Positions 1-64,000 of a stretch of DNA of 64,000 nucleotides are shown one piece after another; within the stretch, counting starts at the first letter, position 1; every line of letters starts with the position of its first letter. The stretch comes from Telopea speciosissima (taxonomy: Eukaryota; Streptophyta; Magnoliopsida; Proteales; Proteaceae), in contig NW_025317401.1 in NCBI RefSeq assembly GCF_018873765.1, positions 1 through 64,000 on the forward strand, written 5' to 3'. The notes under the pieces are model-generated. The model was not told where the DNA came from, made no database searches, and saw only the letters and a program-made list of their open reading frames with translations. The translations under genes were made by a program, and so were the position numbers.

Positions 1-255
1 GTTATCCAAGTCAAGGGTAAAAAGGTCATTTCATGAACCTTCATTTCACCTTATCCAATACCTATCCATTTCTCCATCACCTTTTAATCATCCTTTTTTA
101 CTTGATGAAAGGTTTTCAAACTGTCATCATTGTTTCTCCATTTACGCAATCTGAAATGCCAAGCTAGCTAATATCTATCATATAATTTAGGGAAACTACA
201 GGTCCCTAGTGAAGTCTGAAAGGTAATCTGAAGAACTATACAAGAGGTTCTCTAT
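1..255. other. Unannotated left edge
   Basis: AT-rich sequence with no convincing reading frame. It ends at the 5-bp target duplication of the LTR retrotransposon that follows. Confidence 0.4.
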
Positions 256-260
256 GAGCC

Positions 261-1461
261 TGGTGCAATCCGGGTCGGATTAACCCTCATTCGATCGCTT
301 GTGGGCCCATCCAAACAAGGAAACACTCAAGTCCAAAGTTAAGTAGCAAAACAATAAATAAATCGATGCGTACAAAGAGGGTGGCAATTCTGTCAGTAAG
401 TTGAAGTTCATAAGAGAATGGCAAGAGTAGTAATTTGTTCGAGCTCCAAAACATAAGTGAAGGATTTATATAGTGCTAGAAAGGTTAAACTTCGAAGAGG
501 AATTGGAAGTAGGAGGGAGGGCAATAGGGGAAATAAGAACTCAAATAAAGAGAATAACAATTAGTGCAAGGAACAGTCATCCCTTACCTTCAGCCAAGGC
601 CTATGGCAGAAACCCAGCAAGACTTCGAAGAACCCAGTTCTCTCTAAAAGACAGCAATCCAACCAGGCTCTTAAGAGGAGTTTGTTCATCCCCAGCACTA
701 CCGAGTCCACCCAAAGTACAGGATTAACAGACAAGGAATCAGCTAAGGAGTTCTGAAAATACTGCTGGCGGTAGAAAGGTGAACAGGCCCCTGTATCGAT
801 TTACAGCTCACAAGAGAACCAGTTTCTGATGTAAATCTTCTAGGGCTTGGATCGCACAAAGGTGTGACACCCTTGTCCCAACTTTGAAAGAGAAGGGATA
901 AGAGGTTGGGGGTTTTCGAACCTACTCTGTTGCAGGTCTACCCAGTGCCAGAACAGGGGAGGTTTCAGGGTATGCAAAAGGGAGAAGAAGAAGAAGAAGA
1001 AGCAGCAAGGAGAGAAGAGAAAAGGGAAAGGGAAAGTGCACCTGAGATGGAAGAATAATGAAGGAAAAAAATAGAAGGAGATGAAGCCAGCGACCAGAGT
1101 CAAACCACAGTATGGTCACAACCAATGACCCAAAACTTCACTCAATATTTCATTCAATTCTCAATCTAATTCTCTCTACCGAATTACATGATTATAAAGA
1201 AAGCACTCTTACATCAAAATAGAAACTCAAATAAAATGGAAACAACTCAAAGAAGAAACAAACAAACTAAGCCATAAATAAGAAAAAGAAACTACCAAAG
1301 TAATCCCTACGTAATGTATCCACCCATATAAAATAAAACAAAATAAACTAAAGATCTTATGTCAACTACCAAACATCTACCAGCCCTTGCCAGACCAGAA
1401 AACTGGTTTAGGCTTCCAAAGTGCATCATGGCTGTCCAACCAGGCTAGAGCAACTGCATCA
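261..1461 (-). repeat. 3' LTR of the retrotransposon (short version)
   Basis: Aligns by eye with 3545..6577 in two blocks: 261..~727 with 3545..~4022, and ~720..1461 with ~5657..6577. It lacks the 1.64-kb segment at 4023..5659, and the junction carries ACAGG, which is also present at both edges of that segment in the other LTR. It also lacks the insertion at 6140..6327. Confidence 0.75.
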
Positions 1462-1503
1462 GCTCGCCTCCCCTGAAAAGAACTCGATGGAGTAGAGTTT
1501 GGA

Positions 1504-1804
1504 TGAGATCCAAGAATTTTGACCGAGTAAACTCACCTGAGGAGAAATGTACCAGCCATCCGGTTGAGTTTGATAGATGGAAGATTTTTTGCTGGAAGAA
1601 ACTTCATCTCAAGCCCACCATGCTGAAAGGAATATGCATTCTCATAGCCACAATGCTTGGCCTTCTAGTAATACAATCATGGGTGTCTAGAAGAATGTAG
1701 CAGATGTTCAAAGGGAGGACTTCACATTGCACCTGATCAATCAGTCCACCAATGGAATACATGAGCAAACACCTTTCATTAATCTTGAGGTTTGTGTTGT
1801 TCAA
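1504..1804 (-). pseudogene. Retrotransposon protease-region remnant
   Basis: On the minus strand an open stretch at 1604..1804 includes a segment reading EVLPLNICYILLDTH. This resembles the stretch after the aspartic protease in Ty3-gypsy polyproteins, where a D(M/L)xxC(D/H)ILLGRPW-type motif leads into the reverse transcriptase. The match is short, and the usual GRPW is replaced, so the fragment is decayed. Its position between the gag remnant and the 3' LTR fits. Confidence 0.45.
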
Positions 1805-1997
1805 CCACGCAACCTTGTAGGATTCAGATAAGGCTCCATCTTCAGACCCAACTTGCGAACATCTTTAGCTACAACATTGGTCCCACTGCTGGGTGAATCA
1901 CTGTAGTACTCAAGTTGTCATTGCATCGCAACCTAGTCTGAAAGATATTGTTACGACGCCAATCTTCCTCGTCAGAAATCTTTTGTGTAGTCAAGAA

Positions 1998-2123
1998 CAT
2001 AGTTATCAAGGAGTCGCTGCGTCCATGCTCATTGGTCGCCTTGGGCGCCTAGGCGGGCGCCTTGCCGCCTTAACTTTTAACCCTCTAAAACGCCATGGTC
2101 GCCTTCCTGCCTTGATAACTATG
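1998..2123. mobile_element. hAT-like MITE, copy 1
   Basis: A 126-bp element with inverted ends CATAGTTATCAAGG and CCTTGATAACTATG and a G+C-rich core of repeated GCC(T/G)-type motifs. It is flanked by an 8-bp duplication, GTCAAGAA (1990..1997) and GTCAAGAG (2124..2131), one mismatch. It belongs with the copies at 2761, 21075 and 36415. Confidence 0.8.
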
Positions 2124-2760
2124 GTCAAGAGAGGACGAATAACATAGCACTGTTGATGCTCGCCATCAATAACCTTTTGTGTAGGTTCACACTCACACAA
2201 CCTCCAGATGTACGGTCCCTATCTTCCGTTGCTCTTCCAGTGCAAATAGTATGAAAAAGTCCTTGTCAATGTAAGCTACCAACTGGTTAGAGCACTGAAC
2301 AAACATATGTCCGTACCCCTTGCACGTGAAGCACTAAATAGATGCCTTAGGCATCACCTAAGTCCTCTCATATCCACGCTGAGGCGGACAATACAGTCTA
2401 TCTGAACCTCACCAAGGTGGAGAATAAGGACGAACCAATCGTGCAGGTGCCATAGAAGAACCACAAGCATGAGGTTTACTAACTGAAACCGACTTCTCCT
2501 GAGAAGAAGATTGTTGTGGGCAGGAGCTATCACCTCCAGAATATTTGTTGGTAAAAGTCCTCCGAGGGTAAGGCCTCATCAGACTTTTGTCAACTTGATA
2601 TGCACCTGAACTGCATCCTCCATAGTAGGCAGTCTACTAGCTACAAGTGCGACACTGATCTGTAGATTCAAGCCGTTGCGGAACTGCACCACCAAGGTCC
2701 CTTCATCCCACTCAAACTCAGCACGAGTGGCTAAGTAATGGAACCTGGCCACGTACTCTT

Positions 2761-2859
2761 CAACTGCTCACATCAGACGCCTTGGTGGCCTAGTTGGTGT
2801 CACCTTAATTTTGGACCCTCTCCAACGCCTTGGGTCGCCTAGACGCAGTGACAACTATG
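2761..2859. mobile_element. hAT-like MITE, diverged copy 2
   Basis: Right end CAGTGACAACTATG and an internal GCCTTGG-rich core identify the same family as 1998..2123. The left end is eroded and the putative 8-bp flanks (GTACTCTT and GTACACGC) match only partly. It interrupts the gag remnant of the enclosing retrotransposon. Confidence 0.55.
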
Positions 2860-2962
2860 GTACACGCTACATGTAATTGGCTGGTAGGAATCTCTGGTCT
2901 ATTGCATCTTGCATCTCAACCCATGTAGTAATAACTTACCCAAGACCTCAAGTCTGGTTCTA

Positions 2963-3502
2963 CTACTGGTGTTTGATCCACCAGACCTGAGCCGTGCCTT
3001 TCAACTTACTCTCTGCAAACATCAATTTCCTGGCCTCTGTCAAGCCGTACCATATGAAGAAAATGTCTAAACTATGAACCCAATCAAGGTATTGCTCTGG
3101 AGTATGGTCCCCATAAAAATCAAGAACGTCCAACCTCGCTACTCTGTGCACTCCATCACCATATCATCCAGCCCCATATGGTAGTGGTGTAACCTATGGC
3201 AGCGGCGGTGGAGTAATTAGGAGTGATGGTGGGGTGACGTGTAGCGAGTCCTATGGGACGGAGTTGGAAGAATCCCTAGATAGCATAAGACTCTTTCCTT
3301 TCTCAAAAGCTATCATTCTGTCAATGGATGCCTGCAAAGAAGCCATCATAGTATGTAGAGAATTGACATTGCTATTGAGAGTGTTGACACTACCCTGTAA
3401 CGAGTTAGTGGTAACCTCTAAAGTGGTCACTCGCTCAGTGAGAATGATAATGGCTGTATCACTGTCATCTTTATTAGAATTAATTCGTTGAAGACAAATC
3501 AT
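2963..3502 (-). pseudogene. Retrotransposon gag remnant
   Basis: Two minus-strand open segments. The one at 3251..3502 has heptad-like Leu/Val spacing (TTLEVTTNSLQGSVNTL), typical of the coiled-coil N-terminal part of Ty3-gypsy gag. The one at 2963..3151 reads DVLDFYGDHTPEQYLDWV and then AESKLKGTAQVWW, which is the Retrotrans_gag core. They lie just after the primer-binding site, as gag should. The frame is broken between and after them, so no intact protein is encoded. Confidence 0.75.
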
Positions 3503-3529
3503 TATTACTCACCATGGTTTCAAGATTTT

Positions 3530-3541
3530 GCTCTGATACTA
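3530..3541 (-). other. Primer-binding site (initiator tRNA-Met type)
   Basis: The minus strand reads TAGTATCAGAGC directly after the end of the LTR at 3545. The standard plant site is TGGTATCAGAGC, so one base differs. It marks 3545..6577 as the 5' LTR. Confidence 0.7.
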
Positions 3542-4699
3542 ATGTGGTGCTATCGGGGTCGGACTAACCCGTATTGGATCGCTTGTGGGCCCACCCAAAC
3601 AAGGAAAGACTCAAGTCCAAAGTTAAGTGGTAAAACAATAAATAAATCAATGCTTACAAAGAGGGTGGCAATTCTGTAAATAAGTTGAAGTTCATAAGAG
3701 AAGGTCAGAGTTGTAACCTGTTAGAGCTCCAAAACACAAGCAAAGGATTATATTGTGCTAGTAGAAAAGTGTAAACTTACTAAACTAGGAACTAGAAGTA
3801 AAAATAGGACACAGAGGAATTAGAAGTAGGCAGGAGGGCAATAGGGGAAATAAGGGTTTAAATAATGAGCATAATAAATCATAATAGGAACAGTCATCCC
3901 TTACCTTCAGCTGAGACCTATGAGCTACGAAGAACCCAGCTCTCTCTAGAAGACTGCAATCAGACCAAGCTCTTAAGACGAATTTGTTATCCCCCAGCAC
4001 TACTCATTCTACCCAAAGTACAGGTAATGTAGTTCTAGATAGGGTAAAGCCCTACTAGAAGCCAATTAAACCAGGACCAATAACAAAGAACTAAGGAGCT
4101 GCTGGTTCTGCAGTTACAATAAGACAGAAGTGTGGTTTTAGGTCAAAATCCTAGGGTTAGGGTGGGGTAATGGGAATATAGTTTATATGATTAAACTAGG
4201 CAGGTTTTAGGGAGTGTAATGAACTAGGTTTGAATAAGTTTAGATAAGAATTTAAAATCTCAGAAATTAGGGTTAGGGTTTCGGGTTTTGGGGTTTAGAA
4301 ATTAGATTGAATTTAGGGTTTCTAAAGGGAGTTTAGGACTGGGGTTGAGGTTGAATTTAGGGGACAGTGGGAGGGAAGTTCGACCTGATTTTGGGCTGGT
4401 TCTGATGGTTAGATTAGGCTATGGGAATTTTAGGACTTGTGGAGCTTTAATGGAGGTGTGGGGCTTTGGGGTTTTGAACTAGGAATGGGGGCAGCAATCT
4501 GGATCAAGTGGAGGGGTTAATGTAATGATGTTAAGTCTGAAATTTGAAGGGATTTGAATGATAGGAATTGGCTGGGCAGAATTTAGAACACTAGGGTTTA
4601 TGGAATTCAAACAAAATCAAAGGGGCAATCGATTAGGGAAGAAAAAGGAATGGAAACAGAATTTAAAATTCGAACTTACAGCAGAACTCCACTGGCAGC

Positions 4700-5495
4700 A
4701 AGGTTGAGTAATGAATGATGGAACCACCTTCAGAGAGAGATCCTCCCAGCCGTCACGGCGTAAAGAGTCGACTGAATTCCACCAATCCCTTTCCACCTTG
4801 ATAGAACCACAAGGATGCACACACTTACAAGGAGCAAAGGAGTAGCAACAATGGCAGCCAAGCAAAAACGATTTTTTTTTCATAAAACTTGTGGGGGAGC
4901 CTCTCACGATTTGAATATTTATAAAATAGGCTAACAGCCAAATCCTATTACAATTTAACCTTTTCCATAAAAAATCGTGAAAGGGAATGACTACTGTCTA
5001 AAATTAATAACTTAAAATACTAAAAAGACCTAATTAACCCTACTACCTTAAATTAAAAGACACTTAGCTAAATAACTTAAATTGACCCAATTGAACCAAG
5101 GTTGAGTAATGAATGATGGAACCACCTTCAGAGAGAGATCCTCCCAGCCGTCACGGCGTAAAGAGTCGACTGAATTCCACCAATCCCTTTCCACCTTGAT
5201 AGAACCACAAGGATGCACACACTTACAAGGAGCAAAGGAGTAGCAACAATGGCAGCCAAGCAAAAATGATTTTTTTTTCATAAAACTTGTGGGGGAGCCT
5301 CCCACGATTTGAATATTTATAAAATAGGCTAACAGCCAAATCCTATTACAATTTAACCTCTTCCATAAAAAATCGTGAAAGGGAATGACTACTGTCTAAA
5401 ATTAATAACTTAAAATACTGAAAAGACCTAATTAACCCTACTACCTTAAATTAAAAGACACTTAGCTAAATAACTTAAATTGACCCAATTGAACC
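4700..5495. repeat. 398-bp tandem duplication
   Basis: 4700..5097 is repeated almost exactly at 5098..5495, with only a few single-base differences, so the duplication is recent. Each unit holds the same minus-strand open stretch and the TATA-like box near 4915 and 5312. Confidence 0.9.
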
Positions 5496-6139
5496 AATTG
5501 GATGCAACCAATTTGAACCGGTTGAATTGAAAAATAGAAAAATAAACTAAGTATGGAATGAAAAAAATACTAGAATGCAATCCTAAAGCTATGGCTCCAA
5601 ACTAAGCCCTAATTCAGGACTTCTTCTTCTCCTTCTTCTTCCTACTTGGTGCTGCATCAACAGGATTAACAGACAAGGAATCAGCTAAGAAGGAGTTCTG
5701 AAAATACTGCAGGAGGTAGAAAGATGAACAGGCCCGTGTCGATTTACAACTCATAACAGAACCCGTTTCTGATGTAAATCTTCTAAGGCTTCGATCACAC
5801 AAAGTTGTGACACCCTTGTCTGAACTTTGAAAGAGAATAGATAAGAGGTTGGGGATTTTTGAACCTACTCTGTTACAGCTTTAACCAGCACCAGAACAGG
5901 GGAGATTTCAGCGTACGTGAAAGGGAGAAGAAGAAGATCAAGCAAGAAGAGAATAAGAGACAAGGGAAAGGGAAAGTGCACTTGAGATGGAAGATTAGCG
6001 GAGGAAAAAAAATAAGAGATGAAGCCAGCAACCACAGTCAAGCCATAGTACAGTCACAACCAATGACCCAAAACTTTGCTCAATATTTCATTCAAATTCT
6101 CAATCTCTCTACCGAATTACATGATTATAAAGGAAACTC

Positions 6140-6327
6140 CATCAAGAACAACTCAGCCTTATCCCAACTAAATGGGGTCGGCTACATGGATCCTTTCAAA
6201 ACAAAGTAGTGAAAACTGAGGTCCTCACAAAGGGAAAGGAAAGTAAGAGGAATGAAGAATTAAAATGAAGAAATAAGATAAGAAAAGTGAGAAATGAAAA
6301 TGAAAAATGAAACTAAGGAAAGAGGAT
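6140..6327 (+). mobile_element. 188-bp retroposon with A-rich tail
   Basis: The insertion is present in the 5' LTR and absent from the matching place in the 3' LTR (near 1190..1205). It is flanked by near-identical 15-bp repeats, TTATAAAGGAAACTC (6125..6139) and TTATAAAGAAAACTC (6328..6342). It starts with an ACTCAGCCTTATCCCAACTA motif and ends in a purine/A-rich stretch. The layout is that of a SINE-like retroposon. I see no clear tRNA-type A/B boxes. Confidence 0.7.
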
Positions 6328-6582
6328 TTATAAAGAAAACTCTCTTACATCAAAATAGAAACCCAACTAAAATGGAAACAACTCAAAGAAGAAACTAACA
6401 AACTAAGCCATATATAAGAAAAAGAAACTACCAAAGTAATCCCTACATAATCTACCCATATAAAATAAAACAAAATAAACTAAAGATCTTATGTCAACTA
6501 CCAAACGTCTACGAAGTACTAGTTTAGGCCTCCAAAGTGGGTCATGTCTGTCCAGCCAGGCTAGAACAACTGCATCAAAGCC

Positions 6583-7729
6583 TTTTTATCTTAGAAGTTC
6601 TCAGAGTGCCCAGAGGTGTGCTGAAGCCAATCAAGAAAGCAGAAAATAGATCTTGCACCACAATATACTATTATTTGCTGTAAAAAGAAAATATAATATG
6701 CCATCATCAAATTCCATCAGCACCATGATTATCAAAGTGGTCAATGGTGAGGAAGGGCACAGTTAACCAACTCGTCAATTCTGTAATACAGGGACTTTTC
6801 AGTTATGTAGATCAAAATGAACCACGATACCAGTCTACCAGATCAAGGGGGATTAAAATCTGTACCTCTGGATTCCATTTCCTTGCTCATAATTTTGTAT
6901 TTTAGGGTCACTGAGGAATTAAATCATTTTTCTTTTCTTTTTTCTTTTTTTTGGGGGGGGGGGGGGTTGTTCTTGGGCACACAGCCAGCACCTGCTGTAC
7001 AATGATTTAACCATTAGCATCGTTCAACTTCACAAACCATAAATTTAGAACAACTCACCAGGTTCAGGCAGGTAAGTGTGTTCGTGCACCCTCATTAAAA
7101 TGGCAGGTCCTCAAGGAGAAGTAGCAACCCAAATCAAAAGCTACCAAACAAGAATCAAACAGGTCTCAGCTTGGTTATTGTCAAAGTTACCAGATTAGCT
7201 ACCTGGTCATCAGGGAGACAACAACAAATCTGAACCACCACGATCACAATTAGTTGACCTATAACATTCCAAAGCTCAAATGCCAGTCCAACTTCTGGGT
7301 CGGATCGGCTAAAAGAACTGCACTTGCAAGTCTTTTCCCTACTCTGATAATCTAAACCTCAAAACAAAAATATTTTCTTTTTCATTAAAAAACTGCAATG
7401 TTTTATGTCTCCAAGGTAAAGTTTCTACGCTCAAATTTCATAATTAAAGGATAATTCCATTATACGAATTCCATCTTTTTTTTTGCTCACTCCACGGAAT
7501 ATGTTTATCTTCAAAAGAACTTCTGAAGTAAAAGCTTTTATTTGATAATTAGGCGATTCCGATACAATAATTTCATCTTTCTCTCTTGCAACTCAATAAA
7601 TATACAGCATTTCTTATAGTGCAGTATAATTAAAGGGCCATAATCCAAGAACAAAAATCCAAAATCAGAGGAGGCTCAAATTAATCCTCTCCCAATTGAA
7701 ACCTTAACCCAAGAATCAGCTCACCTCGA
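6583..7729. other. Intergenic / 3' flank of the small minus-strand gene
   Basis: No convincing coding region. It contains a G14 run (6953..6966). The right part (about 7400..7729) is likely the 3' untranslated region and flank of the gene ending at 7730. Confidence 0.4.
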
Positions 7730-8008
7730 TCACTGCGACTCCAATTTCTCGGCCCCCGACACGCCAACCCCAGTCCGCTTCACCGAATCGAAGAGGGGCA
7801 TAACCATCCTCCTGTAATGGACCGGCCTGGAGAGTTCTTCGTGAAGGTCGATCTCTACATCTGAAACACCAATCTCTATGAGACGAAACCCTAGTTTCTC
7901 GCCGACCCTCGAAGCGATCCTTGCGTCCCAGACGCTGTGAGTTCTTGGGAACCTATTCAGCTGCGCTCTGTATTGGGCCATAAATTCTTGCTCGGAGGAA
8001 GAAGCCAT
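7730..8008 (-). CDS. Small conserved-looking protein, 92 aa, function unknown
   Basis: A minus-strand single exon. I chose the ATG at 8006..8008 (MASSSEQEF) because the in-frame extension upstream is encoded by a (GA)n microsatellite and looks like leader sequence. The protein is hydrophilic, with no signal peptide or membrane segment. It has a dense run of ordinary globular sequence (VWDARIASRVGEKLGF, then DVEIDLHEELSRPVHYRRM) and ends KLESQ. Codon use and the lack of low complexity after residue 5 make it look real. I do not recognise the family. A donor-like GAG|GTGAGC lies just after the stop, so a spliced longer form cannot be excluded. The 5' leader contains the (GA)n repeat at 8131..8155. 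Confidence 0.65.
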   Translation of the reverse strand: MASSSEQEFMAQYRAQLNRFPRTHSVWDARIASRVGEKLGFRLIEIGVSDVEIDLHEELSRPVHYRRMVMPLFDSVKRTGVGVSGAEKLESQ

Positions 8009-8130
8009 GGCCACAATGGATTCGGTTCTAGGGTTGGTGACTTGGGCAGTAATTTTTCTGCAACTAAGGACCAATCTCAGGAGATGGTGGTGGCTTTGGC
8101 TCGTCGACATTGGAGAAGAAGGAGCACAAC

Positions 8131-8155
8131 GAGAGAGAGAGAGAGAGAGAGAGAG
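8131..8155. repeat. (GA)n microsatellite
   Basis: A 25-bp GA run in the probable 5' leader of the gene ending at 7730. It reads as CT on the sense strand, as is common in plant leaders. Confidence 0.9.
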
Positions 8156-8488
8156 TTTCAATATAAACAAGGGAGCGTAAAGAAAGATATTATAAAATGG
8201 TAGTAGGATGGAATTTTTGTTCTTTATTTTCGCCTGACCATTGGATGGATGGCAGATATGGATTTAATCAAATAGAAGAAATGTGTGTGGAAAGTCTTTA
8301 AATATGGGAAGATGGATTAAAAGGGAGGATGGAACTTTCATCTTCCTAATATATGCTACGAAGAGCCTTGTGTCTTCAAGTATTTAAGGGAGGATGGAAC
8401 TTTCATATTTTTTTACCGAATGTTCCTTCAAGTATATTCCTAGGTGTCTTAATCAGCTTGCTGATAGCCTAGCTCCGAGAGCCTTGTA

Positions 8489-8706
8489 GATGGAGTGTGC
8501 GACCAATTGGAGTTGAGCTCGTCTCCAGGGAAACTAGCATGCTCAAGGAGCATCCAGTCGTTGGGCTGTGCTGCACACATTTCTAGATGTGCGTTGAGAT
8601 GAGTGCAGCACAGCCCCACCCTTAGATGCCCCCTGGACGTGCCCTAAGCGTTGAGCTCCTTGGAGAGGAGCCAGATCCGACCAATTGGCCCATATCCACT
8701 CCATGG
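8489..8706. mobile_element. Foldback element
   Basis: Imperfect inverted arms. The outer parts contain TGGAGTGTGCGACCAATTGG and its counterpart CCGACCAATTGG...CCACTCCA. The inner parts contain GGGCTGTGCTGCAC and GTGCAGCACAGCCC. No target duplication was identified. Confidence 0.5.
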
Positions 8707-8907
8707 ATTACTCCATCAGTCACTTGGAATTGGTTATTCGGTTTGGTCTTGGTTTGGTTTTAAAGACTGTTAGTATGATCTAAAATCGAATCGATTCTAA
8801 AATTCAATAACCTAATTTAATCTATTAGATTTTGATTTGGTTTTGATTCTTATTAGATCCATACACAGTTTGGTTCCGATTCCTGTACTCTAACCATGTA
8901 CTGTAGT

Positions 8908-9072
8908 GGGAAAATGTTCTTTGCACCAAGGGTGTAGGATGCATCCAAACAAATTAGGTGGGCGAAATGATTGGCCCACCCCCTGAATGATTGAAATGGC
9001 TATCCCGTCCCGCCCCATATGTCTGGGCGCAACTTGTGCCCTCGTGCGCTCCCAAGCAGAGAACATCGTCCT
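8908..9072. mobile_element. MULE-like MITE, diverged
   Basis: Ends GGGAAAATGTTCTTTGC and GCAGAGAACATCGTCC resemble those of the elements at 39578 and 46829, and the interior shares TGGGCGCAACTTGTG-like sequence. I see no clean 9-bp duplication. Confidence 0.5.
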
Positions 9073-9121
9073 TGCTATAATATACAATCTACAGTATAAC
9101 ATATTATTATACTATAATATA

Positions 9122-9137
9122 TTTTTTTTTGGGTAAA
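9122..9137 (-). mobile_element. Ultra-short retroposon, site 1
   Basis: On the minus strand the 16-bp insert reads TTTACCC followed by A9. It is flanked by a perfect 13-bp direct repeat, ATACTATAATATA, at 9109..9121 and 9138..9150. Confidence 0.65.
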
Positions 9138-9170
9138 ATACTATAATATATTTTTTGGTAGAAATAATAT

Positions 9171-9456
9171 GGGTAATTTACACATACCACCCCTGAGGTT
9201 TGACGAAAGGATGATTTTACCCCCCAGTTTTGGAAAATTTTACGTACCCCCTTGAGGTTTACAAACGGTAACAAATAAAGCCATTCCGTCAGTTTATGAC
9301 TAACACTGTTAAAATCAAAAGGTAAAGTGACAAAAATGCCCCTTCAAGAGAAAAAAAAAAAAAAAAAAAACCTGCAAGGCTGCAACTCATCTTTCCCAAA
9401 TCGATTGGGGAAGATGAGTTACAGTTATCCCCGTCGATTGCTCCATCCATGGCTTC
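9171..9456 (+). repeat. Left terminal inverted repeat of the Pack-MULE
   Basis: Pairs with 10227..10500. It ends with CTCCATCCATGGCTTCT, mirrored at the inner edge of the right arm, and contains a small palindrome around CCAAATCGATTGGGG and an A-run at 9351..9370. Confidence 0.85.
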
Positions 9457-9567
9457 TAATGGAACATCTCGATTCCTTTCGTCTTTTTCTTTTACTTCTC
9501 AATCAAAAAGAACAAAATTTCATCTGGGTCTTCATCTCCTGCAAATATATGAAGAAAAGTTCTAACT

Positions 9568-10222
9568 ACTTACCCATTGATCGGTCACATCTTTGCTGCA
9601 CCCAAGAATCGAGACCTAATGATGCCATGGATAGCTGAGGTTCTCCAAAACTCCCCAAATGCAACCTTCACTTTCAAGCGTTTTAGCCGTCGAAACATCA
9701 TAACTGCCAATCCCGCCATCGTTCAACACATCCTTAAGACGCAATTCTACAAATACCCCAAAGGCCCCTTCTTTCGCAACAATCTCTACGACTTACTTGG
9801 TTCTGGCATCTTCAACGCTGACGGTGATCACTGGAAGTTTGAGAGACAGCTCTCCAGCCCCGAATTCAACACCAAGTCTCTCCGCAAATTCTTCAGCACC
9901 GTGGTCGAGGCAGAGCTCTCCGAATGCCTCCTCCCTCTCCTCTCCACCGCCAATGCCCGAGAATTCTGTGCTGGATCTACAAGACATCCTCCAAAGGTTT
10001 GCATTCGACAACATTTGCAAAATCGCTTTCGGTTTCGATCCCAAATCTCTCGTTGTCTTTCCCACAACCACAAGCCGAATTTGCCGTCGCGTTCGGCGAA
10101 GCTGTAAAATTAATCACCGGACGATCTCCTACCATGTTTCCAGTAGTGTGGAAGATGAAGCGAGCACTCAATATTGGATCAGAGAAACAATTAGGGTTAG
10201 CAGTCTCTCACATCCGTCAATT
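9568..10222 (+). pseudogene. CYP94-type cytochrome P450 fragment
   Basis: The plus strand reads YPLIGHIFAAPKNRD, then NIITANPAIVQHILKTQFYKYPKG and DLLGSGIFNADGDHWKFERQ. These are the N-terminal part of a CYP94 P450, from the proline-rich hinge through the C-helix WKFERQ motif. The frame breaks near 9955 and continues as DILQRFAFDNICKIAFGFDP. It breaks again near 10065 and continues as EAVKLITGRSPTMFP and WKMKRALNIGSEK. The fragment stops before the I-helix, the ExxR motif and the heme-binding Cys, so no active enzyme can be made. CYP94 genes usually lack introns, so capture from DNA or RNA cannot be told apart here. Confidence 0.85.
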
Positions 10223-10226
10223 CGCT

Positions 10227-10500
10227 AGAAGCCATGGATGGAGCAATCGATGGGGATACCTGTAGCTCATCTTCCCCAATCGATTTGGGGAAGATGAGTT
10301 GCAGGTTTTTTTTTTTTTTTTGAAGGGGCATTTTTGTCACTTTACCTTTTGATTTTAACAGTGTTAGTCATAACTGACAGAATGGGTTTATTTGTTACCG
10401 TTTGTAAACCTCAGGGGGATACGCAGAATTTTCCAAAACTGGGGGGTAAAATTATCCTTTTGTCAAACCTCAGGGGTGGTATGTGTAAATTAAATTACCC
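10227..10500 (-). repeat. Right terminal inverted repeat of the Pack-MULE
   Basis: Inverted match of 9171..9456. The outer end reads AATTTACACATACCACC on the minus strand, with a T-run at 10306..10322. Confidence 0.85.
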
Positions 10501-10563
10501 AAATAATATTATAGTATAGTATAGTAGTATTATAAAATATATTACTAACAATAGTAATATATA

Positions 10564-10585
10564 TATATTTTACCCAAAAAAAGAG
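10564..10585 (+). mobile_element. Ultra-short retroposon, site 2
   Basis: The insert contains TTTTACCC followed by A7. It is flanked by AGTAATATATA at 10553..10563 and 10586..10596. The AT-rich setting makes the flanking repeat less decisive than at other sites. Confidence 0.45.
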
Positions 10586-11370
10586 AGTAATATATACTAT
10601 AATATATTAATATATTATAATATAATAATATACTTAATATACTAGTATTCCAATTTGATTCGATCTCGATTCTGAAATTTGGTTCCTATGCTGGATTTGG
10701 AATCGAACCGATAACTGAAAACAGAATCGTTCTAAAATTCGATACTCAAACCTAACCGAATTTTATTCGATTTAGTTTATACGACTCAATTTTGGTTTCA
10801 GTTTTTAATTTCGATTTGAATTTGAATTTGAATTTGACACCCTTAGGTACTATGCATCTTCCCAAACATTTTCTCTCCCCTGATATTTATCTGACAACAC
10901 TCTCTTCTCCATGATAAATGTGGAGTTTAAGGAATTTTCATGTCACTTATTTGAAGAATCTGGATATGCTAAAGAAAAATGAAGCATACAAACGCACTAA
11001 ACTGGTGCTTGTAAATTTGGAAAGGATGAAATTTGCATCCTTCCCAACAATGGGAGACAAATGAAACCAACTGTTCATGAATCATGACGGCTAGAAGTTC
11101 TATGATTCTATCGCATGTGAGTGCATATAGTTGGGGCTTGAAAGATTGGATTATGTGTTTACCTAAAAAGATAGATTGCATTCCCTAAAAATAAAAAACA
11201 AAACAAAACAAAAAAAACCCAAAACAATACAAAACAAAAAAGGATTGTATTATGTCAACATGGGCCTTTCAGGCCATTTATTCATCAGCCCATCTTTCCT
11301 AGATGGGCTTAAACCCAACCTAATTCTAATTAGTGAGATTGATTGGGATCAGGCTCCTTTATGGCGCTGA

Positions 11371-11590
11371 GGTGCGCTGGAAAATGTTCGGTGCACCCTC
11401 CCAGAGCTCAACATGTGGTCGAGATGCTATTTGGATGGCAAGTATGGATGCCCACCACCGAGTTGGATGCACATGCGGTGGAGAGAAGGATTTTCCAGCT
11501 TGGTGGTGTGCATCCATCCTTGCCATCCGAAAAGCATCTTGACCATGTGTCAAGCTCTAGGGGTGCACCAGACATCTTCTAGCGCACCCC
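11371..11590. mobile_element. Foldback MITE
   Basis: Long inverted arms starting GGTGCGCTGGAAAATGTTCG and ending CATCTTCTAGCGCACC. The match continues inward through GAGCTCAACATGTGGTC and GACCATGTGTCAAGCTC. No clear target duplication. Confidence 0.65.
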
Positions 11591-11738
11591 TACACCGTAG
11601 AGGAACTCGATCCAATTGGTTGACCCTGAACCCTCAATTTCGGCCAAGGCCAGACCTGAAACCTTAACCAATTTTCACCTCTAGAATTTGGACCTATTGA
11701 AAGGCCATGTTTGGCAATATTACTATCGTTACATGTAA

Positions 11739-11759
11739 TTTTTTTTTTTTTTTGGTAGA
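11739..11759 (-). mobile_element. Ultra-short retroposon, site 3
   Basis: The minus strand reads TCTACC plus A15. It is flanked by GTTACATGTAA at 11728..11738 and 11760..11770, and the flanking match extends into T-runs. Confidence 0.7.
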
Positions 11760-11918
11760 GTTACATGTAATTTTTTGAGATTATAAGACATAAATGAATT
11801 TAAATCCTAGAATTCCGATACGTACTCTTCAGGATTTTGGATTTATAAGAGTTGAATCCCGAAGGCCATTGTATGGCTATTAGAGCTTCTCACTCTATGT
11901 GTCGTATGTGAGGGGGTT

Positions 11919-12042
11919 GAATGTTCACATACTCGAGCGTATGTGAACGACTTACAACCGTTCAAATGGAACATTTCCATAGAACAGATTCCATTTGAAC
12001 GGCTGTGAATTGTTCACGTATGCTCATGTACGTGAACATTCC
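11919..12042. mobile_element. Foldback MITE
   Basis: Inverted arms GAATGTTCACATACTCGAGC and GCTCATGTACGTGAACATTC, with inner arms CCGTTCAAATGGAA and TTCCATTTGAACGG. No target duplication established. Confidence 0.6.
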
Positions 12043-12424
12043 CTACACACTCGTATATTTGGTTTTCCCCTCCCCCTTTCATCCATTTTGTAGCTCTTTC
12101 TTCCTTTTGGAAAATTTTCGAAGGGAATTAGATTTTAATATAATTCCAAGGATTTGTCCCCAAAAAATAAAAAAAATTTAAGCCAAAATTTAATCCCTGA
12201 TATCCTTTTGCAAGCAAGGGAGTTCAAAGGTCCTTGCCATTATATTTATCTTCTGTTGCAATATGACAAATTCCAGTTTTATGAAATAGTGAATAATGAT
12301 AAAATTCCTTTTGATGAAAAATATGGAAAATTAATCTATTTATTAGGAGAACTACTGATAAATATGCGTTTCCATGTGCGGCCTCATTCCACGATACATT
12401 AATACCGGAGTGGGAGAACATGGA

Positions 12425-12738
12425 GGCTTCGTTTGGTTGCAAGGGGTATTACAGGGAAGGGAAGTGAAATTTTAAAACTTGAAATAGAACTTTTTGTAAT
12501 CATTACTCCATGTGACTATATTACTAACTCCAAATCATTCCATATTTGGTTATTTAATTCCATTTTACTTTGCATCCATTTCCCTTTGGTTTAAAAAGTA
12601 AAATAAAAATTACATGTAAAATGTATCATTACTAAATATGGTAAGACATACAATTACATGGGGTAATGATTACAAAATTCCTTTTTAGGTTTGAAAATTT
12701 TCACTTCCTTTTGATTTCCTTTGCAACCAAACATAGCC
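12425..12738. mobile_element. MITE with short inverted ends
   Basis: Ends GGCTTCGTTTGGTTGCAA and TTGCAACCAAACATAGCC are inverted copies, and similarity continues inward (GTGAAATTTTAAAACTT and TTTGAAAATTTTCAC). Both sides are flanked by GGA. The superfamily is uncertain. Confidence 0.6.
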
Positions 12739-13217
12739 GGACTAAATTTTCAAAAAGAAAAGGGTAATTTGAAAAGAGATTTTTTTTATAGTGACACATC
12801 TTAAGATGTTAAATAATTTATAATTTTATTTTTTTTCCATTTTATTATAACATTTTTTTTCCATATGAAGGTAAATCCTACCATTTTAGATGTGTATTTA
12901 AAAAATGGCCAATACAATGATAATTTTTGATAATTACATAATGATAAATCATTTTTAATATTATTTTAGAAACATTTTTGGAAAAAAGAAGGCAACCTAA
13001 TTATGTGGAACTCAGATAAGTAAGTAAAGAGGGATTTTTCACTACTAGTAGACCATGCGCTTAAACAAAACTGGTTTTTCAGAGCAGAGAAACTTAAGGT
13101 TAGAGGACCTAATAAAGCAGAGAGAACTACGCTAAGAAGTCTTCTTCACCCAACTGTTGCAGGAGTAGCCAGGCTGGTTGAAGGTCTTCCCTCAATGAAA
13201 GGAATTGTAATAAAGAT

Positions 13218-13409
13218 TTGTTTGGGAGACGAGCAGTAGCTAATAGGGATGTGAAGTCTGCATCTATCTCTGCACTCATTACATTCTTCGAAAGGTATGA
13301 AAAAGCATCTGGGGTAAAAATCAGCAATGAAAAGGGTTTTTTCATTCTTTCCGATAAGGCATCTCCTGTTAGGGCGTCTATTATTCAGCACAACACTTCC
13401 AACGCCCAT
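13218..13409 (+). pseudogene. LINE reverse-transcriptase fragment
   Basis: The plus-strand segment SALITFFERYEKASGVKIS followed by NEKGFFILS matches the stretch after the YADD box in plant L1-like reverse transcriptases (FxxxSGLxINxxKS). Only about 60 residues are recognisable. No catalytic box or rest of the element was found. Confidence 0.6.
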
Positions 13410-13529
13410 TGATCTTCATATCAACGTACAACAGGGAATGTCATCTAAAACCCTACTCCTTTTATAGACGGGCATTTAACATTTGCACCGAGTTCACATG
13501 GGTAACCTAATTAAACGCCCTCCTATCCA

Positions 13530-13712
13530 TCATCTACAATCAAATGCACTCCATTTTTCTTTCATTGGGTAGTCACGGGCTCTGTGAGGTCCTCCACAGA
13601 TGAAAGAACTCCAATTCCCCTTGTTAGGTTTACCAGGCTTGCGTGCTACTGCGTTCGAGGAAGTGATCAAAGAGCAGAAAGCCTCGTTCTTGTTCCCACT
13701 TGTTGATTTCAT
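13530..13712 (-). pseudogene. gag zinc-knuckle fragment
   Basis: The minus strand reads FICGGPHRARDYPMKEKW, which matches the CCHC zinc knuckle of gypsy-type gag. Two of the cysteines are replaced by Ser and Tyr. The sequence upstream to about 14300 holds broken gag-like text on the same strand. Confidence 0.55.
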
Positions 13713-14853
13713 TTATATGCGATGGAAACCTCTGAGCTAGGTCCTTGCTTTCGTACCTTGGGGGAGAGGGGAGTGATCTCAAAAAGCCCTATATATGGTT
13801 CTGATAACAAGCATGCTTTGGGAGGAACCTATTCAGTACAATGTTGATCTTCATGATACAGAGAAATGGGTCGATGTATTGCTTGCTATTGGTAGACTCT
13901 TTTTGCCCATAAATAAAGGAAAAATGCAATTCGCCGACACAAAGACTTACTAATCAAAGTTGTTTGCATTACACTAGATGTAATTTTTCTTGTTGAGTTT
14001 GAACTTCTGGAAATCTTGAACTAAAGGAAGGTTTGGAACTCTAGTCAGGGATTAGTCATTCAAGGATCAGTTGATGCGCTGGGATATAAGACAATTATTC
14101 GGTGTTGCTCCAGTGAAGACTCTCCTAATTGTAGTCGCCACAACCCTCTTGAGGACATTCAACTCAGCCACAAGATTTTGGATATGGGCCTTGACCACCT
14201 CAACGGGCGCTCTTCCTATTGATTAACTAACCTCTTCTCCTTCTAGTGTAAGAGTAAGGGGCATAGATTCCAATGGTTGTTTTGTCACTCACTCTTACTA
14301 CTAGTCGATAGCAAGTAATAAACCTTACTAGTTGTCCTATAGCAAAAGTGAATGGTAGCTGAGACAAGGAAAGGAGTAGGAACATATTTCATAGTCGTCC
14401 CACTTTGATTCTGATCGACTGGATATCTTTCATAAAGAATTGAAGGAAGATGCGACGATTTTTTCTAAGAAAACCTCAACGAAAAATATACACGATTCTT
14501 TTTTTTCTATCGAATCGATCATATCTACTATCTACATTCCACGAAATTGTGTACCACAAATATAGGAGCTAATGAACAGACTTGCGATACCATACGAAGA
14601 CATTACAATCCATTGTGAAATTATTTTTTTTTTATTTGTTGAAATTAAGGATATCAGATTCCTACCAAAATAATTGGAAGTTCCAACCAATAAGAACTCT
14701 ACTGAACCTCAACAAATGATAAAGGCCCAACAGAAATTACTTGTTTTTCAAGATCCCACTATAAGTTCTGTCCATATCTGATTGTTACTTCATATTAGAT
14801 CCAGTTCTATTTTACTGGAATTGAGAGAATAATAAAAAAGTACTTTATTTTAT
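13713..14853. other. Decayed retrotransposon sequence
   Basis: No intact frame. Minus-strand fragments between about 14080 and 14300 look like the gag upstream of the zinc knuckle. The remainder is unassigned. Confidence 0.35.
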
Positions 14854-15231
14854 GGGTAAATCACAAGTCAATCCCTGGTTTTCAAATGAAACTCAGATCA
14901 CCCCCTGGTTTTTGAAAAAACTCAAATCACCCTCTAGTTTAAACCCCAATATGACAAATTAGTCCCTACCTTTAGTTTTATGCTGTTAAGTGATGATGTC
15001 AGCCAATTAAATAAATTTAAATCTCTAAACTACCCTTGACCAATGATGAAGATGAAGGAAGGATAATATTATAAATTTAAGTCTAATGTTTTAGTATAAA
15101 GGCAAAATAGTCCTTTCACACCAATAACTAATAGCAGACTAACACCGTAGAGGGGGTGATTTGAGTTTTTTCAAAAACTAGGGATGATATGAGTTTCGTT
15201 TGAAAACCAGGGGGTGACATGTAATTTACCC
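14854..15231. mobile_element. MULE-type MITE
   Basis: A 378-bp element with inverted ends of about 70 bp starting GGGTAAATCACAAGTCAATC and ending TGACATGTAATTTACCC. It is flanked by a perfect 9-bp duplication, TTATTTTAT (14845..14853 and 15232..15240). No coding capacity. The first bases resemble those of the Pack-MULE at 9171. Confidence 0.88.
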
Positions 15232-16618
15232 TTATTTTATTTTTGTTCCCAAAGTAATTCTTATCAACTAGCACTATTACGATGTGAACCCCCGTGCTAG
15301 ACACAGGGACGGAAAAATGACTATACTGCCCCCATGATGAAAAATCTTACCCCTTTTACTCTCATTGGCCCCATGCTAGTCCAAGAGCCAAGTAACCTGA
15401 CAACGATCCCCCACCCAATTTTTTTTTTTAAAAGTAGTCTGAAAAGAATTTTTGAAGATAAAAGTTCTACGGAGAAAAGTACGGGAAGTGTACCGCCCAC
15501 ACCTAGACACTGTGGGGGAGGGGGGAAATGACCGCCTCCCAAGACCCCCCACATGCATAGGGGCCATGCTCCCCCAAGTTGTAAAGACAACATGGGAAAA
15601 GGGTTGTCACCACCCCGTTTCTCTCTCTCTCTCTCTCTCACCCAGGGATGTCAATTGGTCGGTCTGGGCCGGTTTTGGTCGGGCCTAATCGGTCTCCACT
15701 ACTTTAGGATCCTACACCGTGACCGGCCCGTTTAAGTAATCGATCCTCATACGCTAGGTGTAGTCCTATGTATAAACGGTCGGTCGACTGATCTATAATC
15801 AAGCTCATACTAAACGGGTTAAACGTGCCTATAAACGGGCTCATACTAAGTGGGCTACAATCGGGCTATGCAACTTTTGTTCATATCTCCTAATGAGTTT
15901 CAGTGGTTTAGGATAAAACAAGAACTTACTTGAGAGAATGATCCTCAGGAGGCTAACGGCTAAATAAATAAATTTCAATGCATTTAGAGCTCTACGGACC
16001 TCAATCTCAATGGACATAAATATGATATCATTTTGAAGTTTGAACAATATAAATGGCCTTGACTATATGCTCCGTTTATTTTTGGTTCATCATATTCATA
16101 GTGCATTAATATTTAAGGGAGAACGATGGGTATGCTAGCGGTATATCTCATTTCAAATGTGGGGAAGAGAGAGATAGACACATATACAGGGTGCTAGCTT
16201 ATGTATACGACTAGCATACTCGAACTTTTTCCAATATTTAATTATCAATTATATATTTTTACTAAGTCTATAGTCCTTTATATATAGCTTACACAATGTG
16301 AGAGGATAAATTAATCAAGAAGATTCAGAAAGGATATATTTGGGATAAAATAAGGAGTTTAAGGGGTAATTGGGGTAAAACAAACGGTTCAAAAACGGGC
16401 TTCAATGTGTCGGTCCTTAAACATGTCGGGCTCGGTCAGGCATCCTCCATCTCCTTGCAGAGTGAATGACATGTTTAAGGCCCGATACATTTAGTGAACA
16501 TGTCAGGGTGGTTTTGGGCTTTCACTGACTGGTCAATTCTACCAGTGTGGGCTTAGAATTTACAACCCTACTCCCACCCTGTGTCACTTAAAATTAGATA
16601 AAAAAATGTTAAAGACAA
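15232..16618. other. Repeat-like sequence without genes
   Basis: Contains a (CT)n run at about 15620..15639. A GGTCGG/CGGGCT-rich stretch (about 15646..16570) is probably an old DNA-transposon derivative. I cannot fix its ends. Confidence 0.3.
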
Positions 16619-16809
16619 GGGCATCAATTCGGTATTGAAACCGTTTATCGAATTACTTGTACCGTACTGTATCGAATACAATTCGAAAAGGTAATGGTAT
16701 GGAAAAATGGTACCAGTACGGTATGGTATCGGTAGGAAGATGATATCAACGGTACATACCGATACCGTACCAAATTACCAAACATCGGTACTATACCGTA
16801 TTATCATAA

Positions 16810-16846
<37 letters not shown>

Positions 16847-17103
16847 TTATATATAATAAATAATATATATAAGTATATATGTATTAAATATATATAATAA
16901 TTTATATATGTATACTAAATATAATATATTTCATACTATATATACTAATTTATATACATATATATAATATAATATAAGAAAATACCGTATACCATTTAGT
17001 ATATATACCAAATAAAAATGTATACCAAACCAATACCATATGGTACGGTATCCGCTTCGGTACTGTAGCAATACCGTACCGGATACCATACCGCTTGACA
17101 CTC
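16619..17103. mobile_element. Probable hAT-like MITE
   Basis: Begins GGGCATCAATTCGGTAT and ends ATACCGCTTGACACTC, imperfect inverted ends. The interior is full of GGTAC/GTACC motifs and carries an AT microsatellite (16812..16842). It ends about 140 bp upstream of the STR4A start codon. No target duplication found. Confidence 0.5.
16812..16842. repeat. (TA)n microsatellite
   Basis: An uninterrupted TA run inside the MITE upstream of the STR4A-like gene. Confidence 0.95.
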
Positions 17104-17129
17104 TTCAAAGTGTACCGGTCGAGCCCACC

Positions 17130-17149
17130 TTTTTTTTTTTTTTGGTAGA
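17130..17149 (-). mobile_element. Ultra-short retroposon, site 4
   Basis: The minus strand reads TCTACC plus A14, 20 bp in all. It is flanked by a perfect 13-bp direct repeat, GGTCGAGCCCACC, at 17117..17129 and 17150..17162. It lies about 100 bp upstream of the STR4A-like ATG, probably in its promoter or leader. This is the clearest site because the flank is not AT-rich. Confidence 0.85.
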
Positions 17150-17245
17150 GGTCGAGCCCACCAGTACTTCGATTTTTGGTCTCTGATATGATTTGGAAGG
17201 AGATCTTATTATCTTATCCTTGGTGAGTTCCTTACAGTCTCTCTC

Positions 17246-20200
17246 ATGGCGTCTGGTATTGCAGTTAGCCTTTCATCTTACTCACTTATCCAATACCAAT
17301 TGAAAACCTGCAAATCCACATCTAAACCCAGTTATTTTCTTCAAAATTTCCGGTGTGAGTGTCTTCGAGCTACCAAATCCTCTTCTCAAACCTCCCTTTG
17401 TCATCCTAACAACCTTTTTTCCACTGAAACCGCTCACCCATGTAGAAATTGCTTCATTACTCACAAAGCAACTGTACTCTGTGCTAGTTTTTCCCAAGAG
17501 CAGATTCCAGACCTCCAGGCTCTACCAACCTCGCAACTAAACCAGCTTCCCATGAGGAAAGACAATTTTTTTGGGGAAACCATGATTACCCATTACCCAA
17601 ATTGTTCAAAGAACCAACTCCCAATTTACAGAACTGTTTCTTTTGTCAAAATTGCGTCTACCCATTTCTCAGATTCTCTTAGAAACCATATTTTGGTTCT
17701 CGAAATGGCTTCTTTTCTTAAAAATTCTCTTAAACTCTACCTTTCCCTTGTGCTACTGGGCGTCTCTGCTCCATTCCCCAGCTTTGCCATTGAAGAAACT
17801 ATACGAAATGAGGAGCTCCCAGGTAAAGTCAACCTGGAGTCCATTCTAATTGCAATTGATGATTTTTTCAACAGGAATCCATTTTTTGTCTCTGGAGTTA
17901 CTTTCATTTGGCTTGTTGTGATTCCTCTAACTCAAAGATACCTGAAGAAATACAAGTTTATCTCTGCGATCGATGCTTTTAGGAAGCTCCGGGACAGCCC
18001 AAATGCCCAACTTTTGGATATTAGGGACAAAAGGAGTTTGCTATATCTCGGTTCTCCCAATTTGAAGATTTTAAAGAAGAGGGCAGTCAAGGTTCAGTTC
18101 TCTAAAGGAAAAGAAGAGGATTTTGTGGAGGAGGTGTTGAAGAATTTTAAGGATCCACAGAATACAACTCTCTGCATACTTGACAAGTAAGTGTGGCAGT
18201 TCTTTTGAAAAAAAATCCTTGATATTAAATCTACATTATTTAGATTTTGTATGTTGAGAGTGATAACTTATTAGTGTTTTCCTTCTCTTAAAGAGTCTGA
18301 AAGAACAGAGTTTTAAGTAGAACTTCTATTGGAAAGCTGAAGTATTGCATTTTGGTTTCCTCAAATGTTTGCCTAAAGTCTAACTAATGAAAAAGAGAAC
18401 TGAAAGTTCGACCTAAAAAAAAAGTACTTAAACTTGGTATTGAGACCTGCTAAGATTTCAAATATAAAAATGTTTGAAATATGGAATGAGGCACTGGCAG
18501 CTGGTGCTTTACAAATATAAAAATGTTTCATGACTGCACTCCAGCAATAATAAACGGCAATTCATTTAAGTAAAATGTTGATGGAGTAGATTAAATAAAT
18601 ATGTAGAACAAAAAGTTCATGTTATGGATCTGCAAGCAAACATATTCATTACAGTACTTGATTCACATTTCTTTGGCACTAACCTGGACAGTTAGTTCTT
18701 TCTGCTGGATTGATGAAATATGCTAAAAGTTTGTGTCAATGAACAATTGATTGGTGAGAATGTAAAAACTATTATTGATGAGTGTATCATACATTCTGTT
18801 TTTTTTAACTAAACTTAAAAGCCATAACTGGAGACAAGTCTTGTTGGACTAGAGAATAAACTAATTCTGGAGTTAATCGTAGATTATGACCCTTGTGACC
18901 AGGAGGTCACGGGTTCGAGTCTGGAAAGAGCCTCTCTGGGAAAGCAGGGGTAAGGCTGCATACATTGTGACCCTCCCCAGACTCTGCAGTGGTGGGAGCC
19001 TCGTGCACTGGGTACGCCCATATACAATCTTAGATTTTCCTTCTTTCTCATTTCTGCTGCCTATAAGATTTTCTTCCTTAAAAAATTCTTCTTCAGGCGA
19101 GGTCTCATAACGAGTCATTTTTCTCATTTGACCTTTTTGGGATAACTAGCAGGATATTGATTTCATCAATATTTCCCTTTGCTGTGTAAGGTAGCTTTGA
19201 TGGTAATTCGATGGAAGTAGCTGAGTTATTGTTTAAGAATGGTTTCAAGGAGGCTTATGCCATCAAAGGTGGGCTTCGAGGAAAGGACGGGTGGCAGGTA
19301 ATTTCATCTTCTCTCTTTACCTAGGTAATAAATTGGTGTATTTTGACACCTTGAATAGGTTCCATGTAAGTTCTGAATGGAAAGGATTATTCTCGACACA
19401 TATTAGCCATGTAGACATCTTGATCTGGATCTCCTCTTTAATTCTCTTTTCAGTTTGGTTAATCTAGTTTGACTGCCGTTTGCATTTCCTGAATGTCCAA
19501 TGGTTAGCTAGGGTTTCTTGAATTCTGAGATACCTTAAATTTAACAAGGGTTTTACGATGTTCATATCACAGAGGATATGTATCAGGTTTTTATTAGCTG
19601 GACTATTCAATAAAAAGGTGCTTGCTCTTTGAGAGGATCTGATCTGTGCTACTTGTATTTCAGTCCTTCGTCCTTTGATTTTGGATTGATCAGAAAATAA
19701 ATGGTAATGGCCTTTGTGGGAACTCAAAATAACTATGTTACATAAAACACAAGGAAAATAAAGAACAACACAAACACAGCTAGATTTTCTTTGATGTCAT
19801 AAATTGCCCAAGACCATGGGAATGAGATTAGTGATTTTCTCTATTTAGAAAATAGGATAACAGCATTTGGGTTTCCCTCTTCCTCACATGCTCTCATCTC
19901 TTTGAAACTGATGATTTCTCGTAATATATAAGTACTAGTGCTTAAATACTGATTTGGCCCTTACTTTTTACCTGCCTGTCCAAGGCTCCACATTGCATAG
20001 TGCCCCCTAATAAGGAGCATAGTACGCCCCTGGGAACATGATTTCGGGTAAAATTTACAGTTCCTTGGGGAACCGGCAAATGGTTAAAGATATCTAAAAT
20101 CTAAGCTTGATTACGTGTAACTATAAACTTTTTGACTAAAAGTATAACCATAATTGCTGATAGTAAATTTACTGAAAGTTACTGCTTCATGTATTGATTT

Positions 20201-22199
20201 TTTCTACTTGCAGGAAATACAGGAAACCCTTTTGCCACCAGCTGTTCATGTTTTCCCGAAGAAGAAGGGTGACTCATCACAGCAACTTGAGGTAAATGGG
20301 GGTCTCAAAAGACAGACTGTTGAGAATGGCCAAGAACCCTCTTCTCCAACTGTTCATACAAGAGGAATCAAAATGGAAGCAACTGGACAAATAAAGACGA
20401 CGGGATCTTATCCACAGACAAATCTTGACTCTGGACGACCGTTATCTCCATATCCAAATGTAATCTTTGGTTCCCCCTCATCAATCTTTGTTCTGTATCC
20501 AAGCATAAATTACCTAAGTCATTAGAGCTTAGGCATTCATGCACTTAATTATATCTAAGCATAAACTTTTGCAGATATCAATGCATAGATGATACAGATA
20601 TGCAAAACATAATTTGTTCTCATCTATTTCAAAATAAAATAAAATAAAATAAAAGTAAAGAGTAAAAATTAAAACATAAAAAATAAAAAAGAAAGAATTA
20701 GTATGTCAATGCACTTTAAGCTTAAATTTACTGTTTTTCTGCCCAAAGGCCAGTGATTGAGCACGTTTGTGGTGAATGTGCTTGAAAACATTCATATCTT
20801 GATATGTGTGTCTAATGTTCTTGCAAACATGACAATACTTGCACAAATGCCTGAGAAATAGTTATGATACCTGTGTCTGGTACTTAAGGTACTGCCATGG
20901 GTAGAAAACTGTAACAATGCACGCCTAAGACTGGCAAGAAATAGTATGTTGAGATTATTGAGATGTTGCAAAGGCCTTTCTTTCATTAAAACTTAGGGAA
21001 ATAAAACTTAGTCTCTTTGTGAACAGCATCCCCCTTCCCTACCCTAAGGCACCTCTAGAGGCTGCCCTCGAAATCATGGTTGTCAAGGCGTCGCCTAGTT
21101 GCCTTGTTGGTGTCACCTTGGTTTTTTCCCCCCTCCACCATCCTAGCTGCCTTGGCAACTATGCTCGAAATGAATTAATTTGACTCAGATATTTCTTCTT
21201 CTTCTCTTCCCTTTTCATAAAAGAAAAATAATTGATGCAGCCAAGGGAGCGGAAAGTCCCCTATTGTGCCTGCAGGTAATGGACCTAAGGGAATTCAAAA
21301 GGGAAAATCCCAAAACTGAACTTAAACAAGATGATTTAATGAAACAAGAAAAACAGCAGAAATAATAGAACAGAAGAGTAGAAGAAGTAAAAAGCTAGAA
21401 AATGAAATCAGCAAAGTCAAGTTGTCAACCAGGCATTACCTTGGGAAAAATTCAATAATGAAGGAAAAATTCCCACAATTCTTACTCCAGATCAATACCA
21501 ATATCCTAGGGTTCAAATTCATTAACTCAACACCTCAGATTTACTTGTACAGCCCTATATATAGATAACCCTTCCCAAAAACGAGGTTAGGCTAAAACTT
21601 TAAACAAAATCCTAACACAACTAGGAATAAACTCTCATTGATAATAAGACTCATAATATGAATCTAATTACATATAACTCCCATGAGTGCTCAACCACTT
21701 TTCCAATCAAATAAAGTTACTAATCTAAGAAGTAGACTCAAGATAAAACTCTTAGTATAACTAGACTTCCTCAATAAGAAATCCCGTAACAGATAAGCAT
21801 CGCATCAGTAAAGTGGCCATAACTCTCCTGACATAAGTCTGAATTCTCTCAAATGATAAAATATCATATAAAATAGAGGAGTTTTTTACCATCCCAAAAT
21901 ATCCTAAAAAAAGTAATGGTAATAACCCAATTTCCTGTAATATGATGCTCCCAAACACCAAAAAGTAATCTACTACCATGTGAAGTATATCCAAACCACT
22001 CTTGGGATGCTCCTGCATCAATAATAAAGATTATGATTCCCACCAAAGGTGAATAAATTTTCTTTATTTTGCTTATTTAGTTTCCCATTGCATCCTCAAT
22101 AAAAGCACATTTATTTTCATTTTGCTCTTATAGTCTATTTGAAATTCATTATGAATGTTATTATGTATATTTCTGTTTTCCTCTTAAGTTACATACATT

Positions 22200-22236
<37 letters not shown>

Positions 22237-22768
22237 ATATATATATTGATAGTTAGCTGCTAGGTAGTTATGTGCAATTATCATTGAATGATACTTCACA
22301 AATTTAATTGACATTTGATCATTCCATTTTGTAAATTTAGGATAAAGTAACAAACTTTTTTAATTAGAAAAAATAAAGACAATAGTCCATTTTCCTTTTA
22401 CAAATGCCCCAAAATACTGGGCTGGACAAGTTTCTCTTAGGCATTTTTTTATTTTTTATGGGAAGGAGGGGGGGGGGGAGGGCAGGGTGGCTAGGCAACC
22501 AGTGAGCTCCAGTTTGGCTCTGCTAGGCATTTTGACAATGCTGATTGGAGTGAAGGATGTTAGGGCTCCAGGATATGTTACAGTTTCCATTTCTGCACGT
22601 GTGATTACATAGAAGCATGAACTGATGTCCACATTTCTATTCATCCATACATGGAAATTGTTTGCTTGTTGACATGCTGACAATTGCTTACTATTTATCT
22701 CCATGTGGATGTAGTACCCAGATATGAAACCACCTTCTTCCCCAACTCCATCGAAGCCTTCAAGTTGA
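17246..22768 (+). CDS. STR4A: Rhodanese-like domain protein 4A, chloroplastic
   Basis: Four exons: 17246..18186, 19195..19297, 20214..20459, 22715..22768. All junctions are GT/AG and phases agree, giving 447 aa. Residues 1-80 are Ser-rich and basic, like a plastid transit peptide. Residues 161-181 ([18 protein letters not shown]) look like a thylakoid transfer signal or first membrane span, and 212-229 is a membrane span. The rhodanese domain runs from about 240 to 360 ([28 protein letters not shown]). The catalytic Cys position holds Asp313, so sulfurtransfer is not expected. The tail ends [19 protein letters not shown], like the motif by which TROL and Tic62 hold ferredoxin-NADP reductase at the thylakoid. 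The FDGNS and GFKEAY segments and the single clear span after the transit region favour STR4A over TROL. The introns are swollen by an Au SINE, a MITE and a solo LTR. Confidence 0.88.
18886..19025 (+). mobile_element. Au SINE, copy 1 (in STR4A intron 1)
   Basis: Contains the tRNA-like B box (GGGTTCGAGTC) and the characteristic Au SINE body, GGTAAGGCTGCATACATTG...CCTCCCCAGAC...GGGAGCCTCGTGCACTGGGTACGCCC. The 5' end is diverged or truncated. Sense orientation relative to the host gene. Confidence 0.8.
21075..21163. mobile_element. hAT-like MITE, copy 3 (in STR4A intron 3)
   Basis: An 89-bp element with ends CATGGTTGTCAAGGCG and CCTTGGCAACTATG. It is flanked by a perfect 8-bp duplication, CTCGAAAT (21067..21074 and 21164..21171). 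Same family as 1998, 2761 and 36415. Confidence 0.88.
21233..22020. mobile_element. Solo LTR (in STR4A intron 3)
   Basis: A 788-bp sequence starting TGATGCAG and ending CTGCATCA, flanked by the perfect 5-bp duplication ATAAT (21228..21232 and 22021..22025). There is no internal retrotransposon sequence, so it is a solo LTR left by recombination. Its TGATGCAG end resembles that of the LTRs at 261 and 3545, but the bodies do not obviously align. Confidence 0.85.
22205..22232. repeat. (TA)n microsatellite
   Basis: An AT dinucleotide run in STR4A intron 3, close to the last exon. Confidence 0.9.
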
Positions 22769-24000
22769 AGCTATTGGACCATTGCATGACATTGGCATAT
22801 CTGGAAGAACTTCTCCGGACCATGTTTCATTCTCTTCATTGGTTTATTATTTCTAAGTTATAGTTTATTTATTTAAACTTTTATATTTGCATTTTCTCCT
22901 TTTAGAATTACAAAGGGGATTGTACCGAAGATGTGAGGAGGGATGTGAGATTATTTTACTTATTGCGGGAATGTTAAACGTACCCTCCATTGCTCAGTGA
23001 TCATGAACACCCCCGGGGCATTTTCATTCATATATGACATCTGCTGGAGTATTGGCCTTAAAATTTTAACATGGGAGCCCTGTATTACTATGATCAACCA
23101 TGGGGGAATGGTAGGGTTTTTATTTTGCTGTAGGCATGTTGCTGGAATCATGTCGTCATTATCAATTATTTTGAATCTTTAACATGAAACCTGTTATAGT
23201 ATATCAGTCAAATGTTTCAATTCTCATGAAACAAATCAGCTGTTGTCATTATGCCTAAACATGGACAAGAAAGCTTTAAACAAAATTTTTTTCCCCGAGT
23301 GCAAGTGGTATAACAGGAACTATTTTTTTTTTCTTTCTGGAAGGCAAAGAAACAGCAGAGTGCCTTATATTACTGAAGCAGTTTTTGGTCCTTTTGGATT
23401 TGCTTAAACATATAGCTTGTGGTTTAGCACTTGGTCCTAGTGTTAGAAAATGTTGTGGATATCATTTAAAACTAATAGGTCAAACAGAAGCCCATGTTTG
23501 AACAGGAATTATTGTGAAACAAATCTATAGGACTTGATTAGGCCTTGTGGTTTCAGAACAAGAAAACCCAAATTTGGTAGGAAACACTGTAAAACAATTC
23601 TATATGACTTGTTTAGGCCCTGTGGTTTCAGAACAAGGGTCCGGTCTGAACAGAATCCAGAGTCAGATCAGTATAGGACTAGTACTTACGAGCGGAGAAT
23701 CAGACTCAGCTGATCCTGGTCCAGTGAAACTCATCAAAAGCCTTAACTTTTGTGCTGTAAAGACTTGATCCGTGGCGATGCATCGAAAAATCCCAATATG
23801 GTCTTGGAAGAGAACAACATTGTGATCAACTCCAACACCACTCTCTAACTTCTACACATTCTCTCTAAGTGTTAGGGTGACTTATCTGTTGCGCCACTTC
23901 CATCCCTCGGTGCATGAATCTCTTTTGAAATCGGGGGGAATGGATGCACCATGAGGGTGCACTTGCCTGGGGAATCTCGTCCCGTACCCAACCACATGGT
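22769..24000. other. 3' flank of the STR4A-like gene
   Basis: No coding region seen. A segment near 23505..23565 (GACTTGATTAGGCCTTGTGG, then TTTCAGAACAAG) is repeated imperfectly near 23579..23638, a short tandem duplication of about 74 bp. Confidence 0.4.
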
Positions 24001-24895
24001 TCATAGTTCATATTTGAGGGGTTTGCTTGTAAGAATGTAATCCACCTGTGGGGAATCCATGACACCAAAGAGGAAGACAAGAGCGAGCACTTCTGCAATT
24101 GAATAGCCAAAACGCCCAAGAGCTAAATTTCCAAATTTCTGCATATTGAACTGCAATAAAGTAGTTACCTGGCTCAAATAAGCAGTCCCAACAGCTACCA
24201 GATACTGGTTCTTTTGCAGAATATTGTGTAAAGATTGAGTGGCAATCACCAAGTTAGAGCATAATTTCTTTTCTCAAGTTCAGCCTCTATGAAGACATGG
24301 AGGGAGATCAAATATTTTTCGAGGCCATCCTTTACTATTCCTTTGTTCTAGCTATCAAACCACCTGTTCGCAATCTGTCCAGACTGTCATTTCTATCAAT
24401 CCTAGCTCTTGCACCTTCTGCAATTCGAGAAGTATTCCCGACGTTTGTGGATTCCCCAATTTGGAGAACAAGAGGCCTCTTTACCCATCTCATCCACTCC
24501 AATCTTCTCCGGTACGACTAGTCTTCTTCTTAATCGATATGGAGCGAGACTCGGTTTCAGTAGTCATCTCACAAATCAATGCTTGGAACTTCTCTGTCAA
24601 CACTAAAAGATCACGGGAGTTAGAAAGCATCTCAAGAGAAATCAATCCCACAATTGTCATTGCAGAATGCCTCAAAGATTGCTCACAAGAATCAAAACAT
24701 AAATTTTCTGCCTTAGTGACAACAACATCATCCACTGGGACTTCCTTACCTCCATCCCTTTTACCACATAAATTGTCACCATTAACAGATTTCTTGAGGG
24801 TAATGTCACCAGATGACAGAGGTGAAGCAAGGCATTCTGAAAGCCCTTTTAATAAAACAATCAGAAGTGCACTAAATTACAAAGCTCATATCTAA
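24001..24895 (-). pseudogene. Unrecognised broken gene fragment
   Basis: The minus strand has dense, protein-like text in pieces. An open segment of about 125 codons runs from about 24860 to 24490 (SECLASPLSSGDITLKKS; SLRHSAMTIVGLISLEM; LLVLTEKFQALICEMTTETE). It is followed by a frameshift near 24495 into DEMGKEASCSPNWGIHKRR. A second open segment at 24001..24252 reads LVIATQSLHNILQKNQYLV, a possible short intron or broken stretch, and then GRFGYSIAEVLALVFLFGVM, which is hydrophobic. I do not recognise the family. The frameshift and lack of a start suggest a pseudogene, though unrecognised introns could explain part of it. Confidence 0.45.
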
Positions 24896-25634
24896 CAGGA
24901 ATCACAAAACCCCTTCCTCTGTCATTCCTTATTTGATTTGCACAATGGATGAAAATCCTTTTGTAATGCAAGATTTTTACTCTAGCCGAGAATGGAGGGA
25001 GATCCCAGGCTACCCAATCCATAACAATGGATATAGAACATGCTCAACAACATGCTTTAGAGCCATTTCGTTGAAACATTCCTCTGGAATTTGCAGCAGA
25101 TGGATTCAGACCATCTGAATAGCGGATACATATGAAAACAGAAATAGCAGCATGAGAGTGTGAAGATAAGACACATACAGAAAAGATCTAAAAAATATTC
25201 CATTCCATAGGCAACCACTCATATATGAATATGACCCAAAACACAACCATGATCTCTTCACAAAGTCCCACCCCCACAAACACACATCAGCACTACGAAT
25301 CACAATACCCACACACAGTTATTCCAGCAAACGCCTACTGACCCATACAAAACAAAGAAATTGCTTAAAAAACGACACACATGAGCAAAAAAAGAACTAA
25401 AATATGAAAATCAATGTTCACTACCAATGATTTCATTACTAAGCTATTTCACAAACCACTTATCACATTGAGGATGAAAATTATCAACAAATTACTTACT
25501 TCAATCTTTCGTTTCTATTATACTGCAATCCACCAGTGCATGAAGATCAAGAAACATAATCTTGCCTCCTACGTTCTTTGTGACCCCTATTCTTGTTGAG
25601 AATGAAGATGAGTTTTCCAGGTCTTAGGGTATGG
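24896..25634. other. Unassigned sequence
   Basis: On the minus strand 24900..25100 may continue the broken gene above (VIPVRYELCNLV-like text). The rest shows no supported feature. Confidence 0.3.
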
Positions 25635-26690
25635 AGAAGAAGACCAAGGATTTTGGCTTGGAATTTGGGGCAAAGGTTTGGTTGACCACGCAGGAGGTTA
25701 TTTTTCATCCATTCTTTGAATTATTAACCTCTTATACGAATCAGAACAGAGTTTATCAGCCACCCTTCTCTGGAACAATTCTGCATTTTTACCTTGATGA
25801 ATCACAAGCTTGACAAGCCCTCTCTGATATCGTGTGTTTTTTTTTTTTTTTACTTTCAGTTTTTATTATAACTTGTTACTTTATTTGGTGTGGGACACCA
25901 GAAATTGTATTGTTTTTACCTCGGCTAAGCCAGATCCTCTGTTGATTATGACGAAGGTGGAACCCCCCCCCCCCCCCAATTTCAGCCCTGGATGTAACTA
26001 ATGATGACATTGTTTCCTTTTTTCCTGCTTTACCTATTTTAGATTTTCCTGTGTTGATATGTGCAAGGCACGATCCTTGAAACATAGGACCATCAGGGTG
26101 GGCCTCATGCATTTTGCTAAAGGGCAAATTTAGTTTCATCAACGCAGGGACTTTATACCCAAGACATTTTTTGGAACCAGAACTTTTTGGACTTCTCACA
26201 GACCTTGAACATGCTGCGAAGCTGGGGTTGAAGATGAAAGAAGTTTGGTGCTCTCATAAGACAATGCCTGATCTTCTTCCATCTCCATCACAATCTCCGT
26301 GGCCTCTGGAAATTTTAAATTTGTTTCTGCAGGTGGCAGACACTTCAAAGGAAGTGTCCTTTTGTTGTTGTAGTAATGATAGGCTAACTGACCTTCTTAG
26401 ATTTTGGGCTAATAAAGCCCTAAACACTAAATCTACTTTTGTCTATAATCTTTCTGTAAATTTGCCCTTGAAGTAATATATTTATTTTTTTCTTCAAAAA
26501 CATCTTACGAATCTATTATTTTACGAAAAAAAACCCCTTAACTTACCAATTTACCTGACACATGTTCTTATGTGCGCATCATATATAATTATATGACCAT
26601 GACAATTTACTAAGTAATGACAAAAACATAGTATAAGTACGATGTATAATATCTCATATCATATTCATATTCCACACATGGAAATTTCTT
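25635..26690 (+). repeat. Duplicated segment, copy A, split by a LINE insertion
   Basis: 25635..25745 matches 26999..27085, and 26500..26690 matches 27073..27255. Copy A is therefore the same sequence as copy B with about 0.76 kb inserted. The junctions carry CTTATACGAATC and CTTACGAATC, a likely target duplication. Confidence 0.65.
25748..26500 (+). mobile_element. 5'-truncated LINE fragment (RNase H end)
   Basis: The segment FINAGTLYPRHFLEPELFGL followed by EHAAKLGLKMKEVWCSH (26114..26300) matches the C-terminal RNase H domain of plant L1-like LINEs and resembles the fragment at 60653..60928. It includes poly(T) and C16 runs and ends in an AT-rich tail. It splits copy A of the local duplication. 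Confidence 0.65.
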
Positions 26691-26998
26691 TCCTTCTCTC
26701 ATATATTGTCTTTACTTTGGAATCCTTTTTTGGATGAACGGAAAATTCAATATAGAGGAAAGACTATACAATACATACCCTTAAAAGGGGAAATAAGGGG
26801 GAAAATTGCCCCAAAGAAAAAACAAAAAAAAAAAAAATCAAATTACAGAAGACGAATCTAAAGACCCTTGGAAGACATAATATCTCGATTCGACTCCTTA
26901 TTTGAACAAGAAGAGTAGGTGGATAACCTTGGATTTAATCTCAAATTCAATGGAGCCCCAGATTGCTTCCAAGTACAACATGAAGAAGTCCATTTACG

Positions 26999-27255
26999 CT
27001 TGCAATTCGGGGCAAAGGTTAGGTTGACCATGTGGAAGATTATTTTTCACCCGTTCTTTGAATTGTTAACTTCTTACGAATCTGTTATTTTACCGAAAAA
27101 CCCCTTATCTTACTAATTTATGTGATACATGTTCTAACGCATGCAATATATAATTATACGATACTAACAATTTACTGAGTAACTACAAAAACAGAGTATA
27201 ACTACGATATATATTATTATCATATCATATTCATATACTGCAACACACTCAGAAA
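26999..27255 (+). repeat. Duplicated segment, copy B (uninterrupted)
   Basis: Matches the two halves of copy A (25635..25745 and 26500..26690) without the LINE. It gives the pre-insertion sequence. Confidence 0.7.
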
Positions 27256-28800
27256 TGGACATATGCAAATTTTACCTTTTTTTTTATATGTTGTGTCGAA
27301 CAATACCACATCCCCAAAAACTTCAAATGTTGCAATGGACCTGGCATCTACCCAAAATATCGCACGGATGACACCATCCATTGTAATCCATATTTCACTT
27401 ACAAAATTAGGGTCCTTGGACTACGATCTTTCGAAATAGCCTAGTATTTGGTTGCAATCAATTTTCAATGTTCTTATAATTCCTCCTCTTCACATAATTA
27501 AAAAGACTTCCTCAGTCATACCCATCTTATGATACCCGCTAACAACTACATCTAATATTATTATAATATCGCATACCCAGAAAAGTATTTAATATTGAGT
27601 TTTATGGTTGATAGGGTGTAAATTAGTTCATTTTGACGTAATCTATTAGATGATAGTACAGTAGAGGAGTTTTGACTACACAGATTAATATAAATTTACA
27701 TTATTTATTGCATTGAGTGGGATTAAATGACCCTAAGATCAGTGTGGACCCTATCGGTGTTCTATAGTAAAGAGAAAAGACAATCAGATGTATGGTTTAA
27801 GGTGAAGTAATTCACATGAGTTTTAAAGGACCATAGAGTTAGAATTTGGAAAAGTCCAAAACATAAGAACGAGGGTAATTGAGTTGGCTTTCAATAGGAA
27901 AAAGAATAAGGACATTTGGAGGTGTATCAGCCGAGATATGGTCGAATGAGTAAGCAAAGGTCGACCAGGGAGTTCTGAGTAGGCATGAACCGGTCGATCC
28001 GACTGGATCCGATTGGGAACTGGTCCAACCGATTGGTGATGGTTTTAGGTCAGTTGCCCAACCGATCGACTGATCAACTAGTTGCACCAAAATTTGAATT
28101 TAAAGGAGCCAAACCAACTCATTTCAAGTCCTTTTACACTTGGAATTTAGAGAGAGAGAGAGAGAGAGAGATTGGAGCCCAAAAGCTTGAAGATTCAAGC
28201 CTTGATTGATAGTAAAGACTCTTGGATCAAAGAGGAACTAGAAGAACCAAGGAAATAGCTCTCTTGTTAGGGTTTTGAGCTTCAAAAGGTAAACTGTAAC
28301 CCTCTTTTTCAATTCTTTGAATAATTTTCATGGTTTAATCCACTAGAAAGTTCCCTAATAGCATTATTAAGTTTTTAAAGTGATCTATTTTGAAAGAGCA
28401 TGAAATCCCATAAAGTATTGGGGAAGAAAGTAGTAAAAACCCTATTTTAAGGTTTAGGTTTTCCATATTGGGATACCGGTTCGATTTAGGGATCGATCGA
28501 TGGTGCCTAGATGTTCCAGTAATGTTGTAGAGATGAGTTTAGTTAAGCATGGATGGTGGGGGACCTTATCCACCATTCCAAGAATATAAAAGAGATGTTT
28601 AATGATTATGAAATGTCATGTAGGGATCCAATTTGATACGAGAGTGATGGAGAAATACCAGATACACTGTTAAGGACAATACAGAGATAGTATAGTAAGA
28701 CAAAAACAGGTGAGGGGCATCCTATCATATCTTTGCATGTTTTCCAGTAATAGTATGTTTATCATTTCCTCTAAGATTGTACTATGTTTATAGAAAATTA
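27256..28800. other. Gene-free stretch
   Basis: No coding region supported. A (GA)n run lies near 28149..28170, and AACCGGTCGATC-type repeat motifs occur near 27985..28080. Confidence 0.35.
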
Positions 28801-31800
28801 AATGCTATTTTGTGATTTGTATTAAGTAAATTGAGGAATAATAAACTAAGAGAACAATAAAGAATAGTAACGCACATAAAAGAACTAAAACTGAAGGTTT
28901 CATCAATGCTTGTTTCAACAAGAGGAATGAGAAGGATAATGGGTTCCTCAATGCGTACCCCACTAGTTTGGGGGACATTAAGAATTCCATCAATTTTTAA
29001 CTCACCCTAGAATTGAGATAGGTAGTGCGGATTGGAAGTGGAGGTAAGTAAAGAAAAGCAAAGGAGCACCAGTGGCTCAAGAAAAGAAAAGGCATAGTAC
29101 AGACCTATGACTACCACCCCTTTCCAGTAGGGGTATAGGTATCACACCCACTTCCAAAGACAATGGAAGTGCGATGGGGATGCTTACCATCATCCTACAC
29201 CGCATAGTAGGATCAGAGACAGTATCTTAACAGTACATTAATCAATGAAAGTCAATAAAAGTCAGTGAAAAACTCAATTTCATAATATAATAAGATCATC
29301 GTACTTTGGGCATCTAAATGATAATATTACATTAATCCGAATTATTCAATAAGTACAAAAAATGATATCCAAAATCTAAAAAAAAAACATAATATATAAG
29401 TTATTACAAATAATTCTCAAGCAGTGTCACTATAGGCACACACTTCACAAACACAGTCAGACTCTTGATCCTCGTACTCTAGAGTCCACCACTCATTCTT
29501 CGTAGAAGAGGGAGCATTAACACAATCCATGGCTGCATCACCTGTGAAAACATCTAAAAGAGGCGTGCACGTGTTGTGAGCTTCACTAAGCTCAATGAGG
29601 GATGGGGGCATGCAAACATACACAAAATATGATGCGGTGCATGGTTTCCAGTTTTATGTTCAATACCCAACAATAGAGCTAAGTCACATTGGTAATGTGC
29701 TACTGCAACACATTAGGATGTATTACGACTGATCCCCGCATGCATCCTGGGTCACCCTTTTTTACAACCCTAGTTGTGAATGGGAGCTTTTCGGTCCCCG
29801 CATGCGTCTTGAGTCACCCAGCAAACCCCGATAGACCTTGTCGGTCCCGGCAACAACCTTGGTCACCTGGCTCGATCTGCCTCTGGCAATAATCACATCG
29901 TACCGCGAATGTGGCATTCGGGAAAATCAACATCCGACATACCGCGAAGGCCCAACCAACATGTATCCCCCTATTGGCTAGGGGTTGCAGCACAGGGTTT
30001 TGATTATCCTATCCAGCATGCATCTAATATGACAAGTGTCGCATACATATGTGTATGCCAGAGAACAAGACGATAATACTGGAATCCTCTCGGCCACACT
30101 ATCAACCTATCTCCCCTAACATACACATACGCATACTTTAATCTCAGAATGCACAGTACCGACACAACCATTGGCCACACTGCAATCCGATTTCATAAAT
30201 AAATAAAATGCAGCATGAAGGCAATGTAGTTATGGTGATCCCGATACCGGAACTCACCTCAGCCACACTGGATTCCATTTCCAACTCTAAACATACATCT
30301 CATTCATAGAACATGAATCAAGCATAGTTATATGGACATCAGTATTCATAATTGAAATGAATGGAATAATCATACACAAATTAAAATAAAAATACTCTAC
30401 AAAAGATGTCAACCACATCCACTCACCTTGTCGGTAGACTAGGTGATCACAACCAAATAGATGTCCAAGCGATCCCCAGATACGCCTCATTGATGTACTA
30501 GGGTTAACTTATTCATGTTAACAAAGTGTTAAGACCCAATATTGGACGAGTGCCCAAAGGTTTCCCAGAAGGGCAGAGTATAGTCCCACTCTGGGGACCA
30601 GTCGGTTGATGTATCCGATTGATCAAAAGTGGATGGCCAAAACTAGCCGGTAGATGCTGGCAAAAGCTCTTGTTTCCCTAGATTTTGCCCACAGATTGAT
30701 GTGGCTAGTTGATGTAGTCATCGACCGACGGATGGTCTAGGAGCTATTCTTCAGCTCAGATGTTATTCGACACTCCACCGGGGTTATTTCCACTCCATAG
30801 AGATTATAGGGGATCACTTTGCCTACGCACAGATCTTAGTTGCACTACATTTCACCGAGTGAAATTGGAGATATGGTTGAATCTTTGATCAAAATCTAAA
30901 AGCTAGGGTTTGGGCAGTTTCCACCTAAATCACCCTGGAATCGGTCAAGAACAAGAATGGGAGTGCACAAGAAGGTACAAAAGCTTCACACAACAACACT
31001 CCAATTGGCCTCCTTGTCAGACATTGGGTTTCAACTGAAAACCCAGCAAAAAATCCTAGAAACTTAGTATAGAACGGTGGCATAGGAGAGAAAAGGGGCA
31101 AGGAACCAAGGGCCTACCTGACTAAGGATGCAACTGGCAGCTGACAGCAGTCCAAAGCCCAGTTCCTCACTTTCTTCTTCCTTTCTCCTTCTCTTTCCTT
31201 TCTTTCCTCTCCTTTCTCTTGTCTGAGTGAAGTGAGAAATGAGTTTTAGAAACTTAATTTCTATATATAGGTTAGAGCCAGTAAGGCCCGTATGCTTGCG
31301 CACCTATTCGGGTCAAAACAGATTAATCTTCCGGTTGGACCCCGTGGAGCCCCCACCTTGACTCCACTGGTCATGGAGCTAGAGGTAGGTCATACCATAA
31401 GTCCATGCACACAAGGGGTCGATAAGATGCAAGATTTGGGGGTCCCACACATAGCAGTCTGAGATAGGAATCTCGGACAGTAGGACCCACTGGTTGATGT
31501 AGCCAATTGATCAATGTCTGCCTGGGGTGATTGACCGGTGGATCAATTCTAGCTTTGTTTGGGTTGGGATTTGGTCGGGGCTCTCACCCACTCGCGAGAG
31601 CATCGCAAGGGATGTTTGTACACAGTAATGTGGGTGTGTCCTACCATGCCAGAAGGGTTTAGAATTATATGGATGTTTACCTATGGACTCAAGTCTTCCG
31701 AAATTGGATGTGGCCATCTCTTCCTAAATCTCTCGCTCGTCGTGTCCATAGAAGGAGGACGATCTCCAAAACTGCCACAGTCGACAAACCACCCAGTATT

Positions 31801-32400
31801 TTGGTCAATAAATTTGTCTACCACATATATATCCCTATCGTCTCATCAAGAATCCTATGTGGCTGTTTGACTATTATGGCCCACATATTGCCAGTATTGA
31901 TAGATGCCAGCATAGTACTACACTTCAAGGTCAAATCAAATACGATTTGGGCACGGGCATAACAATAGGTATTGGATGAGGTACATAGAGATTAGGGCGT
32001 GAACTTCCCCAATGTTGAGGTGATGCTAGGGTAGAGAACAGTCTTCCCCGACACCTTGACGACTGGCCAAGGTGTCGCTTCACATTCTTCCAGATATAGT
32101 TGGATCCTTACAGATCCTCAAAGATAAGTGTATATATTCTGATATCAGTCCTTATCGGGGTTATGATGCCTAGAACAAGGAGCAAACTAGCTCTTATATA
32201 TACATAGATCCTCATTGATCCCCAACATTATAGAGTATTGTATCCTCACATTTACAGCTTAGTGGTAATTCACACGAAGAACCAGATATAGTAAGCCATA
32301 GAAAGAGAATAACAAATCAACTGACATAGTCAGTTACAAGAAGAAAAAAAAAATAGGTAACTGATGTTTTTATTGTTTCAGACTATCATTCATGTCAGCT
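28801..32400. other. Diffuse retrotransposon-like repeat region
   Basis: No intact frame. The sequence is richer in G+C in patches and carries motifs such as CCGCATGC(A/G)TC, GTCGGTCCC, TACCGCGAA and repeated ACCAGTCGGTTGATG-type strings. These look like the long LTRs of plant gypsy elements, but I cannot define ends, orientation or a target duplication. Confidence 0.3.
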
Positions 32401-33036
32401 AATGTATGATCAGATTTAGTATACATGTGTTGTATGTGGACCATTCAACTTACGAGAAAGAAAGAGAGAGATACATGAAACAAAAATTTTCGATCCCTGC
32501 TAACATCCATCATCTCTTGCTGCAAATCTATATTTTTTCTCCACCGTGCCTCTACCTTAGTCTCGTCACCACCCTATGCTTTCTCCTCTCTCTATATCCC
32601 TTCGTCTTCCTCTCTTTCATGACCCTGCTATCTCTCTACGATCACTAGAGTCGGTATTTGTTCTTTAGTAGGTGTTGCAACTTCTTCCAGCAATAACAAA
32701 TAATGACAAGAAAATTTCCCTCTTTCGAATCCTATATACATATTGTATTTTGCAGTCCACTAAATTTCTTAATTTTTTTTGTAATACTACTGTGTATTCA
32801 TATGTATACATGTTATCTAACATTGTATCGCATAGAAGCACATGTGCTTAATTTCAATGGCCCAAATTTAATGATTCTGATTTGTCGGTTACTAAAAAAG
32901 TGACTGAATTGATCCTCCATTGACCACTGAATTGATCCTCCATTGACCACGGGTGGAGGAAAACTCAGTCCAAAGAAAATCATACTATGTTAGAAAAAAT
33001 CAGAAATTATTGTATTAAAATACAATACAATATTTT

Positions 33037-33057
33037 ACCACCAAACAAAAAAAAAAA
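33037..33057 (+). mobile_element. Ultra-short retroposon, site 10
   Basis: The insert reads ACCACCAAAC plus A11. It is flanked by ATACAATATTTT at 33025..33036 and 33058..33069, a perfect 12-bp repeat. Confidence 0.6.
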
Positions 33058-33499
33058 ATACAATATTTTTGGCTAATGATATAATTTTTTATCAATGGAG
33101 TTCATCACATTCATCATACAGCAGGATTTTTTTTCCTCACTCAACCACGACCAACATATCCATAAAAAAAAATCATAAAAAGAAGGATTCCAAAATACAA
33201 TTCCCTGTCGTATACAATAAAAAATTGAAAGGACAAATAATAAAGAAATACAAAATAAATCTATGTAAAATTACAATTAATTCTCCAATGAACTTTTTAT
33301 TGAAGCCAAGGGAGCCTACAAGAAGCAAGTGTTACACAATTGGACTAAGCAATGCATATAGAGATACAAATATTTGTTTTAAACCAATCAGTATCAAATG
33401 AGAGTATTTTTCCACATCTTTGGATCAGGTCTGGAATTTCACCCCCCCCCCCTTAATGTCCCACCCACAGGCTAGCAACATAAGCAAATTTAAGAACCA

Positions 33500-33505
33500 T
33501 TTATT
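33500..33505 (-). terminator. Candidate polyadenylation signal of the Ycf20-like gene
   Basis: AATAAA on the minus strand, about 380 nt after the stop codon at 33885. If used, the 3' UTR would contain the SINE (33609..33796) and the inverted 37-bp copy of the gene's own start region (33563..33599). Confidence 0.4.
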
Positions 33506-33562
33506 GCTTAATGCAAGATCTCTAACTTGCACCATGTTTTCATTGTTCTTCCCCTCAGGCTA

Positions 33563-33599
33563 GGAGCAATCATGGTGCAATCCACCATATCAATATTGG
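33563..33599 (+). repeat. 37-bp inverted copy of the Ycf20-like start region
   Basis: Identical over all 37 bases to the sense strand of 37584..37620, which lies just after the first ATG of the Ycf20-like gene and includes its second in-frame ATG (AATCATGGTGCAATCC). It lies in opposite orientation, 286 bp past that gene's stop. Confidence 0.95.
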
Positions 33600-33608
33600 G
33601 TGAGGATT

Positions 33609-33796
33609 ACCAACAACTGCTTAGCTCAGTTGGTGAGCCATGGTGCGCTTCATGCTCATGCTCACCAAGAGGTCTCGAGTTCGAGTCTCTTGGCTGGTAT
33701 CTTATCCCCTCCCCGGTTCGATCCCCCCCCCCTCCCCCTTCTATCAACTATATATGTAAAAGCTCCCAATTAACAAAAAAATATATATATATATAT
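33609..33796 (+). mobile_element. tRNA-derived SINE
   Basis: A 188-bp insertion with an A box (TAGCTCAGTTGGTGAGCC at about 33622) and a B box (GAGTTCGAGTC at about 33676). It ends in A7 and an AT run. It is flanked by a perfect 16-bp duplication, ATATTGGGTGAGGATT (33593..33608 and 33797..33812). Its sequence differs from the Au SINEs in this window. Confidence 0.88.
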
Positions 33797-33884
33797 ATAT
33801 TGGGTGAGGATTTCTTGACCTACCCACCAGTTAAGAAGGTGAAAGAAGGGAAATTATCAAAGAATCTCTAGTGAGAATCATGCA

Positions 33885-35881
33885 TTAACTCCCTAATTTG
33901 AAAGCATCCACAAAAAGGCCCAAGCAAACACCAGCCTTCCAGTAGTTGACCATCACAACCAAAGATTGTAACCTCCCTGTAGATAGGGATGAAGGCTTCT
34001 TGTACATAAGCATACCAATCCCCTCAATTGCAGCTACAATAACACCAGCAACCAACACATCCCAGTCACCTGTCTGTCCTAGGATCGTAGCAAGTGCATT
34101 AGCAGTGTAGAAACCTAATAGGAGGAGAAAAATTTTCATGGGGAAGTTCCTTCTAGCAGCATTCAACTTCTGCAACAACTGTCTGCCACCAGCACCCACT
34201 ATCCTCCCCAGTCGAGTCTGGCCAAGACCAGTACCATCGTTGTTGAGGCTGTCTTCGTCTCCACCATCTGGAGTTCCACCAGCGTCTAAAGCAAATGCTA
34301 TACTCCAATTATGTCTTCTTGTCTCACAACTGTTTTTAAGTGTAGAAAAACCAAGGCACAACCATCAGAATTACAATATGCGAGATGATTAAGAAAATGA
34401 ACGAGTCATGAAACTGTCTAGTAAATTGATAATGCAGGCTACAACTAAATGCAACCATAAGAACCAAATAGCCAACCTAACATAAAATCTTCACTTACCC
34501 AACCAACAACATGAACTACAGTTACAAATCTAAAAGAATCCGTGTTTGAGCTCAACTGTGTTGAGGTAGGCCGGGTTAGCTTTAGTCAGAGCTACTTCTG
34601 ATAATCACACTGGGAATCAGCAGCCTCAAATTTGTAGCTGCTGGAAATATTTTATTTTCTGGAAGAGAAACACTTCACAAGAGAAAAACTGGCAAATATC
34701 CTATGAATTTTATAGAGAAGTCTGATTAACAGCAAACTTACTACACTCATAACCAATGAACAAAATAAAGCTTACAACTAACATGATCAACCTAAAACAA
34801 CACAAGTGACATTTATAAAACACACAATAAAAGTATAATGCGTATGTACCAACAAAGATCAGGTTGGATTTGTTTACCCAAAGTCCATTAATCCAGAACT
34901 AACCAACCTGGGTTTGGTTTATGATTATTAAACCAATCCTAACACAGAGTCTGAACATCCATGTGCAACCTAAAATTTGGGTTGGTTAAGCACAGTTCAG
35001 TTTGAACCGAACTCAAGTCACACTCCTAGTATCAGCCACATCTGAGCAAAAATTTAGGTTGGTTAGCACAGGTTTTGGAACCATGTGGTAGTCCTAGTAT
35101 TGACCTATTTGCATGTTGCTTAGGTATACAACATGTGCAGGTTGGGATTGAGGAAGGAAAAGAGAATATCCAGAACCGATTAGGTTGTCGAGGCATATCC
35201 CTTCTCTTCCCATATTTACAATGGAGTAAGATCAATGGCCTGGGCATTCGTCTTTTGTGCATGCATGAGAGAAGATGTGAAAAAGGAAGCATACTAATAT
35301 ACTATTATGTGTCAATAGGCCTTTTATGTTGGTAAATAGCTATAGAAGGGAGCAAATGCCAATAGTTTTCTGCGTTGAACTGTATTACTGTTGTGCTTTC
35401 ATCTATATCCATTGACTCACAACATACAACGCCAGACAAGGTATTCATTCACATCCTGATTAATTCAATCTCCAATGGGAGATCTAATAGGATACCCTCA
35501 CCAGAAGGTTGTCAATGGTAAAAGAACAACTGGTAAGTTTACTGTGAACAGCCATAGAGTAATTTAATCTTCATAACTAAACACTCACGAAGGAACAGTA
35601 TGACATGAATGGCATGAAATTGATGAGACTGGTAATCAAATTTATTTTTCAGCTATAAATTTCTACCACTCCCTATCTTCAGGAATATACAACCATGGTT
35701 CTACTGTGTATGTAAACCAAAACGATATCTTTAGCTGGTCACACCCTGGTCCAATAAGAATGAATGAATAAATAAATAAATAAAAGAACGACGAAACAAA
35801 GGACTATGGGTTGTCATCCCCAGTCAGTAAGATCGGAACCCAGATTTATGCCCCTCCAATCCACAGGCCCCCCACCCACTC

Positions 35882-35926
<45 letters not shown>

Positions 35927-37623
35927 ATAACAAAACTATCCAACTCTGATTTATTATGACACAAAATTTGTTGAATATGAGTTGATGGTTCACAGTAATA
36001 ACAATAGTATTCTTCTCCAAAACCATATCCGTACAGCCTTAATAAACATATTTTCCGCAGTCTCTGATAGTTCCATGGTTAGGCTATTTCACTTGATATA
36101 ACTCTGGCAATTGATTAAAATTCACAAGGGTTCATTTGGATACACAAATCATTTCAGTGAAATAGCATCCGACATTGCATAACACTGTAACTCTAAGGTG
36201 TTCAGATACACAGGCTCATCATTTAGTAGTTAGAAATTAGAATGGAATAATCATCAGTTGTCATAAAATAGAATTCAGTTCATTCCTTGAGAGGTTCAAT
36301 TTTGTATGGGGTTTTTCCTTCTAGCCATCCCAAACAAAAATCTTCTTCACCTCCCTCCTTTGAGGAGAACAATCCCAAAGAGACAATAGATATACTCTCT
36401 TGTAGGGTCCCATGCATAGTTGATAAGGTGCCTAGGCGAATCAAGGAGGCCGAAGGGGTTGAAAAATAAGGCGACCCAACAACGCGACAAGGCGTCGCCT
36501 AGGTGACCAAGGTGACACCAGAATTCAAGGTGATGCAAGGCGCCTTGACAACTATGGTCCCATGAAAAGCTCACTCCAGATGACATGAATTAGCTTGTTT
36601 TCCCAGAAAGGCTTTTACGGAGTATAAGAAGGAAAGGAGCAAAACAGCATTGTTTTTTAAATTCTATTTTTCTTTTTCCTCTTCCAATCACCAATCTTAA
36701 ACTGCAAGTATAGACTTGAAAGAAGCATAAGAGAATCGCCCCCCCCCCCCTCCAATTACAGATCTTAAAATGCAAGTAATTTTATTTTTGGGCCATAATC
36801 TTTATTATGCCTCAGTTACAAAGGTAGTCTTATTAGAGAAACAGATCACTTGGCAGTTTAGTATCAGATGGCATGTAATGGTTTCTGCTAGATTTTGTTT
36901 GAGGATGCAAAATATATTTTCCTCATTCACCCCCCCCCCCCAGCAGAACATGCATACATTCATGCAAAAAATGTGAGAATCTGAACCATAACCTGCAAGT
37001 ATTTATTTCTATTACATTACTGCAGTATGATGAGTCAATAGTTGGTAGTCCAAGCTCCAGAAAGCAAGGGCAAGAGTTTCTGATAGTTTTTGTTTATGGA
37101 TATAGAAATTTACTGTTGTATAGAGCCTCACAGAAAATGACATAAGTACCTCACTAAGCATCCTTCCAGGTAGTTCTGTTTACACCACCTTTTGGAAGGT
37201 CAATAATAAAAAATCATACTAATCAATTCAAAACAAAAGCTAAAAAGGTTGGAAACTAACTGGGTCAGAAGGAAATCCCCTGAATAAGCAATGATTCATT
37301 CATGAATATAATTTTTATTTTATGGGCCAGTAATGTTGGGCCAAATTTTTAAAATGCACTTTGATGGTCAATAATCTTGATATACCATCCATTACAAATA
37401 TCTGTTATTTAACTTTCTAGAACTTAAATATGTAGAAAGTTAGAATCTACCTCTTTCTAAGAATTGGTCCAGGTTTTGACCCAACCTTCAAAATTTGTCC
37501 ACTCAAACTTGGTTTGAGGTTCCAGTTCTGCCTTATATTAGAAGTTGAAAGGATGATACATGACCAGTTGGAGCTCCTGCTCTCCAATATTGATATGGTG
37601 GATTGCACCATGATTGCTCCCAT
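33885..37623 (-). CDS. NPQ7: Ycf20-like chloroplast protein (NPQ7 type)
   Basis: Two coding exons on the minus strand, 37451..37623 and 33885..34329, joined by a 3,121-bp GT/AG intron in consistent phase, giving 205 aa. The start is the ATG at 37621..37623 (MGAIM); a second in-frame ATG follows four codons later. Residues 1 to about 60 are Ser/Arg-rich without acidic residues, as expected of a transit peptide. The mature part has an acidic linker, then TRLGRIV, then NFPMKIFLLLLGFYTANAL, ATILGQTGDWDVLVAG and VNYWKAGVCLGLFVDAFK, which is the Ycf20 signature with three hydrophobic segments. Arabidopsis NPQ7 and related proteins of this family affect non-photochemical quenching; the molecular role is unknown. 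A 5' leader intron is likely. The orthology call rests on the near-complete match of the membrane part. Confidence 0.88.
35885..35924. repeat. (AG)n microsatellite
   Basis: A 40-bp AG run in the large intron of the Ycf20-like gene. Confidence 0.95.
36415..36556. mobile_element. hAT-like MITE, copy 4 (in Ycf20-like intron)
   Basis: A 142-bp element with ends CATAGTTGATAAGGTGCC and GGCGCCTTGACAACTATG. It is flanked by a perfect 8-bp duplication, GTCCCATG (36407..36414 and 36557..36564). Confidence 0.9.
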
Positions 37624-37703
37624 TCCACAAATAGAGAACTGCAGAAAGAAATAAAATATGTGAATGAAGCAGATAAAGCCCACTTCTGATATGCATAATA
37701 ACT

Positions 37704-37872
37704 AAAAAGGGCGTACCCAGTGCACGAGGCTCCCCCCACTGCGGGGTCTGGGGAGGGTCATAATGAACGCAGCCTTACCCTGCTTTCACAGAGAGGGTGT
37801 TTCCAGACTCCAACCTGTGACCACTTGGGCACAATGGAGCAACCTTACCGTTGCACCAAGGCCCGCCCTCTT
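37704..37872 (-). mobile_element. Au SINE, copy 2, full length
   Basis: The minus strand begins near GGGCCTTGGTGCAACGGTAA (A-box region), has a B-box-like GGTTGGAGTC, the AAGCAGGGTAAGGCTGCG and CTCCCCAGACCCCGCAGTG body, and ends GGGTACGCCCTTTTT. It is flanked by a 16-bp duplication, GATATGCATAATAACT and GATATGCACAATAACT (37688..37703 and 37873..37888), one mismatch. It lies just upstream of the first coding exon of the Ycf20-like gene, in the likely leader intron. Confidence 0.9.
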
Positions 37873-38500
37873 GATATGCACAATAACTGCCCCTTTAAAA
37901 TCATTAAAATTCAGTTGAGTGACCAATTTAACACAGACTGACTCTGACTTTCGAAAAATAGGATATTGTGACTCAGAAATATACTGATCATTATTAGTAT
38001 TCAAAGTTGAAACTAAAAAATGATCCAATAAAACATGTTACAAGCAACAAGGAAACCTTTAATTATATAGAATTTTTAGTAACTCAAGAGTGGACAATAT
38101 AACCATCAAGGCCATAAACTACAAGTCCCATTCTTTAATTTGAAATTTCTCTACTTTCTCTCATAAGCTGTTGAGAAATTATCACAAAGATTCGAAGGGT
38201 ATGATAAAGACTAAGAAACACTTTCTCCTACCACCAATCCAAAATTAAATTTTTTTTCTTTATGGAATAACAAAATTTATTAGGACCGAAGGCCAGAAGA
38301 ACCTCCTAGCCAAGGTTCGAATCAAAATTAAAATATTTTAGGCGTTAAAATTTGTGCAGAAGAAACATTCAGAAAACTCAGCAGGGTTACAATTCAAAAT
38401 GGAATAGAATCAAACTAGAGACGTAGTGACTCTAAACGGAAAAAATATATATATATTCACAACCGAACAAGTGAAAATGGGCTCAGCAAAAAGGGCTTAC

Positions 38501-38590
38501 AGTTCTCAACTGATCCCCAAAGTTCTCAAAACCCTAGAATCTTCCCAACCCATGAACATCTTGAAGATAATTTCTGTAGCGTGAGAGACA
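38501..38590 (-). promoter_or_regulatory. Candidate 5' leader exon with small upstream ORF
   Basis: On the minus strand a plausible leader exon ends at ACT|GTAAGC (donor at 38500). It contains a 17-codon ORF (38559..38506, MFMGWEDS...GIS). An acceptor-like CTGCAG lies just before the first coding ATG of the Ycf20-like gene. The link between the two is inferred from splice signals only. Confidence 0.35.
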
Positions 38591-38599
38591 GAGAGAATG

Positions 38600-39577
38600 C
38601 AAGAATGGTTTTTATTCGAAAAGGTAGCGAATAGAGATAGAATACATAAAAAGTTAACATGACCATAGAACCCAACTAGAAACCACTACTTCGGAATCTC
38701 TTTCAATCGGAATGAAGCGATAGAATCCGAGACGTTATACCTTAAGCGATGATCCTCTCTATCTCTCTGCTCGATTCTGATGTGCAGCAAAGGCGCACAT
38801 TAGCGTGGCTTGCTCTGCAACTTCTGTGCTTTTCTCATTATCATTCCTTCCTTTCCATGGTAAACGAAGAGAAGGAGAGGAAGTTGGTGGGGAAAAATTC
38901 TAATTGACCACGAGAAACGATGCCTTCGCATCACGACCGAAATTCGGTCGAAATAACCGACATACACAAAAGTTTCGGACAAAAACCGAAAAATCTGATA
39001 TTATGGCTCAAGTGAAACCAGGTTCACACCTTCACCACTGATCAGAACGACTGAAATGGACCATTTGGACCGAAACTTGGGGGGGGGGGGGGCGGGAAAA
39101 AAAATGATAAATTCAATGTTTTTTTACACTTTTTCCTTTATATATAGTTAAAACACATATTACACTCGTTTTATATGCCATCTCCTTCTTGGGCATTTAA
39201 AATGTCATAGTCTGTATCACTCTATAACTTATGACATAAAACTGTCAAAACTTATGACATAAAACTGTCAAAATTTTGAACTGAACACATTTTAAATGAT
39301 CCCTGTATTTTGTAAATAAAAAAGGGAAAAATAATTCTATCCATGAACGTGTTTCCTACGTTCAAATACATGATGAGACAAAATGATCACTCTACCCCCA
39401 TGAAAGGCAAAAATTTCACCCATGTTGATGCTTTTGTTATGCGTTTTCAATGTCCACCAAAGGAAAATTGGGGTCTCACTTCCCCATAAAAAATGCCACT
39501 TCTAATGAGTTTATTACAAACCATATATAGATATTAATATTTAATTAATAAAATCTGAATTGGTCAAAAAAAATTTA
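38600..39577. other. Promoter-side flank of the Ycf20-like gene
   Basis: No coding region supported. Likely promoter sequence on the minus strand near 38600..38900. A G12 run lies near 39079. Confidence 0.3.
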
Positions 39578-39713
39578 GGAAGAATGTTCTTTGTGCCGCA
39601 GAGCAAGCTGCGCCTAGGCACATGGACCTGCAACTCAGGGGGCAGGATAGTCATTACGCCCACCCCCATGTACTTGAACGCAGCCTACACTGCGGCACAA
39701 AGAACAGCACCCC
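39578..39713. mobile_element. MULE-type MITE
   Basis: A 136-bp element with ends GGAAGAATGTTCTTTGTGCC and GCACAAAGAACAGCACCCC. It is flanked by a perfect 9-bp duplication, AAAAATTTA (39669..39677 region at 39569..39577, and 39714..39722). Same family as 46829..46940. Confidence 0.85.
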
Positions 39714-40599
39714 AAAAATTTATGAGATGAAATCAGAAACAGGGTGCATTCTTAAGTGACTCCATACACCATGTGATGTAGGACTAAAGTGGTTTCCTTT
39801 TTATGTGACTTGAAACCTCCAGTTGCCATGACATGTGAAGTCCCAATTCAATGTGTGACCACCTCATAGCCTCATGTCATTTCCCATCCAGCCATTCACA
39901 TCTCATCCAGGCACCACTCATCCATAGCGTATCCATCACACCTTTATTTCTCCATACATCACTTCATGTCTCTACGTTCTCTCTTGGTCTAAGCTTCTCA
40001 AAATCAAAATCAATATTCATTAAATTTTCTCTGTTTAAAACCTGTATTGTTCATTTTCGTTTGCCATTTTCTTAATGGTTGATTGTATTTTTAACTATCT
40101 CGTTTGGTTTCCGAACCATTTCAAACATGCCGTACTAAACAAAGTTTTTTTTTTTTTTTTTTTTTTCATTTCCATTTTAGATATGGTTAGAGCAACAAAA
40201 GAGTAAAAAGAGACTATTCAAAGATATTGATAGCAAAACAATAAGTATGGGTTTCAGTTTGGCTTTTGTAGACCAAGCATCATATTGGTCTGACCCGATA
40301 TATAAAAACTGAAAATATCTGACCAAAACCGGACCAAATCGACTGATTGATACCCCTACATCCAAGTTAGGTGCTATACTTACAATCTTATCAATTGATT
40401 TCATACTTTTTCTTCTAAAAGGAAATAAGTTATTGACTTCCTAATTAGTAGGTTGCTTAATAAACCAAAGGTGAATGAATATTGACTGTTTACCAAAAAA
40501 ATGGGTATTAATAAGATTCTTGTTTTATTAAAAAAAAAAGTTCATTTTTAAGATATTGATGAACTCTTTCTTAATAGAAAATCATATTTTGGAATATTT

Positions 40600-40622
40600 T
40601 TTTGTTACCCCAAAAAAAAAAT
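40600..40622 (+). mobile_element. Ultra-short retroposon, site 7
   Basis: The insert reads TTTTGTTACCCC plus A10 and one T. It is flanked by TTTTGGAATATTT at 40587..40599 and 40623..40635, a perfect 13-bp repeat. Confidence 0.7.
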
Positions 40623-40804
40623 TTTTGGAATATTTACTCAATTATAGTTTTTCTAGGTGTAAGATTTTGAAATCTTAAACTCTTTTTGGGTAGTAAAATC
40701 CGCATTTAATAAGTAATGATGTGCAAAGATTTCATACACATTCCATGTAAACATTTTCAATGCTTAGTTCACTGTTTCTGCTATGTAATTTATATGGAAA
40801 AGTT

Positions 40805-40820
40805 ATTACCAAAAAAAAAA
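40805..40820 (+). mobile_element. Ultra-short retroposon, site 8
   Basis: The insert is only ATTACC plus A10, 16 bp. It is flanked by a perfect 17-bp direct repeat, ATTTATATGGAAAAGTT, at 40788..40804 and 40821..40837. Confidence 0.85.
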
Positions 40821-40859
40821 ATTTATATGGAAAAGTTGTTTTTACTCAGGAAGGAGGCT

Positions 40860-42236
40860 TTTCTACATGGTCTAGCCATTTTTGTCAATGTGGATTTTTT
40901 TTTTTTTTTTGGCTTTAATCAAACTGGCCATTGGTTGGAAAGTTCTCCTTGGATTAACATGCATCAACTTTGAGTCACATCTCAATCATATGACGTATTT
41001 ATTTGATGTTTAGATATGTATTCTCAACAATTGAACCGATGCTACCCTAAAGCAGCCAAAATTGAGTCAATCAAATTTAAGGGCTACATATATTCATATG
41101 AGAGAATTAGATTTTACTTAATTTTTCAAATTAATACATAATAATGTGGATAACATGTCCATAATATTAATTGAAATGCCATAAAATTGCCATAAAGGAG
41201 GTTTTGGGTGGTCAAGAAAAGCCACAAAGTAAGTTTTTACCAATTCATACATCTTAGTTGAACCCCAAAAAAAGGAACATTAGGTTTTCAGTGAGTCTAT
41301 CCTTCCCATCAAAGATAAAAAAGTAAAGCTTAAGTCACCCTATTCCATCCAAAAAAAAATTCTTTAAATATAAATATAGGAAAGGTCCGCTGGTCAACGA
41401 AACATTGTAAATCAATAATTGGGTATGTGTGGATGGTATTTTGGACACTTCATCCAATAGTGGGGAGTATTTGGCCATCGATATGCTAGTTAGTGGAGCA
41501 GAAAACTTTTTCCTATAAACATAGAGAAACGGGAAATGTGGGGATGCTTTCAATATTCTAACCATATGGGCGTTGATCGACACACTCTCTCCTCTATAAC
41601 CACGTAGGACCCCAGTGGCAAAACTGTTTCCTATATGATGATTGGTGTGGCGTAGTAGATTCCCACATGAGCGACATGTGAAAATCTTGGTCATAAACAT
41701 TTATTTCTATTTTAAATTTAGTTTTCAATACCATTCCTAAAATTACTAGGATGTAATTTAGGAAAATTGATTCCCAAATTGTTTCCCTTTTGAGAGAATG
41801 TGCCTTCTTCTTCATCATGTTCAAAGGACAAGATTCTTTATAATCTTTCTAGGATTAAGCATCTTTCTATTTAATGAATTACAATATTTCTTTTGGCAAT
41901 ATACGATGAATATATTTTTTTCCTCTTTGGGAAATATATTATAAATCACTAAATTTATGGTGATGTGTCAAAATGTTGCCAATTCTTTCATCACTAAATG
42001 TATTGACTGAGCACTCTTCTTTGTTTAATTATTGTTACCATATCGGGTTTTACCAGATCCATGCGCCCACTTGGGACTGTTGTGGGCCCATGGTCCATTA
42101 GGGTTTTGAGGGGCCACTAGGTGGTCCCCTCCTCAATATATATACATATATTGTGTTGAAGGGGAGGAAGCCGAACAAACGATAGCAGCAGCCTCTCCTC
42201 CCCCATTGATACTCAATCTCTTTCTCTCCCTCACTC

Positions 42237-42274
<38 letters not shown>

Positions 42275-43570
42275 CCCCGATCACACCTTTGCGTGAGAGT
42301 GTGTGTGTCGCCAGGGATTCCATCACATTCTCTTGGACTTTGAGTGTTAAATCTCCATTGGAGAAACCTAACGTGTATGTGGATCGTTGCAAATCTTGTG
42401 ATGTCAAAGTTCATGTGGATCGATGCGTAGGGCAACCAGATCTTTTCTGTTATGTGGGAAACATCAACAAGGTAATACCCTAACCCATGTCATTTTCATT
42501 ATTTTATCATGCACCTTGACAGAGTCCTCTATAGGTGCCCTTCCTTCTCCTGCATTGACTGATTGTCAATTACTTAGATTTCAATGAAGAGTTCTTTCCC
42601 ATGAGGTTCCTTAGGTAGGTAAATTTTTATTCCCCAAAATTTGATATTATTATTATTTGTGTTCAATTTTAATTTCCCTGTTTTTTACAATGTAAAAATA
42701 AAAATGTGAAATTCATTTATTTAGATGTTGTTTCACGCATAGTGGAGACTTTTTCCACCTATCAATATCATATATGTAAAAACATTTGTCATTTTACAAA
42801 ATACAGATGATATTTAGGAATTAACAGCATCTATCTATTTATTCACCTCATCATATGAATGGAGCATGATGGAATTATCACCTTAGACAATTCTCTTTTG
42901 AGAAGGAGGTAACGGCTTCTCCATAAGCCACTTTTTAATTTATCTCTCTCTCTCTCTTTCACTTACCTTAGGGAAGCACAACTCCAGGTACGTACCTTCT
43001 CGGTTCCTTGGGTAGGTAATTTTTTTAATTTTTTTTTAATTCCTTCAATACTGCATTCTCGCATTTGAAAATATTATAAAAAAAATATTGATGGTTTAAT
43101 TAACTCCAGACTTAATATTAATCATAGGAACATCGGACATAGGCATTTTTCTAAGAAATCATATTCCTATAGGCATGTTGGGATAATAAAAGGGTATATA
43201 GTAAGGGTAGAGATTAAGATATTATAAGATAGAATTTTGATGATAATAGTAATATTCATCCCAAGACTATGACAAGTTTCTTTGATCAAGTAGCTTTTTG
43301 GGTTCAATTTAAGCCTAGGCCTATTACTACACAATGCCTCAAGATGGACTTGGGTTAACCCAAGAAAATCATGAAATGGATCACTTCAGCCTATTCAAGT
43401 TGATACTTGATTATCTGTAATTTTGTCCATGATTTGCTAAAAGATCGTTGTTCTTCTTATTCAACATATTTCATTGTGGACTTTTCTTAAAGCAGGAATT
43501 TGTCGGAACATGGGAAATGTTTGACAAGAGAAGAGATGAAAGATGACTATTTCCAAAGGCTTGAGACACG
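40860..43570. other. Gene-free stretch
   Basis: No gene supported. A plus-strand transcript-like segment at 42280..42475 (CT-rich leader, short open frame ending at an AAG|GTAATA donor-like site) may be a decayed first exon or LTR. I cannot assign it. Confidence 0.3.
42238..42271. repeat. (CT)n microsatellite
   Basis: CT run preceding the transcript-like segment at 42280..42475. Confidence 0.9.
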
Positions 43571-43670
43571 TGAAGCAAAATATAAAAGGCTATACTATCG
43601 GATCAATGATTTACCAGGTATGTTACATGAAGCAAAATATAAAAGGCTATACTATCGGATCGATGAGAAG
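43571..43670. repeat. 57-bp tandem duplication
   Basis: TGAAGCAAAATATAAAAGGC at 43571 and its following 25 bases recur at 43628, a period of 57 bp with one difference. Confidence 0.85.
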
Positions 43671-44020
43671 ACAAGATAGGAAAAGAGAGTAGTTTTATAT
43701 TCCTCCATTCAAATCGATAGGATAGAGTTCTTACATATTAGAGAATTAAAATAAAATACTTATCAAACCAAATTTTTACCAAAACTATTAACATTTTATT
43801 TTCAGTCTAGAACAAAATTGATAGATTTTCATTGAAATAGTAGATGGTCTATATTAATATATTTCTTAAGAAGGTAGAGAATGTGGGATTTTCAAAGAGT
43901 GGGAGGGGCCTAAATAGTAGATGGTCTAACACTTCTCAAGCCAATTTGGAGCAGCATGGCCTAGTTGAAGAGGTCCAATCAAGCCTTGACAGCTGATGAA
44001 ACATCTTCTTCATTGGGATC

Positions 44021-44186
44021 CAGATCTTCTACGGCGCAGGCTGCCCGCCCTGCCGTGCTGCGCAGACACATGGCGGAGCACATTGACCGCCTTACCCCCG
44101 CCCGAGCGGGGGTAAGGCGGTCATTGCGCGCGGCCCTGTGTCTATGCAGCACAGGCAGGACAGGGCAGCGCACCGTAGAAGATCTG
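44021..44186. mobile_element. GC-rich foldback element
   Basis: Inverted arms begin CAGATCTTCTACGGCGC and end GCACCGTAGAAGATCTG. The centre is a near-perfect palindrome (CCGCCTTACCCCCGC and GCGGGGGTAAGGCGG). It is strikingly G+C-rich against an AT-rich background. No target duplication identified. Confidence 0.75.
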
Positions 44187-44189
44187 TGT

Positions 44190-44846
44190 TGTCTCCATTG
44201 GCATAGCTACTGGTAGCTCTAGGAAAGCCAGTGGGGTGCCCAACCCTCTCCCTAAAATCAATACGAAATGAGAAAGAAACATGTGAAATCCCCCATATAG
44301 AGAAGGTATGCAACTGAAATTAGAATGGATAATTTAGGTAAAATAATACTTGACAAGAAAGACACATGGAGCCCACAAAAATTGCTTTAAATCTAGAAGG
44401 ATTGGAATAAATTTTGATTCAAAGTTAGTTGTTTTTAAATTCACTTCTTGTTGTTTTCATAAGTTCAATTTGATTATTCATCAACCAGATCCATATTTAA
44501 TCTTGTAGGTAATCCTAAATTAAATTTATGTCTACAGAGTAATCCAACCTCAGTAATGTCTTGGTTGATAGCTTATTGTCTTACTTCTTTAATACAAAAT
44601 TGTTTCTTTCGCCAGTCTTGTTTCTATGATGTTTTTTTGTGGTCACAGTGCACTTTTAATGGAATTTTATTTTTAAAATCTTAAGACTATTGCCACTGAA
44701 GTGATTTGCTTATTCTGATTCTCAATTTTCTGTATTCAGTTAGAAGAAATCTCGCCAACATCCACAGTCATCATACTGAAGTATGAAAATGAGCAGTTTG
44801 AGAATTTTCTAGGTTGTAGACTGTGGCATTGGAAGTCCACTTTGGA
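44190..44846. other. Gene-free stretch
   Basis: No feature supported. Confidence 0.3.
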
Positions 44847-44926
44847 AGGGTGTACCCAGTGACAAGGCTCCCACCACTACGGGGTCTGGGGAGGGTCATA
44901 ATGTACGCAGCCTTACCCCTGAAAAA
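44847..44926 (-). mobile_element. Au SINE, copy 3, 5'-truncated
   Basis: The minus strand carries only the 3' half of the Au SINE: GGGGTAAGGCTGCGTACATT, CCTCCCCAGACCCCGTAG, GGGAGCCTTGTCACTGGGT. The tRNA-like part is missing. Confidence 0.75.
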
Positions 44927-45079
44927 CCCACCTACATGGTACTTCTGCAAGGTCTGATCTATCTTTAGCATTACAGGGTAGGTGGATGCATGGGAAGCTA
45001 ATTAGAAAACAGGAGCATTGGAGGCATAAGCAATAATGATGAATGCCCCTTAAAAAATATCCCAGTGGAGGTTGAACAT

Positions 45080-45460
45080 TGTGTGTCCATTGCATCGGTT
45101 CAAAGTTCTGTTGGAGAAATTTTGTGAGGTCTGTGATAGTAGCGGAGGGGTTGGGCACGACCCGAGTTGGAGAAGTATTACTTTGTTTTATTGTCTTGTT
45201 GTGTAAGCAAGAGAGAGCCGTGGGATTTTGGCATTTTGGTGCTTGGGTTTTCTGGAAAGAGTTCTTGCTGTGATTTTTGGTGTTCTTGAGAGATCTCCAT
45301 TGTATTTTTTTCTTCCATCACATAATGAATTATCTTCAACTTCGTTTGTGGATGTAACACATCAAATTGGTGTGTGAACCATGTTAATCTCTGTGTCATC
45401 CATTCATCCTTACTTGAATCTGTTTTGTTTCTCCGTCTTTCTTGTTTGCGTTGACAGAAC
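45080..45460 (+). repeat. Probable Ty1-copia LTR fragment
   Basis: Text such as CTTCCATCACATAATGAATT, followed by CTGTGTCATCC, TGTTTCTCCGTCTTTCTTG and GCGTTGACA, resembles the R-U5 part of common plant copia LTRs. Ends and target duplication could not be fixed. Confidence 0.4.
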
Positions 45461-46525
45461 CTTGAGATTCCAAGTTTGGTTCCAAAGAAACATGGGACCA
45501 AAATCAAACCACCTTCTCAATCCATCCAAAGAATAAACAGAGGATTGGAAGCTTGTAGATATAAAATTTTAACAAAAAATAAAATCACAGAATGAGCCAA
45601 TTTATTCAACCAAAGCACTCTCTATTGCTTACTTGAATTCAAATAGATCTAAAATCCAAATGCTTATAATGAAATCTAACTGCAGTTATATTGCAATTAG
45701 AACTTCATGTGTGGCTAATCCAATATATACTTATTTCATGGCATCTTGATTCACCATGCCAGCCCTGCATGGTTCAAAATCCAAGACTGAAAAGAGGTAA
45801 CCAAGCATTTGGCAGGGTTGAAGCTTAGTTTCAGAAGCCAGGATTTGCTAACCAACACCCAGCCTAACTGAAAATAGTGTAGTTCTCAATTGGGCTCATA
45901 TTGGCCCAGTCCAATTAGTACCCATGGTAAGGCTTGGGCCGAAACAGATGGTCAAGACTCAAGACAGGAGACAGGTATAATCCGAACCAGACACATTTCC
46001 AGCTTTATCTATCAATTGAACCACATAAGCTCAGAACAGGAACCAAAATGGTTGGTTTTGACGAACCACAAAAGAACTAGTTCCCCCCTCCCCCCCTCCG
46101 GTGAAAAATAGGTTTGGTCTTTTTTCTTTAAATTTTAATGGAAGGAAAAAGAAATGCACGATGCTGGAGTGCAGATTCTAGCGTTCACCCTCCCACATAA
46201 TGAGATGTAAGACCCCCACCCACACTCTCTCTCTCTCTCTCTCTTGTTTTGACCCATGTGGGTTCCATGTGGATGATACTATTATATGCATTGCCATTGG
46301 TGTGCCATGTAGGTTCATCCTTAGACCGGCGTCTTGGAAAACCCTCTATTTGGGAGAGGGCTGGGCACGACGCCAATTTTCGATAAGCTAGTGGCATGCA
46401 CCAATCACAAGGCTGGACATAAGAGGGCAAGAGAGTTTTTTTCCAAAAGAGGAAAGAAAGAGAGTTGACACATTTTGGGCACCCTAGCGGCGTGCCCAGC
46501 CTTTTTCCTAATTATTATTAGGGAA

Positions 46526-46676
46526 GAAGAATGATGCCCGGTCATGTGGCCCCTCCACCAATGGGAGGGGGGGTTGCATGGACAAAGGGAGGATTTTTCA
46601 CTTTGTAGGGGGGTGGAACAGTTATTTCAGGGAGTTGTGTCTAGGCGCAGGGGCCACATAACCAGGCAACATTCTT
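46526..46676. mobile_element. MITE with GGGGCCACATAACCAGGCAA end
   Basis: Inverted ends AGAATGATGCCCGGTCATGT and its counterpart CATAACCAGGCAACATTCT. A similar ~30-bp terminal motif occurs near 48949, 52028 and 52329. Confidence 0.6.
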
Positions 46677-46702
46677 TTTCACTTATTAATTATTTGTTAC
46701 TC

Positions 46703-46722
46703 CTTCACCAAAAAAAAAATTT
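46703..46722 (+). mobile_element. Ultra-short retroposon, site 9
   Basis: The insert reads CTTCACC plus A10 and TTT, 20 bp. It is flanked by a perfect 17-bp direct repeat, TTAATTATTTGTTACTC, at 46686..46702 and 46723..46739. Confidence 0.82.
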
Positions 46723-46828
46723 TTAATTATTTGTTACTCAAAAAACCCCAGTTTGTTTGGTTAAAACTGATACTGTGCTCCCCCCCCCTCCCCCCTTGCG
46801 GTTTAATACCTGGTCCAATTTTAATTTA

Positions 46829-46940
46829 GGGAGAATGTTCTCTGTGCCGCAGCGCAGCCTGTGCAGGGGGCAGGGTGGTCATTGCGCCCACCCCCATGTG
46901 CCTGGGCGCAGGCTGCGTTGCGGCATAGAGAACAGCGCCC
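46829..46940. mobile_element. MULE-type MITE
   Basis: A 112-bp element with ends GGGAGAATGTTCTCTGTGCC and GGCATAGAGAACAGCGCCC. It is flanked by a perfect 9-bp duplication, TTTAATTTA (46820..46828 and 46941..46949). Same family as 39578..39713. Confidence 0.88.
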
Positions 46941-47115
46941 TTTAATTTAAAACCTAAGGTTTACACCCATGATCTTTTAAGGTTTAAGGGCGGGCATAGA
47001 GGGAGTCAGGGAGCTATCCCATGAGGACCAGATTTAAGTCATTGAAGATGGATTCAAATGCCAAGGTGCAATGGATTTTGTGAGGTAGGGAAAGCTATCA
47101 CTTTTTGGGACCAGG

Positions 47116-47248
47116 ATCCTCTGCAGTACCGGCGGGGCAGTAGTGCACATCTGATGGCACAACAGAGCTCACATGGCACACACGGCACACATGGCCTCTG
47201 CTATGCCGTCGGATGTGCACTGCCGCCCCGCCGGGTACTGCAGAGGAT
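47116..47248. mobile_element. GC-rich foldback element
   Basis: Arms ATCCTCTGCAGTACCGGCGG and CCGCCGGGTACTGCAGAGGAT, then GTGCACATC and GATGTGCAC. Similar in style to 44021..44186 but different in sequence. Confidence 0.75.
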
Positions 47249-47596
47249 TTTTGGTTCGAAGAATCGGTATCAGATCACCAAAATTGGGCGATTCATATCG
47301 GAATCAACAGACAACCATACAATTCTGAGGCGATCCTGCATTGATGGGGATCAAAGGTTTTTTTTTTTTAAAAAAAAATTTGAAAAGAAAAATAGAGGTA
47401 AATTCGTCCAATGCAACCGGATTCAAGGCAATCTGGATCAATTTCGGCTGATCCCAATCCCAATATTGACTACTAAATCCATTGCTTGACCAGCCTTTGA
47501 CTAGGTCAAACTTTGGTAGCATTTTGATAATTGCTATAGGTCATTCCCTCCAAGTCACCAATATACTACTGTGGTACGGACCTTAGGATCATTATC

Positions 47597-47795
47597 GTCT
47601 CCTGTTTCCTATCCGGTACAATGGTCCAGTTCCTCTCATAGGGGGTGGGAAATAATGACCTAACCCCCTGTTCAAACACACTGCCTGAAGGAGGTTAAAA
47701 CGTCATTTTCGCCTCCCTATGAGAAGAACTGGACCGCTATACCAGACAGGGAAGAACTGGACCGCTATACCAGACAGGGAAACAGGAATAAAATT
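47597..47795. mobile_element. Foldback element with internal 28-bp duplication
   Basis: Arms contain GGTCCAGTTCCTCTCATAGG and CCTATGAGAAGAACTGGACC. The right arm has a 28-bp tandem duplication (47725..47752 and 47753..47780). The CCTATCCGGTAC motif links it to the foldback at 57649..57817. Confidence 0.65.
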
Positions 47796-48191
47796 CACGG
47801 ACCTCCGGAGCCAAAAAAAAATCTCAATCGATATTTTTACAATGTCCTGCGAGGGCAAGGCATCCTTGAACGTGTATGTTGGTGGATGAGAACAAAGGGA
47901 ATGCGGACCGAGGAGTTGATTCATGTCAACGTGAATAATTTTGGATAATGGTTAATGGCTTATTTGCAAATATTAGGAAGGTTAAAAACTTGAAAAATGA
48001 CATTTGAATTATTAAAGTAATTATCAATGTAGGAATTGGAGTGCTTCTATCAATTGCATACCAAACACTAATTCTGATCACATTCTATTCCGGAATCGAT
48101 TCTAGAAATGTTTACCAAACAACGATTTTACTTTAAAAATCATGGAATAAAAAAAAATCAATTCCACCTAGAATCAAGGAATTGAGAGCGG

Positions 48192-48476
48192 ATGGTTATC
48201 AATAGGGACTTAATTATCTTATGGAGACATTTTGTGAAAAATCGGACAGCAATTTATATTACTAGTAATTCATTTTTCATGAAAATGACAAAACATGTTG
48301 CGATTAATTGTTACATTGTGAGAGATGTCTTGATGCAGAAGATTTTCTCTGCTCTTTTTGTTAGCTTTGCAAATCAACTTGGTGATATGTTTACAAAGAT
48401 ATGTTTTAGAATACTTTTCTTTGAAATTGTTCTAAGTTAGGCATGAGTGATGTTAATGCTCCAGTTTGAAGAGGAG
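48192..48476 (+). pseudogene. Ty1-copia RNase H C-terminal remnant
   Basis: The plus strand reads MTKHVAINCYIVRDVLMQK and then FANQLGDMFTK, matching the copia RNase H end (TKHIEIDCHFVRD...QLADxFTK). This is followed by LGMSDVNAPV, the usual last residues before the polypurine tract. The purine tract GAAGAGGAG leads directly into the LTR at 48477. The upstream element is missing. Confidence 0.75.
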
Positions 48477-48802
48477 TGTTAAGAAATACAGTATAATATA
48501 TTGTCGTAGGGGCATATTTATAGTTACATACGTATAGTTGTTGTTATTGTCAAGCAATAAGTATCAAGATTAGTTAGTAGGACAAATTAGCCTAGGAATG
48601 GTATACATAAAATAGAGATAGGCCTTCGGTTGCTGGGGTGCCTAACATCTTCCTAGCCCTTAAATTTGAACTTACCCCGATATCTAGGCATACCTTTGCC
48701 TTATCTATTCATGAGTTAAACATTGCTCTCCCCTGAAAGGAGGAGACATTTATGAGTCATAGGCCTTGATTTAGGTGGCGACTTCAAAACAACATCTCAA
48801 CA
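48477..48802 (+). repeat. 3' LTR of the copia remnant
   Basis: Begins TGTTAAGAAATACAG right after the polypurine tract and probably ends CTCAACA at 48802, an imperfect mirror of the start. The right boundary is uncertain. Confidence 0.5.
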
Positions 48803-50745
48803 AACATCAATCTGTTATTATCCCTCTTATCTCCGACAGAAAGACAAGAGGAGATCCCTGAAGGGACCAAGAGGTTGTTGCGTCATGAGATGCACAAAGA
48901 GGAAGAGTGGGGGGGGGGGGAGAGGAAACTCAACCCCCATCCCTCTTACAGCTGGCGTAGGAGCCACACAACCTGGCAACAAACCCCTTCCTGATAATTT
49001 AATATATAAATAAGAATGAGTTGCTCATTAAGCCCTTGTAGACATAAAATTAGTAGTGACCTGAGCACATCCCTCTCATTTTTTTTTAGGGGAAAATTTC
49101 CCTAATCTAGCATGTCTTGAGAGCATCTTCAAACTGATCAAATTATCTACCATGTGACAGATTGGATAGAACCAATATTGAACCAATATTTTGTGAACAT
49201 GCAAATCTTAAGGTTGTTTGTTCATATGTTAAGAATCAAATAACATGTAATGGACTACGTGGAAAAATAAAGCTTTGAAAATAAGTGAAAATGAAACTTT
49301 TCTAAAGTAAGAAAGGACAAACCTAAAGATACAAAGAAATTAGAAAATACATGAAAGGATATATGGTTGAATTGAGCCTTTACACAATTCCTGTAGAAAT
49401 ACTCATCAACTTTTTCACATAGCTAAACTTGGTGCCAATCTAGAAATATTCGCAGAAGTTACTTCTGCCTATATGATGCTTAAGATTTACATTTAGGAAG
49501 GGATTTCAGCTGCTGGCATATCATTTTTGTTTTGTAATTTTAAGTGGTGTTTCATATTTAGGCAGTGTTTGGTATGCATTCCAAGTCGATTTTGCATTCT
49601 TGGATGATTAAAATAGTTGGTTTTATTGTCCAAGAATGTGAAACCTAGAATGCATTCCAAGAATGCATACCAAACACATGCTTTAGTCTCTCTTATCGTC
49701 CCATTATGTGTGTGTGTGTATTTTTGTTTTTTTTAGAAAGGGAAAAGGAGTGATAATCTTTAATTATTAATTACTAATTACTTTTAAAGATAAAATGGAA
49801 TACAGCTGTTGAAAGCTTCCTTTCTTCTTCCATTGAATCATAATATTTAAAAGGGTGAGGGCTTTCGCTACTGCCGATGTGGGGAATCTCCCACTTCATA
49901 CCAATTGGAGCTTGAGAACCAGTTTCGTTGATAGAGGTTCATATTGTCAGGAAGGAAAGATATTGTCAGAAAAAAAAAAAAAAAGACTGCGTGGAAAACA
50001 TCTCCACAATGAGAACGTAGGGATATTTTACCCTTTTAAAATAAAAGTTTCATCCTTTCATGAAAATGAAATGATCAGTTACAATCATGAAACCCAAATA
50101 AAGAAAAGGAAAAAGTTTTCATATACGGTCGTGTAAATCGTGCATATGAGGGAGTGAGAGTTTTAAGATATTAATTAATGGATGAAGATTTATGACTTTT
50201 TCCACTCTTTGTGAGAGACCCACTCACATACATGGCTTACACAGCCGTGTATGAAAACTTTCCCCTAAAAAAAATTGTAAACAACCATCAAAGCAACTTC
50301 TCCTAAATTAAAGAAAAATTGGTAAAATGATGATTAGTTTAGTCAATGAAGGAGAAACTTAAAAGGAAAGGCACCACTCCTAAGCCCTCTATCATAAGAA
50401 AAAGATGGTGAGAGAAGAACGATTGGGATTGGGAACGCCACGTGGAGACTTGAACAACCTTCCAAGAACTTCCCCTTTCATTCCCAACTTCCACTCCAAA
50501 GCTATCCATTTCTAGAGCAAATAAATGCTTCTATTCTTTAAACGACTCTTGACTTATTCCTATTTCTACAAAACATCATCAAGCTTGGAAAACTTGGGTT
50601 TGATAACCCATTTGAAACGGAAGAAGTGTTTTTTTTCTTTGAAAGAAAATAAGACAACTGCGAAAGAGACGCTGAGATACTAACAACTCTTACGGAGTGA
50701 TGTCGATCGTTGGAGACCCACTAGAGAAAATAATATATATGAGGG
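48803..50745. other. Gene-free stretch with MITE
   Basis: Apart from the MITE at 49561 nothing is supported. A G12 run lies near 48909. Confidence 0.35.
49561..49682. mobile_element. PIF/Harbinger-like MITE
   Basis: Ends GGCAGTGTTTGGTATGCATT and GAATGCATACCAAACACATG. Both sides carry TTA (49558..49560 and 49683..49685), the usual PIF/Harbinger target. Related decayed ends (ACCAAACACTG) lie near 48060 and 54760. Confidence 0.6.
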
Positions 50746-50766
50746 TTTTTTTTTTTTTTTGGTAGA
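50746..50766 (-). mobile_element. Ultra-short retroposon, site 5
   Basis: The minus strand reads TCTACC plus A15. It is flanked by AATATATATGAGGG (50732..50745) and AATATATATGATGG (50767..50780), one mismatch in 14. Confidence 0.75.
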
Positions 50767-51595
50767 AATATATATGATGGTTACATTCCCTGAAGTGTTA
50801 CAACTTAAACTATGATTGAAACCCCACCTCCCCTAAACAAAAATAAAACTAAGACATTCGGATTTTGTCATTAGGCTTTTTTGTATTTTGGAAAAAGGCT
50901 CTCTAAGCTTGAGGTGTACATCATGGTTTGAGGTAAGGGCATTCAATCGTCCAATCTGGACCCTGATCGATCTTGTATCGGTGGATTGGTTCAGACAAGG
51001 GGTAAAAATGGGAGAAAAAACTAATTTTTTTTTTATTTTATGAAAATAGAACTGATCCAAATTGATATGGCTGATCCGGATTGATATTGGCTGAGATCGA
51101 TATCGATTGGTAAAACCCTAGTGTACACTGTACTTCCTCACATTTATTTTTATATTACTTTTTTAAGAAAAGAAAAACAATGACTTAAAAAAAGGAATTT
51201 TATGTTTTATATTTTATATTTTTTTGTCTTTTTAATAAAACATATTTTTTCTATTGAGGTGATAGTGTCATTTCACGTGTGTAGTAAAAATATATATATG
51301 ACGATGACATAATGATATAAATCACTTTTAACTTATTTTTAGAAGGGATTTTATACCTTATCGTCTTAAAAGACTTTTGGACCATTCAGACATTTCCTTT
51401 AAAAAATGAATATGAGTAAGTGCAATGTATCCTGCTGGCTGGGAGAAACCTCTCCCTTTTTTTATTTCTTTTAAAAAAATTATCCTCATGCGTTGGTCCG
51501 ATCAGATTCAATTTTATTAATTGATCCAACTTCTAATTATGGGAGAGAGTTCCGTTTTGTTTTTTTGGTTTCAAAAGAAGTTTTTCCTTGTGTAA

Positions 51596-51678
51596 GACTA
51601 ATTTGGTAATTCGCTGGTTTTTTTTGACAAGGACTAATTTGGTAATTCTTTTTTTGGTAAGGACTAATTTGGTAACTC
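51596..51678 (-). mobile_element. Ultra-short retroposon, site 11 (triple flank)
   Basis: GACTAATTTGGTAATTC occurs at 51596..51612 and 51632..51648, and with one change at 51662..51678. The spacers are GCTGG-T8-GACAAG and T7-GGTAAG; the second reads CTTACC plus A7 on the minus strand. It may be two successive insertions at one target, or one insertion followed by slippage. Confidence 0.5.
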
Positions 51679-51679
51679 T

Positions 51680-53559
51680 ACAGTTGGATATGTCCATAAT
51701 GAATCAAATTGACCTTCTCTAAAATTTTAGAGAGGAAGCATTTCCTGTGTGGGAGTGTGGTCCCTATATGCACAGAAACATGAATTGGACAGTCATTTTG
51801 CATTTCATGGAGGGTGAAGTGGTCATTTTACCCCCTCTTGTGCCTGGCATAGGTGTCGGGCTCTCCTACAGAAGCCATTTTCCCAATTTCAATGGGAAAA
51901 GAAGGGTACCTTGTCGTGTGGAACCTGTGCCCACACACAAGAGCACATGTAACTACAACCCCTCCCCATGAAAAAAAAATCCTATCCATATTAATGCATT
52001 TGCATGCGCTCTCATTGGCCCCCCACAGTAGTGCAGGGGCCATGCGAACAGGCAACAATGTCTTGCCCAATTTCATATCTAAATTTAATTAGTTTTCTTC
52101 CTAGATATATTATTTCATATCCACTCATTTATATCTATGCATTATTCTGCTAGTCAACACATCCTCTTGATGGTCGTTAGTATTTTTTTAAGGAAAAAAG
52201 ATTCGAGGTTGCATGGAGCTAGCACCCAAACATAGGAACATGCAAAATTACCATCCTACTCCCTATGAAATCAAAAATCTCATCCATGTTGATGCCCCTA
52301 TGCACTCTCTCAATGGCCCCGATGCTGGTGCAGAGGCCACATAGCTTGGCAACAATCTCTTGCCTTTTTTAATGTTTTACTGGAATTTATGTTTCATGTC
52401 CAACCGTGAAGTATACACTAATGCCTCCCTATATCTATCTCTCCTCCCATGGCAGACATGTCATTTCATAGAATTGAAAAGAGAGACATTGACACAAGAA
52501 GGCATTAGCTTATACTATGCTACTTTATTTCATCACTTGGAAAAGTCAATTAGTTTAGGTTAGAACTTGATGTTTATAGTAATTAATCTCGTAATAGAAC
52601 AGTATAAAGAAGGAGAAGTAAAGGAGGGTTTTAAATAAAATAAAAGGAAAAGGCCAGCTGGCTTAGAAGCCAAGCAGAGGTTGGTTCTGGTATGAAAACA
52701 TGGGAACTAAACGTAGAGCCCTCGTGGCTTACACGTGTTTAGGGATTACAGACTTTTTTCTACTAAGAATGAATAAGACAAGGTATCTGCCAACCTGGAT
52801 TCGAAAATGCCGAACTCGCACATTCAATTCACGCGGAACCGCTTTATTACCCACCCAAGAAGTGTGTTCCAATGCCTAAAGCATGTTCGAAGAAATGCCA
52901 ACTCGAAGATTATTGACTTCGATTCCACCTAACCAACTAACGCACCCTTCCAAAACCTGTTCCTTTCCTTCCATCTCTTGTGTTTTTTTGTTCTCATTTA
53001 ATTACAATTACAGAGTTCCATCTATACAAGGTTGTTAGGTTGGATGTCATGCGCATTAGGTTTCTCCCAAGAAGGAACCTGTAGGAGTTAAGATCACTCC
53101 TACATAAATTTTTAAGCCTCTCTGCCGGCCGCCTGCATTTGCTTATGTACGTATTATTATAATCTTTATTTATAAATAAAAATTAAGAAGAAGGAACATG
53201 ATTCTATGTTAATTTATATCATTATGATTCCAATCTAATATATCATATATGTAGTGCTCAATAACATCCCCCCATGTTCATATTCAATTCTTACACATTT
53301 AGGTCTGGTTTGGTATGATTTCTATTCTATTTCTATTTCGGTTTAATTTTCATGAAATAATTAACAAATAGATTTTTGGTTAAAAAATTGAAATTGTTCG
53401 ATTGTACTAATAAGAAATTCGGGTGGTAATTCAATTTTTGGGAAAAATTCTCTATATTTCTTTGGAAGAAAGTGGTATTGGTGGCGGTGGTGGTGAGACC
53501 ATCAGGAGAAGAAGAAGAAAGGCTGAGTTTTAATCATACTTATTCTCAGATTTCAACTT
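51680..53559. other. Gene-free stretch
   Basis: Two related repeat ends (CAGGGGCCATGCGAACAGGC near 52028 and AGAGGCCACATAGCTTGGCA near 52329) match the end of the MITE at 46526. No gene supported. Confidence 0.35.
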
Positions 53560-53567
53560 ACCTTTGA

Positions 53568-53805
53568 CCATGGTTCTAAGTATCAGTATCAGATCACTTG
53601 TATCAGGCAATCCGTATCGGTTTTGCAGCTTGTCGATCCTGATACCGTGCTGATACTGTATCGGTGATAGGGTATAGGCAAGGGGTAAATCGTTCAAAAA
53701 TCTATTTTTAAAGGAAGATGAGGGGCAAATTTGTCCGATACGATCAATCTTTGCCGATACTAATCTGATATCCGTTCTGATATCGTGCAGTAAAACCCTG
53801 TCGCT
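53568..53805. mobile_element. Probable DNA-transposon derivative
   Basis: Begins CCATGGTTCTAAGTATCAGT and ends ATCGTGCAGTAAAACCCTG, with repeated GATAC/GTATC strings within. Similar text occurs near 47260..47480 and 51060..51115. The open frame across it is a by-product; its far end (53811..53946, minus, MPDFRTLALQLEKPSSEDK) is an unrecognised possible exon fragment. Confidence 0.4.
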
Positions 53806-53990
53806 GACCCTACAGTAAAAATAATAATCCTGATCGAAACAAGAGCACATATAAGATTCAAATGTCAGCATGAAATTTGATTTCTCCAATTTATCTTCAG
53901 AAGATGGCTTTTCCAGTTGTAAGGCAAGAGTACGAAAATCTGGCAATTCTTAGCTTTCCCTTTCGTCCCAAGTCCAACATCGTTGATGAA

Positions 53991-54010
53991 TTACCTATCA
54001 AAAAAAAAAA
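53991..54010 (+). mobile_element. Ultra-short retroposon, site 6
   Basis: The insert reads TTACCTATC plus A11, 20 bp. It is flanked by a perfect 15-bp direct repeat, AACATCGTTGATGAA, at 53976..53990 and 54011..54025. Confidence 0.85.
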
Positions 54011-54025
54011 AACATCGTTGATGAA

Positions 54026-55299
54026 AACAAGTCTTGAAGACCAAAAAATTTAATATGAAATTATTGTTTTGCCCATCAAATTTATCATGTGTTTATTAAA
54101 AAGCAAGAGTGAATGCAATTTCAATTTCAATTTCAATTTCAAAATTGTAAGAACTTCTCACTGGCCTATAAACGGATCGGATTTGGCTCAAATATGAATT
54201 GGATGTGATCAGATCCGGATTTCCCTGGCCGAATATGGATAACTCTAAACGGATTCGAATGCGAATCGAATTTAGATTTTCAACCATCCATTTTACATCT
54301 CTTCCTTGTGTAACCCGGACCTTCCTCCCTCTAGTGGATACAATTCACTCTCAATCCATATTTCTTAGATCATGATTCTCTTTTCCTCATATTATAGAAC
54401 TTGTTGAATCTTCAAAAACCCTCAAGATCATTATTTACTTAATCAAGGGGGGGATTCTTGATCCAATCACTTCGAATTTGAACCGTGACAAATCAGTCAT
54501 TGGTTGCAAACAACCAAGTTTTTTGTCTGCTAACCCACTAGCATTTTTTTCCTGATTTGGGGCTGTTTTTATGGTGCGGGTCAAACCAATCCAACCAAAA
54601 TGGCTCAACCCATTGAAATTTTATTTTTCTTTTTGGGATTAATGCCCAACCCATTAATAAGTTGTAAGTTTGGTTTCAACCTTCAATAATACATTACTAT
54701 TTTTATCATTCAAGAATACAAAATCAACTTAGAATACATTTCAAAAATACATACCAAACACTGCTTACGGGTGCACGATAGCCTGTTCTCCTGAAGAATG
54801 TGACCGGGAAAATGACCCAATTGGGATTTGGTAATACAGCTAGAGCCAGAACAACCATCCTTCTATTCATACCAAAACGTTTATGCCACAGGTGAATTTA
54901 AAAAAAAAATAGTAATAAATGTGATTAAAAAAAATAAAAGAAAAATAAAAATATAATAATGGAAAGCAAATCCTAACAGTCTTTATTCAATTAATTCCTA
55001 CTACTTTAATATCATCAAAATCTCCACCCCGGCATCAACGATGAGCTCGTTTCTATCAACCCCACTGTCCTTCAGTTTCTCTTTCTCTTTCTCTTTGCAA
55101 ATTAGTATTAAACAAAAGCATGAACTGAAGAAGAAAAACCCATCTCTCTCTCTTTCTCTCTCTCCTCACCAAGTCAACTTTTGCGTCTTTTCTCTTTTGT
55201 ATAGGTAAACATAAACAAAGATAGCTAAGAACCATCCACAGAAATGAACTGTGGATTTGGGTTTAAATAGTTTCATAATTAAGAGACTCTCTATGTTCA
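54026..55299. other. Upstream region of the KORRIGAN-like gene
   Basis: No coding region supported. AT-rich, with CT-rich tracts from about 55075 that lead into the leader of the gene at 55800. Confidence 0.4.
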
Positions 55300-55799
55300 G
55301 GTAATTGAGTTTGATCTCTCTGAGTTCTTTCTTCTTTATAAAACACTAAAAAGTTTCCATCTTCCATTTCTTCATTTCTGTTCTTATTCCTCTTTGACAT
55401 TTTCAGACAATCCGTCTCAAATTTCTCCTTCATTGCTCCACTTTATCTCACCTTTTTTTGCCCTTTTTTGATTTCTTCTGAACTATTCCTTTATTCATTG
55501 GTCAGTCAAACTCAGTTTTGAATTGGGACGATTCTACAGCTCATCGTATTTAACGCTCTCCCCAAACCACGTTTTCCCAATAATTATCTGAATTGGGTCT
55601 TCTTCCTCAAACAGAGTTACCTCCCTCTGCTCTGTGTTTTCTGGGTGAGAATTCCATTTCCATTGAAATCTGAATTCCATAATCAAAACAGTGTTTGGGT
55701 GATTCAAAGAGATGAGATTTTCGCTTTGTTAGCGAAACTTGGGTCTTCCATGAATTGAGGATAAGTTTGTTAGTTCTAAAAGGTAAGAGAAACAAAATA
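55300..55799 (+). promoter_or_regulatory. Probable 5' leader of the KORRIGAN-like gene
   Basis: Pyrimidine-rich plant leader-like sequence with a TATAAAACAC box near 55337. In-frame sequence directly before the ATG at 55800 carries no conserved residues, supporting that ATG as the start. Confidence 0.35.
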
Positions 55800-58700
55800 A
55801 TGGATGGATTGAATCGTTGGGGAGGATCTTTCGAGGTCCATGGAGATTCGTCGGCGATGGAAGACGAACGGAGCCGGAATCTCGACTACGACCCGGCGGC
55901 ACTTCCTCACTCTCAGCAATTAGATGAAACGCAACAGAGTTGGCTTTTGGGTCCTCAAGAAAATGTTAAGAAGAAGTATATTGACTTTGGTTGTATTGTT
56001 TGCAGTCACAAGGCATTCAAGTGGACAGTTTTGTCAATACTGATAGCCTTTGTTGTCATAGCTCTCCCAACCATTATAGTCAAGACATTGCCTAAGCACA
56101 AGCCTCATGCTCTTCCACCAGATAATTACACAGTTGCTGTTGAAATGGCTCTCAAGTTCTTCAATGCCCAAAAGTGTAAGCATTATTAGATTATTATTAT
56201 TATATACTTTCTCTCTTCAATTTTATTGGTATTTCTAATCTAATTTTGTGAAATATTTTTGTAGCTGGGCATTTGCCGAAGAATAATAATGTGAATTGGA
56301 GAAAAGATTCCGGCTTAAATGATGGATCAGATAAGAACGTGACACTCGTCGGAGGTTATTACGACGGTGGAGATAATGTGAAATATCATTTTCCGATGTC
56401 TTTTGCGATGACAATGCTTAGTTGGTCTGTGATAGAATATGGTCACAAGTATAAAGCTATAAATGAATATGATCATGTTAGAGACCTTATCAAATGGGGT
56501 ACAGATTACTTACTCCTTACCTTCAATAGCAGTCTTGCAATTCCCAACCAAATCTATTGCCAAGTAAGTTATATTTCTTCACTTCTCTTTAAAATTCCCA
56601 TTTTGGATTTTGGTTTTGAGAAAGAAACCTCTTCTCCACCGGTGATGATGACGGATCTGGCTCTCCTCCAGCTGTGACGGGAATTGGAGGGTCCAGCTCA
56701 GCAAAACAGAGGGGTATGTAGGGTCATTTCACAGGGGGCCCACTTGGGTCCACCTGTGAAATGACCAGAACCCTTTTGTTTTGTTGGGATGATGACCATG
56801 TGACTGGATTCTTGGGTCATCTTTACATTTGATTCCACCCCTCTTCATGAAGTCGAAAATACCCTTCCCTAATGCAATGAAATGGTACCGAAGGGAGTGG
56901 ATGTGGAGATTCCCTCCACACCCACAGTGTAGAGAAACCCCGGCCCAGTCCATACATCTCTTGCAAATGCTAAAACTAAGGGGGAGGGTATTGGGCCCAA
57001 CCAGCTGTAGATTACTAGATTATAGAACAAACCAGTCCAACTCAGTGTTGGATTTGATCTGATTGAGCAACTTTAGCCCAGTTAACAAGCCCATATTCTA
57101 TATAGGTTGGGTAAAAATTGGGCAGGATAAAAAAAACTGATCACTCTCAGAACAGAAGTTTGGGCTTTAGGATTGTAATAGGGTCGGATTAAGCAGGGTT
57201 TTTTTAGAACTCCAACCCAACTTTGAGTCCCCTTAGGTGGGCCCAACCCATATTATATATAGGTTGGGTAAAAATTGGGGCAGGATAAAAAACTGATCAC
57301 TCTCAGAACAGAAGTTTGGCTTTAGGGCTATAATAGGGTCAAGGTTAAGCCGGGCAACCTTGAGTCCCCTTAGCTGGGCCCAAGCCCGTCCCAACCCTGA
57401 CTCTAAAGACCTGAAAAATCCAACCTTTATCCACCCTCAGAGTGGGATCAGACTGCCTTGATTGGCCCTGACCAGGAGGAGGGGGAAGAAATGCAGGGAC
57501 TGGGCCAGGCCGGGCTTAGCCCAAGGCCTCATCCTTGGTCCAGCCCACCCTTAGGCCTAGGTATCTCAGCCTAAGCTCTATTCCGACTCAGTCAAGCTCG
57601 AACCCACAAGGCCAAACTTGCACCCCTACTTGGCTTTATTGCCTGAATTTTTATCGTCTATGATTCCCTGCCTAGTACGGTTCCTCTAGTCCTCTAACAA
57701 GAGGAGGGTGGACCCCACCGGGACAGAGTGTTCGGTCAAGGGGTGGAATGGTCATTTCACCCCCTTGTTAGAGAATTATAGGAACTGTACCGGGCAGGGA
57801 ACCGTAGGCGATTAAGATCCTTATTGCCCCCAATTCATTCCAATTTACCTTTGGATTAAAAAAAAATAAATTTAATGTTATGATACTGTTTCTACTCCAG
57901 GTTGGTGGGACTAATGCGAATCTCATCAATTCAACAACCCCAAGTGATCTCTACTGTTGGCAGAGACCAGAAGACATGACCTATGCTCGGCCTACCCAAG
58001 TCTGCCAACAAGGGCCAGATTTAGCCGGTGAGATGGCAGCAGCACTAGCAGCTGCCTCAATTGTGTTTAGAGACAACTTGACTCATCAACATGAACTAAT
58101 CAAAGGAGCCACAGCCGCTTACAACTTTGCAAGAGACGGTGGAAAACGTCAAAAATACAGTCAAAATAACCCTTTCATTGAACCATATTATAACTCTACA
58201 GGTTACTATGATGAGTATATGTGGGCTGCTGCTTGGATGTATTATGCAACTGGTAATGTATCTTACCTATCACTTGCAACCAACCCAGGCATTTCCAAGA
58301 ATTCTAAGGCATTTTATGGGAAAGTGGATTTAAGTGTATTGAGTTGGGACAACAAATTACCTGCAGCACAATTGCTTTTAACAAGATTGAGAATCTTCTT
58401 AAATCCTGGTTACCCTTATGAAGATATGTTGAGAATGTATCATAATACTACTGAGCTAAACATGTGTTCTTATCTTCGAAGATACAATGTCTTTAATTGG
58501 ACTCAAGGTAATTAATTAAAAGGGGACTAATTAATGATCTCTTCCCTCCTTGTTAATCTTCCAATTTTTGTATATTTACATATTAATAATGTGAATCTTT
58601 TTATGCAGGGGGCATGATTGAATTGAACCATGGAAAGCCACAGAATCTGCAATATGTGGCTAATGCTGCCTTCTTGGCTTCTCTTTTCGTGGATTACATG

Positions 58701-59668
58701 AATGCCACTGATGTTCCGGGATTTTATTGTGGCCCAAATTACGTCTCATCGGCCGATATTCATCAGTTTGCCGTCTCTCAGGTTCTCTCTCCCTCTCTCT
58801 CTCTCTCTCCCTCTAATTTGATTACTAGGGGTGCAAGTTTAGCCCTATTGGCTTGAGCCCCGCCCTGAGCCCAAACAGGGCATGGGCTGAGATAACTCAG
58901 CCCTAAGGGCGCTGAGGGCGGTCAGGGTGAGAATTTCTGGCTTTGAATCAGAGTCAGTCCAGGCCAAGCTCCTCCTCCTCCTACTCCTATTCTTTCTTTC
59001 ATCTCCCTTCCCCCTCCCCATAGTCAGGGCCACTTAGGGTCAGCTCGGCTCAGCCCTAAGGGTAGGTCAAGGTTGGGTTTTGCAGGCCCTACTAAGTTAG
59101 GGTCAGGCCTAGGCTCAGTTAAGAGGACCCAGGGTTGGACTATGGTTTTAAAAAGCAAAAGCTTGACGCAACCCAACCCTGTTGCAGCAGCCTTAACAAT
59201 TACATTGTGTTGATGGCATTAGTCTCTTAACTGGTTCTTTCATTTGTGATGTGGGTTTGTTTTCTACAGATTCAATATATTCTAGGAGAAAACCCAATGA
59301 AGATGAGTTACTTGGTGGGTTATGGCAAAAACTACCCCAAGCATGTACACCATCGTGGTGCGTCGATACCCGCGGGCCAAAAAGTCCAATGCACTGAGGG
59401 ATGGAAGTGGCGGAACAGCCCAAATAAAGATCCTAACACCATTATTGGAGCAATGGTTGCAGGTCCTGATAAGTTTGATAAGTTTAAGGATGTACGTGCA
59501 GGTAACAATTTCACTCAGCCAACGTTGGCTGGAAATGCTGGACTGGTTGCAGCACTCATCTCGCTAACTAGCAGTGGTAATTATGGAATTGATAAGAACA
59601 CCATGTTCTCTGCAGTCCCACCTCTCTATCCCATGAGTCCACCACCACCTCCACCTTGGAAGCCATGA
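55800..59668 (+). CDS. KOR: Membrane-anchored GH9 endo-1,4-beta-glucanase (KORRIGAN-like)
   Basis: Five exons: 55800..56175, 56265..56563, 57901..58507, 58609..58781, 59270..59668. All are GT/AG and in phase, giving 617 aa against about 621 for Arabidopsis KOR1. KOR proteins are type II plasma-membrane and Golgi enzymes needed for cellulose synthesis. The cytosolic tail keeps the sorting motifs LLGP (49-52) and YIDFG (60-64). The membrane span is about 75-94, and the GH9 domain follows PPDNYT. Catalytic Asp159 and Asp162 are present (GGYYDGGD), and so is the HVHHRG motif. In the second GH9 signature the general-acid Glu is Gln568 ([16 protein letters not shown] at 59516..59518), and the aromatic residue four positions before it is Asn. 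The C-terminus ends PPPPPPWKP as in KOR1. The reading frame is intact, so this looks like a maintained but perhaps inactive paralogue. Confidence 0.92.
56698..56786. repeat. Inverted repeat in KOR intron 2
   Basis: AGCAAAACAGAGGGGTATGT...GGTCATTTCACAGG is mirrored by CCTGTGAAATGACC...AACCCTTTTGTTTTGTT. A small foldback insert. Confidence 0.65.
57091..57395. repeat. 157-bp tandem duplication in KOR intron 2
   Basis: CCATATTCTATATAGGTTGG at 57091 and the following ~130 bp recur from 57248 with small differences. Confidence 0.8.
57649..57817. mobile_element. Foldback element in KOR intron 2
   Basis: Arms TTTATCGTCTATGATTCCCT and AGGGAACCGTAGGCGATTAA, continuing through CCTAGTACGGTTCCTCTA and its inverse. 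It shares the CCGGTAC..GTTCCTCT core with 47597..47795. Confidence 0.7.
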
Positions 59669-59833
59669 AACTACCATTCCTTTGCCCCTGGAGTTTTGTG
59701 TTACCTTTCTTATTTGTTTATGTAAAGAAAGACATTTGATCTCTATTATGTACTAGCTATTCAATTACTTGTATGATATAAAATTGAATCTTAAGGCATG
59801 CCATATTTGTTTTATACATTTCTTCATACAGTA

Positions 59834-59980
59834 CTCCCCAAGTCGCCATCTCAGCATAGATGACCATCCAATGATTGGGCATCGAGCTAGATTCAAATTT
59901 GAATTTTGTGCGGCATTCTTTAGGAACTTGATACCCAACCATTGGATGGGCATATGTGCTAAGATGGCGACTTGAGAATT
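59834..59980. mobile_element. Foldback element 3' of KOR
   Basis: Arms CCCAAGTCGCCATCTCAGCA and TGCTAAGATGGCGACTTGAG, then CCATCCAATGATTGGGCATC and GATACCCAACCATTGGATGG. It begins about 165 bp past the stop codon and may lie in the transcript's 3' end. Confidence 0.75.
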
Positions 59981-59999
59981 GCACACAGCACGATGGCCA

Positions 60000-60510
60000 A
60001 CCATTGGATTCAAATTTTATGCAACATATTTCGAGGGGAACGAAAACAAAACCTCTCACATCTTGCTCACAGATGTTGGAGTTTATTAAAATCTTGAAAA
60101 CACGATTATGCTGCGAAATCTAGAAGAAGCTAAACTTAAAAAGCAGGATTATGCGGAGAAATCAACAAAGCTCATTAAAAATGAAATTTGATGCTCCATT
60201 GGGCTAGGTTTCAATTTGACATATTGCTAGGTCAATATTGTGGGGACTTACCAATGGTTCGGCATTGCGGTGACCTATTACTGTGCCAGATTTTGCCCTA
60301 CTACTAGTCAGATTTGCGGCAACCTACTACCGGTTGGATTTGGGGTTTGACATGCCTATGGGTCAGGTTAACAAGTTGTTACGAGTCGACACTCGAATGG
60401 GTCAAAACAGATCGATGATTCGTTGAATTCTGTGGGATTGACACTTAAATGGTCAGAACAGGTTGACGATTTGTCGAATCCTGTGGAGTTGATAGTATAT
60501 TAGTTCAAAG
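60000..60510. other. Gene-free stretch with GGGTCA-type repeats
   Basis: Contains degenerate repeats of GATTGACACT(C/T)(G/A)AATGG(G)TCA that continue on the other side of the LINE, at 62530..62920. The LINE therefore landed inside them. Confidence 0.45.
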
Positions 60511-62525
60511 TTTTTTTTTATTTTGAAAAGAAAATAAAATAACTAGCAGAAAATAGAAATATTTACATTTTTCTTCTTTATACAAAAATTCTTTACGTTG
60601 TCGTAAAGCAGAATGAACTATCTTGGTAAGCAAATAGGCTATAGAAGTGTCATCAGGAACCAAAAAAAGAAATTTCATCCGACAAATCATTAATCTTCAG
60701 GAACAGAGATATAAGAGACCACGTCCATGCTTCCCAATATGGAATTGAAAGAAAGCTTGGAAACGCCTTGTCAGTGCACCAAACCTCTTTCACCCTAAAG
60801 CTCAACTTAGATGCATGTTCAATACCTTTTGCTATAGAGCACACCTCCGGTTTCAAGAAATGATTAGTGGTTAGAAATCCTACAGCTACCAAAATGAGTT
60901 TCCCTTGTAACAAAATGCAGAAGCTCAACTAGAAGAGTCTAAACTTGGCTTAAAAATTCCTGTGCAAATCAAGATAGAAAAATTTAACATTTGTAGACAA
61001 AAATATTAACAAAAGTAGATGCATCCATAGACAAATTAGATTAATCACATATGGATAATTGGGTGGGGGATGAATGTTTGAGTCACTCAACCATTGATTA
61101 ATGTTCTGTAGAGTTCTCATAGGATCGTGTCTAAAAAGCCCATTAACAACCTTTTTTCAAGTGTCCCATATAAAATAACAAGCAATAATAAAGACCGAGA
61201 AAAATCACTTTAAGGATAGTTTGTCAAGATGACAGTGAAAAAAGGTAAAAAAGGTATAAATACATAATTGTTCCATTGATGGATGGGTGAGAAGTTGACC
61301 AGTAGCCCATGCTTACACCAATTACAGGAGAGGAAAATGTGTCGGATAAATTCCACACAAGAGCCACAAAGTAAACAATAGGGATCGATTGGGATCCATT
61401 TCAATAGAGTCGCCTTGATCGGTATTCATGCATGTAAAACACACCAAAAAAATATTTTAAACTTGGGATGCAAAAGAGAGCTTCCAAAGAAAATGCCACC
61501 AGGTAGAACTCCTAGTGTTTAAAGAACTGCATTGTTTGTTAAGTAGTTAGTAGCACGATAGGTAGAAAATCTTCCATCCTTGGCAAGAGTGCACCACCAT
61601 CTGTCATCATCATTTGATAAAGGAATATCAAGAATTTTTCTGTACAAAAGTACTAAGGAGGTAAGAAGCAAAAAAAGAAACATTGCACTGATTAGCATTA
61701 CCTAAGTGACTAACAAGATCCTTACGCTGATGCAAATTTAGAGAATGAAGGATTGAATAATCCTTAATTGATGGAAACGAGGGATCACACCAGAAATAAG
61801 TATCCTTTCGATTACCAATTTTTTTCACCACCATTCATTTTCAAGGTTGTGAGGTTATTGGCAATGTTGTTCCAGGTCTAAGAACCACGCTAAGACATTA
61901 CCTTGGGGTAAAAAATAGATGTATTATGAAAATATCAGGCTTTTAAGACCCTTGCCCATAAAGCCGAAGGTTAAAAAATTAATCTCCAACTCAACTTTAA
62001 TAAAAGAGTTGAATTATTAGTAGCAGCCTTGCGAAGCCCCAGATCACCTTTGGAAGGGGGTAGATAAATCTTATCCCACGCTATAAATGACGCCTTTCTT
62101 TTGGTCTTTGTACTACCATTCCAAAAATTAAGACAAATAGAATCAAGGGCACGACAGATCTTCAGGGGAAAGGCAAAGCAAGACATAAGATAGGTGGGTA
62201 TAGAAGCTAGGATTGATTATATCATCACATGTCGACCTGCACAAGAGAGAAATTTGGTTTTTCATGAAGCAAGTCGGTAAGTCACTCTTTGTACCACATA
62301 CCCAAGGTCCTCAGCTTTTGACGGGGAATGAAAGAGATTGGTGATTAAGTATACCGAATCCTTTGGCATCTCATTAATACCTATAACAGAGCATAGATGC
62401 CTCCTATCAGCTACAAAAACATTCTTACTAAACCAAAGTCCACTTTTACCTAGATTAATCTCTCGGCCTAAAAGATCAGAGAACAAATCCAAAACAGCTA
62501 CGGTTGAGGACCTTCTCACTATCAA
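60511..62525 (-). mobile_element. Decayed, 5'-truncated L1-like LINE
   Basis: Minus-strand fragments occur in the expected order. They are post-YADD reverse transcriptase (62262..62525, DLLGREINLGKSGLWFSKN and the VQRVTYRLAS end), the SxxxLNFWNG...WDKIYLPPSKGDLGLR linker (61971..62186), a thumb-like segment (61628..61834), the zinc-binding end (61210..61404, CLLCGSCVEFIRHIFLSCNW) and the RNase H start (60653..60928). A T-run at 60511 is the poly(A) tail on the other strand. TTCAAAG at the tail side and ATCAAAG at the other side may be the target duplication. Many stops and frameshifts mean no product. Confidence 0.75.
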
Positions 62526-63827
62526 AGGTCAAAATTGTTATTCGTTGACACACAAATGGATCAGAACAAGTCGAAGATTTGTCAAATCCTGTACGGTTAT
62601 ATTCTGCTAACTCCTCTAGGCGGGGGGGGGGAAGTATATTTTGAAAGGATGACCCTCTAATGGGTTGAATTAATAAGTTACGACGGAGGTACTATTATGG
62701 CTCCTCTGAGGGGTAAATGTTCTTTAGAATGGCTGACATTCTGATGGGTCTACATAATGGGTTGACTTTTTACTGGGTCAAGGTAACGTGACATAATAAT
62801 GGGTCAGGATGAGGTGGCATACTAATGGGTCAGATAGTGAGGTTAACACACTGACGAGTCAAGATGCATAGACAGACTAATGGATCAAGATGAGGTGACA
62901 CATTGATGGAAACTTGAAGACATTCTAAGTTTGCTTGAATGTGTTCCTACGATAAGTTTTTATTTTGAGATTATATTGATGATTATAGGATGCAAAGATC
63001 TAAAATTCTCAACCTCATCTAATCACCTAAAGTCCTAATTTGGAATACCTATGATCTGTGGTTAATAGTGTAGACTGACTACGTCAAAATGGGCCTAATT
63101 GTTGATATTCATCATGAACCTTAACTTAGACCTTTGATAACCTTTATAGACCTTATATTGGTTTACTTGTCATGGTATATGAATTAATTGAAAAATATGT
63201 TCAAGTAGTATAGATTAATATTAGTAAAAGGCCCAAAATAGTATAAGCGGTCAGTTGAGCGGCTGTCCGGTTCGAATATGTGTGTCAATCAGTAAGCATA
63301 TAGTGGCCGACTAGTATGTGCACCATTGGTTACCGAAAATACTATTATGTAAACAGTCGATTCATCAGTTGACTAGACGATTCATCAGTTGACTAGACGA
63401 TCAACCGATAGAATCTAAGAGATATTCAAATTAAGTCTACATGGTAGCAGCTGACCAGCTCTGTTTAGCGATCACCCGGTGATATGAAAATAGAGCCATT
63501 AGAGGATTAAATTGACTATTAGAATGTTCCTCTATAAATAGAGGATTGTTGAGTTTTCTAAGAAAACTTTTGGATAAGAGTGTGGGAAAACTCTGTTGGG
63601 CTAAAACTTGAATATTCTACAATGTATTAAGCTTATACTTAAATATCATATAAGCATCTGAAAGAGAGATTCTAAGCGTCAGGAATTGATTGATTGAACT
63701 TTATCTTGTATATCTACCTTTAAAGAGGTAACTTTATTTTGGCTATTTAGCCATTGAATCACTTTATGTGATTATGTAAAGGGAAAGTGAATCCCCAACT
63801 TGTGTGTAAATTGATCACGGGGTGATC
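62526..63827. other. GGGTCA-rich repeat region
   Basis: Many imperfect copies of (A/C)TAATGGGTCA(A/G)GAT(G)AGG(T)GACA between 62690 and 62920. A perfect 20-bp tandem duplication, TTCATCAGTTGACTAGACGA, lies at 63361..63400. No gene. Confidence 0.5.
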
Positions 63828-64000
63828 TGTTACACCCGTGCCCAAAAACCCGGGCTAATTTGAACTTTAGTTGTAAGTCCCGAACCCAAACCCTAACCCG
63901 AATCTGATTGAAGGTTCGGAACCTGAAGTTGTAGCCTTGTGTGCATTATGGAGTGTTGGTTGGGTGTTCAAGCGGATAGAAGGAGAAAAAGGAACCCTCG
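63828..64000 (+). repeat. Start of an LTR, cut by the window end
   Basis: TGTTACACCCGTGCCCAAAA is the typical start of a long plant gypsy-type LTR. The remainder lies outside the window, so this call rests on the first bases only. Confidence 0.4.

Follow-up and report, generated by a model that had tools for sequence, protein, structure and literature searches.

Human DNA is known to contain insertions that retain almost nothing except an A-tail. One report ascribes simple poly(A)/poly(T) insertions to the L1 endonuclease, and its authors suggest as their origin an Alu, L1 or processed pseudogene that was severely truncated; the case at hand is a disease allele whose tail measures about 120 bp, while three prior cases appear among a list of 48 (PMC3219598). 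A 34-bp human insertion was, according to a second report, a 5′-truncated L1 that caused a 1.1-kb deletion (PMC7058536). The inserts that we identified in a plant genome resemble the former in consisting almost only of an A-tail, and the latter in that a LINE-mediated insertion would have kept only a short stretch. They differ from the poly(A) insertions of PMC3219598 in that eight occur within 64 kb of plant DNA, with tails of 10–15 As and similar 6–12 nt bodies. They differ from the 34-bp L1 case of PMC7058536 in their intact target duplications and clustered body sizes, and in that no member of greater length was found in the window. Word-matched searches of the open-access literature, judged by titles and abstract openings, turned up no paper on minimal inserts of this kind as an abundant class, which is weak evidence that none exists. 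Whereas isolated poly(A) insertions have precedents in humans, a dense class whose members share a body of limited size may be new.

A-runs between direct repeats are in excess across the window

The sequence analysed (the window) comprises 64,000 nt of Telopea speciosissima DNA, positions 1–64,000 of the forward strand of contig NW_025317401.1 (GCF_018873765.1). Using a motif-blind criterion applied to the flanks of A7+ runs on both strands (score of at least 10, i.e., at least 10 bp with at most one mismatch), we identified a flanking direct repeat at 12 of the 99 runs in the window. Counting against shuffled controls, as proposed with the original prediction, gave 0–1 of 99: among 20 flank-shuffled repeats, three returned a single run and 17 returned none. 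The 12 runs comprise the eight clean loci listed in the table, 9122, 51649, 51618 and a mirror-image row at 40597, which was excluded from locus counts. An exact-repeat scan of the window yielded eight rows (seven loci, including 51649), compared with a mean of 0.03 and a maximum of 1 in 30 dinucleotide shuffles. When the flanks were shuffled 400 times at each of 12 loci, the result was 0/400 at ten loci, 1/400 at 33037 and 39/400 at 10564; for the clean loci alone, seven gave 0/400 and one gave 1/400. A scan that disregarded A-runs (exact repeats of 11–25 bp, spacing 18–70 bp, low-complexity sequence excluded) returned 18 rows versus 0–3 in ten shuffles, and the insert measured at most 25 bp in 11 of these rows, seven of which are clean loci.

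Eleven loci had been put forward, and A- or T-runs are present at all eleven coordinates. The core observation is real for eight of them, and the repeat positions previously given as 17117, 40788, 46686 and 53976 agree with the recomputed ones to within one base. The remaining three, 9122, 10564 and 51649, do not stand as independent inserts. The loci 9122 and 10564 share TTTTTTTGGGTAAAATA and occupy the left and right arms (9078–9458 and 10226–10636) of one long inverted repeat, and are therefore copies of a single sequence. At 9122 (9109..9163, minus strand), TTTACCC-A9 is located between 19-bp repeats beside TCTACC-A6, within a 29-bp tandem; this locus was dropped even though it passes the shuffle test. 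At 10564 (10553..10596, plus strand), TATATTTTACCC-A7 lies in AT-rich DNA and its repeat is chance-like. The 51649 locus (51596..51679, minus strand) is a tandem repeat of three units, whose two junctions each carry an A-run (A7 at 51649 and A8 at 51618).

Architecture of the eight clean mini-inserts

Table 1. Coordinates of the eight clean mini-inserts in the window (TSD, target duplication).
Mini-insert	Strand	TSD	TSD copies	Body	A-tail	Remark	Flank shuffles
11728..11776	-	up to 17 bp	11728-11744, 11760-11776	TCTACC (11754-11759)	A15 (11739-11753)	six As also counted in TSD	0/400
17117..17162	-	13 bp	17117-17129, 17150-17162	TCTACC (17144-17149)	A14 (17130-17143)		0/400
33024..33069	+	up to 13 bp	33024-33036, 33057-33069	ACCACCAAAC (33037-33046)	A12 (33047-33058)		1/400
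40587..40635	+	13 bp	40587-40599, 40623-40635	TTTTGTTACCCC (40600-40611)	A10 (40612-40621)	single T between tail and 3′ TSD	0/400
40787..40837	+	up to 18 bp	40787-40804, 40820-40837	ATTACC (40805-40810)	A11 (40811-40821)		0/400
46686..46739	+	17 bp	46686-46702, 46723-46739	CTTCACC (46703-46709)	A10 (46710-46719)	TTT between tail and 3′ TSD	0/400
50732..50782	-	up to 16 bp	50732-50747, 50767-50782	TCTACC (50761-50766)	A15 (50746-50760)	one mismatch in TSD	0/400
53976..54025	+	up to 15 bp	53976-53990, 54011-54025	TTACCTATC (53991-53999)	A13 (54000-54012)		0/400

The TSDs of the clean loci span 13–18 bp, or 11–17 bp once the As that also belong to the tail are discounted, and a tail of A10–A15 adjoins the 3′ target copy, with T or TTT between them at two loci. 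Body lengths are 6, 6, 6, 6, 7, 9, 10 and 12 nt, a small sample for length claims. Target-primed reverse transcription (TPRT) produces target duplications of variable length, typically about 7–20 bp. All eight loci have variable-length duplications and a 3′ A-tail by the 3′ target copy; the TPRT layout recognised in the original prediction is thus borne out here, at a frequency far above chance.

The bodies share an ACC-containing motif

TACC directly precedes 6 of the 99 A7+ runs, compared with 0.5–0.9 expected; AAAT is equally common in this position (6/99), and ACC is the most frequent triplet (10/99). Where [TC]ACC(C) stands immediately before the run (11 cases), 8 have a flanking repeat, versus 4 of the 88 others (Fisher p = 4e-7); the eight take in 9122 and 51649 and the four take in 51618 and the mirror-image row. 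ACC is located at most 10 nt before the run at all eight clean loci versus 8 of 87 repeat-less runs (p about 5e-9, post hoc and assuming independence). At three unrelated sites the body is exactly TCTACC. The bodies had been described as ending in TACC or CACC; one does end in CACC, whereas two, ACCACCAAAC and TTACCTATC, do not fit the description exactly. Across the eight loci the bodies are similar enough to suggest one source family, in line with the single source RNA envisaged earlier. The same two bodies present a difficulty for the one-source view, as they would need mutation or subfamilies.

Longer, pure-A and decayed members

We looked for longer inserts as far as 3 kb from each A7+ run on its upstream side, a scan that misses inserts of more than 3 kb and old copies with decayed repeats. 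Of the 12 rows obtained, seven were clean loci (out of eight) and two lay at 51.6 kb; the others were 9109, the mirror-image row and a tandem duplication of 398 bp, compared with 0 or 1 row in each of 10 shuffled windows; an earlier long-insert scan had picked up five of the eight clean loci. No further insert with the same layout was identified in the window up to 3 kb, which is consistent with the earlier remark that none of the SINEs or LINEs there ends in TACC-poly(A). Two A7 runs that follow TACC or CACC but lack a nearby repeat (40495 and 61446) showed no 14-bp copy in the 9 kb upstream when up to one mismatch was allowed.

No A-run in the window lies directly between two exact 11-bp repeat copies, the configuration of a pure-A insert. 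None of the 14 sites with [TC]ACC(C) before A4–A6 has a convincing repeat (one shows a 9-bp match, at 21960), and decayed older copies are therefore not seen. Exact repeats of at least 11 bp occur near 5 of 1,107 A4–6 runs. Two of these rows belong to a tandem repeat at 39.2 kb, 12840 is A-rich, and those at 9135 and 33033 are known loci read from the opposite side. In the aligned paralogous segments at 0.2–1.5 and 3.5–6.7 kb, we identified no empty site of a mini-insert.

Candidate source elements in the window

Neither the motif scan nor the 3-kb insert scan identified a LINE with a TYTACC-type end in the window. Regular expressions for a set of reverse transcriptase and endonuclease motifs gave two isolated short matches across the window (50444, plus strand; 13873, minus strand) and no FADD-like match. 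Of the 15 ORFs of at least 120 aa, eight were searched against Pfam and three of these matched. SINEs are characterised by a Pol III promoter body derived from tRNA, 7SL or 5S RNA, and the 6–12 nt bodies are too short to hold one. The window also contains copies at about 37.7 kb and about 44.85 kb, which we take to be plant SINEs of the Au type. Like the mini-inserts, these are small and dispersed, and a target duplication is visible at one copy. Both lack a TYTACC-A end: the copy at about 37.7 kb exceeds 100 bp and ends in GGGTACGCCC-T5, and the shorter copy at about 44.85 kb reads GGGTACACCCTTCC at the end position.

Origin of the mini-inserts

We propose, with a probability of roughly 0.6, that the clean loci represent separate TPRT events by a LINE acting on one family of poly(A)-tailed RNAs and halting a few bases upstream of the tail. 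The target would be nicked by a LINE endonuclease, most likely of the L1 type because the tail is poly(A), and the reverse transcriptase would prime on the poly(A) tail. The tail and 6–12 nt would then be copied from a putative source RNA with a 3′ end resembling TYTACC before synthesis stops, and fill-in of the staggered ends would generate the target duplications. Because body sizes are narrow, without pure-A or longer inserts, the data suggest that copying halts near a fixed place rather than at random, possibly owing to RNA structure just upstream. The extra T or TTT that follows the tail at two loci is a difficulty for this scheme.

The same loci could arise by random extreme 5′ truncation of an L1-type LINE or SINE ending in TYTACC-poly(A), with the window happening to hold the shortest copies. 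Humans are known to carry both simple poly(A)/poly(T) insertions and very short L1 inserts (PMC3219598; PMC7058536), and a common 3′ end is expected from one LINE family. However, such truncation should also yield bodies of 20–1000 nt, none of which appeared in a scan that recovered nearly all clean loci, and the window holds no pure-A insert; we regard random truncation as a serious competitor, albeit an unlikely one.

Tandem duplication, slippage or staggered-break repair with filler DNA, all without reverse transcription, would fit 51649 and may fit 9122: a unit that includes the insert is repeated at 51596–51679 and possibly at 9109–9163. The insert does not recur after the second TSD copy at any clean locus, and filler DNA at unrelated sites is not expected to show similar ACC-A(n) sequences, which renders this origin improbable for the eight. 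We consider it still less probable that a small RNA with a CCA end and a poly(A) tail, either tRNA-like or derived from a tRNA, served as the template, with ACC-A as its 3′ end. The 3′ ends of tRNAs do read ACC followed by A, as does the common core of the bodies, but T predominates among the bases before ACC, which is not so in most tRNA acceptor stems, and two bodies have letters after ACC. ARAGORN identified no tRNA genes and no Rfam family reached its gathering score in the window, a result with little bearing on other parts of the genome.

Beyond TPRT on one RNA family, the mini-inserts could constitute a discrete class that is dense (roughly one member per 8 kb of the window) and recently active, with a 6–12 nt body and an A-tail, made by repeated fixed-place stopping of a LINE reverse transcriptase near the tail of one RNA family. 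We hold this broader claim tentatively, at somewhat less than even odds. If true, the class would seed A-run microsatellites and small insertions. Should the density hold genome-wide, many such features in T. speciosissima would be retroposition products with too little sequence for repeat libraries or repeat finders to recognise, and the inserts would provide a natural record of LINE reverse transcriptase stop sites that is readable by a whole-genome scan.

L1-type nicks favour T/A. The maximal TSD starts with A at five of the eight loci, a count biased by the merging of leading As of the TSD with the tail; the base before the A-starting TSD is T in two of those five.

Direct repeats around A-runs in the window

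A- or T-runs as described in the original prediction were found at all eleven coordinates. In a motif-blind test we considered every run of seven or more A's (A7+) on both strands (n = 99), required a direct repeat on each side and ignored the preceding letters; 12 of the 99 runs carried such a repeat with a score of at least 10. When the flanks were dinucleotide-shuffled, leaving the run and the 10 letters before it intact, one such run appeared in 3 of 20 shuffles and none in the remaining 17. An exact-repeat scan returned 8 rows in the window against a mean of 0.03 over 30 shuffled windows, and a repeat scan with no A-run requirement returned 18 rows against 0–3 in 10 shuffles. These 18 comprised seven clean mini-inserts (a short body and A-run between two target copies), three rows in a tandem repeat at 51.6 kb and eight other short duplications with inserts of 15–51 bp.

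The prediction of eleven inserts was retained for eight loci (see table). The 51649 locus and a second junction, 51618, passed the shuffle test, yet both belong to a tandem repeat of three consecutive units and duplication fits them better. The 9122 site passes the flank-shuffle test and is called a 29-bp tandem by Tandem Repeats Finder. It faces the 10564 site in the arms of an inverted repeat (9078–9458 and 10226–10636), with TTTTTTTGGGTAAAATA common to both; because both are copies of one sequence, neither was counted as an independent insert. When the flanks of 12 loci were shuffled individually, 400 times per locus, the repeat score was reached in 0/400 at ten loci, 1/400 at 33037 and 39/400 at 10564, the last also speaking against that site. 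A mirror-image scan row at 40597 was left out of the locus set.

Structure of the eight mini-inserts

The target site duplications are 13–18 bp long, or 11–17 bp without A's that possibly belong to the tail. Seven of the eight pairs match exactly and the eighth differs at one position, a total of 1 in 122 positions; because the scan favours perfect repeats, so small a divergence is no more than a hint that the events are recent. Read in the insert sense, the bodies are TCTACC (three loci), ATTACC, CTTCACC, TTACCTATC, ACCACCAAAC and TTTTGTTACCCC, followed by A10–A15, with an extra T between run and duplication at 40600 and TTT at 46703.

ACC occurs within 10 nt before the run at all eight clean loci versus 8 of 87 A7+ runs without a repeat, and [TC]ACC(C) directly precedes the run in six of the eight. 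A repeat was present at 8/11 runs directly preceded by [TC]ACC(C) versus 4/88 other runs (Fisher p = 4e-7), counts that take in the dropped 9122, 51649 and 51618 and the mirror row; since the motif was proposed from the same window, such p-values are not independent of its choice. TACC precedes 6/99 A7+ runs against 0.5–0.9 expected, and AAAT also precedes 6/99.

A scan of up to 3 kb in front of every A7+ run recovered seven of the eight clean loci, missing 50746 through its mismatch. The other five of its 12 rows were 9109, the mirror row, a 398-bp tandem duplication and two rows at 51.6 kb, compared with 0 or 1 row in each of 10 shuffled windows; apart from the tandem duplication, the scan thus found no similarly arranged insert between 24 bp and 3 kb long. 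An earlier long-insert scan of A6+ runs recovered only 5/8 clean loci and added one more tandem duplication. No pure-A insert was found, as no A-run in the window has an exact 11-bp repeat abutting both sides, and the 14 sites in the window with [TC]ACC(C) before A4–A6 showed no convincing flanking repeat.

Features of the window
Feature	Position	Strand	Remark
Clean mini-inserts	11739, 17130, 50746	minus	
Clean mini-inserts	33037, 40600, 40805, 46703, 53991	plus	
Related SINE-like copies	18890–19019, 37707–37837, 44846–44921		88–92% alike (BLAST)
Two related MITE-like foldback elements	39572–39712, 46823–46940		inverted ends resemble GTTCTTTGTGCCGCAG
398-bp unit, two tandem copies	4699–5497		99% identity
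Duplicated segment	261–1461 and 3545–6577		77–86% identity in BLAST pieces
37-bp stretch, 4 kb apart	33563–33599 and 37584–37620	inverted orientation	100% identity

Origin of the mini-inserts

Target-primed reverse transcription by LINE machinery leaves a layout of this kind, with a 3' A-tail and duplications of variable length in this size range, and the mini-inserts are most likely products of this process. Copying would begin at the poly(A) tail of the template RNA, so the letters beside the tail would represent the template's 3' end, and their similarity across the loci indicates one RNA family as template. Filler DNA or slippage is an unlikely alternative to reverse transcription, since neither would leave a common motif at different loci. 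A CCA-ended RNA is a possible template, although the T-rich letters before ACC argue against it. Under reverse transcription, random 5' truncation would not be expected to confine all bodies to 6–12 nt, and the eight loci suggest a fixed stop of copying just past the tail, perhaps at an RNA structure. When the window was scanned by regex for a set of reverse-transcriptase and endonuclease motifs, only two matches appeared, each isolated, at 50444 (+) and 13873 (−); neither was FADD-like.

The mechanism is of a known kind, because two reports document simple poly(A)/poly(T) insertions in human disease genes, ascribed to a severely truncated Alu, L1 or processed pseudogene (PMC3219598), and a truncated L1 of 34 bp in a tumour (PMC7058536). 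The literature searched yielded no account of a dense class whose members share a body of restricted size. The density of 8 in 64 kb is for this window alone, and a genome-wide figure would be an extrapolation.

Neighbouring genes and other repeats

The sequence resembles nuclear DNA of a plant, with Pfam matches to glycosyl hydrolase family 9 (PF00759, E 1e-39) for the ORF at 57880–58515 and to cytochrome P450 (PF00067, E 1e-9) for the ORF at 9577–10107. The mini-insert at 17117–17162 sits 84–129 bp upstream of the ATG (17246) of a 314-aa ORF, perhaps in its promoter or 5' UTR.

The arms of the long inverted repeat are 89% identical over a 285-column alignment (9174–9458 vs 10492–10226). The repeat (9078–10636) encloses the cytochrome P450 fragment, which has overlapping ORFs in two frames, and is perhaps a foldback or Pack-type element with a captured gene piece. 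An insert of ~200 bp at 6125–6328, missing from the paralogous segment near 1192, is bounded by the imperfect repeats GATTATAAAGGAAA and GATTTATAAAGAAAA; its minus strand ends in TTGTTCTTGATGGAG, not poly(A), and we take this strand to be similar to the 3' ends of RTE-type LINEs in plants. The three SINE-like copies are presumably an Au-like SINE, and the one at 37.7 kb is flanked by the repeats TGATATGCATAATAACT and TGATATGCACAATAACT.
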